From: Siderastrea siderea
Lineage: Eukaryota > Cnidaria > Anthozoa > Scleractinia > Rhizangiidae
Assembly (NCBI GenBank): GCA_964030785.1
Contig: OZ034971.1
Location: forward strand, 46,848,078-46,912,077
DNA length: 64,000 nt
Direction of reading: 5' to 3'
Below the pieces are notes generated by a model that made no database searches, had not been told where the DNA came from, and saw only the letters and a program-made list of their open reading frames with translations. Both the position numbers and the translations under genes were made by a program. The number at the start of each line of letters is the position of its first letter. Position 1 is the first letter of the stretch. Of the stretch, positions 1 through 64,000 are shown piece after piece.

Positions 1-811
1 CGACGTTTCACTGGACGCAAACCATTTTGACTTACTATGCAGGATGAATATCTTGGCGGTAAAGCCCCAAAAAAGGTTGATTCAAAGAGATTAAAAAAAA
101 ACAGCCTTGACAACAAGAAACTAACAACCCTTTTCATATCTGGCGGGTACAAAAAAAATTCCCTGACATTTCCCTGACCTTGAAAAAATGAAATTTTCCC
201 TGCCTTCTCTCTGACCGTGGTAACCCTGTCAGAGGTATCCTGCTTCCTCCATGTTTTGGCATGTAAGATACACTTTTGCAAGAAAAGAGCGATAAGGGCG
301 ATCAAAGAATGTACAGAGATTTCTTGCACGGTTCTTTTGGACGTAAGTACATTATACATATTGTGGCAACGAAAATAGATAACCAAGTAAAGGAGGCTCT
401 AAGCAACTAATAAAGTAATGATAGGCAAGTGTCGAATTTGTTTTCCTTTTTATAGTGTTCAGCCATTTGAGCTCATCTTAGCCACTCAATTTTCTGCTTG
501 GTTTCATGCTGTTGACAGCTCAATAATATGAAACGCTACCTGCATCTTCAACACTCGTTGAACTCTTAAATGCTCTGAACTGCTTTCTGCTCAGCTGCTC
601 CGAGCTACTATGGGTGGCTTTGAACAGCTCCAGATTGCTAATTTAAATGCTCCAAGGTACTCCCAGTTTCTCTGCTACATTGACCTGGGTCTGTAAAGTT
701 TAACCTTCTTTGGGTATGCCAGAGTATTTCTGTTGTAAATACTGGTGAAGTAAAACTCACTTATGGAATTCGTTTTATAATATGGTGAGTCCTCATCCCG
801 CAAGGGGAAAA
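1..811. other. host non-coding sequence
   Basis: AT-rich sequence without a convincing coding exon or structured repeat; the short open frames here have low-complexity translations. Confidence 0.5.
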
Positions 812-1096
812 TAGGGAGTTTAAGCAACCACGACGGGTTTTGCTGTCCTCTACAAAACAACAACGTGAAATGACCAGTTTTAAGGTTTTTAGGAGAACAG
901 GAACACACGACGGTGAATTTTTCTTTCTCTTCCTGAACTTGAGCGCCGTCCCTACGAATTCAGATCCCGGACAGTTCGGTCACATTAGACAAGTTAAACG
1001 AGTTGGAATAATCGCGAAGAAGAATAAAAGAACCGAAAACCACAATTTCAATGACGTTTTCCCTTGCGTTGCCGTCGTCGTTGCTTAAAGTCCCTA
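812..1096. mobile_element. MITE with TAGGGA(G/C)TTTAAGCAAC ends, copy 1
   Basis: The left end reads TAGGGAGTTTAAGCAACCAC and the right end is its near inverted complement (GTTGCTTAAAGTCCCTA). The interior has no coding capacity that looks real. A second copy in opposite orientation lies at 61446-61815 and shares the interior almost base for base, which shows that this is a mobile repeat family rather than a gene. The superfamily is not identified. Confidence 0.75.
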
Positions 1097-3235
1097 ATAA
1101 ACAGGAGGGGGAGGGGGTACCCCCTCCACTAACCAACACATAATAACATGTTTAATAAAAAATGTTACCTGAGTATTCCTGAGGAGCAGAACTCATGAGT
1201 GACCCTCCCTTTGGAACTGAAGAAATTGGCATCTCATCACCAGATGCACCTGTACATGTAAAAATTATAGCTAGTTTGCAAAACTGAAATATACAATGGA
1301 AATGAAATATAAGAACATCACATATTAACAGGAGGGATAAGATACACAACAATGGAAGGATGGACGGACGGACGGCATTTTTGTGATAGGAGAGACGGAG
1401 TGGCGGACCAGAGACTGGATGGATGTAACTAAATAAAATGGCAGTTTGTGATCAGAAGATTCTTGCTTTGTTTATGTAACGGTATGTACAGAAAAATTTT
1501 GCAAGGACGCGATCTCTTTCCGGGTTTCAGGACAGATTAGGGCAGGGAAAAAAATGTATCGAGGTTTTTTGCAGGGGTTCTCATGGATGCAAGTACATCA
1601 GGCCACCACAATCCAGGGACTCGATTTTCACCTTGATTTTCACCTTCTTGACAAATTAATAAACAATGAAGTTTACATGAAATTTTACCTGTATCTTTGA
1701 TATTCGTTAATTTTGTATATGCGGCCTCGGGCCGCACTCAAGACCTCTGGTACAGTTTTGTATACGGACATCTCGGCCGGTAAATAACGCGTTTATCTTT
1801 TTTCTACCTTTTTTAAGACGAAACGAGGCGAATTGTTTGAGAATTGGTTTGTAAACAGTACTTCTACGCGCCCTACCACTCACGACCAAAGTTAAAAGTT
1901 AGTTTATAAGAAAGAGCCGTTGGCAAACCGTAGGGAAAAAACAGGATAGAATACGATAAAACAGGACTTAGTTTTATCAAAAGGCAAAAAGTGTGTTCTC
2001 ATAGCAAGCTTATAGAGATATTAAACTACAGAATAATCGTTGAAAAAAATCATTTCAAAATGAAATGACACGTTTAAATATTGCTTTACCGAAAGTTCTT
2101 GAAAACAAGTAAGACTTTCATTAGAAAGTACTCACACTCCTTAGTCCTTGTTCCTTTTGTTCTCGGTAATATTTTCGCAAATTGAGACGCCTAGGGAAAA
2201 CTACACCAGAAAACTTGTCAGAAGTCAAAGACACGGCGTCGCGAGGTTTATGTATGACGACCATTTTAGCTAAGAATCATTAAATGGGGTAAGATTTGGA
2301 AAAGAAACTTCAAAGAGACTAACGAAATTTCAACTGAGAAACGGAGGTCAAGAGACTAATTTGTAGTTGAGGCATGTCAAGCTTAAGTCGAATGGCAGGT
2401 CGAGAAGAAAAGAAAAGCAACAAGGTTTTATCAACAAAATAACACGAATACTCGTCTTTTTAGGGAATAACCAAGCCTTGTAATCCACTGCTGGTTTTTC
2501 CTTTCACTTTACAATTGTTACCGAGCAAAAAGTTCCATTTTTAAGATGAAAAAACCCCGCGCTTTATTGCGCTGGGGTAATATGATTTTACTTCAAGTTT
2601 CTCGGCTACGCGCGAGTAATTAGCCAATCAATTTCAAGGATTTAGGTTTCTGGACCACATAGATGCTTCAAAAAATAAATAAATAAATAAATATATGAAG
2701 TGGCATCTCATCAACAGAGGCACCTGGATACATACAACACTCTCTAGTTTGCGCAACGGATATGTACAATGGAATATCACATAAAACGACTACGGAATGA
2801 CGAAAATGGATGGATGGATGGATGGATGGATGGATGGATGGATGCATGGATGGATGGATGAATGGACGAATGGTTCGATAGACGGACGGTTGGAAGACAG
2901 AGTGGAAGCAAGGATAGATGGATATGATGGATATATTAAGTACATCGAGTAATTCAGATAGGTGGAAGGATAAATAGGTGACCAAGTAACAGAGAATTAA
3001 AGTAACTAATAAAAAATGCTTGTAAAAAATGGCTGGCAGGCAGAGTACAAAAAGAAAAAATTAAAAGGGGGAAATTAATTTTGTTTTCCTTTTTCATAGT
3101 ATCCAGCCACTGCAAAGATAATGCGTTCAACCAAACTCTATCAGGAACTCATTTTTTTTTATAATTTCATTCTCTTGACAATTTGACAAATGAAGCACGA
3201 TTTACGAGTGTATTCTTGACGTAAGCCCCGCTGTA
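1097..3235. other. host non-coding sequence with GGAT/GGAC microsatellites
   Basis: No exon is recognisable. Short tetranucleotide tracts occur near 1353-1373 (GGAC/GGAT) and 2811-2880 (ATGG repeats), and their translations are the reason open frames appear here. Confidence 0.5.
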
Positions 3236-3252
3236 AGCCCACTTACAGGCTT

Positions 3253-3312
3253 ACAAGGTAGGGTTAGGGTTGAGGATTAGGGTTAGGGTTTAGGGTAAGT
3301 GTCAGGGTTAGA
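3253..3312 (+). repeat. interstitial telomere-like TTAGGG repeats
   Basis: Several degenerate GGTTAGGG units follow one another (GTTAGGGTTGAGGATTAGGGTTAGGG and similar). This is the metazoan telomere unit, here internal and degenerate. A shorter tract of the same kind is near 29770-29800. Confidence 0.7.
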
Positions 3313-4489
3313 AACGTTTAGACTTTACAGGTTTACAGGATTATAACCGTAGAGGCTTACGGTCTTGCAGCCGGGCTTACAGCACGTAAGCCCGTTAGTC
3401 TGTAAGTGTGTAAGTCTGTAACATAAAACACAACAACACGAAATTCAAGCACACAAAAAAACTTTCCAAACTGGATTACCCCTCTATCCCCTAGAGCTTT
3501 ATGTGTAATAGACAAACAGTAACGCACCAGGCTGTTCCTGAGAAGAGATTTCCCCAAGTGGCGCCTACAAAAATAAAACAAAATAACATAAAATGAAATA
3601 AAATAGTAACTTTCCTTGCTTTGTAATGTATCCAATAAGAGGCAACGATAATACATGTACTTCAAGTGTGTTATTTGCTGACAAGTACTCCTGTAGTCAC
3701 TACCATCCTGCACTCACTACCATCTGAGCACCTATGAGCCATCAATTTATCATCTTTTTCAAAAACAATTGTTAGCAAAGGTTGTGTCAAATTGTTTATA
3801 TGTTTGTCAGACACTAAATGCATAAGTAACAAGAACCAAGAGACGGGCCCTTAGAAGCTGGAGTTATCCAGTTGTGGGCACCTATATTCACGGACAAAGA
3901 TAAATAAATTTTGTTTTATCTGTTTTGGTAATTGCAAAAAATGAACATGAAAATGAAAACCTGCAGCAAAAATTTCATGCAAAACCGTAACCTAATAAAT
4001 TCTCCTCTAGCCCTTGCATTTTCAGTATTTTGCAATACAGTGATAAATGGCATGCGTGGTGTTAAAATTTGCGTTACTTGTATATTTGCGTGACTACTCG
4101 TTCAAGGTTAGTCTCCAGTTAAACGCCCGGGTTTAAAGGTTCTCCTGTAAATCAAGTCTTAGGCATTTTAATCAAGATTAAGTCTGTGTTTTTCTAGTGT
4201 TTTTCCCCTCTTTATAAGAGCTAGATTTCAAATGCATGAATTCGTATAATTTGTGCAAGAACAGTGAGAGATGTTTCAATAACACGGTCATAACAAATAA
4301 TAAACTCACAAGTATACGTGTGGTCTACTGTAACATTTGTTATTACTTTTGCAAAGGCGTATTTTGATCTGTAGAATGTCCAAAACCGTCTTGAAAATTG
4401 CTGAGTATAACAGTCGGTCGAGCCACCATTTTTTGAATTCCTCCAAATAAGCGATGGTAGAGGCATTGCATTAACCTAGCTCTCAGTCC
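3313..4489. other. host non-coding sequence
   Basis: No supported gene. The 118-codon open frame on the minus strand near 3357-3713 is low complexity and overlaps repeat-like sequence. Confidence 0.45.
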
Positions 4490-7396
4490 TTAAAGGGGCA
4501 TAGTCACGCTATTTTAGTTCATTTTAAAAATCAAAAATATGTCCTCACATCAGTGAACGCCCACAAATAATGGTCTAGTTTTGTTACCAAAGACTATATT
4601 ACTTCACTGAAACTATTTTTTGTCCTCTGTTGCTACGGATGGCACGGATGGAAATTAAATTAGGCTAAACTTTTTAAATTCTTTCAGCGTGTTGACATTA
4701 AGGTGGCTCGAAAGGGTTCTTGTTTTTTTCGATGCATTATATTTGGGAGTTAAAATAGTTAGGTTAGAGTTGGCTAAATTTTGCATACGGCCTTTGATTC
4801 TAGTAAGCTACCTAAGGATTAAGTTAAAGAAAATTCTGTCGAAAACTTTCAGCAAAAAACACTTTTTTACGAATTTACCTTTAACCTTTCTCCCGTACGA
4901 CAGAATTTTTTTAATCTCGCTTGAAAAACTCTTTGGGCATACAAGAGTTAACATGCAAAAAATCAAAGAAATTTACCGAGCGGAAGCGAAATTATGTTCT
5001 TCCTAAGTTACAAAATTTTGAAAATTTCGACCCGACAAGATAGGCAATTGCACATGCGCAGAAATTGTCACGCCACTCTCGACACGCGGTTTCAAGTCTG
5101 TTTATTCCAGGTTTATTTCGTTGGGCGTTTCTTTCGCCCTGGTGACTTTCATTACGTTTGAAAAGGTGACGTTTTGGGTGGATCGGTGCTTGTCGAAGAA
5201 CATTACATCATTTGTTTTCAATCATTGGATCCTTGGCCCCAAATATAGCGGAATGTTTTCCTGCTCGTGCAGATTGATTCTATCTCAAGTGAATTCATCG
5301 GCACTTCGCTCAGAATGGCGACTAATGCTTCTTTTACACCTTGGGAACAAAGATTGTCTAAATCCTCGCAAGACAGGCTGCTTTCTGTACTTGTTTTGAT
5401 TTATCGTCTGCCTGAAGAGCCTATTTGAACTCCGTGAAAACTGAACTTATCTCCAAATGTTTGCAAACGTTCGCAGCGTTCGTTCACAAATATCATGTTT
5501 TCGAAAGCGGTGGTGGACTTTAGCTTACTGTTTATACCACTGTACAATTATTTACATGTCAACGATTCTTAACATAAACGAGGATTCAGATTGGAAACGT
5601 ATGCGATGGAGAGCAAATACTTCTACTAAAGCGGAATGTGCTTGAAAATCTTAAAAACAACGGAGTTTCGAAAATACTGCAATCAGGCAAGGTTGTCCTT
5701 CAAACGGAGTTCAGGATTGAGCAACGCGTACATGGACACCACTTCGGGATTATATGTCTTACAGGAGCACAAGGACAGAATTAACAAAAAGACAACATTT
5801 CCGGCTATAAAAACAATACATTGAAGAAGTCCCTTATGTAGAGGTATGTATTCAAACGAGGACAAAACTACCTTTGATGATCTTTGATACGTGTCAATGT
5901 TGTCAAGAATTTTCTGTTGATGAAACGTGTTCGATTGATTGATCAAAACTCAATTTAAAGAACCGCTTTGAAGGTTTGAAGAATTGTTTTCGCCCCAGGA
6001 AAAACTAATAACAGTCAAATTAACAATATTACCACTTCGGCAAGATAGAAACCATTTCTCTTATCCGAATATCTGGAGTATTTCGAACCAAACGAATTTA
6101 CAAAGATAGCGCGCGGTAATGTTTTGAAATTATTCTACAGGTCGGTTTTTCTTATTGCATTACGGAAAAAAACGTATTACCACCAAACTATTGCACTATC
6201 ACTTAATTAAGCAAATAAGAGAGCACTTCTTTTATCCGGAAATGTGGAGTATATTTCCCAGAAAACTAACTTGAAAAAACTAACTTGTTTTTAGCCCGAC
6301 TGCTGATAAAAATATAGCGCGCGATGAATTGTTTTGAAATTCTCTTGTACGCTTTTTAATTTGTTTCGCAAGTAAACAGATTTACGGTGAAACTGAGATT
6401 GAAACTACCACTTCAGCAAAATAGAAAGCGAATCTTTCACCTGATTGTTTGTAATATTTTCTTTGTAGCGGCTGGTTTGTCAAAATTTCGGCATGAATAA
6501 GTCACTTTATTGAGTCAAAATCTGTCTGTTTCACAGGGTATTTTTTTCGCTCACTGCAAGTTTAATTTTGTTACACTACCTATTTCTTTTAAATTCTTGC
6601 CCTGTTATTTCATGATGTGAAGACAATAAAAACCTTTTACTGTAGTCTACATTGTTTTTGCTAACAACACCCTAAATGTGTGTGCTTGTTTTTTGTTTTG
6701 TTTTTCCTTTTGTTTTTTTTTTTTGTCTTTTTTCTAAATTGGAATGTTTTCTCAGAAACACGAATTTGCCCTGGCACGGAAACGGTGCCAGACTTCTTTC
6801 CTGCGACCTGGACGTAGAAAAGGCTTCCGAGGTCAAAACAGCCAGTGAAAAAAACTAATGGTAAAACGGCGACTATTTTAGGGCCTTTATACGATTTCAC
6901 TGGAGATGAGAGAGTTTTGAAGTCACCGTCCTCTCCAGCACAGTTCAGTTGCACAGCCTCTGAATATAAGCTTACTGCGCTTCATATGCGGCTGAGTTGA
7001 CGATCGCGTTGATAACATTGAAAAGGACATGATTCAAGTGAATTGTCACCTAAGTTACAGTCGTTTTCAACCTTGCCTACACGCAGCTTTTAAAAGACCG
7101 GCGCAAAATATTAAATCCAGACGAGAGCGCGACGCCACTTTTGTTTGTTCGTTTTAATTTTTGAGTCTCACGGGTAAATTGGAACCCAGTCTGCGCGCGC
7201 CCAACAAAACTGTTTCGAACCTCCTTAAATCGATATTTTAAAATGGTCATGGTTTGTTTACTCTTAATGAAATTAAGTTAATATGTTCCTTTAAATGTTC
7301 AAACACAATGTTGGGCATGGATAAAGTTAGCTACCGATACTTTTAGCACAGTTTTGAACAAAAATCTGCGAAATCGTAGTGACTATGCCCCTTTGA
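4490..7396. mobile_element. 2.9-kb TIR element, TTAA-type ends
   Basis: The left boundary reads TTAA followed by AGGGGCATAGTCACG; the right boundary is the inverted complement (GTGACTATGCCCCT followed by TTGA). This fits a non-autonomous DNA transposon with TTAA target sites, as in piggyBac-like elements, the right TTAA having mutated. Two adjacent open frames on the plus strand (4689-5006 and 5121-5399) could be relics, but I recognise no transposase motif. The rest is AT-rich and featureless. Confidence 0.5.
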
Positions 7397-7788
7397 AGGG
7401 GCAGTATCACGAGGATTTTGCTCGCGTTTGACCCCACTGAAAAGCCAATAGGCACATTAACATATATGAAAACCTAAAAATATTGGTCATTTTCTTGTTC
7501 AGACACCATACTAATTCAGTGAAGCTATTACTAAGTGTCTTTGGCCATGGATGGCCAAGATGGAAATGGATTACAATTTGAAAACGTCTGGCCGACGTTT
7601 TCAAATTCTGTGCTTGCATCTTACAAAAATCAATAAAACCTTATTATGGTTTGCCCTCCTTGCAAAAATTCACTTGATATCTCCCTCTTGATGTACCAGG
7701 AGCATTTTGTGTGTGAGTGAAGGCATTTAATCTCAATTTCAGCGAGGTTTTGACGAAACGCGAGCAAAATCCCCGTGACACTGCCCCT
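7397..7788. mobile_element. MITE with AGGGGCAGTATCACG ends
   Basis: The left end AGGGGCAGTATCACGAGGAT pairs with the right end ATCCCCGTGACACTGCCCCT over about 35 bp, continuing through TTTTGCTCGCGTTT. It is bounded by TTGA (left, shared with the preceding element) and TTAA (right). The ends resemble those of the neighbouring 4490-7396 element and of the MITE at 29157, so these are probably related families. Confidence 0.7.
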
Positions 7789-8191
7789 TTAAGAAAACCA
7801 CGGTAAAAATATCAGCCCTCTTCCTTTCCCACCCCCCATATATCATTGACATACCAATCAATCGTCCAGTGACCTTGAACAACATACGACGGCGAAAATT
7901 CATTTTGTTCTGCAAAGCTAGAAGACGGTACCCCACTCGCCCGTCTTAATAACTATATGTCTAGGTTTTGACTTTGAAAACATCTTCACGAAAATCTCAA
8001 CATTTTCACCAAAACTGCGCCTAACCGAGATGAGAAGCCTGGCTTTCATGTAATTTAACTGCATCTTGGGTCACCAGATTTCGAACAGAGATGTAGTAAG
8101 GTTTGTGGGAGTTACAATTAATAAGCAAATAAATAAACAACAAATTTAGGAGATTGCACTTTCAAAAGATTAAAGATAAAATGCTTGCCAC

Positions 8192-8271
8192 GAGTCTCCC
8201 AGTAGCTCAGTGGTTAGAGCGTCCGACCGGTGTACGGAAGGTCATGGGTTCGATTCCCGTCGGGGACTCAG
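8192..8271 (+). repeat. tRNA-derived SINE head or tRNA pseudogene
   Basis: A D-arm/A-box (GTAGCTCAGTGGTTAGAGC) and a T-arm/B-box (GGTTCGATTCC) are spaced as in a tRNA, and the ends AGTCTCC/GGGGACT pair. Extra bases between acceptor and D-stem, a mismatched anticodon stem and a non-U base before the putative anticodon argue against a functional tRNA. It is followed by a T-run. It cuts into the end of a Roco-like coding piece, as expected of an insertion. Confidence 0.6.
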
Positions 8272-8309
8272 ATTTTTTCTTTGTCCCACGCTCGCGACAT
8301 GTTGAGTAT

Positions 8310-8604
8310 TCCATCTTTTCTTATTAATTACCTGATTTGGTCTTTGAAAGAACCACTTTTCCTGTCCAGGAACTGTGAGGTACTCATCACCAAAACTCTC
8401 CTCACAGATCAGTGGCTTGTCTTGGTTTAACTCAAGAAGGTGTATGTAGTCCTCATGTGTGCATGACCCTTGCTTGTGGCTTTTGCATTTGGTCTTTTCC
8501 TGCTGACAGTATGGACATTTAACACAGAGTTGATACAGCAGTCCTTTCATGTAAGGCAGATCCTGTGACAAGTCATGTAAACAGCGTTCCACAAACTCCC
8601 GCAC
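8310..8604 (-). pseudogene. Roco/COR-family C-terminal piece
   Basis: The minus-strand frame reads REFVERCLHDLSQDLPYMKG and continues with paired cysteines (VKCPYCQ; KCKSHKQGSC) and a HxxDYIHLLEL segment. This arrangement follows the COR-B part in Roco/MFHAS1-like proteins abundant in corals. It is in a different frame from the COR piece at 8573-8863, so a frameshift or an unseen intron lies between. The downstream end runs into the tRNA-derived repeat at 8192-8271. Probably part of a decayed gene copy. Confidence 0.45.
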
Positions 8605-9118
8605 CTGAGGTGCTATTTATTTCAATTGAGTTTTGTTTCGAGACCTTCTGACGGTGGGTTTTCTGCTTGAGGACAATCTTGATAAACCGCGTCTTGTAGA
8701 TTAGAATCAAATAATAGACAATCTTCCCTCCAATAACGAACCATGCTCCATCTCGGAACAGTTTAGGGGATTGTGCTGGCTCAGTCATACAACACCAACG
8801 AACTGTTTGTGACACAAGCTGTGCGAACAGGCCAAAAGGAACAAAACCATCCACAAAATTCACCTATAACGGACAAGGATCAGATTGTGAGGGCTCCTGT
8901 CTAGAAAAGCAATCAGGCAGTTTTCTGAGTTCTTTTGTTATCAAGTACTTTACAACGTCTGGGGAGGGTGAGAACTTTGTAATTAGTCCAGTTTGCAGAA
9001 GGAACTTGATGCAGATATCATAACCTTTCTTGTTGAAAACAGTACTTTTCTGAACTTCTTGCCACTGCTGTGAAAGTATAGGATCCTTAGGATGAAAAAG
9101 GACAATAATGATTATCAT
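8573..9118 (-). pseudogene. Roco-type COR domain fragment with in-frame TAG
   Basis: The minus-strand reading contains FVPFGLFAQLVSQTVRWCC, close to the 'PxGLFxxLxxxxxxW' block of COR domains in Roco/MFHAS1-like GTPases, preceded by a helical stretch ending LRKLPDCFSRQ. A TAG at 8866-8864 interrupts an otherwise continuous frame. TATAG/GTG could alternatively be a splice acceptor, in which case the upstream part is intron. No Roc GTPase or LRR exon is seen nearby, so this is a partial gene at best. Confidence 0.45.
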
Positions 9119-9590
9119 GAGACCACGCAGACCTCGTAATCAAAACTTAACCAACCTCATTCTAAAGAGAGCAAAAACGTGACAGGACTCGAGAAGTATG
9201 CTGTTTCATATTAAACATGACAACCTAGACTGGATAATTCCCAACATAAATATTTTCCCCACGTACAGGTATTACAAAACATTGTAATTAAAATGCATCT
9301 TTACATTCACTTCTTAGTTTCTTTTTAATTCCAGTGTTTTAGCATAGTTAGCTTTGAGTTTCGGTTTCTTTCAAGCTACTCTAGATTTCAAGGCAAACAT
9401 AAAGAAATACAGGTTTCCCCATACGTAATGGTCGTTTACGATGAATTAAGGTACACGAAATTACTAAACATCTCTTTACATGCAGTGCAATAAACAAGTA
9501 AGCAAGTTTCTATGACTGTGCCTTTCGATTTATTTCTTTTCAACGATCAACAGTTCGTGGTTTAAAAATAAACAAATTCACTAACACGTC
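9119..9590. other. host non-coding sequence
   Basis: AT-rich, no supported exon; probably intron or intergenic DNA between the COR-like pieces and the tandem repeat. Confidence 0.4.
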
Positions 9591-9609
9591 CTACCTCCTG
9601 AAAATCTGA

Positions 9610-10228
9610 ACTCGTACCAGTCCATTTTGCGCTCACTCCCTGATCTGGTTCAATCTCTTTAGATGAGGAGTCATCGCTGGCTGGTACTCCTGTGCCGGTC
9701 CAACTTGTACGCACTTCCTGATCTGGTTCAATTTCTTCAGATAAGGAGTCAGCGCTGCCTGGTATTCCTCTGCCAGTCCAACTTTCACTCGTTTCCTGAT
9801 CTGGTTCAGCTGCTTGAGATGAGGAGTCATCGCTGCCTGGTGTCCCTGTGCCAATCCAACTTGTACGCACTTCCTGATCTGGTTTAATTTCTTCAGATAA
9901 GGAGTCAGCGCTGCCAGTCCGACTTGCACTTGCTTCCTGATCTGCTTCAGCTGCTTGAGATGAGGATTCGGCGGTGCGTGGTACTCCTGTGCCAGACCAA
10001 CTAGCACTCGCTCTCTGATCAGGTTCAGTTGCTTGAGATGAGGTGTCAGCGCTGCCTGGTAGGCCTGTGCCAGACCAACTTACACTCGCTCTCTGATCAG
10101 GTTCAGTTGCTTGAGATGAGGTGTCAGCGCTGCCTGGTAGGCCTGTGCCAGACCAACTTGCACTCGCTCCCTGATCAGGTTCAGTTGCTTGAGATGAGGT
10201 GTCAGCGCTGTCTGGTGCCCCTGGTTAC
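9610..10228 (-). repeat. 78-bp tandem repeat, about eight units
   Basis: A 78-bp unit (starting GGTTCAGTTGCTTGAGATGA on the plus strand) repeats from about 9610 to 10228. The 10024-10101 and 10102-10179 copies are nearly identical and the left copies are more diverged. Because 78 is a multiple of three, the array reads on the minus strand as 26-residue Ser/Thr/Asp/Glu-rich units (SWTGTGxPGSDDSSSxxxEP), compatible with a repetitive exon. A shortened unit lies near 9910. Whether it is translated is unknown. Confidence 0.75.
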
Positions 10229-13021
10229 ATAATAGTAAAAAAAACACTGTGAAATAGCTTTTAACACAACGCATTAAACAATATCAGAAACTCATAAGGA
10301 CTTGAAACGTGTAACTCGCATATGTAGGTTTTGACTGATGCTCGTAATTATTCATTTTCGCAAGCACCATATTTGGAACATGAGGAGAAAGATAACTGAC
10401 CAATCAATTTCATGAACGACGTGACGCAGTTTCACACCAAGTTCGCCCGCTTGCTCAAAGAATGGCTGACAAACCGGGGAAAAGAAGCCGACAAAAATCG
10501 CCGACAAAGCTTTCAAACGTTGGAATGACAAAGCGAAAAGAAATACTGGTTTCGAAGACCGAGCAGGAACAAAATTGGCAATTGAAACAACATCGAGCAA
10601 ACCGCTGGGGTTAAAAGTAGATAAGTCTGCGAAACCAAATCAAACTAGTCTAGCGTTGTTTTTACGATTTCTGTCACCGTGGCACTATCAAGAAATGTTC
10701 ACAAAAGGTAGGTTTTACACGGAAAATTTTTGACACCACAATATCAAGACATGATTCAAAAACATTTAACACAGTAAAATTGAAGAGAACCGTTGAATAA
10801 TATTTAAGTGTCAGATGTCACACATTTTTCCGGTTGTTCGCTACCAAAATCAAGCTAAATAATTAACTGAATAAGAAAGGACGACATTTTTTCGGCTTTA
10901 TAAGCTTACTACACAAAATAACGCTGCAGTTGATGTAGCTCTGAGTTCAAGCAGCTCCAAATGTTCAAATAAAGAGATTGCAATGCAAAATAAGTTGAAT
11001 GTTTGATTCATTGTTGTTTTGACACATTCCGTCCGCGGCCTCTGAACCTTAACCACTACGTTTTGTGTTCATTTCCACTCCCCATCTTTAATGCTGAAAT
11101 CATACTGTAGCTTTAATCCACTTTGGACGTTGAATACAACAATCTTTCAGGAAACGTCAAACCTGTACCACATTTTAGAGCCAATATTTGGAAGACTTTT
11201 TCAAAAAATTATTCTCGGATGTTCACTTCGGACCCGTTTCATTGATTCATTCAGCTTTACAAAGAAACGCTGCAACACGGTTTTGGCGCCTTTTTCTTTC
11301 AGTCATGTGATCAATTTTCCCTTTTTTCCTTTCTCGTTTTTTTCTCCTTCTTTCTTGATTTTTATGATAACAAGTGATTCAGTTTTGAATCAACTGCGCA
11401 TTTGTATCTCTTATAAGTTTAATTTTCAACGGAAGCGAAATGAACTGCAGCATCCTGCCGAAAAATTACTTTCAATAAGCTCATAATCGTTCAGCAAAGT
11501 TTCAAAACGCTGGGTTTACTTTTGTAATTTATCGAGCACTTTTGCCAAGTATGTTGCCATCTTCAGCTCACAACTCGTGCGTAGACTGGAGCGAGGGCGT
11601 TCCAAATATGGTAGTTTGAAAAATGAATATTCACGAGCATAGAACGCGAGTTGCACGTTTCAATCCCTTGTGAGTTTCTGACAATATTCAGTATTGTCAA
11701 TATTCCTCTACAAGACACTAAAGTGAGTAAGGTACTAAAGTGAATAGGGCGACCACCGGTTTATAAACTGGGTTGGTTTATAGCGCTTGTGTTTACAACG
11801 GTGAAATTGTCATATCACAAAGAAAAGAAACCAGCTCCACCAATTCTCGCAACATCTTTAGTTTGTTTCGTGTTATCTTTTTGCATTGCCAAAGCTAATT
11901 GTTCGTTTTTCAATTTGACTAAATCGTTACGAATTCCGAGTCAACTTGCTTACTTTTGCAAGGGGATTCCCGGGTCAGCAAACAGGATTTAAACATTATG
12001 TCATGAGACATGTCCTAACGTGTCTAAGCGTGGAGTGACTATTTCGCTTTCCTCAGAATCTGACGATCTGCTCCTGTTTATCAAGCACAATAATTTGATT
12101 TTACTGCTATGTTCACTGTATTCATGATCTAGGCACAAAAGTAAATATTTCGTTGTCTCTGTGCAAACATTCTCAGTTGTGGTCGAATTTTTTACCGACG
12201 TTCAACATTTGAGTTGAATTTGCTTTTTTTGAGCAGAATAAATGAAAAGCGATAAGAAAGATAAGCTTCAGTCATCAGAGTTAAAACATTACGTCATCCA
12301 GTAACACTCTAGTCAAAATATTGTCACACAGTCACACTTTTCGCCAAGCCGATAGGTATGTTGACAACGTAAAAATAGGGGATCGCGCTAACATTTTTTA
12401 ACCTGGGGGTGGGGTGGGTCATAACGGCCGGTTAAAATGCCCATAAGGCTCTCTTGTTCATTTCACTTTCAAAAACCAGTGGCTGAATTATTTGTCTCAT
12501 AGGACTGGCCTGACACTCCAACACATTAATTAGGTAAATCACTTTCTTCTAATAAGCTTGAACACATAATGTACTTACTGATAAGATAGTTTGTGAATAA
12601 GTGATCATTCCGATATTTTTTAAGTCATGAAAAAGCGTAGCATTCCTTACATTAATTCTACTTGAAGTCATTTTACTTCGGTTAGATTTGCCAATTTTCT
12701 TCATATGACTGTCAAGAAACCTAGAACGTTTAAGGTCATGTGTGGTCTATAAATAGTTATTCATAATTTTTATATAGACGAGTGTTTTAGTGGGAAATAG
12801 ACCACTCGTAAAGTTCATACGAAACTACACCCGGGACTCGAGTGGCGTATTTTCCATATCCTCACTAGTGAGGATGTCGACGACGTCATTTCCCGCTCTT
12901 ACACTTTCATTTGTGCAAAATTACTCTTGTCCATATAGTAAAAAGAAAATTACACGGTGACTTGACGATATGAATTTTATTTTCTCGTGGTAAAAAATAA
13001 TATTTTACCACTCGAAACTTT
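10229..13021. other. host non-coding sequence
   Basis: AT-rich stretch of 2.8 kb. No recognisable exon, RNA gene or mobile element end was seen; open frames are short and unlike any family I know. Confidence 0.45.
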
Positions 13022-13645
13022 CTACCTTTCCGTCCAGGGATAGTTGAGGGAAACAAACAAGTTAGCGAGCGCGAATATCTCCTGCAGCGTTGAAACGTGA
13101 CGCGCGTGTTGAGCCGCTAGTGTAGTGAGCCGGCTCACCGCACTGGCAGCACCGCCACGTTTCAACACCGCAGGCCATTGCGCGCTCGCTTGCTCGTAGT
13201 CTATGAGATCTAAAAACTGACCTTCTATTTCCACAAGGGCCCTTTTGCACATCAAGTAGTTCTCTTGTGTTATGGTTGTCTTCATTTTAACAGCCTGAAG
13301 GTCAAGTTTCCTCTTAAGTTCACTGGTCACAAGGTACTGCCCAGCAACGTTGTCAAGGACGCCAGAACAACAGTCTCTCCAAAGACGTTCAAGACTTTTC
13401 AGATTAGGACACTGAACTATCATTTCCAGACAACCTATGCCCAAAGACTCCACGCTTACGTTGTAGGATTTTATTATAAACTTAATGAGAGATTTCACTC
13501 CTTCAGTTGTGGACAGGTCATGGTGTCTTTTATACCTTTGTATCTGATCTTTTAGGTCTTTGTTGATAATTTCTTGCTGTTCTTCTGTTAGATCTGGAGT
13601 GATGATTTTAAGTGGTAGCAATACTTGCCTTGAAAAAGCACCTAA
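13022..13645 (-). CDS. TRADD-N-like domain exon (partial gene)
   Basis: The frame starts after a plausible splice acceptor (minus-strand ATTTTAG/GTGC at about 13645). It encodes LTEEQQEIINKDLKDQI..., then LEMIVQCPNLKSLERLW with RDCCSGVLDNVAGQYLVT and MKTTITQENYLMCKRAL. This block matches a domain I associate with cnidarian death/NACHT-type proteins and with the TRADD N-terminal fold: a beta strand, a 'sLexLW..y..G.L' helix, then 'LKTTI..e.YL.C+..L'. The last 65 or so residues are Ala-rich and may already be intron read-through. No flanking exons were identified, so the full architecture is unknown. Confidence 0.5.
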   Translation of the reverse strand, partial: LGAFSRQVLLPLKIITPDLTEEQQEIINKDLKDQIQRYKRHHDLSTTEGVKSLIKFIIKSYNVSVESLGIGCLEMIVQCPNLKSLERLWRDCCSGVLDNVAGQYLVTSELKRKLDLQAVKMKTTITQENYLMCKRALVEIEGQFLDLIDYEQASAQWPAVLKRGGAASAVSRLTTLAAQHARHVSTLQEIFALANLFVSLNYPWTER

Positions 13646-14400
13646 AATAATCAAGAAAATTCATTTAAATTGTACATGTATTTGTAATTATATAGCTACT
13701 AAAGTGAACATACAATCCGCAAGTGTAACTAAGGACAAACTGGAGAGGCCATGTTTACTTACTTTTAAGTTTAAAGGCTATTACTCAAGAAAATCTTTCC
13801 TGTTGCTGATTTTTGTTCTCACTTCAATAATTATAATTTCTGAATTACAGTAAACACCCACATTTGAAAAAAATTATGCAACCGTGGCGGCTGAAGGAAT
13901 GCTACTGACGGAAGGGAAAAAATTCAGGACATTTTGGTATTTCCAAATTCCATCTGGAATCAGTGGTCGAAGAGCCACTCTGTGGAGGTGCCACTGCAAA
14001 TTCCAATTTATTTATTTTATTTTATTTATTTATTTATTTAAAGGAATGCTACTGATGGAAGGGAAAAAATTCAGGACATTTTGGTATTTTATCAGGGTGC
14101 CAAAAAATAAGATAGTAACCTCAGATAACTACAATGTGCAAAATACTGAAGAACAACACCCAGACATTACAGGGATGTACCGCCCAATAGCCTTCATTTA
14201 ACCTTCACACTAAAGGATTTCGTCCACAGATTCAAACGTTAGAACCACCTTGTACAACTTAGAAAACAAGACCCGGCACAGGAAAGAGTCTCGTCTAAGA
14301 ACAAGCACTGTACTTGTAGATAGATCAGGGAATAAACTAGGCTTCAACCATTGAAGTTTCAGATACCAAGTCTGAGACCTTTCCCATTCACACCTGATCC
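13646..14400. repeat. intronic/intergenic DNA with a 49-bp direct repeat
   Basis: The sequence beginning AAGGAATGCTACTGACGGAA at about 13893 recurs at 14041 with one or two changes, about 150 bp apart, separated by a TTTA-rich tract. Nothing else is recognised. Confidence 0.5.
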
Positions 14401-14431
14401 CATCTGACTACTTACAGCCCTGGCCGGCCAA

Positions 14432-16600
14432 ATGGGAACACAAGTGAAGGCAAAGACAAAGACGACAGCTCTAACACTTCTGACAAAGATGTTTTTGAAA
14501 CTCTCAACATTCACAAATCAAAATGGACCAGTTCACTTCTTTAGATTTTTTCGTGAAAAAATGCGGTCGCGATATCCTAAAACTCTTTTTTTTATTTACT
14601 GCAACACCAAAATCTCGAACCTTTCTACAGAAGAATGGGCAGCACTTAAAAGTCTTAGTAAACGCAAAGATGTTGTTATCAAAGCGGCCGACAAAGGCGG
14701 CGCGGCAGTTGTTTGGCGGACCGACCTTTACCGACAAGAAGCTTTTCGGCAACTTTCCAACACCTCTTTTTATGCCAAAGTTGACAGAGATCTCACTACG
14801 ACCAACCAAAAACTGTCAAAAAAAAACTATTCAGGATCTCACTGACAAACATGAATTACCAGTAACCGCTAAAAATCTTATTGTAACTACTCCTAGGACT
14901 TCAAGCATTTACTTAAAACCTAAAATTTACAAACCGAACAACCCTGGCCGACCAATTGTTTCTGCTTGTAGTTTTCCTACTAAACGTATTTCTAACTATT
15001 TGAACAGGATATGGTGTCCATCGTTAAATCTTTACCATAGTACATCAAAGATGCTAACCACGCATTGGAAATTTTCCGCGATTTCAATATTTCCAGCGAA
15101 AAAAAACCTCATTTTCTCTATGGAAATTACCTCTTAATATACTGTAATTTCTAATAACGAAGGACTTCAGGCACTTAGGTTTTTCCGGCTTCGATCAGCG
15201 CTCGATTAAAGAACCCAGCTCGGAAACACTGCCCCGTTTAGCCGAACTAGCTTTGACACTTAACTGCTTTTCATTTGCCCATAACCACTACAAACAGGTC
15301 AACGGCGTCGCTATGGGGACCAAAATGGGGCCTAGCTACGCCAATTTTTTCGTAGGTTACATCAAAAATCAATTTTTCAACCAATTTAATGCAACCAAAC
15401 CTGAGCTTTACGTCCGCTACATCGACAATTGTATTGGCGCTACTTCATGTAGAAAAGAAGAACTTGCTCAACTCCTTTCACCGGCACTGAAATATACCTG
15501 GGAAACTTCCAAAACTTCAATCGGTTTTCTGGATATCAAAGTTTCAATCAATGGCAACGGCCTTTCTACCAATGCGCACTGCAAACCTACAGATTCCCAC
15601 AGTTATTTGCTACATTCATCCCCTCACCCTTCCTATGTCAAAAACTCCATTCCGTTCTCTCAATTTCTTAGACTTCGACGTTTATGTAGTGATGACTTCG
15701 ATTTTTCTAACAAATCAGAGAAAATGTGCCATTTCTTCAAGAAGCGTGGCTATCCTGATTCTGTTGCCAACACGGCCCATCGCCGTGCTCAACATGTATA
15801 GGTTGATCGACAGTCAGCACTGAAAACGTCACCGAAGGAAAAAACGAGATGATTCCATTTACGGTCACTTATCATCCACATAACCTCGCAGCCAAAACCA
15901 TCATTTTAAAACAAGCAGAATCTTTTCACAGCCTCCGTTGATCTCATTTAAACGCGACAAAGACATGGGGAACTTTCTAGTTAGAAGTGTACTTAAGTCT
16001 GATGATCAACCGGGTACCTTTAAATGCACGCGCAAACGCTTCAACACTTGTCCTTTCATTCACAATGTGGACAAAATAACAGGTCCCAAGCGATCGATTA
16101 AAATTACTGATCGCTTTACATGAACCTCCGCATAACATGCGCTTTATGCAAAAAGATATACAGTGGCGAAACGGGGAGGAGACTAGGCAACCGTTTCCGT
16201 GAACACCTACGAGGCGTTGAAAGGAATGACAAGGACACATCCAAACCAGCCGCCCGACATTTCAATCTCCCTAATCATTCTAGCCAACACGTGACAATCT
16301 GTGGCCTTTCCCCACACCAGGGTAACACGGAAAGCCGGAAAAATCTAGAACAAAAATTCACTTTTCAAATCGGCACACTTGATCTCCACAGTTCCAACGA
16401 ACGCTTTTCATTCAACTAATTTGTTCTTGTATTTCGCGTTGCCATTTTCCTACCAATAGCGTAGCTCCACCACTCTCCATATATACCAAGTGCAACCCAC
16501 AATTCCTTAATTCGCTCTGACGAAGGGTAACGCTCGAAATGTCAGCTTTCAATCTCTTTCGGGTGGCCAATTTACCTTATTAACTTAGTCTAAGTTGATA
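14432..16600 (+). pseudogene. Penelope-like retroelement relic (RT + GIY-YIG)
   Basis: Successive plus-strand pieces in different frames give a Penelope-like polyprotein: an N-terminal block (VVIKAADKGGAAVV, 14640-14845), an RT block (PKIYKPNNPGRPIVSAC, near 14920), an RT core (GVAMGTKMGPSYANFFVGY then RYIDNCIGA, 15253-15801) and a GIY-YIG endonuclease (CKKIYSGETGRRLGNRF REH, 16120-16419). At least three frame changes exist. The catalytic YxDD is YIDN here, so the RT would be inactive. A 3' tail (CTGACGAAGGGTAACGCTCG at about 16518) is shared with a relic tail near 61120. Confidence 0.85.
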
Positions 16601-17243
16601 AATCCAAAGTTTTGTGTTTCACTTCCCCACCGATGGCGCACCACAGTTTCTTAAGAAACTAACCCCCTTGTTTGAAGGCAATTTTCGATTGGTGGCCACT
16701 GAAATGGACTTGCAAGTAGACGCAAGTTGCAAAAAAAGCCATTTCACTACAACTTGGCATGCACACTCACATAATTTATATCACAGAAAACAATACTTAA
16801 ACCAACGTGCATCTACGTGTAACGGGTGACCAAACAGTAGAAAAATGTAGACAACTTGCATGCAAATCTGAGCTTGATCAAAGTGCACACAGGCCATCCA
16901 AGTACAGTGTACATGCAAAGAAGTGGCCAACAGGTCTGCATCTACACGCAACTCTGTTCCTTAAAAAATCTTTTTCTGCCAACAATCTGTACACACGTTT
17001 TCACTAACAGAAAGAAGTTAAGCTTGACATGGGGCTCTCCTTGTCAGTCAAAATTCTAAAATTTTATGTCCCATGTTTCAGTTACAAATCACATGTAAAT
17101 GAAACAACTGTACCTTGGTCCAAAGTGGATTCGTAGACTGCAGCTTCTTCGTTTGTTCTATAAGCATTCCTTTCTTCACAGAGCTGAGGTTGTTTGGTTA
17201 ACTGTGGCTGGTAAACTGCCTCTGATAATTCTGCATCAGGCTG
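16601..17243. other. host non-coding sequence
   Basis: Lies between two Penelope-like relics. No supported gene or structured repeat was seen. Confidence 0.4.
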
Positions 17244-17329
17244 TTGGTCAAGTTCTTCTGGAATTGCAACCCCACTACTGAAAGGTTCTGGAAAAAAAAA
17301 ACAATGTCATTATACCACGAGAAAATCAC

Positions 17330-17700
17330 CAAAACAAGAAGAGCAACCCCTAGGACAGACCTGCAGTTTTACTATAAATGTATGCCAAGAGATAATTCTA
17401 GCCGCTTCACTGCCAGTGAATACAACAAAAAAGTAATTGCACCTCCTTCAAGTCAGATTCGACACGTAGGTTACACTAAACAAGATGGCATAGTGTACAG
17501 AATTCCCTGTGCATGGGGAAAAGTTTACATTAGGGAGACAGGGATACCTATACAAGAGAAAGTAAAAAAAAAACACAACAGGGGTTACATGACTCGCCTG
17601 TACGCATTCCTCAAAGACCGCACATCCATGAGACCGGCCACTATCCACTTTGGAATGAGGTAAAGTTTACTGAGTGCATGAGATATATTCTTACTGACAA
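17330..17700 (+). pseudogene. second Penelope-like GIY-YIG fragment
   Basis: The plus-strand frame contains QDGIVYRIPCAWGKVYIRET, a degenerate GIY-YIG N-terminus (intact relatives read VYxIPCxCGKVYIGETGR), followed by a basic stretch and, in another frame, sequence matching the domain's C-terminal half up to 17700. It is a different subfamily from the 14.4-16.6 kb relic. The upstream RT is missing. It abuts the hexanucleotide repeat. Confidence 0.65.
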
Positions 17701-17732
17701 ACCCAAGTGGTCAAGGAAGCTATCGAGATGAC

Positions 17733-17998
17733 TACTAATACTAACACTAATACTAATACTAATACTAATACTAATACTAATACTAATACTAATACTAATA
17801 CTAATACTAATACTAATACTAATACTAATACTAATACTAATACTAATACTAATACTAATACTAATACTAATACTAATACTAATACTAATACTAATACTAA
17901 TACTAATACTAATACTAATACTAATACTAATAATACTAATACTAATACTAATACTAATACTAATACTAATACTAATACTAATACTAATACTAATACTA
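17733..17998. repeat. (ACTAAT)n hexanucleotide microsatellite
   Basis: About 44 units of ACTAAT/TACTAA with one 3-bp interruption near 17930. Long Thr-Asn and Leu-Val open frames on the two strands are artefacts of the repeat. Confidence 0.97.
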
Positions 17999-20808
17999 GA
18001 TTCGTTTGTGCGCGTTTAAAATTCTCAATGCGCTTATACATCTACAAATATTAATTTAAAAAGGTTACAAACATAGGCAATTTTATAGTTTTTTATTTTC
18101 AAAACACATTAAAAATTAACTAAATAATTTTATGAATGAACAAATGAATAAATGAATGAACTTTATTCAAGTGTGTGAGGGTATTTAGCTTAAATAATTG
18201 TGGATACTATTAAAGATACATTCAATAAAATAGATTACTAATCTAATAAATAAAATTTTCTATTGTTATTAAATGTAAAAACTAATTAATTGACCTATTA
18301 GAAATGAATAAATAAACATAATATATAGATTTAGCCAAGCCTAAAAGCGGAGCCGCCAAGGAATAAACTGGTTCTCGTTTCTCAAAAATAGTACTGAAAC
18401 TTTTCGGTCTGAAATATATTTCGGGGCTTTCTTTGGCTCGTTTGCTTTTGAAAAGTGTTTCTCAAAAAGCCCGAAAGTGTTCCGAATTGTCCTCCAATAT
18501 TGAGGATCTGTTCTGTAAAAACAAGCTCGAAAGGTCATTCAAGAGGCTGAGCACAGCTTACTTTTTTTTTTTTCGGGCATCAAACTGAACACATATTTTA
18601 CTCACGAGCCGTCTTGCTTGGTTTTCGAAATGTTTCCATATCCTGTCATTCACTGTCAAGGCTTGTCAAATCTCCTTGGATTATTGGCTGTTCGCTTGAA
18701 TGAACTTGAAACGGCGCTCATTTACAACAACAAAATAAAACTTGTTCTGACGTGAATGGGTTATCTTCATCGCGTTTTCGGATGTCCAGTTAACAAATAA
18801 CATGAACTGCCACTATAAGTCTAGCCAAATATTTATACCGTCAAGATTGAAAACAAACAAACACCAAACATGCTTTAAATTAGGGCATAAGTTTTGCAGA
18901 TGCCAAGTAAGCCTTTATAAAATTAGGCGCTTTGAGGAACGCACAAAACTTTTTTCGGAAGCTTTTCGGACAAAATAGCTTTAAACCGACAACTGCTTCG
19001 CTTAAAAGATTATTACTATTGAAAACTTCTAGGAAAAAAGTCGGCAATCAAAACTGAAAGCAATTATTCGCCGTAATCTCACTGAAGTGATGCTTGTGCA
19101 GTTGTCTTGCGACTGTGCTTTGACCTACTGTTATGAATAAACTAACACTGACAAAATAATAAACAGAGAAATCAATTTTGAAAAAGTTTATTCGAGAAAC
19201 CGTAATTTTATACTTAAATGCAATTCGCGTTACACTTCCAGCATCGTGCATGGGTCCGTCCACGCGAGTGAAATCGGCTGTGCATGGCAAAATATTCAAG
19301 CCTACATCTGTCACAAATCTGAGCGCGTTTTCTAATAATTTTTTAAAGTCAAAAGTAAACGACACTTTTCTAATGACATAAATTAGATTTCAATTTCAAA
19401 ACGTAATTTCTTTAACCGTAATACTCGAAATCATGCACCTTAAACCCTTTAAAAACTTCACTTACTCGGTTGTGTTTCAGAACAGGGCAAGCTCTCCGCC
19501 GTGATGAAAACAAAGCGATGAAGTCCTTTGAAGGCAGCTTTCGTAACTTGAACTTTTCGCCTTCTACCAGTATTCTTTTGAACTTTTTCTTTCCATTTAT
19601 AGACATTAGATGTTTTTTTCTCAAGTTTAAAACTACAGTACTGCCGAACAATCGTTTTTCTAAATAAAATTAAGCTTTTTAAACCTCTCTTTCAAAAGCG
19701 ACGATGGTCATGCAATTTCCCGCCAAGAAAACGCCGGTTGCCCAAAAACACCGCGCGATTTCCCGCCAAGAAAAGGAGGCAGTAGCCACCCCACCTCGGG
19801 TTGACTTAAGACTCCCCTCCCCATCCCCCTCCCCCAGAGTCTGTGCGGGCGGGCGTACGCTGACGTCAAAACCATAATTTCTCGGATCGACAGGTTACCA
19901 AATTTGCTTAGGAATGGAGTTCCGCTGGCTCCGCTATAAATAAATTTTATATGCACCTGTTTTCAAAAGAATGCGACTTGAAAAAATATATGTAACCATA
20001 TATTTATCTTTTGTTTTCTTTCATTTTCGTGCTGTGAAAACAAAAGATAAAAAATATCTGTTTTCAAGTGGCAACTTTTTTGAAAACGTGTGTATAAACC
20101 TAATACTAATAATTAAAAAGATACGTTTTGTCGCTTTTTAAAAATAGTTAATTAGTCAGATAGATTAATAAATGCTGGCAGAGAGGTCCAAAGTTTCGGG
20201 CAGAAAAAGAAAAAGCCCACTGGCCATAAGTAGGCTGTCGAAACGTTTGGTTTTTTGAGGAGCGAACGATGAGAAGAACGAAGAGGGAGGGCTGGTTAAT
20301 AGAGGTGGACTAGACAGGATCAAATGGACATTGACCATTAAGAATTTTATAAGTTAAAAGTAAAATGTTGAAAGCTTTTCCAGCTCAAGGAAGGCCACAG
20401 AAGATGCCGAGGCGTGAAATTACAAAAGCGTTAACTACACGCTGAAGGTTATCCTCAGTTGTGACAAATACTTTCTCCTGTGACTAATTTAAACTTATAG
20501 CTAAGATGGCCTTTTTGTTATCGTAGGTTAAGCTCCCTGTCCAATTAATGATACCTAGATCTCGGACCTTGACAGACAATTCACCATTTGTTTTTCCGAA
20601 GAAAAATGATCAAGAGCTGGATTACGAACAAAGTGAGAAGTAAATAGAATAACCTCCGTTTAACTAGGATTGCTCATGAGCCAAATGATTACAAAATCTA
20701 TTAGCTACAAAGATTGTAACTTGGAAACCAAAAGTTACAGCCGCATCTATAGAATGATGTATATGAAGCCTTGTCAAGCTGAAGCACATATAATTTTTAT
20801 ACATCTTA
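17999..20808. other. host non-coding sequence
   Basis: Very AT-rich. Degenerate 'TTTCTCAAAAAGCCCGAAAG' palindromic fragments at 18370-18490 resemble the inverted repeats at 35.3-35.8 kb. Nothing else is recognised. Confidence 0.45.
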
Positions 20809-21947
20809 CCATTAAGAATGCCCCTCATCTTCTCAACAAGATCTCTGCATTGCTCCTCCCAGTTGTATTTCTTGGCATAGCTGTCACGCAAGGCTTCAGC
20901 TTCACCTAATCGAAGTTCTCTTCTCTTTGCCAAGACCTCCTCAATCTTTCTTGCCCACACGTCAGCATCTTCAGAGTGAACCACATAATATGAACCAAAC
21001 GCAACCTCCCCCAAAGCTTCTCCAAATCCCTAGTTGGCGCTGACGAGCACAGGCAGCCCTGCTGACATGGCTTCCAGAGCAGCAAGACCAAACCCCTCAG
21101 TTCTTGATGGCATGATGGCAAGATCCACCTCAGAAAACTGTTGTTTCAAACGTTCTCTGATTTCCGTGAAAGACCTAACCCTCAGTCGACTTGGAGTAAT
21201 ATTACATTCGTTTAATCGACTTGCTACTTCATCTTGTTGCTTTGCGTCAACAAAGATGAGCAGAGCATCATTTAACTGAGACACAGCTTTAGCTGCAATG
21301 TCAAATCCCTTTACACGGAAATCTTCAGCACCACCATGGCCAAACACCAAGACTCGAAACTTGCTTCCAGTTTGATTGCTCTCTGGTACGTCAGAAAAGT
21401 CACTGAAAATGCCTGGAGTTAAAGCAAATACGTTTTGGTCTTTCTCGCAAAAGCGAAGGTAAGTCCGATAAGCGTCTTCTACCTTTGAGCCGACTGCCAT
21501 AACAAGGTCACCCTCGGCACATAGGTCCACTTCATCTTGACGCTTCTTTTCTCCCTCTGAAATGGCATCTGGGCAATCTTTGAACATTCCTCGCTCCTCG
21601 GGGTCAGTGTGAACAAACTGAATCCACTTACAGTTTCGTTGTTCTTTTATAACTTGCGCTTGATGACCAAGTTTTACCCCATGTCCAATTACAAAGTCAA
21701 AGTGAAAGTCTTTTGGTGGAAAGCAAAGCCATTGGGTTTCATCGTCAAACCCAGGCCTTCTTGTTGCCTGAACGAGAGTGATGTTGTGACTTAGAGCTTC
21801 AGTCTTTTCGTCTTGGTCACAACGTGGCAGAAAGACTGAGACTTGCACATCGGGGTGTTTTGCTAACTGAATTGCTAGCTCTCTGTTGAAAGTGGACAGC
21901 TCATCACGTTTTGTTCTCCACTCTGAGGCCAGTAGCACTACTCTCAT
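20809..21947 (-). pseudogene. GT-B glycosyltransferase exon with in-frame stop
   Basis: The minus-strand exon starts MRVVLLASEW and ends at a good donor (AATG/GTAAGA at 20809/20808). It has the two-lobed layout of GT4/GT1-type glycosyltransferases: N-lobe VVLLASEW and the WIQFVHTDPEE block, linker VMAVGSKVEDAY, C-lobe FRVLVFGHGG..DFRVKGFDIA, and the nucleotide-sugar motif PSRTEGFGLAALEAMSAGLP. A TAG at 21032-21030 follows LPVLVSAN, then the same frame continues GFGEALGEVAFG and a normal C-terminus. One base would explain the stop, so this is either a young pseudogene, a segregating null or a sequencing error. Acceptor and donor sugars are unknown. Confidence 0.75.
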
Positions 21948-23100
21948 CTTGTGCTGAAACTTTCACAAACCTTCGAAAAGAAATATAAATAATTACAATA
22001 ACTATTAACAAGGTCCCTTAAATATTCATGTGTTTCCTAAGTGAAACGCATTTAAGAGACTAAATACATATCTAAACAAAATGCGTTTAATAAGTTTCGA
22101 GAATTCATTGGCTACAATTTAACAGCTGCCAATAAATATAGCACTGCAAAACTACGAAAGCTATGTACAGAATCCAGTAGTCTATTCTAAAGGTAGTGCG
22201 TGAATTGAGCGCTACCAAACAATATCGAACAATATCATTTCAAAGGTGTTTCACTGCCCTACCTTCCCCATTAGAACTGTAAATCATTATGGCAGCGCGT
22301 AAATCGTGCTATCGAAGCTGGGCATCATGTTTGGAAGCCTTCAATCCACCTACTGTTTAGCCCTTAATTATCTGCTTATTTTAGGAAAATATTTTTTATA
22401 CGTCAATGTTTTATAAGCGATAAGATTGGCCTTGAGAAATACATCGCTGCGACGTCAAATCAAGAAGATAAGCTTTTGAAAAAGTGGAATTTGTTTCTTT
22501 TCTTCTATTACGCCTCCTCTTTGTAAATGTTTGTGCCGCGTTTAATGTAGTCTAATAAATGTAAATGAGCTGTTTTTAGCTGTAATAAGCTGTGCAACAA
22601 GCGCAAATTAGTTTTAGTCCCGCTTAGTTTGTAACGTGTTGAGTGTACAAAAAGTGTGAATTACAAATGAAACCTATTGTTAGGAATGAAAATAAATGTG
22701 GATTAAAAAAAAAATAAAAATAAATACATAAAAAACTGTAAGTCAGCGCTTTTTTGTTCCCACGGAGGCACCTACTGTTTGTAGTACTGACGTACACTAC
22801 ACAAAAATAGGTGCTATTATTTGTTTGTTTCAATGTCGTCTCTGACTGAGAGAAATCCTTCCTGAGATTTTCACTTTTCATTTTTACTGATATTATTTCT
22901 AAAATTTAAGAAAACTGTTTAAGGATAAAAGCTAGCGAGAGAAGTTTGACACAACGTTTTGATGTCGCCATGACATCATTTTCAAGTGAAAAAATAACAA
23001 AAAATCAAACTGACTTAATATATACAGGGGGGGATATAACTTACCAATGAGTAACATATTTTTGTTATTGTAAGTGGGTGTGTGTGGTAAGTATGTCTAA
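21948..23100. other. host non-coding sequence
   Basis: Upstream of the glycosyltransferase start; may contain its promoter or 5' exon, but no motif is clear. AT-rich. Confidence 0.4.
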
Positions 23101-23394
23101 ACAAATAGTTTTGCACGGATGGAGTCCGATTGCGTGTTCTGCAGACTAGGCTTCTTCAACTTTATGAACAACATCTCACAAATTAAACAGTCTAGTTTTC
23201 CGTTGCATTTCTTGAGGATGGAAAAGTTACTGGTATGGTCGCCGATGGTTTTAATGCCTATATCGTTTTTTAAATGCTTGCCAACTGCTGAAAAACGGTG
23301 TTCGTCAATACGTTGGTGTAATTGCCGGCTTGTCTAGCCGACATAATCTGCATCGCACAGATCACATTGATAATTGTACACCACGCATTGTTAG
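23101..23394 (-). pseudogene. Penelope-like relic 3, GIY-YIG C-terminal part
   Basis: The minus-strand translation from 23394 downward gives a CDLCDADYVG-type GIY-YIG start (with an in-frame stop), then EHRFSAVGKHLKND and NFSILKKCNGKLDCLICEM, the C-terminal half of a Penelope GIY-YIG domain. Its N-terminal part lies at 27408-28300 on the other side of the Gypsy insertion. The broken codon context on both sides is consistent with one element split by the LTR element. Confidence 0.7.
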
Positions 23395-23501
23395 TGTTAC
23401 AATAAGCGTGTGATAATATAATCATTAACTAGGCTTAGGATCAAATGTCACTTTTGAGTGTAGGGATTTAAGATTAGACGCAATAAATGGAGCTTGAAAC
23501 A
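23395..23501 (+). repeat. 5' LTR of the Gypsy element
   Basis: 107 bp, TG...CA ends, shares CTAGGCTTAGGATCAAA and TAGGGATTTAAGATTAGACG with the 3' LTR. It is followed at once by TGGCGGCAGCGAAATGGG, which is in the position and form (TGG...) of a tRNA primer-binding site. Confidence 0.85.
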
Positions 23502-23597
23502 TGGCGGCAGCGAAATGGGATGTCTTAGAACGTTTGAACCCGAAGACTAAATCTTTCTACTGTGGAGAGTGACGAGTGTTATTCTGGCTGTACACTA

Positions 23598-23773
23598 CAG
23601 TGGAACCTCGATTTAACGAACCTCTATATAACGAAGTCCTAGGTCTAACGAACGATATTTTTCAGCCCAGTAATAGTGTAATGTATGGAAAAGAACCTTG
23701 ATATAACGAACCCTCGATATAACGAATCAATTTCCCCAGTCCCTTGGCACTTTGTTAAATCGAGGTTCCACTG
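23598..23773. mobile_element. pogo/Tc1-like MITE in the Gypsy leader
   Basis: A 176-bp element with inverted ends CAGTGGAACCTCGATTTAAC / GTTAAATCGAGGTTCCACTG, flanked on both sides by TA. TA target sites and CAGTGGAACCTCG-type ends are typical of Tigger/pogo-derived MITEs. No coding capacity. Confidence 0.9.
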
Positions 23774-23800
23774 TACTACGACACGTAAACGGGTTTTTTA

Positions 23801-24470
23801 ATGTCAGACACTGAGCCGGACGTTCCGAGCGGAACAGCACAACAAAGCCCTTTGGTAATGGTGAGTTCCAGTGTTTCGACTAACGCGATGGCTATGACCC
23901 CTGGCATCATGCCCCAAGGAAAATTGAACGTGACTCCTACAGAAAACTTGGCAGAAAACTGGAAAGTTTGGAAACAGATGTGGAACAATTATGTGATCAT
24001 TGCGAAACTTGGCACGCAGCCGCCGTAATACAAGGTAGCATTGTTTCTTCACTGTACAGGTGTAGACGCTTTGAAGATCTTCAATGGTTTTCAATTTGAT
24101 ACTCCAGAAGATAAAAACAACCTAAGTATGATTATTGAGAAGTTTGACCAATACACAATTGGTGAACTAAATGAGACGTTTGAAAGATACAATTCTAACT
24201 CAAGAAACCAAGAAGAGAATGAAAGCATTGACACTTACGTCACGGCTCTTCGCACGCTGGCGGAAACATGCAATTTCTGTGATTGTATGCGCGACTCCAT
24301 TCTTCGTGACCGAGTCGTCCTTGGCGTACGAGACAAACATACATGAAAACGACTACGCAGGAAAGGAAACTAGATCTAAAGAAGAGTATTGACATCTGCA
24401 GGAGCACTGAAGCTACAAATTCGCAATTCAAAACAATTTCTGAAGCACAGAGCGAGGATGTACATGGTGT
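23801..24470 (+). pseudogene. gag of the Gypsy element
   Basis: Starts MSDTEPDVPSG; the capsid-like part includes NWKVWKQMWNNYVI and FLHCTGVDALKIFNGF. A TAA at 24026-24028 splits the frame after TQPP, and a second stop (TGA) follows VRDKHT at 24344. Both look like single-base nonsense changes. Downstream nucleocapsid and protease sequence is lost or unrecognisable. Confidence 0.75.
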
Positions 24471-24609
24471 GAAAGACAAACAACAGCTGCCGTTTTGACG
24501 TCCGGCTCCGTGTCTGACATTAAAAGAGCCGTTTACGGAAAGTGTCGTAGTAGTGTACAGCCAGGATAACACTCGTCTCTCTCCATAGTAGAAAGATTTA
24601 GTTCTCAAA

Positions 24610-26388
24610 ACATAACTCCCGTTGTTGCGTCGCCTAGACGTGTACCAGCTTCACTCAAGGGCCAGCTGAAGCAGGAACTGGACCGTCTACAAGAAATAGG
24701 TGTTATCACTCCAGTACATGCGCCCACCCAATGGGTCAGCGGTTTAGCTGTGGCAGTTAAGAAGACCGGAGCTTTGAGGATCTGCCTAGACCCCAGACCA
24801 TTAAATACAGCACTTAGGAGAGAGAGATATCAGCTGCCTGTTCTAGAGGACATACTTCCCGAGCTGTCTGAAGCACGAATGTTTTCCACGGTCGATCTCA
24901 AGTCTGGTTACTGGCATTGTGTCCTGGCACCGGAATCAGGTGCCCTTACAACATTCGCCACTCCCTATGGCAGATACCGTTGGTGTCGTCTACCTGTTGG
25001 CCTATCCGCATCGTCGGAGATATTCCAGAAACATCTACACCATACCCTAGAGAACCTGGAAGGAGTCCTGTGTATTGCAGACGACATTCTGGTATGTGGA
25101 AAGGGACACAATGACGACGAAGCCACCTCAAATCACGACGAGAACCCGGAGAAGCTACTGCAAAGATGTCTAGATTACGGCATAGTTCTGAATGCAGACA
25201 AGATGAAACGAAGCCAGAAAGAGGTTCCTTACATGGGTCACCTGAGATCGAGTGATGGTCTGAAACCTGACCCTGCTAAGGTGGAGGCCGTAACTAAAAT
25301 GCTGAGACCAGAAGATGTCGAAGGAATTCAAAGGCTGAATGGCTTCGTGAACTACTTAGCGAAGTTCCTTCCCAAGCTTTCGGAAATCATGGAGCTTATA
25401 CGTCGCATGACAGGAAAAGACACACAATGGCACTGGTCCGAGGAGCAGGACAGCGCATTCCAGAAAATACAACACATGGTCACACAAGCTCCAGTCCTGA
25501 GCTATTATGACCCCTGCAGTGAGCTTACCATCCATTGTGATGCGAGTCAAGGTGGCCTCGGAGCAGCTTTACTACAGAATGGCCGACCCATTGGGTACGC
25601 AAGCCGAGCATTGACAGAGACAGAGAAACGATACGCGCAAATTGAAAAAAGATATGCCGGCTATCGTCTCCTCTCTTGAACGATTTAACCAGTATACATT
25701 TGGTCAGCATGTCAATGTGGAAAGTGACCACAAACCACTGGAAATGATTCTTCTTAAACCACTTTCATGCGCACCACGGCGATTGCAGTCCATGATGATG
25801 AGGCTGCAGAAGTATGACTTCACAGTCCACTACGAGCGCGGCAAAAACATGCACCTGGCCGACACGTTGTCGCGAGCTTTCCTTCCGTTTGAATGTGATG
25901 ATGGGGACGACCTGGAGTTTGTGAACATGGTTAACTACTTACCCATTTCCGAGCGCATCGATGAAATTATGATGATTTTTAAAGCAAATGCAGTGGTGAT
26001 CCCTAAGAATCTTCGTGCAGACATGAAAGCAAGAATTCATTCCTCCCATTTAGGAACAGAGTCATGTCTAAGAACAGCACGTGAAGGCATTTACTGGCCT
26101 GTAATGTCGGCTGAAATCAAGCAATACATCTCAGCATGCGAGATATGCAGGGAGTTCGATACAACCTCGCAACCCAATGAGTCCTTGATGAGCCATGAGG
26201 TCCCCTCTCGCCCCTGGGAGAGGGTAGGCGCTGATATCTTCACCCTGCATGATAAAGACTATTTGGTTACTATCGACTACTACAGCAACTTTTGGGAGGT
26301 AGACAGGTTACCCGACACCAAGGCAAGTACAGCCATCCTGAAACTGAAAAGCGTCTTCCCCGCTATGGAATACCTGACCAAGTTGTGA
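24610..26388 (+). pseudogene. pol (RT-RNase H-integrase N part) of the Gypsy element
   Basis: RT begins near PVVASPRRVPASLKGQLKQE. Motifs seen are LRICLDPRPLN, FSTVDLKSGYWH, FATPYGRYRW and the catalytic CIADDILV. RNase H follows (LTIHCDASQGGLGAAL) and shifts frame near 25645 (EKR/EKDMPAIV). Then come the H2C2 integrase zinc region (HLGTESCLRTAREGIYWP...CEICREF) and the first integrase Asp (GADIFT). The frame is lost again after 26330. Confidence 0.88.
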
Positions 26389-27128
26389 GTGATAATGGCC
26401 CACAATTCACCTCGAAAGAGTTTGCGACATTCGCAAAGACCTGGGACTTTGAGCACCTAACCAGCAGTCCCGGAAACAGTAAGGCTAATGGCAAGGCAGA
26501 GTCTGGAGTAAAGACAGCCAAGCGTCTCTTGCGGAAGTCTATCAGGGCTAGGACAGATCCGTACCTGGCTTTCCTTGATTATAGGAACCCTCCTACGCAA
26601 GCGATGACTACAAGTCCTGCACAGCGTCTGATGGTCAGGAGGACCAAAACGCTCCTCCCTACTCCACAAAGCCTCCTTATGCCAAAGACAACCCAGCCTG
26701 GCACTGAAAAGAGCCAACTGAAAGAGCGTCAACGGGCTCAGGCCAAGTATTACAACAGAAACGCAAAAGATCTACCAACACTGAGTGAAGGGGATGTGGT
26801 ACGAATGAAGCCCTTCAAGCTAGGTGCCAAGTCGCGGCCAAAGGCCCAAGTAACGGCAAGATTAGATGAACGGTCATACACAGTGGAGACTGAAAATGGA
26901 ACTGTCTACCGGAGAAATAGGCAGCACCTGAAGAAGACATCAGAGTCACCAATTCAGCCCATTCAATCAGATCCAGTGGATGACTGTAGCACTCCCAAAC
27001 CAGATGTGCCCAGCATCCCTACCTTAACTGCAGAACCGGTTGACAAACCCCTAGGATCGACCTCTTGTGAGAGCGTACCGATCAGCACCAGAGACCACAG
27101 CGTGACAGGAGACCCCCGGTGTACCTGA
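26330..27128 (+). pseudogene. integrase C-terminal part of the Gypsy element
   Basis: Continues the integrase core in a new frame: VVSDNGPQFTSKEFATF (second catalytic Asp) and SNKANGKAESGVK-like sequence with the catalytic Glu, then a GDVVRMKPFKLG block typical of the Gypsy integrase C-terminal domain. Confidence 0.85.
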
Positions 27129-27304
27129 AGGACTATGTTTGCTCACGAATAACCTTCCCAACTTACTAACCCTTTGTTACAGTTTAGAGACTGATCACCG
27201 ATTATTTTATTACAAATGTTTTGTTGAGCTTGGATTCTTGATTTATCTTGTTTTCAACTAAGTGAAGAACACTTTAATTTTGTTTTTCTTAATGAAACGG
27301 AGGA

Positions 27305-27407
27305 TGTTCCAATATGCGTGTGATAATATTAAATCGTTAACTAGGCTTAGGATCAAAAATTGAGTGTAGGGATTTAAGATTAGACGCAATAATTGGAGCT
27401 TGAAACA
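27305..27407 (+). repeat. 3' LTR of the Gypsy element
   Basis: 103 bp; starts TGTTCCAATATGCGTGTGAT directly after the purine-rich ACGGAGGA tract (polypurine-tract position) and ends TTGAAACA. It differs from the 5' LTR by a few substitutions and short indels. Confidence 0.85.
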
Positions 27408-28300
27408 GTTGGTTAATTAAAGGTAGTTTGTGATCACGCATCTTAATAGCCTGTGTACAGCCGTCCGCTAGGCTAGCATCGTAAGGTCTTCCCCAATTTT
27501 GCGGCTCCTAAACACTGGTTGAAGAGTTTGTTCGTTTTTTCTTGCTCAGGTCGGATAGTTGTTTTTTTCATTGCATCGGCCGACTTTTTATCTTTCAATG
27601 GCAATTAACCGCTCGGTGAACAGAATTTTCGTTGGCGGGTAGTTGAACCGGTACATCGGGAACTCCAGACATTTCTAAGGTAACAAAATGAGAGATGATC
27701 ACATTCAGTTATGAAAGCCTCCCGTGTGGATGACCGGCGGAAAGTATGGTTTACCATGGTCTTGAGTAGCAATTTCTTGTATCTTTTATGGACGTGGCTT
27801 TGGTGATGGAGCAGTAGGGCAATATTTGTTGGCTTCCGGTAAACACTGGTTTCCAGTTTGCCGCCTTTCTTACATGTAAGTACATCCATACCGACAAATG
27901 GTAACTTATTGTCGGATGGCAGTTCCATGGTGAAACTTATGGATGGATGACAGTTGTTAAGCGTTGACAAGAACGTTTCTGCTGCTGGTACACCTTTTAC
28001 CGTAGCGAGCGTGTCGTCTACGTATCTTCTGTAAAAATCTGGCAGTTTATTCCAGTTTCTGTTCGATAGGGCAGAGAAATGCGTTTGTCATAAGGGGTCC
28101 CAAAGGTGAGTCCATAGCCACGCAGTCAATCCGGCTGTTCGTAAAGCTTGCCATCGGACATGAACAGTTGATTCTTGGTTGCGTCTTGTAACAGATGAAT
28201 CGGATCAGGCTAAGTGATACTCAGATTGTGTGTTTCATTAAACCAGGTTTCTACGAACGCCTTTTCAGTAAACGCCTTTTCAGTGAACGCCTTTTCAGCT
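27408..28300 (-). pseudogene. Penelope-like relic 3, RT part
   Basis: The minus-strand frame encodes FTMELPSDNKLPFVGMDVLT and LETSVYRKPTNIALLLHHQS, the conserved post-palm block of Penelope RTs, then HKRYKKLLLKTMVNHTFR. It continues with stops towards 27408, where the Gypsy element interrupts it. Sequence around 28000-28200 in other frames matches the palm region. Confidence 0.7.
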
Positions 28301-29152
28301 GACTGGGGTAAAAACATGGAATGCTGTTGCGTGCAGAACTGGTTATACAACTGAGAATTCAGAGAATCAACACTGAGTTTCAGTTTTTTCTGTCGTGGTG
28401 ACATGACTTGTAACATACGTTTGTAAGTTGTAAATCAAAAATTATCAAGGCTCCCTCAACCAAACAAACCGTGGCAAAACATTTCATTGAAGGACGGTAA
28501 ATATGGTAACATCTGTCCATGAAAATCGTTTTTCCAACAATTGGAGTCTTCTGTTTCTTGTCACTAAATGCAAGAATGCAAGTTAACACAGTTTTACCTG
28601 CATCAGTGTTAGGTGGCAAATGTGGGAGCGGGGGGGGGAGGGGGGAGGGGGGAGGCAGGGGCACATCCAGGAATTTTTATAACAAGCAAATTTATAACAA
28701 TTGATAAGATTTCCTGGCAAACCTTGGCTACTGGCCTAAGTTGTTGTTAATAGTTTTTGTTTTATTAGTCTAAATACACTTCATAATTAAAAATTTACAA
28801 TAAAAAAAAGAATATCACAGGTACCCGGCCACTCTAGAGGTGCATGACTAGAACTCATGAATTGTGGCGCATGGCTTCACTGTTGACAAGTAAGGTTGAA
28901 ACATTGACCCTTGGCCTGCAGTCCTGCTGACAGAGTCGCAAATATCCTCTTCATGAGAATAACACGGACCCTGGTAAGACCACTACGTTATTGCAGAAAA
29001 TCTTTGCCACTTGTTTAAATTGCAGAAAAAGGATGTTGCCGAAGAAGAATGGTGTCCATTAAATAGAAATACTAAAATAAAGATTGGACAAATTGTCCAG
29101 TTTTGAGAACATTAGGCAACGTCACAAAATGTCCTCCTAAAATGGCAATTAA
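28301..29152. other. host non-coding sequence with a G-rich tract
   Basis: No gene supported. A poly-G/GGA tract at 28628-28662 could form a quadruplex; otherwise featureless. Confidence 0.4.
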
Positions 29153-29156
29153 TTAA

Positions 29157-29389
29157 AGGAGCTATGTCACGGTATTTTCATTATATTTCTGATCTGACAA
29201 AATTACTTTCACATTGAAGGAAACATCAAAATAATAGTTCCCTAAGGTAGAAAACACCAAAGAAGTAATAATAAACCAAAACTAAACAAGGATGGTTAAA
29301 ACTGAGGGAGATTAAGACGGATTACAAATGACAAACTTGAAAAAATTGGCCCAATGTTTTCAAGATGCATCACCCGTGATGTAGCTCCT
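29157..29389. mobile_element. MITE with AGGAGCTATGTCACGG ends, TTAA target
   Basis: The left AGGAGCTATGTCACGGTATT and right ATCACCCGTGATGTAGCTCCT ends are inverted complements and are flanked on both sides by TTAA (29153-29156, 29390-29393). A relative of the AGGGGC...GTCAC elements at 4.5-7.8 kb. Confidence 0.8.
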
Positions 29390-29393
29390 TTAA

Positions 29394-31643
29394 GTTGTAA
29401 CAAAAAATTTTGCAGTAATGAGGTATGCCTAGGATAGGACCTATATTTGGGTAGCATAAACTTCCTTTTTTTTTTTTTTTAGATTGATTTATCAGGACAA
29501 AGAGAAATTCCAGTATTCAGATTAGGTGTAAATTATGGCTATTATGAACCATATTAAGCCAAGATTAAGCCTGAGAATAATGCTAGGGTAAAGGTTTGGA
29601 TTGGGTTTGGGGTAAGTTCATTTATTTTTACAACAGAGAAGAATTCAAGGAATGATGCTAAAGCAGGGCTACTGGGAACCATATTAGACCAAGATTAATT
29701 CTAATCTTAAAAATTGGTTAGAATAAGAGTAACTTCATATAATTATTTTTCAGTTAATTCCAAGCTTAAGGTTAGGGTTAGGATTGTGGTTAGCGTTAGG
29801 TAGCATAAGGGTAATATTATGGACATTAAATTTTACATGTATATCTAATATGGTACAAATATTCTAAACAGTAACATATAAATTATAATGTTCAGAGCCA
29901 AAGTAAACATTCAAATGAACTGATACATTTAAATGCACATGAAGTAAAATTCTACTTCTATCATTAATTTCTATATATTTTTTAGTAGTTCTTAATTATC
30001 CCCCTAATATTTCATTTATCAGGTTGTCCCCTCATTTATCTGAATTAAAGAGAATACACTACTGTTAGTGGTTTGAAAAAAAAATCTCTTCAAAGAGTAA
30101 AATTTGTGAAATTTTATTTGCACACAGTCAAAAGGTGTTTGTGACATCACTTGTGCAACTTCATTGCAGCACAAAAGATGGCAGAGAAAAGAAGAAAAAA
30201 TGTACAAATGGGTTAGTATTCTGCAAGCTCATTTTGGCTTAGGACAGTGAGTTGTATGAAGAAAGTTCTTCCACCAAGTGATAAAATCCACTGGTTCCCA
30301 CGAAATGATACTCTAAGGGTGCATTTAGTTAAAATTAGTGAACAAACACCAGCAATTTAGAAAACATTGACTTTGGCTTTGTTCCATACATTTCATCCTG
30401 AATGTTTCACGTGAAAGAGCAATCTGATTCACTCCTGTGAAAATTTGTAGCATATTCCTTGTTGGAAGGTATAAAGTGTAACAATATTACAACTTCTGAT
30501 GAAACGGGGGAGAAGAAAGTGAGGCTCGCTTAATAATACTGCCGGCTGGGATCAAATGACTTGAATTGCTTAATTTATTTGACAGAATCATTCAATCTTG
30601 TTTTATGTTTTACTTTAAATGGACTTTACAATTTATGAATTAAGATTACTAGAGCACTTTTAAATCATATGCTGTCATCTTTAGCCACTGTCACTGAACA
30701 GCCTGAAGAAGACAAATAGAGCATGACAGTTCTGATGGGGTACATTTGTCTATTTGTGTAAGAAACTGTTGGTGCTAAAATGATGCAGGTCAGTTTCATG
30801 CAGAGCAATTGTTATGAATTAAGCTTCAGACTGTCGAACTGTCATCCTAAAGCTTCTTGTGAAACTAGAGATACTTTGGGTCTAACACACAAATAACATC
30901 CCAGACACTCCACTAGAACCCTGGTCCTTGTCTAGAATTGTTGTCCAAGATGATAAACTTTCATTGAGATTTAGGACACATTCCCACGACTCAAATCAAC
31001 TTATCTTGCTATCAATAGTTCTTATAAAATGAAAATTTAGGATTTCAGGAAAAAAAAGGGATAGTGAATATTTCACTTCATGTGCACCTTTAGGTTTGTT
31101 ATTAGTGTGTTATACATTTCGTGGTTATTATCTAAAAGCGGTTGCAGTGTCAACCACCACAGACTGCTGACCACAGTAACTGTTGAAATTTTTCTTTATT
31201 ATTATTCACTGACCGCAGGATCACAGATCGCAGTGACCATAAGGACATCATTACTCATCCAGTACATTGCCACAGACTGTGGTGCTGGGGAAGTTTTTCA
31301 TCTTAAATTATTATGGATATTGTTTTATATGGATATATTTTTTGTTCTTCCAGTGCAGGACCGGGGCCATGCTGTATGGTTTCAGAGTGGCCATGGGCAC
31401 TAGTTGTAAAGTTGTTCCCAGGTTTGGGAAGCATCCCCTATACTTTTTATGTGATCAGTGATTTGGGTGATTTATTTTCCTGTCAAACATAATCTAAGCT
31501 TTATTTATTTGTGACTTATGTATCATTCCTAATTTCAGGATTTTTCATCATGCATGTGAGCAAAATTTTCGACTTAAACGTGACAGGTGAATCAAGAGAA
31601 GAATAAAACGTGATTCATGAATGATTTTGTTTCGTGTGATATA
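29394..31643. other. host non-coding sequence
   Basis: 2.2 kb of AT-rich DNA with poly-T tracts. No exon with a recognisable domain was found. Confidence 0.4.
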
Positions 31644-33419
31644 AGGGGCCAACCATTTAACTCTTGAGGGGGGGGGGGGGGGTAGATGATTTCTGGTCAG
31701 CAAGCTTTTTTTTTTCTAGCAACCTGGTGGGCAGGATATTTTTTTTTCCTTCTAAATGCTCTGCAGAATATTTTTTTTTCCTCTTCATTTCTCTGCAGGG
31801 TTTTTTTTACCTCAAATAAGTAGCATGTGTTTACATTTACAGAATGTATTTACATTTACATTGTGGTTATTGTTGTAATAGTTCAATATGGAGCTGCAAA
31901 GCCTTAAAATGTTGTAAGCTATACAAAATCATGCTATACAAAAACATGTTTTCGGAAAGTCATTCTTTACACTCATTTAATATTACGTCATAATATTAGT
32001 GATGGTCCACAGGTAGATTTGAAAATGTTATACCTGCCAAGTGTCACGCCTAAGGCGTGATTGTCACGCCTGCGGATCGAAAATGCGATCTCACGCCTAC
32101 TCACGCCTGCGTTCCCATTTCTCACGCCTGGTGGAAAAGTCTGAGCCTTTACAGCCCTAACCGACTCATTTTGAAAAAAATTATAAAGTATTTACATAAA
32201 CTCGAACTAATGCGAGAAAATAATGATCGTACTTCCACGAAATTTCGGATTTTAGTAGGGAAAGCCACTGGAGACATCGTAATACTCGTTTAATTGATCA
32301 AAGCATCGGTTAACTGGCCACAAATCGGAACGTCTTCGGAACGTCTTTGGAAATCTTCGGACGTCTTCGGAAATCGTCGGACATCTTCGGATATTATCGG
32401 TCCCTACGAAAAATCTTGACACTCTCAGGATAAAAATGTCACGCCCATGAATCACAAAAAGTTGGCAAGTATAAAACGTTTAGTTGCAAAAAGCAGTTCA
32501 GAAATGCTCATAGCATGGTAATTACTGCTAGAATCATAAGTTAAAATTTAAAAGTGGACTGAAATCTCAAAAACAAATGTGAAAGCAGAATTGAAGTTAG
32601 TTGATCATGGTCTTATTTGAAAAATAGCACTTATAATTTTTGCTCAGCCTTTTTTCAGTCCACTTCTAAACATGGTTAATGCTGCTATTCATAGTATGTA
32701 AATGGCAGGCCAAACACGACTCCCGCTAGTTGCTTAAGTTATTCTAGCCTTCAAAATAGAGCTTTCTTAGTACATTCGCAACAGCCTTGTCCCTCTGATC
32801 TAGGTGATCTAAAGGCGACACAATTGTGCCGGCAAGTGGTTGACCTATTGATCAAGAGAGTACTCAAGCTGTGATATAAACTGTTTGGAGGGTTTTATGT
32901 TACGTTCTTAGAGCGGTTTTAAGTCTCTGTACTAGTTATTGGCTTGTATGACTCCTATGACTCGCGAGCCTTGTGAACCGTGCAAGCCAGAAATCCCTTT
33001 ATATCCCATTATATAGGGCTAACTGCAAGCTACCTATTAAAGCTAATAACTTTTGGCTAACCGGAATGTTGTTTTGGCTAAACCAGAGTGTGATTTAGGT
33101 TAACTGGAGTGGCTCGCTGGCTCACAGATTGTCGGACCCTATAAAGCTAAGAATGCATTGCACATTCTGAAGCATAACCAACTCCAGAGTTTAAAGGGAG
33201 CAAGGGAAGAATGGTTGCAGTTTTGCTGGGATTTTGTAAAGTCCCCCTGGAATGATGAAATAGCTTTGCAACATTTTTTTTCTTGCTTGCAGCAGTGCAA
33301 GGATTATTTTTCTATTTCATTTGTGCTGCATGCAATTTTTTTCTTCCAACAAGGGCTTGCAGGAAATTTTTTTTCGAAATCATCCACACCCCCCCTCAAG
33401 AGTTAAATGGTCGGCCCCT
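31644..33419. mobile_element. 1.8-kb TIR element (AGGGGCCAACCATTTAACTC)
   Basis: Left terminal AGGGGCCAACCATTTAACTC followed by TTGAGGGGGGG, and right terminal CCCCCCTCAAGAGTTAAATG followed by GTCGGCCCCT, are inverted copies. Subterminal T-rich, TGCAG-containing sequence is also mirrored. It encloses short repeats (TCACGCCT motifs at 32044-32130; a 12-bp TCTTCGGAAATC-like minisatellite at 32330-32402). No transposase was recognised. Target duplication unclear. Confidence 0.65.
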
Positions 33420-35340
33420 AATTTGAGAGAATTTACTGTTTTAGCAACTGTATGTCTGTTTTCACCACTGAGGTTGGGTTTTTAGGACAAAAAAGACATT
33501 ATTTCACCATTTGTCATGTGTATTAAGGTCTGTACTCTCTACGGCAGGTGACAAACAATGCTTTTGTGACTTAAGTTTTGAACACATAAGACATTACGAC
33601 ACCTACATGTAGGTTGTAATCTACAACCTCACTGGATGACATGCTAGTGTATCTGGGCTTAACCCCAGCACGTCTTCACCGGTACTCATTTTCATGTATT
33701 AACACTTGGATAGAGAGAGACATTGTGGAGCGAAGTCTCTTGCCTTAACAAACAACATCACCATAGACAAGACTCTAATTTTTGAATTTAATTGTGCTTA
33801 AAATACATGTATGTCTGCAAGCTAAGTACAGAACAGGCCTCCTACACCTTTCGCCGTTGCGATTATATAAAAACTCACAGAGCCAGTGCAAACAGTATTA
33901 TACCGTTCGATGATGTCATAATATTTATCTGGGAATTCTCTTGTTGTTTATACGCATATTGTGCTTGCTTTAATTTTTGCATGTACTTGAAAGAACTTTG
34001 GTTTAATTCTTCATGACACATGAAACACATGATTGAATTTTGCCAGGTAGTATCAAGGAGGCCCTCTTTGAAGGCAGCTGAGCATCTGGCTGTTAAATTT
34101 TCTGTTAAATTTTCTGTCCATGCTTGGAATGGAAATAAATTTCCAACAGTGAGTGGATTTGAGCTGATAACGATTCATCTTTTGTCCCCCAGTGTAAGAA
34201 AATTGAACACTTTTTTTGTCCTTGAAACTCAAACACCTTGCATCTTCTCTGCCCCTCTTCCCACCTTAACCTTCTCCGAGCTCCCCCAACCCCCCCCCCG
34301 CACATAATGAGAGCCCCATGACCCAATGGAGCTTTGATATTAGAAATACCAACAGAGTATCAGGGTTCTGTCTACGATTTATTGTTTGGGGGAGAAGTCC
34401 TGAGTGGCTGAAAGCTACGAGCTTCCTAGGGGGGGTCCAGGGGCATGCCCCCCAGAAATTTTTTGAAATGAATATGCACTGAGATGCAATCTGGTGCATA
34501 TTTTTTGGGGGGGAAGCTGGGCATTTTGGGGGGAAGCTTCTACCCATCAAATACCCTAGATAGAGCCCTGATTATATCGATAAAATCTCCCTTCCAATGC
34601 CAAGAACGATAGAAGAAGAAGAAGAAGTGCCTTTATTTATTATTCATTTAAACAAACTATTACATAAATAGGCAGGAGATCCAGCAAGCTCTGTTGAGCA
34701 TTTTTAGAAGATCCCCGCTTAATTATATCTCAAGTACAAGAACGTTTAAACTTACCAATGTCAGTGGTACAGCCCTTGATTTTGCTTATAATCTTTCCAC
34801 ATCTCTGTTTGCTTTTGAAATCCCATTTATTATGTGCCAATCCTGCAAAGGGATTACTTCATTAAGTAAACCGGAAGTGAATCGAAGGACGCTTAACACG
34901 TAAGTCTTTAAAGTTGACATAAACTTTCCGAAATGCAAAGCAAGAAATCAAATTCTTTGTTCGGGAATACTTAAAAAATTGTTTCCAGACAACACTTGTC
35001 CTGACTTTTTTGGCAGATTTGGATGATTTACGGCCACCCTGAGTTTATACTCTGCTAGGAGCAACTCTTAGCAACTTTGTGATTTGCTTTACGATCTTTC
35101 CATCGCATGCAACAAATCCAAGTTTCGGCTTTTTCTTCTCACCTTCGCAAATCGACTTTCTTACTACTTTTCTCTCCTCAAGCCAGGCTCCTGGGTTAAA
35201 TCAAAGCTGATTTAGCCGACCGACATCACCCAACCGAGATCGACGCCATGTTGAGCGTGATGCAAATGTGAACGCCTCCCGGGGTTATCCCGGGGGCCAT
35301 TCTTGCACCCAGGGCTCTTTCTCAGGCTCTTTCACATTTA
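33420..35340. other. host non-coding sequence
   Basis: Nothing coding is supported. Short GAA tract at 34610-34627; C- and G-runs near 34290 and 34500. Confidence 0.4.
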
Positions 35341-35346
35341 GTCGAC

Positions 35347-35822
35347 GGCGCTCGGGCCCGTTTCTCGAAAGTCCCGATAACGTTCGGGCCTGGCGTGCGT
35401 TTCTCGAAAGCCCCGAAAAGTTTTCGGCCCCGAAGAGCCATTCGCAGAAATGAGAAGAGCTCATTCTACAAAGCTGTTATTTTAAGATGACTCTAAGATA
35501 AGAAATATTTAGCTTATGGCAAAGTTTCGTGCTTAGAAACTTCTTTATTTACAAGATACAGTGTAAATTATCGTGCCCGAAATCGGCCCGAAAATTTTCG
35601 GGGCTTTCGAGAAACGCACGCCAGGAGAGCCATTTTATGTGCGATGTTTGCATTAAAGACTCAAGTTTTGCTGGTTTTGAAAGCTGAACAATAAAATTCC
35701 AAGTTGATAGAACAAGTCAGGTGATCTGCGGGCTATAAACTTCGCCAACGTTCTATAGATTTTGATTTTAAAATATACTGAACACAAAAGTTGTCGGGAC
35801 TTTAGAGAAACGGGCCCCTGGG
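35347..35822. repeat. nested inverted repeats (MITE-like)
   Basis: The inner arms 35391-35427 (TGGCGTGCGTTTCTCGAAAG...) and 35588-35625 are near-perfect inverted copies. The outer arms 35353-35380 (CGGGCCCGTTTCTCGAAAGT) and 35790-35820 are a second inverted pair with a related sequence. This looks like one palindromic element family inserted around or within another copy. Confidence 0.7.
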
Positions 35823-36365
35823 AAGAAAACTAGTCTTTGTGTCCAGGTGCCGCCGGTCAAGAGGGCAAGAAAAACGAGTTACCTATTCAAGCTTATTGAA
35901 AAAGGATATATTGTTAAATGCGAACTCTAGATATTCGGGGGTTTAAATTTTCTTAATTAAAATACTACTTTAAATACTAGTTTAATGTTACTTTTCCGTA
36001 TTTAACCGCAAAGGTCACGCAATCAGAGTGGATACACAGACCAACAGCTGCATTGCGTAATAGGGAGCTGAGGAACACGGAACACAGCCCTGTGGCAGGT
36101 GACTTCAGGATATGCACGCAAAACTAAGCCTCACTTGTCTCCCCAAAACTTGCGGGATTAGAACAAGAGTAATGGTAGGGCCTTTCTTATCTCCCATTTG
36201 CCAGCACCGTAAGGGCTGGATAGGACCAGATTAAGGAAAAGGTACAAGATAGCAAGACACAAGCAATGCCAAAAGCTTGGGGCAAGTCGCTAAGCAGGAT
36301 TAACCGCCACAGATGCGAGCAGGCATGCACCTCCCCCCCCCCCCCCCCCAAGCAAACCGCCTGGC
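35823..36365. other. host non-coding sequence
   Basis: No gene supported; poly-C tract at 36331-36349. Confidence 0.4.
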
Positions 36366-36710
36366 CTACGTAGAAATTACTTGAGACACTAGCCATTTTA
36401 GGAGCAGCAGAAAGTAGTACTGACTCAGGAGTATGTATATATAATGATTATTAATAACAATCTGATGACCAGCGACCTGAAACCTTAATAAGCCAGTCTG
36501 GTAAACTCGCAGCTGCAGCAGGGAATGCTGCACCGATACGAAAACTATGACCCTTAAGACTCTTGTAAGGAGGTCCCGCATTTCGGGCAGAATCCCGAAG
36601 CAAGTGTGCGTCAGTGGATCTTGTGGAAAAGAAAAAAAGGTCCAGACCGCGGCTGGGCAAGAATAAAGTACTGTTGCATAGCTGAGACCAGGCAGAGCAG
36701 GGAGGAACAC
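36366..36710 (-). pseudogene. tyrosine recombinase C-terminal relic
   Basis: The minus-strand translation contains LKGHSFRIGAAFPAAAASLP then DWLIKVSGRWSSDCY. The H-x-x-R box (HSFR), the GRW-S block and the following Tyr are the C-terminal catalytic layout of phage-integrase-type tyrosine recombinases, found in DIRS/Crypton-type elements and abundant in coral genomes. The frame breaks after SSDCY and continues in another frame. The N-terminal part was not found. Confidence 0.65.
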
Positions 36711-38158
36711 CGAGCAACAACAAGTGAACGACCTTGTCTAAAAGAGGGTCCTGAAGAGGGGGGGGGGGGAGGTGTCCAAATCCCATTTCCCAGCCCAAAT
36801 TTTGCCTAAATTCCAGTTCCCAGTCCAACTAGTACTTTTACCACAAATCCATTCCCAGTGCCACAAATCCCAACACATCTTAAATGTTATCAAAATGGAA
36901 AAAATTAACCAAATATTTTTATTTTTTGTTCTGATGCAAGCAAGGTAAAATAATCAATGTAGAAGTTTTTGCAGTACCTGCAACAACTTATCCTGCTGGA
37001 CTACAGAAACTGGGACATTCGTTGAGTTATTTTTTGTTGTTTTCATAAAGAGGAGAGGACGCAAGAAGACTTTGAAACAAATAAACAAACAACAAAACAA
37101 AAGACCCAACAACAACAGAGCAGAACAGAGTTAACGATAAAAAATAATAATAAGTAAATAAAACAGGAAAAAAACCTTAAAGGAAACAAAGCAAAATAAA
37201 CTTGCTTTCTATATGAGAGAATGACTTCAGTGGAAACAAAAGAAAACGAAAACCGAAAAAAAAAAGAAAAACAAAACAAAAACATACAAACAAGTAACAA
37301 AAAAGCACAGCAAGCAACGAAACAAACAAAACAAAACAAAACAAAAACAAAAATTCAGAAGCAAACAAGTAAACGAAAAAGGGGGCAGCCGCGACCCCTG
37401 TATCTTGACGTATATATGGTTTTCTCAAATTCTTTCGGAGTGCAATCCAGTGAAATTTCCAATTTATAGTTTTCCGTGTGCATGGCAACATTGTTAGATG
37501 AAAAGTATTTGATTTCAACAATGACAGTCCGAATAGCGCCCGCATTCGTATCCGCCATTTTAAATAAGCTAATCGAGCATATGGTTTGACCTGTTAGACG
37601 CATGCTCATAATGGAACGTCTACCGCTGTGCAACCAATCGCTGATTTGAGTAAATGCAGTTTAAATCAGCGTTAAAATCAGGTCGCAGCTACATTGGTCT
37701 GACATCTGTCGAATTGCAATTATTTTTAGGTCTTCTTAAGGACTATTTTGTTGCATTTTTCTGGATTGAGGCACTAAACAAGAGTTTCAAATGATTTGTA
37801 GACTCTATAGGACATCCTTCCATTGTCATTATACGCTACGTTTTTCCCAGTCCCCAGTTACCAGATCCCAGCCCCAGTGCTAAAATAGGCAAATACCAGC
37901 TCCCATTTTATCCCGTTCAGAACCCTCCTAAAACTATCAGTTTTTGACGACTTAAGCGTGACAAGCAAATGCTGCGGGCAAACCAGACTGGGAGAAAAGT
38001 GATGCAATCAGAAGTGAGGTCAAACCTAGAACTAAGCTATGTATCCCCGGGTATGTTAAAACTCGCTACATCGGAGAAAGCGAGAAAAACCCAGCGTGAA
38101 TGCAGCCCAAATCATGGGAAAATCCCTAGCCCCTAAACAACTTTGAAGGTTAGGGCGA
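36711..38158. other. host non-coding left flank of the endogenous virus
   Basis: Low-complexity A-rich stretch at 37060-37380 and otherwise featureless sequence. It ends at the ATGGCT target duplication. Confidence 0.5.
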
Positions 38159-38164
38159 ATGGCT
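38159..38164. repeat. 6-bp target-site duplication, left (ATGGCT)
   Basis: ATGGCT directly precedes the AGTAGTAAGG terminus and is repeated exactly after the right terminus at 59798-59803. Six-base duplications are the norm for Polinton/Maverick integration. Confidence 0.95.
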
Positions 38165-38520
38165 AGTAGTAAGGGTAGACGATCTGGGTCATTGAATCAA
38201 AAAGACCCACCCCCCCAATTTTTTAAACCAATGAGAGACTCGTGCCATTCCTTTTTATCATGTGATCCCGGTCAAAGGAATGGACCAATGAGCGTTGGGG
38301 TCAAAGGTCATTCAAGATGGCGTCTGATGGTGGGGGTGTGATTTGGGTGGGGCAACCGCTGACCAGGATGGGAAAAAGGATCGCGGGCTCATCCAAGATG
38401 GCGTCTGGTGGTGGGGGTGTGATTTTTGGGGGATAACCGCTGACCCAAGTGGGGAAATCGCGGGCGCAGCAGCTGGACGACATAAAGAAGAGACTGGGAT
38501 GGTTTGGAAATGGTTTTTAA

Positions 38521-39225
38521 TTAGGTTTGACAATCATCATCTGACAAGGGATCGGAGGTGGTCTGACAGAGACCGCAACAATGTTCGTCGGGTTTGATGA
38601 CACACCCTGCGTCTATACAACGTTGACAAGTGACACTGGTATCCCAAGGGGTGGGTTTCCAAGTGGTATCGGTATTGACGGGTAAGACTTGTTGACAAAT
38701 CTTGCAGGGATCGCGAATGTCGTCTCGCTCACACCAATGGAAAGAAGGGAAGTTGGGTTGGACGTCGTGGTCTTTTTTCTGTGGAAGATTGTGTTCGAGA
38801 CCTTGAAACCATCGATCGAGTGTGCGTTGTTTGACTTGAAGGTCTTGATTTTTTTCTTGGTAATCGCCCGGGTAATAACACCCTGGATGAAAATGTCCTT
38901 TGCACCAAGCTTTGACAAAGGCGTGTGTGTCGATGGAGGTTTTGGGTGAATTGTTACAGAGCAGAAGTCCTTCGGTGGTTCGACGTTGTTGAAGGATGGC
39001 ATCGATATTCAAGGGGACAAAATGTTGGTAGATGGTGCATGGAACGGTGGGATTTTCTTGATGATAACGGGAATGGGCCAAGACGACTTCTCCTTTGTAT
39101 TTTTTCTTGCCGATGGTTTGCGTGGGATGATAATTCAGTGGCATTTCTTCGAGGAGGAGATCCATTTTGCTGCCGAGATTAAGATTCCGTATAATGCGTC
39201 GGACTTCATTGGCCAGGTCCTCCAT
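38521..39225 (-). CDS. TIR-borne Cys-rich protein, left copy
   Basis: 234 codons from MEDLANEVRRIIRNL. The open frame extends 47 codons further upstream, but that part is an out-of-frame reading of an SFYVTL-gene fragment, so the internal ATG at 39225 is preferred. The C-terminal third has paired cysteines (CERDDIRDPCKIC, CQRCIDAGC, CCGLC), suggesting a zinc-binding fold; a middle segment has KAWCKGHFHPGCYYPGDY. No family recognised. It lies wholly in the TIR, transcribed outward, and an identical copy sits in the other TIR, so the virus carries two doses of it. A regulator or DNA-binding protein is a guess only. Confidence 0.7.
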   Translation of the reverse strand: MEDLANEVRRIIRNLNLGSKMDLLLEEMPLNYHPTQTIGKKKYKGEVVLAHSRYHQENPTVPCTIYQHFVPLNIDAILQQRRTTEGLLLCNNSPKTSIDTHAFVKAWCKGHFHPGCYYPGDYQEKNQDLQVKQRTLDRWFQGLEHNLPQKKDHDVQPNFPSFHWCERDDIRDPCKICQQVLPVNTDTTWKPTPWDTSVTCQRCIDAGCVIKPDEHCCGLCQTTSDPLSDDDCQT

Positions 39226-39226
39226 G

Positions 39227-39439
39227 CTGGGTCGGGTAAGAAATGAAGGAAGGCATGGCGTGGCGTTGACTTTTTCTAGAGAGTTGAAGGGTGATGACGG
39301 TGTTGCCTGATTTGAAGGGAGCGGGTTGTCCATTGGCTGTTTGAATGTCAATAGTGATGGTGTCAAAGATGTTTTTGCGTAGGGAGTAGTATGGGGGGTC
39401 GATATGGGTAGTTGTATCGAAAAGGCCTACCCCCCACAT
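39227..39439 (-). pseudogene. SFYVTL-family C-terminal fragment in left TIR
   Basis: The frame reads IDIQTANGQPAPFKSGNTV and then LQLSRKSQR, nearly identical to the C-terminus of the complete paralog at 41666-42718. It lacks the rest of the gene, runs on past the original stop position, and overlaps the upstream extension of the TIR gene in another frame. It appears to be a duplication of a gene end captured into the TIR. Confidence 0.8.
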
Positions 39440-39715
39440 TCCATTCTGATGACGTCACAAAGCGATGGGACTTTGTATGGAAAAGGCCTACCCCTCGAGT
39501 TTGATAGGAATTTGGGATGGAGAAGACCCAACCCCTGCAGTTTGTGTATGGAAATGACGTCACCACCTGGTGAAGTAGTATAGCCCGTCTGACTAGATCT
39601 GAACTCGGCTTGTGATTGGTCGAGAGCCAAATCCAAGATGGCGGCTAGAGGTTTTTTGTATGGAAAAGACCCACCCCTAAACAATCAGAAGTGATGATCA
39701 GAAGTGATGACGTCA
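39420..39715. promoter_or_regulatory. TIR regulatory cluster: CRE sites and AAAAGRCCYACCCC repeats
   Basis: Three perfect CRE palindromes TGACGTCA (39449-39456, 39555-39562, 39708-39715) alternate with copies of a AAAAGRCCYACCCC-like motif (39420-39434, 39480-39493, 39521-39534, 39663-39678; a fifth at 38199-38216 near the terminus). YY1-like AAGATGGCG occurs at 39635, 38314 and 38395. This lies upstream of the outward-transcribed TIR gene and reads as a promoter/enhancer. Binding is inferred from consensus only. Confidence 0.55.
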
Positions 39716-40654
39716 TCAGAATGGACTGTTGTTGGAAATGAAGAGTTCACGTGTTTTTGTTTGGAAAACCGCTGACCGGTCTAGGAAAAGGAGATCGCGG
39801 GCTCAGATCAGCAAAGAGAGGACATTTCGTGACGCTTACATGACGTAGGGGAATCACCCTCTGGCTAGGGTGGGAAACCGCTGACCAGTTGGTTGAAAAA
39901 AAGGGGATCGCGGGCTCAAAGGGTTGGGGTTCATACAGAGGTTTGATACCGATCGGATTTTTGTCGATACCGAGGTTCGATACCCCTCTCTTTTTTCCGA
40001 TCCCGATTCGATGAGATGGTGGTGTTGGTGGGCAGCAGCAGCGGCGGCGGCGGCGGCGGCGGCGGCGGGCGCGCGCGCGCGCGCGGGGAATCGGCGGCAG
40101 CGGTGCGCGCTTGGCGCACGCTGTGGGGGAAACCAAGATCTTTTTAATGTGAGTTCGAATCCCGGTCGGGGGTGGAAAAAAAAATTTTTTTTTGAAAAAA
40201 GCATGGAAATTTTTTTTTCCGGGTCGAAGCGAGTAGGAGACAATGGATGGAAGAGTGTTTCTTGGGGATTTGGGTGGGAGGGTTTTTTTTGGGTTAGAAG
40301 CGATCGATCGATCGATCGATCGAGTTCGGCTCGGTTTGAAAAACAAAAATCCCTTTTTTAAAAAACAAAACAAAAGAGAGTTGATTGGTTTTATTTGGAT
40401 GACACAGGTTTTTTATTCATGTCAAGGTAGCCTGTGGACTCTGTCATGATCCTTCTTTTCTTCCCCTGGAGTTCTGTGTTGTTGTGAAGGAAACAAAATG
40501 ATCACCAAGCTGTCAACAGATTGCTTGCTTGCTTGCTTCACGTTCATTGAAATTGACTGGTGAAGGCTTCTTCTTCTTGTTTGTCATGGGCCAGAATAGT
40601 TGTGACGGTTTCGGTAATATCGTCCCACCAGTTCTAGTGCTGATAAAGATGGTT

Positions 40655-41170
40655 TCAAGCTTGAGACTGGATCCATTGGTAAAACAAATAGGTTTCTTGT
40701 TTGGGACAATGGTGGGTGGGTTTCGCGTGACGACCGCAGGTTAATCCTACATCAAACCCCATGGCGATGAGTTTCTCGACTTTAGGACATCCAAAGTCTT
40801 CCAAGTTAATGCAAGGAATCTGTAGCTCGTTTAGTAGATTCTTTTCCAAATATCCTCCCTTGTAAGCTACCATGTATTGGTGTTGCGTTCTGCAACGATG
40901 ATAGGCTGACTCGATCATGGTTTTGACCAGATGTTGAGGTAAGGCTTTTTCTTGCTTGCTCGATTCAAAGCGTAAGCCGTGAATATGATGGTAGATATAG
41001 TTGACCGTTTTACGATCTCGCTTTTCCAACGAGAGGTAAGGCAACTTGTTTTCCAAGAACCAGCTGAAACTCCCGTGCTGTAAACTGTAAACACCCATTT
41101 CCCTTACAATAAACGGTTGATGGTTCACTTGATACCCATCCAAATCGACAATCATACAGATTTGTTCCAT
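40655..41170 (-). CDS. predicted exonuclease-like (RNase H-fold) protein
   Basis: 171 residues. N-terminus MIVDLDGYQV followed by FIVREMGVYSL fits the first strand pair of a DEDD-type exonuclease fold with acidic residues at D9 and D11. A middle block reads QYMVAYKGGYLEKNLL and INLEDFGCPKV, and the end has CGRHAKPTHHCPKQETYLFY QW. I recall a family of animal and mobile-element proteins with the same order (DLxG, K-G-x-x-K, NLExxGCPK, H-x-CxxxE). No biochemical role is proven. It is the innermost gene next to the left TIR and is divergently oriented from 41378-42718. Confidence 0.6.
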   Translation of the reverse strand: MEQICMIVDLDGYQVNHQPFIVREMGVYSLQHGSFSWFLENKLPYLSLEKRDRKTVNYIYHHIHGLRFESSKQEKALPQHLVKTMIESAYHRCRTQHQYMVAYKGGYLEKNLLNELQIPCINLEDFGCPKVEKLIAMGFDVGLTCGRHAKPTHHCPKQETYLFYQWIQSQA

Positions 41171-41377
41171 GTTGTCTTCTGTCTAAAACAGAATTGATTT
41201 GGTTTAACTGTCACCCTAAATAGGTACAGACTTGCCCCATGACGTCATAACCGTCTTTGTCGGTAGATTGCTTGTCGGAACATGTCGAAACATACCCGTT
41301 GACGTCACAATCCACACCCACCTTGTTTTGTATATAGAAATTTTATTGCGCGCCTTTTCTAAAGGGAACGATCAAAG

Positions 41378-41596
41378 ATGGCCGGTTGTTTTCTCTATCT
41401 CTCGTCAAGTTTTAAGGATTGGTTTCTTTACAAGACACACTTGTACCTGTGTAAGCAGTTGTATGAACCTACTGACTTACCGGAACCGACAGACGATCCT
41501 TTACAGGCGATTGAACTCTGTCAAGGGAATATCGGGCGTTGGATCGTGTTTATGGTCTGGTTGGAAACCTGTCCGAGCGCGTTTCCTTGTTTTTAA
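41378..41596 (+). CDS. small hypothetical protein, possible paralog of 52829-53200
   Basis: 72 residues from MAGCFLYLSS, preceded by a TATA-like TGTATATAG about 45 bp upstream. Not a known family. Its layout (LCKQLY..., a Pro-rich link, DPLQ, then R-x-x-x-F-x-x-WL-x-x-x-P-x-AF) resembles that of the 123-residue minus-strand protein at 52829-53200 (LCQVLY..., PPLQ, RRVVFVLWLKAHPNAW). I infer a shortened paralog; the similarity is weak. A longer overlapping frame from 41232 looks spurious. Confidence 0.45.
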   Translation: MAGCFLYLSSSFKDWFLYKTHLYLCKQLYEPTDLPEPTDDPLQAIELCQGNIGRWIVFMVWLETCPSAFPCF

Positions 41597-41627
41597 GGAG
41601 CCTTGGGAGGTCAAGGTCCTTACATAG

Positions 41628-41638
41628 GTATAAAAAAG
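41628..41638 (+). promoter_or_regulatory. TATA box (GTATAAAAAAG) before SFYVTL paralog 3
   Basis: GGTATAAAAAAGGC lies only 28-36 bp before the ATG at 41666 and about 8 bp before the ATG at 41645. With a start site about 25-30 bp downstream, the second ATG (MSFYITL, like its paralogs) would be used on a very short leader. Confidence 0.55.
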
Positions 41639-41665
41639 GCAACCATGGGCTATTTTGTTGTCACC

Positions 41666-42718
41666 ATGAGTTTCTACATCACCCTCCTCAGTGATCAAGC
41701 GCAAGGCACGGGTCAAAAATTTACTGCCAGACTTCCTCATTCACATTATCTGGTAGAAGATGATTGGGAAGCGGCCTTGGTGCATATCTCACACCCTGGT
41801 TTTAATCAACAATTGGGAGATCAAACCAAGCAGAATTGGACGCAAGAAGATAGTCAAAAACATTGGATGAAAACAGATATCAGATACATACCAAAACGCG
41901 GCGATGGAACGGCTCCCATTCAAGTCACCAAACAAATCCATTTACCGCCAGGGTATTACCACAATTTGAAAGAAGCATGGATCGCCATCGGTTACGAAAT
42001 GGAAAAACAACACATGGAAGTCATGATGGATATAGCCAAAATGGACGTGGACGATCTAGCCAAACGACAACAACTAGCCGCTCTCAACCTGGCTCAACCC
42101 TACGTGAAAATCACCAATGCCGGCATTGCCTCCGAATTAGATTCCTTGTATGTACTCATTCCAGCCAACATGCAATTTGAAATGGAATGGAAATTAGCTG
42201 GCTTGATGGGATTGGTGAAAGATGGAACGCGTACGGAACGCGTGGTCCAAGAAAAAAATTATCTGGTGAAACATATTGTGGATTACAACGATCGTCATAA
42301 ATGGGAACCAACCACCGGTCCTGCCAACAAATATCCCCCGTTGGGTCATGTTTCCGTCAGCTTTACCCACCCCGATTTCGATTATTACTTCTTCTTGGGG
42401 CCGAATCTGAGTCGACAACCTTTTCCCAGTACGCCCACGGTCAAACCACAAGAAGGACAACAACAACTCATGATTTACACCGATCTCGTCGCACAGAGCA
42501 TTGTGGGAAATCAACAAAAAGGGTTTTTACGTACCATGGATGCCGGCAATACCGATCATCAGTTTGATACCACGCAACGGATGTATTTTCCTCTTGGTAA
42601 AACGATCTTTGACAGCATTGCCATTGACATTCAAACAGCCAATGGACAGCCTGCTCCTTTCAAACAAGGCAACACCATCCTCACTCTTCAACTCTCCAGA
42701 AAAAGTCAACGGACATAA
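41666..42718 (+). CDS. SFYVTL-family putative virion protein, paralog 3
   Basis: 350 residues from MSFYITLLSDQ. The start was chosen because the paralogs at 49630-50673 and 50685-51728 begin similarly (SFYVTLPSHA, SFYVTLMSHA) and because of the TATA position. Shared layout: N-terminal SFYxTL, then FxxRLPxxxxLxxxWxVGLxxIS, a long middle, FDYYFFLGPNL-like segment, a TDLV.QSIVGN.. block and a C-terminal ID(I)QTANGQPAPF..GNTILTLQLSRK. Families of this form accompany Polinton capsid genes in cnidarians. Their role (penton, fibre or other minor capsid component) is not established. It is the only paralog on the plus strand, and its 3' end has a truncated copy in each TIR. Confidence 0.75.
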   Translation: MSFYITLLSDQAQGTGQKFTARLPHSHYLVEDDWEAALVHISHPGFNQQLGDQTKQNWTQEDSQKHWMKTDIRYIPKRGDGTAPIQVTKQIHLPPGYYHNLKEAWIAIGYEMEKQHMEVMMDIAKMDVDDLAKRQQLAALNLAQPYVKITNAGIASELDSLYVLIPANMQFEMEWKLAGLMGLVKDGTRTERVVQEKNYLVKHIVDYNDRHKWEPTTGPANKYPPLGHVSVSFTHPDFDYYFFLGPNLSRQPFPSTPTVKPQEGQQQLMIYTDLVAQSIVGNQQKGFLRTMDAGNTDHQFDTTQRMYFPLGKTIFDSIAIDIQTANGQPAPFKQGNTILTLQLSRKSQRT

Positions 42719-42798
42719 AAACAGGACGTGGTTGTTTTTTTATAGAGAACAAAGGTCCCGGGGGAGGAGGGAATGGACCAATCACCTATCAGGGACAT

Positions 42799-42822
42799 GG
42801 GGTCCCCCAGGAGGGGGACCCC
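42799..42822. terminator. GC hairpin between convergent genes
   Basis: GGGGTCCCCC AGGA GGGGGACCCC: a perfect 10-bp stem with a 4-base loop, 80 bp after the stop of the plus-strand SFYVTL gene and before the convergent minus-strand block. Position suggests a transcription or processing signal; function is inferred. Confidence 0.4.
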
Positions 42823-42916
42823 CCTCCCCCTCTCTGAGGTCCCATCAGGCCTAGCGGGGAACGACGCGAAACCATAAAAACAGAGGGTGCGCCTGGCTGG
42901 AGCATCTTATCATGAC

Positions 42917-43122
42917 CACGAGAAATTATTGGAAGAGTTTGAAACATTCGAAGACGATTTAGAGGTGAAGGCAGAACGTGTCCAAAACAAGAGTCTTGCT
43001 GAACAATTAGAGAAGAGAGAGCAGCGGGGAGGTGTGTGACTTTTTAAAGCACATGTCCCCTGACGAATGGGAACAATTGAGATGTGGACGATCCGTTTGA
43101 TTTGGATGATTTTGTTTCTTGA
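42917..43122 (+). pseudogene. degenerate acidic-protein gene
   Basis: Three consecutive plus-strand readings in three frames look protein-like: 42917-43039 (acidic/coiled, LLEEFETFEDDLEV...), 43038 to about 43080 (KHMSPDEWEQLR) and 43081-43122 (DVDDPFDLDDFVS then stop). No ATG opens the first. This looks like one small gene broken by two frameshifts, the only decayed full gene noticed between the TIRs. The family is unknown. Confidence 0.4.
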
Positions 43123-43209
43123 AAAAAGACAGGTGCAGACATTTTCATTTTGTTTTATTTTCTCCCAAAAGAACACAACATGGGCTGTAACACGAGGTGA
43201 TTAAAACAA

Positions 43210-43566
43210 TTACAATTTTAAGCGTTTCTTGGCTTGCATGATTTTTTTGACCACGCGTTCCGTCTTGGTTTTCTTGCCGGGTAACCGATCAATGGCTTGG
43301 ATCATCTTGGTATCGGCTTTCCATTTGTCTTGCAAATTCTTGGCACGGCTGTAATCAATGTCGTGTTGTTTCGCAATTTGGTCCAAGCGATTGATCCCGG
43401 GATCCCCCCGTTTCAGACGTTTGGCTAAATGCGTGCCAGGGCCCATGTACTGATAGCCGGGCCAATGAAATTCTTTGCCGGTTTTAGCGATCCATTTTTG
43501 GACATCCAAGGCCCCTCCACGTTGACGGCGTTTCCGTTTCACGCCCCGTCTCCTCTTGGTGGGCAT
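43210..43566 (-). CDS. PLA2-domain virion protein with RRQRGG motif
   Basis: 118 residues from MPTKRRRGVK. A basic head ends KRKRRQRGGAL. Then comes a parvovirus VP1-type phospholipase A2 domain: YQYMGPGTHLAKRLKRGDPG is the Ca-binding loop (YxGPG), and IAKQHDIDYSRAK carries the His-Asp catalytic pair. In parvoviruses this domain breaches endosomal membranes during entry; here that role is inferred from the fold. It is the last gene of the minus-strand late block, 4 bp after the stop of the preceding gene. Confidence 0.8.
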   Translation of the reverse strand: MPTKRRRGVKRKRRQRGGALDVQKWIAKTGKEFHWPGYQYMGPGTHLAKRLKRGDPGINRLDQIAKQHDIDYSRAKNLQDKWKADTKMIQAIDRLPGKKTKTERVVKKIMQAKKRLKL

Positions 43567-43570
43567 CTTT

Positions 43571-44212
43571 TTACTCACTGTCGTAATCCAATCGACGTCG
43601 TAACTTTTTGCCTCGGTGCCAATCTTCCCACCCGGGTAAGGGTTTCAATCGTTCCACTTCACGGGAGACGCCTTTGCGTTTGCCTTTGCCTTTACCACTC
43701 TCGGCTAACTTTTTTTCCAAGGCCTTGCGCTCTTCTCGAATGGCTTCTAAGCGCGACCGGGTATCCCCTCGACTGGTGGAAGGGCTCCCTTTCTTGACAA
43801 TCTTACTGGTGGTGGCTGCTCCTTTGCCTTTCTTGGTGGCAGGGCTAATGGGTGGTTTGGGGCTCGACGGGCTGCCTTTTATCATGCGCTTCAACCATTG
43901 TTCCACGGGGCCGGTCACCAAATCCCCGGCCTCTTCCTCTTCGTCTTCGCCTGGCGGGCCACCCGGGGCCCCCACGCCCACGCCTCCAGGAAATTGACGA
44001 ATGCGTTTCGTTAACTTGGTTAATTCTTGACTCAACGGTTTGGTTTGAGCATTGACCACGGCCGGAGGCAATTGGGGGTTGGCTAACAAGACATGTTTTT
44101 TGGCGGCGAGCGTCGCGGCTTTGTTCAACAAGGCATTTTCGGTGAGTTCTCCTTTGTAATATTGAATGAGTTGTTCCAAGTCCTTGTGGGGGATCATGTA
44201 GACCTCGTCCAT
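43571..44212 (-). CDS. conserved Polinton-type coiled/charged protein
   Basis: 213 residues. The N-terminal 60 residues (MDEVYMIPHKDLEQLIQYYK, GELTENALLNKAA) match a pattern I associate with proteins beside Polinton capsid genes. The middle is disordered (QFPGGVGVGAPGGPPGEDEEEE) and the C-terminus basic and helical (SRLEAIREERKALEKKL). The FPGGV and PGG sites could be protease sites. Structural or core role inferred from position in the late block. Its start overlaps the end of the preceding gene by 19 bp. Confidence 0.65.
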   Translation of the reverse strand: MDEVYMIPHKDLEQLIQYYKGELTENALLNKAATLAAKKHVLLANPQLPPAVVNAQTKPLSQELTKLTKRIRQFPGGVGVGAPGGPPGEDEEEEAGDLVTGPVEQWLKRMIKGSPSSPKPPISPATKKGKGAATTSKIVKKGSPSTSRGDTRSRLEAIREERKALEKKLAESGKGKGKRKGVSREVERLKPLPGWEDWHRGKKLRRRLDYDSE

Positions 44213-44424
44213 GGGGGTTGACTACACTCGGAGCAAAGTTCCCCGTCTTCTATCTCACGACAGCTCTCACAAAGACGGGACTTTAAGATGTGCCTGTACT
44301 CTCGATACAACAGGTGATATTTATGCTTCCAATAATGACACTCGTCTTTCCACTGGTCGGTGGCCCGATTGGCCTCTTGTAACAGACGCATCCACGTGGC
44401 AAGCGTTAACGAAGACATTGACAT
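44194..44424 (-). CDS. small CxxC zinc-ribbon-like protein
   Basis: 76 residues from MSMSSLTLATWMRLLQ. A helical N-terminal half precedes LCESCREIEDGELCSECSQP, two CxxC pairs 10 residues apart that could bind one zinc. The start at 44424 is preferred over an upstream one because it limits overlap with the preceding gene (19 bp). No family recognised. Confidence 0.55.
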   Translation of the reverse strand: MSMSSLTLATWMRLLQEANRATDQWKDECHYWKHKYHLLYREYRHILKSRLCESCREIEDGELCSECSQPPWTRST

Positions 44425-44723
44425 AATACGTGATGGAGTCCTTGAAATAAGCCGCGTCCTTTTTGTTGAACCAACCACGCCCGACGTTTTTTGACGGAAT
44501 GTCGACGACGTCCCAAATCGCGTAGCACCTTTTTATAGGGTTGAAGTTTGGCCAGGATGGGTGGGGTGACGGGAATCTTGTTTTTTAAGAAGTTCAAGAC
44601 CAGTTCACTCACAGCATTGATTTGATCGGCATTGGCATGTTGTAACAACTCTTGACGTTTCAAACCATTGGCTTCTTGTAACATGGACCGTAAAAACGGC
44701 AATTGACGTCGAAGACGTTGCAT
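44406..44723 (-). CDS. conserved Polinton helical basic protein
   Basis: 105 residues. Pattern LRRQLPFLRSML...HANADQINAVSELVLNFLKNK then LAKLQPYKKVLRDLGRRRHS VKKRRAWLVQQ. A family with the same order (a 'nadlI.ai.El.lNlL.g.vpl...' helix followed by 'Lr.yk..Lr.Lg.rr.s.k.rr..Lvq.Gg') is common next to capsid genes of animal Polintons. The end KGRGLFQGL may be a divergent form of the RGG motif in its neighbours. Likely virion or core protein, by context. Confidence 0.7.
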   Translation of the reverse strand: MQRLRRQLPFLRSMLQEANGLKRQELLQHANADQINAVSELVLNFLKNKIPVTPPILAKLQPYKKVLRDLGRRRHSVKKRRAWLVQQKGRGLFQGLHHVLCQCLR

Positions 44724-44726
44724 CTT

Positions 44727-44897
44727 TTACCGATGGCGACAACGATAGCGTTGGTTGGCTTTTTGAATGGTGCGTTTTATACGTTTATCCGTTTCCAAGG
44801 CCACGGCTTTTCCCAATCCCGCCATGGCGGGGACCAATAGATTTAAAAAACCGCCTCGTTGACGACGACGTCGTCGTCGTCTCCTCAAGGATACCAT
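44727..44897 (-). CDS. Arg-rich mini-protein (pX-like), RRQRGG motif
   Basis: 56 residues, start MVSLRRRRRRRQRGGFLNLL. The Arg run and GG are followed by a hydrophobic/amphipathic stretch with AMAGLGKAVAL and a basic tail. It resembles adenovirus core peptide pX/mu precursors in having a strongly basic short chain and a GG site. It overlaps the stop of the next upstream gene by 13 bp and ends 3 bp before the following ATG, a tight operon-like packing. Confidence 0.7.
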   Translation of the reverse strand: MVSLRRRRRRRRQRGGFLNLLVPAMAGLGKAVALETDKRIKRTIQKANQRYRCRHR

Positions 44898-45079
44898 GAG
44901 TGCAACAACACACGTTGAAGGGCTTTGTTTTGTTTGATGGCATCTCGCGTCTCTTTATAGCCTTGACGGGTATTGCGTTTGAAATCTTGCCACCAGCCAC
45001 GGCCTTGTTGTCTGATTAAACCCCCTCCTCTTTGACGTCGTTTCCTTTTTCTGCGTCGTCGTCGTCGTTGGACGGCCAT
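44885..45079 (-). CDS. Arg-rich mini-protein (pX-like), RRQRGG motif
   Basis: 64 residues from MAVQRRRRRRKRKRRQRGGG, followed by a helical basic tail (DFKRNTRQGYKETRDAI). Same basic head plus RRQRGG as its neighbours. It overlaps the 3' end of the membrane-protein gene by 64 bp. Probable DNA-condensing core component, inferred. Confidence 0.7.
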   Translation of the reverse strand: MAVQRRRRRRKRKRRQRGGGLIRQQGRGWWQDFKRNTRQGYKETRDAIKQNKALQRVLLHSWYP

Positions 45080-45702
45080 GGTTCTAAGAGCGTGGGACTG
45101 GGAGGGAGCGGCTTTTTATCTATCCAATAGTCTTTGGGTCTCAAGGGACGAGGACATCCGTCCACATAGCATAGGGCTTCCACGGGTTGGTACATAAAAT
45201 GACGGCGGTAATCTTGTAGACACCGTTTGGGTAACGGAGGGGTGAAATCCACAATGGTATCATCCAACGTTTGCATCTTGATCAAAAACCTTTCCAGGTC
45301 CTCGAAAGGAACACCACGCACATAGGTTTTCAATTCGGTCAAGGCTTTGGCATACGTGGTAAACGCAAACCGACTCATGGTCACTTTAAACCGGTATTGT
45401 TTAAAATCGTTCCATCCTTTGACCACCGTACCCACGGCCGCCAAACACGCCACCAAAGTACTGTTTTCCAAGAGGGGTCCGGCAATCATGCCCGCTGCCA
45501 TCAGGAGTAATGCCAAGCCATTGAACAAGGCGTTGACAAACTTGAAATGATTCAGCATTTTCCGATAACACCACCACTGTTTGTGGTAAAAGGCATACAA
45601 GGAATCCATGCGTTGCAAAAGTTCCGGTTTGAATTTTTCACCGTGGCTTCTGGACAACGGTCCATTCAGCAAGGATACCACGGTTTTTCTTTTACTTGAC
45701 AT
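45016..45702 (-). CDS. two-helix membrane protein of the late block
   Basis: 228 residues from MSSKRKTVVSLLNGPL (ATG at 45702, 5 bp after the ATPase stop; a longer frame would run into the ATPase gene). Residues about 50-95 hold two hydrophobic segments (FVNALFNGLALLLMAAGMIA; STLVACLAAVGTVV) with a short turn. The rest is helical and charged, with an acidic tail (DDDDAEKG). No family recognised. A capsid-internal membrane or entry protein is possible. Confidence 0.65.
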   Translation of the reverse strand: MSSKRKTVVSLLNGPLSRSHGEKFKPELLQRMDSLYAFYHKQWWCYRKMLNHFKFVNALFNGLALLLMAAGMIAGPLLENSTLVACLAAVGTVVKGWNDFKQYRFKVTMSRFAFTTYAKALTELKTYVRGVPFEDLERFLIKMQTLDDTIVDFTPPLPKRCLQDYRRHFMYQPVEALCYVDGCPRPLRPKDYWIDKKPLPPSPTLLEPWPSNDDDDAEKGNDVKEEGV

Positions 45703-45707
45703 CCTGA

Positions 45708-46364
45708 TCACTGCGACGTTTTTTGATACGTGCGCGTCCATCCCTCGTCTTTTAAGACGTGGCTCAACAAGCGTTGTTGATCGGACGAGGCCGGGTGCAA
45801 ATCCAACACCAAATACCCATAAGGCCGTGCAGTGGCGTGATGAAACGTCTCTAACGTGTCTTTCCACGTGGTCGGAAACGATTGCAGCATGACGTTGCGT
45901 ACCCCTAATTGATCCCGGGGGTTCTTGAACGCCACAATGTAATGGGCATTGCGGGATATACTTTTCGCATAGCGACCCACGGGAAACATGTCTTGACACA
46001 AGTACAACACCGTCACCCCTTGATGATGTGAATGTTTGGTGAATAAATCCAACACGCGTTTATCGTGACTCCCTTCATCCATTAAATCATCCAAGACCAG
46101 GACCCCCTGTCCTTGAGGAAACCATTGCACCAAGGCGTCATGATCGGGAATCCCTTCGTGAAACAGCACCCCTTGATCTTGCATGCCTCGAAATCGATCT
46201 TGCCAGGCCCCATAACAATAATGCACTTGAGTCGGCGGGGTGTCAAACAAATCCGGGTTCTCTACCAAGAGTTTTTCCGTAAACACGGTTTTCCCACATC
46301 CCGAAGGACCCACCACCAAGATAGAGGAGGGGGTATGAAAACGAAACGGTTTCGCCGTTTGCAT
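45708..46364 (-). CDS. A32/FtsK-HerA-type genome packaging ATPase
   Basis: 218 residues from MQTAKPFRFHTPSSILV. Walker A is VVGPSGCGKTVF (about residues 18-29). Walker B is GVLVLDDLMDEG. A sensor-like region HHQGVTVLYLCQDMFPVG and NAHYIVAFKNPRD, typical of Polinton, adintovirus and poxvirus A32 packaging ATPases, follows. The length fits the short Polinton form. The start was set at 46364 because the upstream extension runs into the tRNA-like gene. Hydrolyses ATP to drive DNA into capsids, by family. Confidence 0.9.
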   Translation of the reverse strand: MQTAKPFRFHTPSSILVVGPSGCGKTVFTEKLLVENPDLFDTPPTQVHYCYGAWQDRFRGMQDQGVLFHEGIPDHDALVQWFPQGQGVLVLDDLMDEGSHDKRVLDLFTKHSHHQGVTVLYLCQDMFPVGRYAKSISRNAHYIVAFKNPRDQLGVRNVMLQSFPTTWKDTLETFHHATARPYGYLVLDLHPASSDQQRLLSHVLKDEGWTRTYQKTSQ

Positions 46365-46383
46365 GATGATGATACTACCCAGG

Positions 46384-46391
46384 GGAAAAAA
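46384..46391 (-). terminator. Pol III T-run after the tRNA-like gene
   Basis: On the minus strand CCTTTTTTTTCCCC lies 17 bp after the 3' end of the tRNA-like gene, as a Pol III terminator would. Confidence 0.55.
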
Positions 46392-46407
46392 AAGGCACCT
46401 TTTTATT

Positions 46408-46500
46408 GGAGTCGGTGGGACTCGAACCCACGCACAATCCCCCACACCTGTTTTTTTTTTTTAGGGGATCCAAAGGCTCTACCAACTGAGCTACGACTCC
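46408..46500 (-). tRNA. tRNA-like gene with expanded anticodon arm
   Basis: 93 nt. A perfect 7-bp acceptor stem (GGAGTCG/CGACTCC), D-arm with A-box (TAGCTCAGTTGGTAGAGC) and a perfect 5-bp T-stem with B-box (GTGGGTTCGAGTCCCAC) are intact. Between D-arm and T-arm lie about 45 nt instead of 22-23: CTTTGG, then ATCCCC and GGGGAT, which can pair around a loop with a run of 12 A. No canonical anticodon stem-loop is obvious, so amino-acid identity cannot be given. It sits between protease and ATPase genes. Alternatives: tRNA with intron, pseudo-tRNA, or a Pol III transcript with another role. Confidence 0.65.
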
Positions 46501-46530
46501 GACACCGTTTTTTCCAACGAACTTTTTTAT

Positions 46531-47070
46531 TTAACCATTACATTGATGATACGGATGACAACAAAGTTGATACCATCTGGCTTCTTGGCCTACAATGAGT
46601 TGCTGAAGGCGTTGACCGGCTTGATGGTCATTGCTTACATAATCATGATCGGAAAACTCATTTAAAAATTCTTGCAAGGTCCGGCCACGGGCTTTGGCTT
46701 TCAAGTACAACAACGCATAATCGCCACAGGACTTGCTTGAGATGGCTTGGAGGGACTTGCCATTGGTCACCACATATTTCCAATGTTGAACAATCCACGC
46801 TCGTAACGGGGCAGCTTGCACGTACGTGTCCAATGGCAAGGCATAACTGTCGAGGACTTCACACACGTTTCCCTCGGTCCACACCGCTAACCAATGTTGT
46901 CCGGGTTGATCGTGCGGGTCGGTGTTGACAATGTACCCTTGCGGAGTGGTCTTGACAGGACTCTTGGGTAATCGATCACAGGCCACTGTCCCGTAAAACA
47001 TCGGTTTCAATTGGGGGTCGTCACGGGCTAAATAATCCAACTGCACATTATTCAAGGCCAAGTGTTCCAT
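46531..47070 (-). CDS. adenain-like cysteine protease (maturation protease)
   Basis: 179 residues. The triad order of adenovirus-type (C5/Ulp-like) proteases is visible: His in PGQHWLAVWTE, Asp in VCEVLDSYALPL, Cys in SSKSCGDYALLYL, with a likely oxyanion Gln before it (KSLQAISSKSC). The N-terminus PMFYGTVACDRLP also fits. Length is normal for Polinton PRO. By family it cleaves capsid and core precursors in the particle. Candidate substrates are the neighbouring RRQRGG proteins. It lies just downstream of the capsid gene in the same direction. Confidence 0.9.
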   Translation of the reverse strand: MEHLALNNVQLDYLARDDPQLKPMFYGTVACDRLPKSPVKTTPQGYIVNTDPHDQPGQHWLAVWTEGNVCEVLDSYALPLDTYVQAAPLRAWIVQHWKYVVTNGKSLQAISSKSCGDYALLYLKAKARGRTLQEFLNEFSDHDYVSNDHQAGQRLQQLIVGQEARWYQLCCHPYHQCNG

Positions 47071-47079
47071 CTTCTTTTT

Positions 47080-48480
47080 TCAGTGTTGGTAAATGTTGTA
47101 CAACACGGCTCCGTTGCGGTCAATCTCCAGCAAGTTCTCAAATTCCCCATACACGAGCACAGTTATATTGGTAGCGGGCGCGGCTCCAAATTCCAAACTG
47201 AGTTGTAAATCGCCTGTTTGCTTGGGGTTGAGGGTTTGACTGTCAACACATCCATTGGCCACATTGTCATACATGTACAAGGTACAATTTTTAGCTTGGC
47301 CCCAATCTTCTAGTTCCACCATATTGCCTTTCTTTTTACACCAGGCTCCACTGGCTTGCAGAAAACGGAAGTAGCCTAGATTATCTCGGGTGCCATTGTC
47401 ATGCACCAACTGCAGGGTTTCATAAGGGTATTCTTCTCCTTTGACAATCTGTTTAATGGAGGTCAGCCCAAATTTCTGAAAGCAGAAGGGATCTCGGGTC
47501 ACATCGCCATTGAAGGCGCGGCTGTCCACTAACCCCACAATCAATCGGTCAGGCACTCTGTTTTGAAACAGGTTGGGGATATCAAAGCGGACCAGGTTGC
47601 CTTGCATGCTAAAGGTCCGGATTTCACTGCGGACGGTGGGGTAGGCAGCCACTTCGCCTTCATTGTGTCTTTTTTCAGACAAACTCTTGTAGATGGCGTC
47701 ATTCAAACGCAGTTGACAGAGATGAAACCGTAGTTTGACATCGCCTTCCATCAATCGGCCGGCTAGAGCCACGCCATTGAAAAACAGGTTCGGGCCATTG
47801 AAATGAAATTTCATCTTGATTTCGATGCCAGGCACCAACAGTTTGCCTGTGTGAAACACTTCCAAGTACGGGGTAAACACCAGACTGTGGGTGACACCTC
47901 CAGCATACTTGGCGGTTTCGGCTACCATGGCGGCCAAGGCTCCTTTGTGATTGGCACTGAGATTCCTGTAGTCTGCATGCGGTCCAGCACTGTTGGTATT
48001 GTTGTCGGTCCATTGGGGTGGGGAATCCACTTGATTGAACCAGCCTTGGGGTCCCAACACGGTCTTGCCATCTTCTCGGTCATAATTCAGCAAGGTTTCC
48101 AGGTAAGCTTTGTAATGATAGGTGTCGGATTGAGGACTGATCAACGTGCCATTCAACTGCAAGTCAATTTGTTTGATGATGGAATGGGCCAGATTGTTGA
48201 CGGGCCACAGTTTTTCATTGGCCACCAAGTCATCGTTTGTACTTTTCTGCAATCTCAATTCCATGGTAAAGTAACTGCGTCCCAAATCCACAAAATCGTC
48301 CAACCCTGGCACAATGAATTCCATGGGATTGATACCAGTGGTGGTGGGTTGAATGGTGACCATGCGATAGGCATTGATGCTAATGTCGGTCGGCGGCACC
48401 TTGAAAATCCGTAACGCCGGGTTGATTGTCCCTTCGGAACGCGGGTGAGCCGGTGGGGTTTGCGTACTCACGTCAGGCAT
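47080..48480 (-). CDS. double jelly-roll major capsid protein
   Basis: 466 residues from MPDVSTQTPPAHP. It contains the hallmark block of Polinton capsid proteins (F54H12.2-like): EFIVPGLDDFVDLGRSYF, PVNNLAHSIIKQIDLQLNGT, LISPQSDTYHYKAYLETLLN. Later segments LVPGIEIKMKFHFN, RLNDAIYKSL and NRVPDRLIVGLVD fit the second jelly roll. The C-terminus is YGEFENLLEIDRNGAV. The length is a little under the usual 500-650. Forms the icosahedral shell in related viruses. A TATA-like box lies 54 bp upstream. Confidence 0.92.
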   Translation of the reverse strand: MPDVSTQTPPAHPRSEGTINPALRIFKVPPTDISINAYRMVTIQPTTTGINPMEFIVPGLDDFVDLGRSYFTMELRLQKSTNDDLVANEKLWPVNNLAHSIIKQIDLQLNGTLISPQSDTYHYKAYLETLLNYDREDGKTVLGPQGWFNQVDSPPQWTDNNTNSAGPHADYRNLSANHKGALAAMVAETAKYAGGVTHSLVFTPYLEVFHTGKLLVPGIEIKMKFHFNGPNLFFNGVALAGRLMEGDVKLRFHLCQLRLNDAIYKSLSEKRHNEGEVAAYPTVRSEIRTFSMQGNLVRFDIPNLFQNRVPDRLIVGLVDSRAFNGDVTRDPFCFQKFGLTSIKQIVKGEEYPYETLQLVHDNGTRDNLGYFRFLQASGAWCKKKGNMVELEDWGQAKNCTLYMYDNVANGCVDSQTLNPKQTGDLQLSLEFGAAPATNITVLVYGEFENLLEIDRNGAVLYNIYQH

Positions 48481-48482
48481 GT

Positions 48483-48713
48483 TTAACGTCGTCGTCGTCG
48501 TCGTCGAGTGGTGGTACCTCGTCGTCGTGAGGGGTTTTTATAGCGTCGTGCTAAGCGTTGTCTCAAATCAAACCCGGGCACTCTCATCACCTCGGGACTC
48601 AACCAGCCTCCCCGTTGTCGTCGCATGAGTTTCCAAAAAGGATACAGTCCTCCCCATTGAGACAAACCCCGATCACTACGGATCCGTCGAGGTCGCGAAG
48701 GCACGGGCTCCAT
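48483..48713 (-). CDS. Arg-rich small protein with RRQRGG motif
   Basis: 76 residues from MEPVPSRPRRIRSDRG. The motif MRRQRGGWL is internal (about residues 30-38) and the C-terminus is a run of Arg. The stop lies 2 bp before the capsid ATG, and the capsid gene's TATA-like box is inside this gene. Core/cement protein by analogy with neighbours. Confidence 0.65.
   Translation of the reverse strand: MEPVPSRPRRIRSDRGLSQWGGLYPFWKLMRRQRGGWLSPEVMRVPGFDLRQRLARRYKNPSRRRGTTTRRRRRRR
48534..48543 (-). promoter_or_regulatory. TATA-like box (CTATAAAAACC) upstream of capsid gene
   Basis: Minus-strand CTATAAAAACC 54 bp before the capsid ATG. The same TATAAAAA core precedes several other genes of the element (49114-49125, 49355-49362, 54111-54118, 56515-56523, 41628-41638). 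Confidence 0.5.
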
Positions 48714-48715
48714 GT

Positions 48716-49051
48716 TCACACTCCAAAAATATCCCGCGCTCGTTTCACTTGTTTGGGAAACAAAGCACTGGCTACCCGCACGGCTTCTTTCACGTTCTTC
48801 TGATTCAACGCCTTCTTGGCTTGTTTGGTGATTTCCTTTTTAATGACGTCTTCGGCTTTGCGTTTAACACCTCGTGTGAAACCCGTTTCCAATCCTCTCT
48901 TGATATTACTAGGCAATTTCAAAGGATTTCGCGTGCTTTTAAGGCCTTGGAACCCACCACGCAAAAGATCCGTCACCAACCCTTTTCCACTTTGACCATG
49001 TTGATCATACCACTCGTCTGTCCGAATTCGTGTCAAACTTCCCCCACGCAT
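48716..49051 (-). CDS. pVI/pVII-like basic virion protein candidate
   Basis: 111 residues from MRGGSLTRIRTDEWYDQHGQ. It has an N-terminal RGGS and an internal LLRGGFQGL, both of G-G type, then a long basic amphipathic helix region (KRKAEDVIKKEITKQAKKAL). The order (GG sites near the N-terminus, then Lys/Arg-rich helices) recalls adenovirus minor/core precursors, but identity is not proven. TATA-like GTATAAAAAGAG sits about 65 bp upstream. Confidence 0.6.
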   Translation of the reverse strand: MRGGSLTRIRTDEWYDQHGQSGKGLVTDLLRGGFQGLKSTRNPLKLPSNIKRGLETGFTRGVKRKAEDVIKKEITKQAKKALNQKNVKEAVRVASALFPKQVKRARDIFGV

Positions 49052-49127
49052 CGTGCTGTACTCTTCACGCTTTACCAAGGATCACGTTTGTTTGTTTGTG
49101 TCACAGCACTCGTCTCTTTTTATACCG

Positions 49128-49316
49128 TCATCGTCGTTTTTTCCGAAAAGCGGCTTCCAACCCTTTTTTAGCCCCGTAACTCGCAGCACCACCCGCTGCA
49201 CCCAACGCCACGGCTTTTCCTCCAGCGATCAAGGCAGGAATGAGAGCGGCCAGTGGGAATAAACCCCCTCGTTGCCTTCTTCTTCGTCTCGTTCGACGCA
49301 CTCTTGTCTTTGGCAT
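49128..49316 (-). CDS. pX-like peptide precursor with hydrophobic Gly/Ala tail
   Basis: 62 residues from MPKTRVRRTRRRRRQRGGLF. After the GG comes a hydrophobic PLAALIPALIAGGKAVALGA segment rich in Gly and Ala, then a basic end. Best match among the mini-proteins to adenovirus pX or a membrane-active peptide. TATA-like box 40 bp upstream (49355-49362). Confidence 0.7.
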   Translation of the reverse strand: MPKTRVRRTRRRRRQRGGLFPLAALIPALIAGGKAVALGAAGGAASYGAKKGLEAAFRKKRR

Positions 49317-49362
49317 GTTTGTTTGTTTGTTTGTTTTCACAACCCTTGTTTTCTTTTTATAC

Positions 49363-49596
49363 TCACATGAGGTTGCACGTAAACGATTCCCCCGCATAGC
49401 GTTTTCGTTTCCCACTTTTGATCTCTGCCATGCGTTTCAAATGCGCTTTTCTTGCATTCTTTTTAGCCAACTTTTCTATCCCTTTGGTGATGGACCAAGC
49501 GGCTTTAGGAATCCCGGCAATCACTGCGTTGATCCCTTCCCCCTCTTGTGGACGCTGTGGTCGTCGTCGTCGTCGTCGTCGTCGTTTCGGAGGCAT
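49363..49596 (-). CDS. Arg-rich core-like protein
   Basis: 77 residues from MPPKRRRRRRRRPQRPQEGE. Arg run, then a short helical part (INAVIAGIPKAAWSITKGIE) and a Lys/Arg-rich end. It lacks the exact RRQRGG motif (PQRPQEGEG instead). DNA-binding core protein inferred. CATAAAAAAG, a weak TATA-like site, is 25 bp upstream. Confidence 0.6.
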   Translation of the reverse strand: MPPKRRRRRRRRPQRPQEGEGINAVIAGIPKAAWSITKGIEKLAKKNARKAHLKRMAEIKSGKRKRYAGESFTCNLM

Positions 49597-49629
49597 GATT
49601 GACTTGGGTTCCCTTCTCGTCTCTCTTTT

Positions 49630-50673
49630 TTATGTCTTTTTGAAGTGTAACGTGACAATGGTATGACCTTTACCAAACTTGACCAAGTCTCCTCCTCTAC
49701 CAATCGTTTCGGCCACTTGAACGTGAATCATTTCCACCACCTCGTTACGAAGAGACATGTATTGAATGTGCAACGGTTCAAAGTACAGGGTGCCTCGTGC
49801 TTGTCGCTTGTACTGGATTTCACGCAACAAATCGGTCACGCGATTGCCCACCACAGTGCTGCCTGCCACGTCGGAGTACACGTGCAGGGTTCGTGTGGGG
49901 TCCCCCACCACCGTTCGAAACGCTACATTCAAGTTCGTGAAACGCCAATTACAACTCATACTCAATTGTAAATAATCCGGTAAAAACGAACGCACTACCC
50001 AAAAGACCGGCTTGATGTGTTCGTCGTTCACATCGTTCCAGTCGCTGTTCTTGGTCATGTTGGGTACTTGATCCCCCATGAACTCTTGCTGTAAGTTCGG
50101 TCCCAAAATCAACCCACTGTCAATTTTACGTAACCATCCCATCTTGAGAGCCAACTTGGTGTAGATGGTCAGGGCAGGTGTTTGGTTACCACAATGGCAA
50201 ACATTGGTGTTGTCAATGAGCAGATCCTCGCCTTCCCAACGAAACTTGACGTAGGTGTGTTTGCCTTGATCATTGGTAAACCGACCGCCTTGAATCGCCG
50301 TTTCCATGCGTCGTTGTTCCAAGCGAGCAATGATGGCTTTCATGAAACTCACACCATCCACCACCCAATCCAAATCTTTCACGTCATTGATGATGGTTCG
50401 CGCAGTGTCTACTCGCGAGGTCATTTCCCCGTCTTTTCCATCCGGTTTGGGATAGGTTTGGTCCCATGACGTTCCCATGACGTACCCATTTTTCTTCACC
50501 AACTCATACAAATTGACGCGCGCATCCGGTAAGGAAATGGCACTCAACCCCACTTGCCATCCACCCCCTGTGAGTTGTAACGGTTGAGGTAGACGAATCT
50601 TGAAGGAATTGGCTTGGTTGTTGGGAAATTCATGGCGGTTGGCATGACTGGGTAACGTCACGTAGAACGACAT
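49630..50673 (-). CDS. SFYVTL-family putative virion protein, paralog 1
   Basis: 347 residues from MSFYVTLPSHANRHEFPNNQ. The frame extends five codons upstream only from a GTG. The family layout is clear: FKIRLPQPLQLTGGGWQVGL SAISLP at the N-terminus, SGLILGPNLQQEF in the middle, TLHVYSDVAGSTVVGNRVTD LLR, and a C-terminal LRNEVVEMIHVQVAE...TIVTLHFKK. Paralogs at 50685-51728 (adjacent) and 41666-42718. Probably a structural protein; penton/minor capsid is one possibility. Confidence 0.75.
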   Translation of the reverse strand: MSFYVTLPSHANRHEFPNNQANSFKIRLPQPLQLTGGGWQVGLSAISLPDARVNLYELVKKNGYVMGTSWDQTYPKPDGKDGEMTSRVDTARTIINDVKDLDWVVDGVSFMKAIIARLEQRRMETAIQGGRFTNDQGKHTYVKFRWEGEDLLIDNTNVCHCGNQTPALTIYTKLALKMGWLRKIDSGLILGPNLQQEFMGDQVPNMTKNSDWNDVNDEHIKPVFWVVRSFLPDYLQLSMSCNWRFTNLNVAFRTVVGDPTRTLHVYSDVAGSTVVGNRVTDLLREIQYKRQARGTLYFEPLHIQYMSLRNEVVEMIHVQVAETIGRGGDLVKFGKGHTIVTLHFKKT

Positions 50674-50684
50674 CTTTGTGTTCT

Positions 50685-51728
50685 TCACACCACGACCTCC
50701 CTTTTAAAGTGGAGGGTCAGGAGGGTATGCCCTTCGCCAAATGTCACGAGATCCCCATTGATTTCGGCCATTTGCGTTTCCACGATTTCCACCACTTCAT
50801 TGCGTACTGGGACATATTGAATATGTCGAGGTTCAAAGTGCGTGGTTTCTTTGGGGTGGTACTTGATTTCTCGTAAGAGATCCGTGATACGACCCCCTAC
50901 CATACTGCTGGTCCCTACATCACAATACACGTGCAAAGGACGCGTGGGAGCAAATTCCAACGGGACACGAAAGGCCCCGTTCAAATTCACAAACCGCCAA
51001 GGGCACGATAGACTCAATTTCAGATAATCCCCTTGCACTTTCCAAAAGGTGGGGTTGTTGCTGCCATCGCGGATATCCGTCGGGTTGGGAATGGTAGAAA
51101 TGCCATCCAATTCTTGCAAGAGATTGGGACCCAATCGACACTGGCCGGGGGACACTTGTTCAATCCATCCCATTCTCAGGGCCAAGGTTCTGCCCCATGA
51201 CACGTACGCCACTTGTCGTTTGTAATCCACATTGGTAGTATTCAACAACAAATCCCCTTCGGTGGTCCATTCAAAGGTCGGGGCCAATTTGACACCATTG
51301 TCCTCGGCCCATTTGTTTTTGGGGACGGTTTGTTTCGCCCGTTCTTGCTGGTAACGATACACCAGTTGGTGAAAAAATTGAACTCCCGTCAACGAGGTCA
51401 TCTCCTTTCTCATATCTCGCCCGTAGACAGTGAGTTCGCGGCGTTCATGGTACCAGCGATCGTTCCCTTGATCGTCTTGGACATACACCCGTTCGTGCCA
51501 TCGTACGTACAACAGAGGATGGGAATCGCCCACGCCTCCTTCTTCCGCTAGCACTGGAATGGTGGGTAACGATAAACTCGCCATACCCACCATCCATCCT
51601 CGTCCCATAAATCGAATGGGTTTGGGCAATCGGTTTCTGAAATGATGACTCTTGTTCCCAGGAAACTCTTTGGTACTCGCATGACTCATCAACGTCACGT
51701 AAAACGAAGAATTGGGCACCCACGTCAT
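50685..51728 (-). CDS. SFYVTL-family putative virion protein, paralog 2
   Basis: 347 residues, MTWVPNSSFYVTLMSHASTK. Same layout as paralog 1: FRNRLPKPIRFMGRGWMVGM, CRLGPNLLQEL, PLHVYCDVGTSSMVGGRITD LLREIKYH, VRNEVVEIVETQMAEI, HTLLTLHFKR. It is clearly closer to paralog 1 than to paralog 3, so a tandem duplication is inferred. Located 12 bp upstream of paralog 1 and 7 bp after the integrase stop. Confidence 0.75.
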   Translation of the reverse strand: MTWVPNSSFYVTLMSHASTKEFPGNKSHHFRNRLPKPIRFMGRGWMVGMASLSLPTIPVLAEEGGVGDSHPLLYVRWHERVYVQDDQGNDRWYHERRELTVYGRDMRKEMTSLTGVQFFHQLVYRYQQERAKQTVPKNKWAEDNGVKLAPTFEWTTEGDLLLNTTNVDYKRQVAYVSWGRTLALRMGWIEQVSPGQCRLGPNLLQELDGISTIPNPTDIRDGSNNPTFWKVQGDYLKLSLSCPWRFVNLNGAFRVPLEFAPTRPLHVYCDVGTSSMVGGRITDLLREIKYHPKETTHFEPRHIQYVPVRNEVVEIVETQMAEINGDLVTFGEGHTLLTLHFKREVVV

Positions 51729-51734
51729 GCCTGT

Positions 51735-52883
51735 CTAGTCGCGTCGTCGTCGTCGTCTTTTGTTTTTCTGGGGTGGGCTTGTCTCTTTCTTTGTCTGGGG
51801 CGGTCGGAGGGAGGTCACATCTCCCCTAGCAATCCAACTGTTGTACTTGTCCGGCCACCCTTTCCACTTGACCAACAGGCGATCATTTTGACGCTTAAGT
51901 ACCTTTTCGATACGAAACACATCGGACACGTGTACTTTTTGTAAATCCTCCTTGTAAAACGTGCCATCGACGGGCGTGTCATCCCATTCGCGAATCTTGT
52001 AGGTGGGCACAGGACCCGGCACCACACGATGCACGACAAACACTTCTTCGGTCCAACCGGGTAAATACCCTTTTTCAAACGTACGATGAATCTTGTTGAG
52101 ACGCACACGATCCCCTACTTTGAATTTGGGTTGGGAGTGTTTTCTTTTCAAACGTTTCTCGTACAGGCGTTTCCACACGGCTTCATCGTTTTCCCACGTC
52201 ACGTCTTGAGGGGCCATACCAATACTTCGATGACGTGTGGCATTGTAGCCTTGGACCAACTCGGGTAACACATTGTCAAATTTCAACGTGTTGGCAGCAG
52301 TGAAATAGCGGTACAAACGTTCTTTCAAGGTGCGGTTAAATCGTTCCACCACACTCGCTTTGGCATCCCCTTGGGTAGAAAAATGCTGGATTCCTTGCTC
52401 CTCGAGCCAACGTTGAAACGTGCGATTGTAAAATTCCTTCCCTCGATCCGTTTGCAATCGATTGGGACGTCGACCTCCTTGTTTCAAAATCTTGTCAAAC
52501 GCTTGGACCAAAGCCACCCCCGTTTTGCCTTTCAACGGTTGCACCCACGCGTATTTCGACAACACATCCAACACCGTCAGTAAATACCGAATGCCACGAT
52601 TATACTTGGCCAAGGGTTGTACTTCCACCAAATCCGCCACCCATTGATCGTCTAAGCCTCCTACGATCACGGGCAAGGTTGGAAAACGACGACGTCGAGG
52701 TTTATGCAACGTGTAGGCCAAATCCCGTTCCAAGATCCGTTGGGCTTTTTTCAAGGGGAGGTGATGGGCCTTGGCAAACCGTTGCACGCCTCCTAAACTG
52801 CCCGGGGCTCGAGGATCGTGGTAACGGGTCAACCATGATTGCGAGACATCGAGTTTGGTTCGTTTGGTCTTTCGAGGCGCCAT
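51735..52883 (-). CDS. retrovirus-type integrase with C-terminal chromodomain
   Basis: 382 residues from MAPRKTKRTKLD (a slightly longer frame opens only with GTG). N-terminal zinc-like helical region; rve core with catalytic D in WVADLVEVQ, D in RLQTDRGKEFYNR and E in ASVVERFNRTLKERLYRY; then FKVGDRVRLNK and a chromodomain, FRIEKVLKRQNDRLLVKWKG WPDKYNSWI, near residues 320-350. This is the standard Polinton INT. It would carry out end processing and strand transfer, consistent with the 6-bp duplication. The chromodomain may bias integration to marked chromatin. Basic C-terminal tail. Confidence 0.93.
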   Translation of the reverse strand: MAPRKTKRTKLDVSQSWLTRYHDPRAPGSLGGVQRFAKAHHLPLKKAQRILERDLAYTLHKPRRRRFPTLPVIVGGLDDQWVADLVEVQPLAKYNRGIRYLLTVLDVLSKYAWVQPLKGKTGVALVQAFDKILKQGGRRPNRLQTDRGKEFYNRTFQRWLEEQGIQHFSTQGDAKASVVERFNRTLKERLYRYFTAANTLKFDNVLPELVQGYNATRHRSIGMAPQDVTWENDEAVWKRLYEKRLKRKHSQPKFKVGDRVRLNKIHRTFEKGYLPGWTEEVFVVHRVVPGPVPTYKIREWDDTPVDGTFYKEDLQKVHVSDVFRIEKVLKRQNDRLLVKWKGWPDKYNSWIARGDVTSLRPPQTKKETSPPQKNKRRRRRRD

Positions 52884-53200
52884 ACTTTCTGACACTCATC
52901 CCACAAGGTGTGTATGGAAGGGATGGTGTGGGGATGCGCCTTTTGAATGATTCGATACCATCGCCATGCGTTCGGATGAGCTTTTAACCATAAGACAAAC
53001 ACCACCCGTCGATACAGGTTGCGGTCTACATGGGTTTCTTCAAAGATCTGGAGAGGAGGCGTATCCTCGGGACATGGGGGAATGGGGATTTTGACACCGG
53101 GTTGATGATCATATAAGACTTGGCAAAGGGATTGATGGCATTGCCATTGCACCAGGGACAACAAACCCTCCCACGCATAACACAACCACACAGACTCCAT
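52829..53200 (-). CDS. hypothetical protein upstream of integrase
   Basis: 123 residues from MESVWLCYAWEGLLSL (ATG; the frame opens two codons earlier with GTG). Trp- and His-rich with a PPCPEDTPPLQIFEE link and RRVVFVLWLKAHPNAWRWYR helix. Its end overlaps the integrase start by 55 bp. Weakly similar to the small protein at 41378-41596. Family unknown. Confidence 0.55.
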   Translation of the reverse strand: MESVWLCYAWEGLLSLVQWQCHQSLCQVLYDHQPGVKIPIPPCPEDTPPLQIFEETHVDRNLYRRVVFVLWLKAHPNAWRWYRIIQKAHPHTIPSIHTLWDECQKVWRLERPNEPNSMSRNHG

Positions 53201-53206
53201 GGTCAC

Positions 53207-53396
53207 ACTAATAAAAATTTTATTCTTACAACATCAGCCTTTTATAGATTTCACAAGTCAAAAAAAGTCAAAAGAGCGCGCGTATTTCATTTTACCGGCG
53301 CCCCGGTCGATGATGCTCTTTTTTTCCGGACCTGCTTTTTCATTTGTTTTTATCATGTATCATAATCATTGTTCATTAAAAACAGTTCGTGTGTCT
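53207..53396. other. short intergenic stretch
   Basis: AT-rich, holds an ATAAAAATTTTAT-type palindromic tract near 53210, possibly the promoter for the integrase-side genes or a 3' end signal for the GRF gene. Nothing else seen. Confidence 0.35.
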
Positions 53397-54068
53397 TTAC
53401 TTGGTCGTGTCTTGTCTTTGTTTTTTTCGGTTCTTGGGTTTCAAGGGTTTGTCGGCCCATTGAAAGAAAGGACATCGATCCTCGGGTGTTTCTTTGCATG
53501 TGAAATAAGGGCGGTTGGGGTTGGCTTGGGATCGGCTGATTCGTAAGACCACGGGTTCTTCACAGTCACACACCAGGGTTCTTTTGAGATAATCAGGATG
53601 GAGTTTTTCATTAATGATCTTGAGATAAGTGGCGATTTGATCTTGATGACAAAAGAGGCCACATTTCTTTTCTTGGCATTTGATGTAAGTGTCTCCTGTG
53701 GTTTGGGCTTGAAAGCAAGTTAGGTCTGTTTGATGCATAGGGCAGACAACGGATTGACAAGCTTGTTCCATAGGCGGTAGTTGTACTTGATAACTAGCAG
53801 CAGGCGGATTTAACAAATTGAGAATATTGTCACCATTGAATAAGTCATCCATATTGATGAGCGGTGTTGGTGGCGGCGGCGGTACTGGTGGTGGTGACAA
53901 TGTGGTCGTTGTAGGTGTTGACGGTACTGGTGGTGGTGAAGAAGGATCCACTTGGGGTGGTTTTTTGATTTTGATTTTTTTGTCTTTTTTGGACTTTTTC
54001 TCCGTGGGTGCAGGGGGTAAAGCAGTGACCATCTTTTCGAGTTGTTGCAAAGGTCTCTTCGTGGCCAT
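53397..54068 (-). CDS. GRF-type zinc-finger protein
   Basis: 223 residues from MATKRPLQQLEKMVTALP. The first 90 residues are basic then Pro/Thr-rich and disordered. Two zinc modules follow: VCPMHQTDLTCF...YIKCQEKKCGLFCHQDQ, and a GRF-like finger, LVCDCEEPVVLRIS...RPYFTCKETPEDRC PFFQWAD. GRF fingers bind single-stranded nucleic acid in Topo III, APE2 and NEIL3. A role in viral DNA replication or repair is inferred. A TATA-like box (CCTATAAAAT, 54111-54120) is about 45 bp upstream. Confidence 0.75.
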   Translation of the reverse strand: MATKRPLQQLEKMVTALPPAPTEKKSKKDKKIKIKKPPQVDPSSPPPVPSTPTTTTLSPPPVPPPPPTPLINMDDLFNGDNILNLLNPPAASYQVQLPPMEQACQSVVCPMHQTDLTCFQAQTTGDTYIKCQEKKCGLFCHQDQIATYLKIINEKLHPDYLKRTLVCDCEEPVVLRISRSQANPNRPYFTCKETPEDRCPFFQWADKPLKPKNRKKQRQDTTK

Positions 54069-54181
54069 GGTGAATTGAAGAGAGAAAGAATGAAAAAAAA
54101 AGAACACGCTATTTTATAGGCGATGATGACGTGATGTTGACGTGATCTTAGCTAGGATTGGTGGAGACAAAAAAATAAGGG

Positions 54182-54700
54182 TCAACGTTCAGGTCCATCG
54201 GGTATGTCGATGCCCGCCCATCCACGTTGACGTAAGGTTGCACGTGACCACCCAAAAATGTTATCCACGTCTTCATGTGTCAAACCCAAAAGTTCATAGG
54301 TGAACGTACTAGATTGGTGTCGAAAAGACACGATTTCTTCTAAAATTTGTTCTGTCACGATGTCGGGGCTCGTGATGTGCACGATGAATTCGATGTCGTT
54401 AGGTTGCCAACACGGGACGTCCATGTGATATTGGGTCAGTAGATTGCGCCACGATTGATACACCAAATCCAAAGACAGATGGCGTAACCCTTCTTTGATG
54501 GCCTCATTAATATGGCGCATATGAAGTAATACTTCTTCACTGTAAACGGGTTGAGTGGGTGGTTCTAGATCGTGCACGTGACGATGAATATGTTTGAGAA
54601 TGGCCACGATCCAACATCGTTTCCATCGGCATTCGACCATTTCTTGATAAAAACGAGTGTTATAATCGATATTGCCGCTTGCAGTAAAAGGAGATTCCAT
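54182..54700 (-). CDS. hypothetical helical protein
   Basis: 172 residues from MESPFTASGNIDYNTRFYQE. The frame extends upstream, but that part is low-complexity Phe/Tyr-rich. Mostly alpha-helical by eye, with WKRCWIVAILKHIHRHVHDL and a C-terminal LTHEDVDNIFGWSRATLRQR GW. No family recognised. It diverges from the plus-strand block at 54853. Confidence 0.55.
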   Translation of the reverse strand: MESPFTASGNIDYNTRFYQEMVECRWKRCWIVAILKHIHRHVHDLEPPTQPVYSEEVLLHMRHINEAIKEGLRHLSLDLVYQSWRNLLTQYHMDVPCWQPNDIEFIVHITSPDIVTEQILEEIVSFRHQSSTFTYELLGLTHEDVDNIFGWSRATLRQRGWAGIDIPDGPER

Positions 54701-54852
54701 TTTAGGGACTTGTTTTGTTTTTTGGTCTCTCCATACATTGAACAAATAAAAAGTGATGAAAAAGTGATAAAAAGTGATGAAAAAGAAGCTGTCAATCAAA
54801 ACAGTCTATATATCACCTTTCTATCTTTTCAACGCATCATTTTTTTGTTAGC
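54701..54852. promoter_or_regulatory. divergent promoter region
   Basis: 150 bp between divergent genes with AAAAAGTGATGAAAAAGTGA-type direct repeats (GTGATGAAAAA three times, 54750-54784) and TCTATATAT at 54806-54814, about 40 bp before the plus-strand ATG. Confidence 0.5.
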
Positions 54853-55380
54853 ATGGCAAGTAACACCGAGTCCGACGATGATCTTAATGACTTTATGGAT
54901 TTATGGGAACAGCAAGGTGGTGCTGTACCGCAACGACGCAACCATTATCAATTTCGACGTGTTAAATTCCGAGAACGTCAAGCCAAGAGCTATGGAATCA
55001 CACGTACAAGCTATCACTTACGCGTGGAAAACCCGCCAGAGAGTTTTCCAGAAGGGCATGGCAATATTGTGCGCGCGTTTGAAGAAGGATTGGCGGATCA
55101 AATCGAAGATCTCACGCGTAATATGCCGGACCATGACAGAATACAAATCTATTTATCTTCCAACCGACTTCAATCGGTCCACACCTCAGCCAATGTAACT
55201 ATCGGCGATTGGCGAGACCCCTTATCCGGGGCCCGCCGCATTTTGCATCAGATTAGTAAAATGTTGAACTCAAATGAGAACTTTGAAGTCGACGACAGTT
55301 TGCAGTTGGATGTGACGCACATCACCATGCCAGATGGTGTAACACCTGTCGAGCTCGTTTCGAGACGGAAGAGGATATAG
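54853..55380 (+). CDS. PolB-upstream-type module as a stand-alone protein
   Basis: 175 residues, MASNTESDDDLNDFMDLW. Layout: acidic N-terminus, YHLRVENPPESFPEGHGNIV, AFEEGLADQIEDLTRNMPDHD, RIQIYLSSNRLQSVHTSANV, ILHQISKMLNSNENFEVDDS L, DVTHITMPDGVTP. This order (helical 'F.eal.d.l..l..nD.vr..l....L..pi..pf.....l....++..+..vlqS.e.f.ldds....+.hv.mP.G') is one I associate with the region preceding the DNA polymerase B domain in cnidarian Polinton PolB genes. Here the protein stops shortly after (SRRKRI) and no polymerase follows. Recognition is from memory and needs a search. Confidence 0.55.
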   Translation: MASNTESDDDLNDFMDLWEQQGGAVPQRRNHYQFRRVKFRERQAKSYGITRTSYHLRVENPPESFPEGHGNIVRAFEEGLADQIEDLTRNMPDHDRIQIYLSSNRLQSVHTSANVTIGDWRDPLSGARRILHQISKMLNSNENFEVDDSLQLDVTHITMPDGVTPVELVSRRKRI

Positions 55381-55450
55381 AACTTTGTTCGAGCTGTTCA
55401 CGTCGAATACAAAAAGAACCCCACGTTGAACACACCTTAATTATTTAACC

Positions 55451-56152
55451 ATGCCGACGAGTCACTACCACATCTACAGCGGAGGAGCCATTGGCGTCGA
55501 CGAATATGCAGAACAATGCGCTAAAGAATATGGCATGCAGATGCATATTATCATACCACCCCAACACAGTCGAAGCAAATTTATCACACCACTCCGTCAA
55601 CAAGATCTCAACCAAGCCGAGCCGCACTTAAAACGAGCCGGAGAAAGAAGTGGCAAACACTTGTTTACTCCAAATACGTTTTCACGCCATCTTCAACTAC
55701 GCAATTTTCACATCGTCAAACCTGCCACCATCGTGTACGCTTTTGGTTATTTCCAACACACAAATGACACTAACTACACAGCAGCACGTGACATTTACCA
55801 TGACACCACCTTGAAAAGGCAAAGCATTCAAGGAGGAACGGGATGGACGGTGCAATTGGCTGTCGATCAGCACAAACAAATTTATTTTTACAACATACCA
55901 GAAAAACGATGGTACAAAAACCATCAAGATCATTATTATTGGAACGAAAATCAATGGACACCTTACAGTGGATTTATTCCAATGCAAGGATCACCCACGC
56001 TTCATAAACACAGCGCCGTAGTAGGAACAAGACACCCCCCACCAGACACTTTGGCCGAAGTCAAAAGGCTCTTTCAAACCACCAGTTCTTTAGAAAACAT
56101 TGTTGATAAAAACAGTGATCTTTACAGTCACCTTCAAGAACATGGCGACTGA
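55451..56152 (+). CDS. SLOG/DprA-type nucleotide-binding protein
   Basis: 233 residues. N-terminus HYHIYSGGAIGVDEYAEQCA has the Rossmann-type 'SGGAxGxD' motif of SLOG-superfamily proteins (DprA, LOG, YpsA, DUF2493). Later IVKPATIVYAFGYFQ and QSIQGGTGWTVQLAVDQHKQIYFYNI resemble the second part of marine-animal and viral relatives ('KGGTGWg.efA...kpl.vfdq....W'). SLOG proteins bind nucleotides, nucleotide-derived signals or ssDNA. The role here is unknown; replication or defence-signal handling are possibilities. It overlaps the next gene by 11 bp. Confidence 0.6.
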   Translation: MPTSHYHIYSGGAIGVDEYAEQCAKEYGMQMHIIIPPQHSRSKFITPLRQQDLNQAEPHLKRAGERSGKHLFTPNTFSRHLQLRNFHIVKPATIVYAFGYFQHTNDTNYTAARDIYHDTTLKRQSIQGGTGWTVQLAVDQHKQIYFYNIPEKRWYKNHQDHYYWNENQWTPYSGFIPMQGSPTLHKHSAVVGTRHPPPDTLAEVKRLFQTTSSLENIVDKNSDLYSHLQEHGD

Positions 56153-56396
56153 AGACCACAACACCACTTTCGAACAAATGATGGATGACATCACTCAAAA
56201 CGAAGATCTGTCATTCGAACAAAAAATGAAACGTATTGGTCAATGCTTTAAAAAAGAAATGGAACGCATCAGTCGCGACTTTCAAACCCGCCTTCATCAA
56301 GACATGGAACACGAACTACAATATCTCCGCACTCAACTCAAAGACATATGGAAACCTCACCTCACATGGAAACCCCAGTTACAATGGAAACGATAA
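56142..56396 (+). CDS. small coiled-coil protein
   Basis: 84 residues from MATEDHNTTFEQMMDD. Heptad-like helical region (EQKMKRIGQCFKKEMERISR), then WKPHLTWKPQLQWKR. Overlaps both neighbours. Unknown family. Confidence 0.5.
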   Translation: MATEDHNTTFEQMMDDITQNEDLSFEQKMKRIGQCFKKEMERISRDFQTRLHQDMEHELQYLRTQLKDIWKPHLTWKPQLQWKR

Positions 56397-56593
56397 AAAC
56401 GGTGCATTTCCAAGAACACGTGGTCCGTTACACTTACCAATACGATCCATCCGCGCCCCTCGTACAAACGTCACCCCTCATCGATGATCGATCTCATCAC
56501 GTCACACCTTTCACTATAAAAAGACAATACCTTAAAGCTAAACTTCATTCGACTCATCTACAACGCAAGCAACAACAGCAACGACGATCTTAA
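56348..56593 (+). CDS. small protein with RVxF-like motif
   Basis: 81 residues if begun at 56348 (further in-frame ATGs at 56366 and 56384). The region TIKTVHFQEHVVRYTYQY holds KTVHF, which fits the loose RVxF consensus for protein phosphatase 1 docking. The C-terminus is Gln/Arg-rich. It overlaps the preceding gene by up to 49 bp. The translation could be real or a by-product of the overlap. Confidence 0.4.
   Translation: METSPHMETPVTMETIKTVHFQEHVVRYTYQYDPSAPLVQTSPLIDDRSHHVTPFTIKRQYLKAKLHSTHLQRKQQQQRRS
56515..56523 (+). promoter_or_regulatory. TATA box (TATAAAAAG)
   Basis: CACTATAAAAAGACA about 70 bp before the ATG at 56595 and inside the preceding frame. Same core as the other TATA-like boxes of the element. 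Confidence 0.5.
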
Positions 56594-56594
56594 T

Positions 56595-57053
56595 ATGGAC
56601 TACTGCAAGAATTTAGATCCCAAAACCTTCAACAACACTCATGACTACATATTAGAACTGGTTCGACAAGGTCTACAAGCTGGTTATGATCTCGAAGACG
56701 TGACCGAGCACTACAAAGAATTGATTCAAGATGAAGCCACCGCCATCATGAAAAATACCGAACACAACGAACTCAAAAAACAAATCCAAAGAGATTTGGA
56801 CAATTTAGCGGTCATTGACAGAAACAACACCATTGTCTTTCCTTTGGAACTAGCAGGACGCACCTACAAGACTGATGAACGAGACCAGTATTTTGAGGAG
56901 ATTTTACAAAAGAGACTCGAACGACGACACAAAGTCAACAAACTGCGTGAAAGTGTTCTCCAACATAACTTGGACGACATTACAGAACATGTCAAAACCA
57001 TTCTTGACCATGACAAACAAGAAGAAGAAGCCTTTACCAGCCAATTCAAATGA
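56595..57053 (+). CDS. hypothetical helical acidic protein
   Basis: 152 residues from MDYCKNLDPKTFNNTHDYIL. Highly charged and helical throughout (LEDVTEHYKELIQDEATAIM; ERRHKVNKLRESVLQHNLDD). Last gene before the right TIR; its C-terminal 45 codons have a second, truncated copy at 57278-57416. No family recognised. Confidence 0.55.
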   Translation: MDYCKNLDPKTFNNTHDYILELVRQGLQAGYDLEDVTEHYKELIQDEATAIMKNTEHNELKKQIQRDLDNLAVIDRNNTIVFPLELAGRTYKTDERDQYFEEILQKRLERRHKVNKLRESVLQHNLDDITEHVKTILDHDKQEEEAFTSQFK

Positions 57054-57073
57054 ATACGTGCGCACCATAGCTT

Positions 57074-57268
57074 CTACTTCGCCACATTGACGAGCACATT
57101 CTTCATCTCCATGAACCAGCAAGCAATCCTCTGTTGACCGCCTGGTGATGATTTCTTTTTCCCTAAGGGATGGGTTGAAGTACGAAGGACATCCGTGCCA
57201 CTACTGCCGCCTCCTTTTTTCTTCTTCTCCTCTTCCAAGACACAGTTTTCAACATACCAGAATTTCAT
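57074..57268 (-). CDS. possible small basic protein
   Basis: 64 residues, MKFWYVENCVLEEEKKKK, then Gly/Ser-rich and KKKSSPGGQQRIACWF. The composition is protein-like, but nothing is recognised, and part of it lies antisense to sequence duplicated at the TIR edge. Could be spurious. Confidence 0.25.
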   Translation of the reverse strand: MKFWYVENCVLEEEKKKKGGGSSGTDVLRTSTHPLGKKKSSPGGQQRIACWFMEMKNVLVNVAK

Positions 57269-57277
57269 CTTGATAGA

Positions 57278-57416
57278 GATTGGAGCGGCGACACAAAGTC
57301 AACAAACTCCGAGAAAGTGTCCTCCAACATAATTTGGACGATATTACCGAAACCGTCACAACTATTCTGGCCCATGACAAACAAGAAGAAGAAGCCTTCA
57401 CCAGTCAATTTCAATG
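57278..57416 (+). pseudogene. duplicated 3' end of the 56595-57053 gene
   Basis: Encodes ERRHKVNKLRESVLQHNLDD again, with changed residues afterwards and the same EEEAFTSQF end and stop. There is no start or upstream part. The right TIR begins inside it (57336), so its last 80 bp also occur in the left TIR (40545-40625). It shows that TIR growth copied a neighbouring gene end. Confidence 0.8.
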
Positions 57417-58522
57417 AACGTGAAGCAAGCAAGCAAGCAATCTGTTGACAGCTTGGTGATCATTTTGTTTCCTTCACAACAACACAGAACTCCAGGGGAA
57501 GAAAAGAAGGATCATGACAGAGTCCACAGGCTACCTTGACATGAATAAAAAACCTGTGTCATCCAAATAAAACCAATCAACTCTCTTTTGTTTTGTTTTT
57601 TAAAAAAGGGATTTTTGTTTTTCAAACCGAGCCGAACTCGATCGATCGATCGATCGATCGCTTCTAACCCAAAAAAAACCCTCCCACCCAAATCCCCAAG
57701 AAACACTCTTCCATCCATTGTCTCCTACTCGCTTCGACCCGAAAAAAAAAATTTCCATGCTTTTTTCAAAAAAAAATTTTTTTTTCCACCCCCGACCGGG
57801 ATTCGAACTCACATTAAAAAGATCTTGGTTTCCCCCACAGCGTGCGCCAAGCGCGCACCGCTGCCGCCGATTCCCCGCGCGCGCGCCGGCGCCCGCCGCC
57901 GCCGCCGCCGCCGCCGCCGCTGCTGCTGCCCACCAACACCACCATCTCATCGAATCGGGATCGGAAAAAAGAGAGGGGTATCGAACCTCGGTATCGACAA
58001 AAATCCGATCGGTATCAAACCTCTGTATGAACCCCAACCCTTTGAGCCCGCGATCCCCTTTTTTTCAACCAACTGGTCAGCGGTTTCCCACCCTAGCCAG
58101 AGGGTGATTCCCCTACGTCATGTAAGCGTCACGAAATGTCCTCTCTTTGCTGATCTGAGCCCGCGATCTCCTTTTCCTAGACCGGTCAGCGGTTTTCCAA
58201 ACAAAAACACGTGAACTCTTCATTTCCAACAACAGTCCATTCTGATGACGTCATCACTTCTGATCATCACTTCTGATTGTTTAGGGGTGGGTCTTTTCCA
58301 TACAAAAAACCTCTAGCCGCCATCTTGGATTTGGCTCTCGACCAATCACAAGCCGAGTTCAGATCTAGTCAGACGGGCTATACTACTTCACCAGGTGGTG
58401 ACGTCATTTCCATACACAAACTGCAGGGGTTGGGTCTTCTCCATCCCAAATTCCTATCAAACTCGAGGGGTAGGCCTTTTCCATACAATATTCCCATCGC
58501 TTTGTGACGTCATCAGAATGGA

Positions 58523-58735
58523 ATGTAGGGGGTAGGCCTTTTCGATACAACTACCCATATCGACCCCCCATACTACTCCCTACGCAAAAACATCTTTGAC
58601 ACCATCACTATTGACATTCAAACAGCCAATGGACAACCCGCTCCCTTCAAATCAGGCAACACCGTCATCACCCTTCAACTCTCTAGAAAAAGTCAACGCC
58701 ACGCCATGCCTTCCTTCATTTCTTACCCGACCCAG
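58523..58735 (+). pseudogene. SFYVTL-family C-terminal fragment in right TIR
   Basis: Mirror copy of 39227-39439. Contains IDIQTANGQPAPF and LQLSRKSQR in the frame of the paralog; truncated on the 5' side. Confidence 0.8.
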
Positions 58736-58736
58736 C

Positions 58737-59441
58737 ATGGAGGACCTGGCCAATGAAGTCCGACGCATTATACGGAATCTTAATCTCGGCAGCAAAATGG
58801 ATCTCCTCCTCGAAGAAATGCCACTGAATTATCATCCCACGCAAACCATCGGCAAGAAAAAATACAAAGGAGAAGTCGTCTTGGCCCATTCCCGTTATCA
58901 TCAAGAAAATCCCACCGTTCCATGCACCATCTACCAACATTTTGTCCCCTTGAATATCGATGCCATCCTTCAACAACGTCGAACCACCGAAGGACTTCTG
59001 CTCTGTAACAATTCACCCAAAACCTCCATCGACACACACGCCTTTGTCAAAGCTTGGTGCAAAGGACATTTTCATCCAGGGTGTTATTACCCGGGCGATT
59101 ACCAAGAAAAAAATCAAGACCTTCAAGTCAAACAACGCACACTCGATCGATGGTTTCAAGGTCTCGAACACAATCTTCCACAGAAAAAAGACCACGACGT
59201 CCAACCCAACTTCCCTTCTTTCCATTGGTGTGAGCGAGACGACATTCGCGATCCCTGCAAGATTTGTCAACAAGTCTTACCCGTCAATACCGATACCACT
59301 TGGAAACCCACCCCTTGGGATACCAGTGTCACTTGTCAACGTTGTATAGACGCAGGGTGTGTCATCAAACCCGACGAACATTGTTGCGGTCTCTGTCAGA
59401 CCACCTCCGATCCCTTGTCAGATGATGATTGTCAAACCTAA
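58737..59441 (+). CDS. TIR-borne Cys-rich protein, right copy
   Basis: 234 codons from MEDLANEVRRIIRNL, protein identical to that of 38521-39225. The identity of both copies suggests recent gene conversion or replication-linked TIR copying. Upstream lie the same CRE and AAAAGRCCYACCCC motifs. It is transcribed outward, towards the host junction. Function unknown; four cysteine pairs suggest zinc binding. Confidence 0.7.
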   Translation: MEDLANEVRRIIRNLNLGSKMDLLLEEMPLNYHPTQTIGKKKYKGEVVLAHSRYHQENPTVPCTIYQHFVPLNIDAILQQRRTTEGLLLCNNSPKTSIDTHAFVKAWCKGHFHPGCYYPGDYQEKNQDLQVKQRTLDRWFQGLEHNLPQKKDHDVQPNFPSFHWCERDDIRDPCKICQQVLPVNTDTTWKPTPWDTSVTCQRCIDAGCVIKPDEHCCGLCQTTSDPLSDDDCQT

Positions 59442-59797
59442 TTAAAAACCATTTCCAAACCATCCCAGTCTCTTCTTTATGTCGTCCAGCTGCTGCGCCC
59501 GCGATTTCCCCACTTGGGTCAGCGGTTATCCCCCAAAAATCACACCCCCACCACCAGACGCCATCTTGGATGAGCCCGCGATCCTTTTTCCCATCCTGGT
59601 CAGCGGTTGCCCCACCCAAATCACACCCCCACCATCAGACGCCATCTTGAATGACCTTTGACCCCAACGCTCATTGGTCCATTCCTTTGACCGGGATCAC
59701 ATGATAAAAAGGAATGGCACGAGTCTCTCATTGGTTTAAAAAATTGGGGGGGTGGGTCTTTTTGATTCAATGACCCAGATCGTCTACCCTTACTACT

Positions 59798-59803
59798 ATG
59801 GCT
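59798..59803. repeat. 6-bp target-site duplication, right (ATGGCT)
   Basis: Exact repeat of 38159-38164, immediately after the CCTTACTACT terminus. Confidence 0.95.
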
Positions 59804-60475
59804 AACAAAATCTGGGGGAAACTGGGAGTCGCCGGATGTTGGGGTAGCGGAGAATGCCCCTCAAAATCCTTTTGAGGATAAGCCGGCCGTACAGGGGGTC
59901 ATCGTAACCTAAGATAATATGAAGATTTTTTTGTGCTGTGGCGCACCGTACGGGCTAAATATGACGCAAAGGAGATAAGTGTTCTCTCCGATGCCTTCCT
60001 CGGAGACCCAGGGGCAGATAGTGGGGCGAGGGAAAGTCGGAACGGGCAAAAAAAAGAGAGCGAAGGAAAGTCGAGGACAAAACGAGGAGTCCCTGGGGAC
60101 AATGTTTCTCCAGAGTAGTTCATTTTGTATTTTGTATTTTTACTCACGGCTACTTGAAAAGCAGCCCAGCTGATAGTCTGCGTAGCAAGCGGTTTTGGGT
60201 GGGGTGTTTTTTGGAATGTAATTCGCGAGAAGCAAAAAAATTTCGATGAAACGGCCGCGCGAGAGCTGAACGAAAGGGGACGAGGGAAGGAAAACCGCCT
60301 GCATTCAACCCTATGAGATTTTTGAAACGACCCTTCCAGTCGCGTGTGGCTTGCGCGTGCTGTCAATGTCAACCGCCAACCAATCACAGCGTGCCTTATG
60401 TAAACATTGGCGGGAACGTGCTTTTACCAAGCTTTTCCAAGACCAGGCATCAGTGGAAGAAGAATCAGAGTCAAA
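59804..60475. other. host non-coding right flank
   Basis: No supported gene. A 162-codon minus frame near 59899-60387 is composed of unrelated, repeat-like sequence. Confidence 0.4.
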
Positions 60476-60479
60476 TGGG

Positions 60480-60712
60480 TGTCTGTAAAACCCGGAACAC
60501 TCCGGAACACCCATGGAACACCCCGGAACATCCCCGGAACACCCCCAGAACACCCCGGAACACCCCCGGAACACCCGTGGAACATCCCATAATACCCCGG
60601 AACACCCTCGAAAATAGTGGTCAGCGGTCACATTGGTCACGAATTGACTAAGCCGAAGACCTCCGAAGATTCCCAATTCTTCATAAGACTTTTGCGGATC
60701 ACCCTGAGATTT
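60480..60712 (+). repeat. GGAACACCCC minisatellite, copy 1
   Basis: About ten imperfect GGAACACCCC(C) units (60492-60605), preceded by GGTGTCTGTAAAACCCGGAA and followed by CTTCGGAGGT-type sequence. The same order occurs inverted at 62578-62816, so it is part of a dispersed repeat. Confidence 0.75.
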
Positions 60713-61084
60713 CTGAGCATTTCAAGAAATGCTTCGGAACAATTGCGAAAAATTAAGGACAGCAAAAGAACCATTATTCAATGCGATATGAAAATGTGAC
60801 AGTTGAATTGTTAATTCTGCATTGATTTTTCTAGTGCGAGGTTTGCATTATCACGCTCAAAACAGGTGTGACCTCAAGGACAAAACAAAGCCAAATGATA
60901 CAGTGTCACGCAGTGTTATGAGGTCATTATATATTCTGAGGTCACATCGTCATCGTTTTATTTCCACAGGCGCATGGAAAATGTTTGCCCGCCAGTTCGT
61001 TACGCTAATAAATACACCTAATTTAAAAAAAAAACTATTTCATATCAAAGTGAAAAAAACAAAAGAGAAATACGGATAGATTAG

Positions 61085-61190
61085 GCATGCAAACTACATT
61101 CAAGGATAGCTGATTCACTCTGACGAAGAGCAGTTAAACGCTCAAAATGTGAGCTTTTAGATGGCCAATTCACCTGGCAACTCAGTTTAT
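61085..61190 (+). repeat. Penelope-like element 3' tail relic
   Basis: CACTCTGACGAAGAGCAGTT...ATGTGAGCTTTT...GGCCAATTCACC matches the 3' tail of the element at 14.4-16.6 kb (CGCTCTGACGAAGGG...). No coding part remains. Confidence 0.55.
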
Positions 61191-61445
61191 CTTAATTTGA
61201 AGTATCATACCGTAGTGCATGAGTGCTTCGGGAATATTAAAATCCGAGAACGTAGTTTCCATGACTAATAAATTCCCATCTCGCAGCTTTCTCTTGTCAT
61301 ATTTGAATGACAACGTTTTTGCAGTTAGGCCTGTGTATATTTTTGGTTAACAAACGGGCGTAGCTCGGATGATAAATGAGTAGGAGAAGTGTGCACCTGC
61401 AAAAAAGTAGTCACTATAATTTTGTAGAGGTATCCGATGGCTTAT

Positions 61446-61815
61446 TAGGGACTTTAAGCAACGACGACGGCAACGCAAGGGAAAACGTCATTGAAATTGT
61501 GGTTTTCGGTTCTTTTATTCTTCTTCGCGATTATTCCAAATCGTTTAACTTGTCTAATGTGGCCGAACTGTCCGGGAACTGAATTCGTAGGGACGGCGCT
61601 CAAGTTCAGGAAGAGAACGAAAAATTCACCGTCGTGTGTTCCCGTCCTCCTAAAAACCTTAAAACTGGTCATTTCACGTTGTTGTTTTGTAGAGGACAAC
61701 AAAGAAATGTACCACAATGTCTAACGCACGTGCAGAGTCATTGTTTTGCTCATTAAAGCCTATTGTTTTTTGACGTTCTCGTTGCCGTCGCCGTCGTGGT
61801 TGCTTAAACTCCCTA
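61446..61815. mobile_element. MITE with TAGGGA(G/C)TTTAAGCAAC ends, copy 2
   Basis: Inverted relative to the 812-1096 copy. It shares AACGCAAGGGAAAACGTCAT and the following about 250 bp, and is longer by about 85 bp near its right end. Both ends are intact. Confidence 0.75.
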
Positions 61816-62577
61816 TTATGTTTGCGATGTCACAACGTAATCCGGGAGCAAAAGGATCGAACGAGTTCACACTCTTATAGCAAGAAAAGGAACAAGTATT
61901 TTATTTACTTTCACAAGATCTATTAAGACTTTATTAAGAGAAGAAAATTCAATAAACGAAAAAAAGGAAAATATCAACGATGAGAGTACATACCCCATTT
62001 TCTCGAACTTTGCAAAGTTCTTTTTCTTCTTCTTCTTCTTCTTCCTCGGATAACCCACCCATGTGTTCCCTCAATAAGCCAACTTTATACGTTGCGATAA
62101 ACCTTGAGTTACAAGTTACTTCCCAAAAACTAATTCAAGCATTTTTCTAATGGGTCTTTAGAAGGAGCGGCGGTGTTTCTTTGCCCAGTTCGTACAGCAA
62201 CAGCAAGTGGGACACTTATTGAGAAAATGCGGTAGAACTAGCTATTTAATTTGAAAAGGAACAGCCTTTACGGAAACAAGATAAATCCTATATACACTCA
62301 ATAGCCTGCAAAATCTGTTTTGTTTTGTGTGAAAAATCTGTCACGCAATGCCCAAGAGTAAGTTAACATGGTGAATTGAATTTTATCCGGGATTCCCATC
62401 CCCAGAATCTCACTTATATCCATGACGTCACATCGGTTTGTCGAGAGTTATAATGCAAATCTCGCATGAGTTACAGCAACTTCAATAATTGAATTGAAAT
62501 ATTCAAGATCAAATCTTTGTTGATCTAAAGGACACCAATGTTATTTTTTTAATTTTATTTTTGCCATTTCGTCTTCG
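61816..62577. other. host non-coding sequence
   Basis: AT-rich with a CTT/TTC tract at 62020-62045. No gene supported. Confidence 0.4.
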
Positions 62578-62816
62578 TGTGATCCGCAGAAGTCTTCGGA
62601 AAATTCGGAAATCTTCGTTAATCTTCGGAGGTCCTCGGGTCAGTCTATGCGTGAGTGGTCTGACCACTTACCACTATTTTTGGTGTTCAAGGGTGTTCCT
62701 GGCTGCATTGAGGGTATTGTGGGATGTTCCGGGGTGTTTCGGGGGTGTTCCGGGGTGTTTCGAGGGTGTTCCGGGGGTGTTTCGTGGTGTTCCGGATGTG
62801 TTCCGGTTTTTACAGA
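62578..62816 (-). repeat. GGAACACCCC minisatellite, copy 2 (inverted)
   Basis: GGGTGTTCCGGGGTGTTTCG units at 62690-62805, flanked by TTTTTACAGACACC on one side and CTTCGGAGGTCCTCGGGT on the other, mirror the 60480-60712 repeat. Confidence 0.75.
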
Positions 62817-62966
62817 CACCCGAGTCAAATAGATCTTGTCCGAAATACAGTCGAACCAGGTTAAGTGTATCCCACAGAATAACATTTGATCCTGATTATT
62901 GTAACATTGATTTCATTTATTTTTTCAATAATCCCCTTTTCAAATGAAGAATGAAATATTTAAACT

Positions 62967-63153
62967 GAGGGTGCTTTCCTTTGGGATGATCCAGATAGGG
63001 ATCAGTGATCCAAGATCACTCGGATCATGGTGTATCAAAGAAACCGATGAATCCACTCAGGACAAGGATCCTTCGGTTCTTTTGATGCACCATGATCCGA
63101 GTGATCTTGGATCACTGATCCCGATCTGGAGCATCCCAAAGGAACACACCCTG
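62967..63153. mobile_element. hairpin MITE with (C/G)AGGGTG ends
   Basis: A near-perfect palindrome: arm TTCCTTTGGGATGATCCAGA...GATCATGGTG (62976-63035) and its inverted complement (63087-63144), with a central unpaired loop of about 50 bp. The outer ends GAGGGTG/CACCCTG resemble hAT termini. Confidence 0.75.
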
Positions 63154-63502
63154 AAAGTCGATCCCATACTAGATTTTGTTTTAATTAATTCATGCGACAG
63201 GCACGTTGGAATTTGACAGGTTTCCCGATTTTCATAAACCGCTCCTAACGGATTCTCAAATTGCTTAATTTTTGCTTCTGCTTTCCTAATGGAATCACCT
63301 CCTTTCAGTCCCATCAAAATGTTCAAAGCTTTTTCCGTGTTCTGATTTGTTTCGAAGAGCTGGTAGTGGAGAGAAAAAAAGAAGAGAAACATTTTTAAAT
63401 CAGATGACCGTTGGGATGCAGTTCGGGTAACCTGTCAAATTCCCAAGTGCCTAATGCATGATGTCTTGCGTCCAATCAAGATAGAGTTTCATTTTAAATA
63501 TT

Positions 63503-63655
63503 TCATTCTCGTTTGAAAAGTGGATTGTTGAATCGAATAATAAAATCAATATTGCAATCATTTTTTGTAAGACCACAAAACCCAAGCTCTTCAAGCTCCT
63601 GCAAAGATTCTTGCAGATTTCTTGAGAACGCTTCGTCCTCCGTTCTCTCCGCCAT
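63503..63655 (-). CDS. possible first coding exon of a host gene
   Basis: From the ATG at 63655 the minus strand reads MAERTEDEAFSRNLQESLQE LEELGF, protein-like and charged, directly downstream of a TATATATATA tract. No confident splice donor and no second exon were found. Low confidence. Confidence 0.25.
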   Translation of the reverse strand: MAERTEDEAFSRNLQESLQELEELGFCGLTKNDCNIDFIIRFNNPLFKRE

Positions 63656-64000
63656 GTTATATATATATAAGGCTTTATTTAAGGAGGGTAAACACTTGAC
63701 AGTAGTAAACACTGATAACGTCGTGGCCCTCACTGCAACACACAAAATTAAGTAGTACCTAAAAAATAAACTATAATATTCACTATCTACATACACTAAA
63801 AACAAATTAATGAAGTACTATGAACTAAGATATGGAAAAATAAATGGTAATAGAAAAAAAGGCAATAATGATTACCATTAAACTCTTGGTAGTCTATAAC
63901 ATCAGCAATATAATTTGCGGAGCGTGGCGGCTTTCTCATCAGTTAAATAATTCTTGTATAAGCTACGCTTAAAACTGGCTACTGAGCTTTGCTCCGGATA
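63656..64000. other. host non-coding sequence
   Basis: AT-rich to the window end; nothing recognised. Confidence 0.4.

Follow-up and report, generated by a model that had tools for sequence, protein, structure and literature searches.

A Polinton/adintovirus-type element, intact and recent, lies at positions 38165..59797 of the window, the 64,000-nucleotide stretch of Siderastrea siderea contig OZ034971.1 that was analysed. Its features, with positions in the window and cut-offs being those of Pfam, are:

38159..38164, left target-site duplication (TSD), ATGGCT, 6 bp
38165..40625, + strand, left terminal inverted repeat (TIR), tip AGTAGTAA (a repeated triplet)
40655..41170, - strand, DnaQ/DEDDh-fold exonuclease-like protein with conserved E..CxxH..HC; accompanies 68 of 92 stand-alone terminal proteins (TPs)
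41603..42718, + strand, ~350-aa protein, distantly similar (23-28%) to what occupies the position of the 50685 gene in sisters
43210..43578, - strand, phospholipase A2 (PLA2)-like protein (PF08398)
43571..44212, - strand, uncharacterised ORF, conserved in sister pieces
45016..45999, - strand, SLATT-like protein (PF18181, below cut-off)
45708..46445, - strand, packaging ATPase candidate, 245 aa (AAA/A32, below cut-off)
46531..47070, - strand, adenovirus-type cysteine protease candidate (PF00770, below cut-off)
47080..48480, - strand, major capsid protein (MCP) candidate, F54H12.2-like family
49630..50688, - strand, ~350-aa protein, probably of the virion; resembles the 50685 protein by reading
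50685..51728, - strand, ~350-aa protein, probably of the virion
51735..52895, - strand, retroviral-type (RVE) integrase with chromodomain (PF00665, E 7.6e-13; PF00385, E 8.6e-6; above cut-off)
53397..54107, - strand, GRF zinc-ribbon protein, present in 20/20 fetched TP loci
54182..54799, - strand, uncharacterised ORF, present in 20/20 fetched TP loci
54853..55380, + strand, stand-alone TP, homologue of the PolB N-terminal (D1/TP) domain; PolB homology stops near 55335
55451..56152, + strand, DprA/ShosA-like SLOG protein (PF02481 below cut-off; ShosA E 1.5e-7)
56595..57053, + strand, uncharacterised ORF; PolB sister pieces contain weak, partial homologues
57336..59797, - strand, right TIR, inverted arm, ~2.46 kb
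59798..59803, right TSD, ATGGCT, 6 bp

The termini are as an initial annotation of this DNA described them, with both ATGGCT copies and both arms of the 2.46-kb TIRs located. The arms align without gaps over 1,307 nt and again over 1,153 nt, the two blocks being separated by a 1-nt length difference, and a single substitution falls within the first 1,306 nt. Because the TSD is intact and the TIRs are near-identical, the insertion is taken to be very young, which agrees with the annotation of the element as recent and otherwise intact. Long TIRs with a 6-bp TSD, together with the chromodomain-bearing retroviral-type integrase, are among the traits of Polintons/Mavericks (adintoviruses); their protein-primed PolB is represented here by a TP-domain homologue only, encoded as a separate gene. 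Integrase, chromodomain, PLA2 and GRF zinc ribbon all score above the Pfam cut-offs; the packaging ATPase, adenovirus-type protease, SLATT and SLOG matches score below them. Of the virus genes first annotated, the integrase stands and the capsid ORF is indeed open, whereas ATPase and protease are candidates, for which homologous DNA exists in PolB-bearing sister pieces despite the low Pfam scores. The capsid ORF has 503 database matches, and the two named ones among the 120 listed belong to the coral Oculina patagonica; IMG/VR and phage collections contained no relative of the protein. Polinton capsids are double jelly-roll proteins, and the sequence family of this candidate also occurs in PolB-bearing elements. 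In 7/7 right-hand pieces of PolB-bearing sisters the counterpart of the 41603..42718 gene lies at the opposite end, in inverted orientation.

Where is the polymerase? Its absence had been noted before, and pattern, tblastn and HMM searches all found none. The DTDS and (D/Q)(F/V/Y)xS(L/M)YP patterns, a check named at the outset, have no match in the six frames of the element, whose longest stop-to-stop frames do not exceed 485 aa. Used in tblastn, a sister PolB of 1,371 aa and a second one of 1,340 aa matched the element in the TP region only. A PolB-body HMM gave a best E of 1.2 against 634 six-frame segments of the element, the positive controls (4/4 PolB-bearing pieces left out of its building) scoring E 1e-290 or lower. 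No PolB relic was found in the window. Neither was any helicase, primase or polymerase above the Pfam cut-off in the 30 ORFs scanned, the sole helicase-type match, a weak one (PF00910, 19.6 bits against a cut-off of 21.5), falling within the 245-aa ATPase candidate, on its P-loop.

What had been overlooked is the PolB-derived TP gene at 54853-55380, with which the element is not devoid of replication genes. Its homology is to the PolB N-terminus, with 71% identity over 161 aa to one PolB (C5) and 28% to another (L009); in mainstream PolBs the TP part is ~30% identical to it. A cognate TP-PolB fusion, with a TP 71% identical to that of the window, survives elsewhere in the genome and is rare: one open full-length frame was seen, and frames of 505, 650 and 427 aa occur at three other places. 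At one locus (L049) a stretch 52% identical to the SLATT-like protein adjoins the cognate PolB. Stand-alone TPs are found at 92 loci in the genome, 78-100% identical. Internal stops are absent from 87 of them, 82 of which cover the domain; five have an internal stop and five others are partial or frameshifted. Wherever copies have diverged enough, dN/dS is 0.15-0.28, indicating purifying selection (19 of the 20 fetched loci were used, L035 being left out for a premature stop). The ratio is uninformative in very recent groups, where three copies of one group average 1.3 nonsynonymous and 0 synonymous changes, and synonymous sites are saturated in the comparison with the C5 fusion. The TP matches the little-finger-like fold expected of a D1 domain weakly: folds of the Cas7 type score equally well or better, the first Foldseek match is Siah1, and no E falls below 0.001. 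S140, in a predicted loop, is a serine in 34 of the 36 rows with a letter, and is a candidate residue for the covalent link to the DNA 5' end.

PolB-bearing sisters, likewise overlooked at first, are common in the same genome, with capsid proteins 92-97% identical to that of the window element, and TIRs are homologous between TP-only and PolB-bearing elements. Both ends were mapped for 18 elements: by scored matches, 8 of these (the window element included) are TP-only, 8 carry PolB and none has both. The gene spacing of TP-only elements is constant over tens of copies, which argues against a hidden PolB in some of them, 34 of 3,256 PolB candidates having been scored (22 of the 34 lack internal stops). 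The window element itself is a mosaic of blocks, the capsid/TIR blocks and the replication block differing in their nearest relatives. In one TP-only sister (L044) an internal deletion of ~3.3 kb has removed PolB but not the TP, and its scar is preserved; two TP-only relatives retain short antisense PolB relics. We read the scar as what would be the origin of the polymerase-less trait, because the truncated gene later spread and stayed under selection. PolB-bearing sisters alongside a deletion scar had been named in advance as a sign against a stable trait; they occur at the level of the lineage, and the window copy has no PolB relic.

The position of the TIR tip deserves a separate remark. 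Aligned to the PolB-bearing copies closest to it in TIR sequence, the window tip does not line up with their outermost end; it matches an AGTAGTA site that lies ~281 bp further in. An equivalent position of the two kinds of tip was ruled out, as the two closest PolB copies reach ~281 bp further out; the mapped element lengths may therefore be ~281 bp short per end.

How would an element without a polymerase replicate? It is plausible that the window element uses a helper polymerase, since PolB is absent from it and PolB-bearing relatives abound in the genome. Its own TP would prime DNA synthesis at its AGTAGTAA ends, a co-resident PolB element would supply the polymerase in trans, the capsid that the element encodes would package the DNA, and the element's integrase would insert it, generating the 6-bp duplication. 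Such a satellite-like Polinton would perform the priming half of replication itself and outsource the catalytic half. We consider it quite likely that this is a polymerase-dependent 'satellite Polinton' lineage, which provides primer protein, ends, integrase and virion itself and takes its polymerase in trans. Against this reading speak the offset of the TIR tip, the low identity of the TP in mainstream PolBs, the rarity of the cognate fusion and the weak TP fold match.

Is the element simply carried along? TIRs common to PolB-bearing copies could suffice for mobilisation of a passive non-autonomous element by a helper's TP, PolB, capsid and integrase, the retained genes being incidental. This is unlikely, because a passive element would require neither open capsid genes, and no stop interrupts 24 of the 26 MCPs that lie near a stand-alone TP, nor the purifying selection seen on the TP. 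Less likely still is an ordinary decaying Polinton, a single copy that lost PolB and persists passively with the TP as a fossil exon. The L044 scar and the antisense relics fit decay; the numerous domain-covering TP loci, their dN/dS, the constant spacing, the youth of the insertion and its lack of a PolB relic speak against it. The original suggestion of a stable lineage trait is supported, and the search it proposed for PolB-less copies in the same genome did find them (the eight both-ended TP-only elements, with constant spacing and no scored PolB); the data support polymerase-less Polintons as a stable multicopy lineage of ~90 copies. Copying by a host polymerase or an unrecognised replicase that the TP recruits is hardly credible: the 54182-54799 ORF has no Pfam or PHROGs match, the 56595-57053 ORF has weak ones and the fold of the 40655 protein is that of a DnaQ-type exonuclease, but none of the 30 ORFs encodes a recognisable helicase, primase or polymerase above cut-off, PolBs are abundant in the same genome, and protein-primed synthesis is not known to occur with partners other than the PolB type.

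Polintons are termed self-synthesizing because each has its own PolB. Polintons/Mavericks and adintoviruses share with the window element the TIRs, 6-bp TSD, chromodomain integrase, PLA2, candidate protease and ATPase, and capsid gene (its protein is up to 97% identical to that of a copy in this genome that carries PolB); they combine pPolB with the RVE integrase and capsid module, whereas the window element lacks PolB and has the TP-domain homologue as a separate gene. Adeno-associated virus (AAV) and virophages are helper-dependent satellites with their own capsid; the window satellite likewise has its own, but would descend from its helper's lineage and retain a helper-type primer protein. 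A Stylophora pistillata coral adintovirus/Polinton also has its TP split off as a separate gene, but still has a vOTU-PolB (PMC11071308), which is absent here; a separate TP gene is inferred as a step for adenoviruses too (PMC11071308). Polinton-like viruses (PLVs; PMC4642659), as defined in PMC11071308, have a capsid module, no canonical PolB, mostly no RVE integrase, and another replicase (PolA-S3H, AEP-S3H or pPolB-S1H). The first two traits are common to the window element, in which no PLV-type replicase was found. The label 'Polinton-like virus' given earlier does not fit in the strict sense: with an RVE integrase, and with a capsid module that also occurs in PolB-bearing copies, the element is of Polinton/adintovirus type and has lost PolB.

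A literature search found no published description of a polymerase-less Polinton lineage that keeps the TP. A dropped PolB, a selected primer protein, ~90 copies and open capsid genes suggest that the replication machine is divisible between elements, and offer a natural system for several questions. Can TP and polymerase be exchanged in trans? How did the TP turn into a separate gene? Do satellite viruses arise directly from their own helpers? Tentatively, and with more doubt than confidence, this may be a genuine satellite virus that arose out of its helper when nearly all of PolB but the priming domain was deleted. A cleavage-free separate TP could load the helper polymerase preferentially onto satellite ends, and the lineage-linked DnaQ-type exonuclease and SLOG/SLATT genes could bias competition with the helper; it would be a parasite that pirates polymerase and, within animal chromosomes, exchanges capsid genes and terminal repeats with the elements it exploits.

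Some smaller genes were followed further. The 54182..54799 ORF had no match (E 1e-3) in PolB sister pieces, and a PDB sequence search with it gave nothing useful, as did PHROGs and a PDB sequence search with the exonuclease-like ORF and its alignment. For the 40655 protein, the Maelstrom complex 9nhd ranks first in one fold comparison, but DnaQ, DinG, TREX1 and the arenavirus NP exonuclease score at least as well, and Pfam's Maelstrom family matched none of 40 members of the protein's family. Identity to Lassa NP is 18-19%, and the CxxH...HC residues presumably correspond to its zinc residues; the Lassa NP match and the conservation of these residues suggest a zinc-bearing DEDDh exonuclease.

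The Polinton/adintovirus-type element at 38165-59797 is young and looks intact. Complete termini, a target-site duplication (ATGGCT), terminal inverted repeats (TIRs) of ~2.46 kb and the capsid and integrase genes, all claimed in the initial annotation, were recovered; the ATPase and protease genes also claimed are present, but as candidates. The TIR arms show 1 substitution over their first 1,306 nt, and one arm is 1 nt longer than the other. The genes include an integrase with chromodomain, PLA2, GRF, a SLOG-like protein and an open capsid gene; the two named capsid-protein database matches among the matches listed are both from Oculina patagonica. Mavericks occupy 1.4-6.7% of three coral genomes (available text of PMC12005156); the present assembly comprises 831 Mb in 402 contigs, with the window at C6:46848078-46912077.

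Is PolB really missing? PolB motif patterns were found in none of the six frames of the element, whose longest stop-to-stop frames are at most 485 aa. Two genuine PolB proteins encoded in this genome matched it only in the region of the terminal protein (TP), the primer domain that normally begins PolB and is here a stand-alone gene (54853-55380). A PolB-body profile, which detected four of four control pieces at E 1e-290 or lower, gave a best E of 1.2 against 634 segments, bearing out the earlier claim of absence.

Is this an accident of one copy? Scoring 150 TP matches among 1,437 candidates (four fragment rows left out) placed 97 in the window's subfamily. Stand-alone TPs (frames up to 260 aa, 78-100% identical) make up 92 of these, five with an internal stop and five otherwise partial or frameshifted; the other five lie in frames of 350, 427, 505, 650 and 1,340 aa. 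The 49 distant TPs (30-34% identical) occupy frames of at least 1,300 aa (35), 500-1,300 aa (9) or less (5). Of the 91 capsid genes scored, 26 lie within 15 kb of a stand-alone TP (25 of them at 6.08-6.37 kb), 19 lie beside a scored PolB or fused TP, 46 have neither and none has both. An exonuclease-like gene (DnaQ fold, 40655-41170) lies within 20 kb of 68/92 stand-alone TPs (60 at 13.59-14.19 kb), 0/49 distant TPs and 1/34 PolBs. Both ends were found for 18 elements: eight TP-only (stand-alone TP, no scored PolB; window included), eight with PolB, one with a long-frame TP and one with neither. Five of the other seven TP-only elements keep the window's gene order, and since their flanks outside the TP-exonuclease interval measure 2.9-4.6 kb each, TIR included, they have little room for a 4.1-kb PolB; those at C1:61.78 Mb and C2:68.02 Mb differ in order. 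Judged from sequence, PolB-less TP-carrying elements are a lineage, not an accident, and these counts uphold the initial reading of PolB loss as a stable lineage trait.

Five TP-only pieces (L037-L040, L044) carry a TP with a different short tail, and behind it exonuclease-end or TIR sequence takes the place of SLOG; L037-L040 differ very little from one another and thus multiplied recently. The exonuclease-like gene also occurs in 27 divergent pairs with a spacing below 9 kb (~1.5 kb in 15 of them); these may be small palindromic units with the gene at each end. Examples are:
C8:24565914-24568417, divergent exonuclease-like gene pair
C12:35388121-35390624, divergent exonuclease-like gene pair
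C14:7703642-7706142, divergent exonuclease-like gene pair

How was PolB lost? Eight copies that have the capsid gene in common with the window's element were fetched as pieces, and seven contain PolB sequence: L009 and L015 have it full-length and open, L011 and L017 have it split across two frames, and in L013, L019 and L023 it extends past the edge of the piece. The remaining copy (L021/L022) is truncated. The whole genome holds 3,256 PolB candidates, and 22 of the 34 scored lack internal stops. In L044, TP homology to the piece L049 (405-858) passes directly into homology to L049 4203-4282 (E 1.5e-5, pairwise search with permissive scores); on this alignment, a ~3.3-kb internal deletion removed most of PolB behind TP. 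Short antisense PolB relics lie downstream of SLOG in L042 (E 8e-9) and L031 (E 7e-6). The initial annotation had set PolB-bearing sisters and a deletion scar in this copy against a lineage trait: such sisters exist and L044 bears a scar, but no PolB relic was found in the window. For the TP domain, dN/dS was computed pairwise from 19 of 20 loci: the window-like group (11 loci) gives 0.26, and comparisons of one diverged stand-alone group with another give 0.15-0.28 (dS 0.25-0.60). Very recent groups carry no information; in one, all changes were nonsynonymous (1.3 on average, with 0 synonymous). Together with the L044 deletion, these ratios indicate that the trait originated in a deletion and has since been maintained.

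The relatives of the window's element differ from block to block. Its capsid protein is closest to that of a PolB-bearing copy (C1:5472649, 97%; best TP-only copy 94%). For its 300-bp TIR end, too, the nearest relatives carry PolB (93% and 90%); its TP and exonuclease are each closest to a TP-only copy (98%). By these similarities it is a mosaic of blocks from both kinds. The repeated triplet AGTAGTA(A) is common to the tips of the window's element and two PolB-bearing copies; protein-primed jump-back initiation uses such triplets. Those two copies have an extra outer block of ~281 bp, ending AGTAGTAA, which recurs (89%; 40/153 candidates scored) at both ends of the TP-only element C2:2011362-2033442, so termini are common to at least some of both kinds.

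How might such elements replicate? Sequence supports the anatomy, multicopy status, selection, deletion origin and shared ends; in the mechanism we propose, the element's own TP would prime at its ends, co-resident elements would supply the PolB that extends the DNA, and the element's own products would carry out packaging and integration. Mainstream PolBs are plentiful, yet the TP they bear is a distant one. A TP-PolB fusion with a TP resembling the window's (71% identical) lies at C5:27144398, and a relative of it, in a 505-aa frame, within an element with window-like ends (C5:16194832-16221728). This fusion is the likeliest ancestor and, though rare, a possible helper. A Stylophora element has a similarly split TP but keeps PolB (available text of PMC11071308). 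Our search, mostly of non-subscription literature and including the available text of PMC11071308, PMC11071296, PMC8097293, PMC6431247 and PMC12005156, found no published account of a Polinton that retains TP but lacks PolB; the part of PMC11071296 available describes virus contigs without replicase that belong to other kinds.

The element also encodes a weakly SLATT-like protein (45016-45999) and a DprA/ShosA-like SLOG protein (55451-56152), both with homologues in PolB-bearing sister pieces. Proteins of the SLATT and SLOG types go together in bacterial conflict systems. Inside the TIR (39264-39376 and 58586-58698) is a 113-nt stretch that repeats (87%) the 3' end (42599-42711) of the 41603-42718 gene, a trace of past rearrangement. 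In the host flank, frames at 24750-27128 (reverse-transcriptase/integrase-like) and 14432-15801 (RT-like) were labelled by reading as other mobile elements. An inverted pair (839-1100 and 61442-61703; 262 nt, 97% identical), one copy on each side of the element, is probably a dispersed host repeat.
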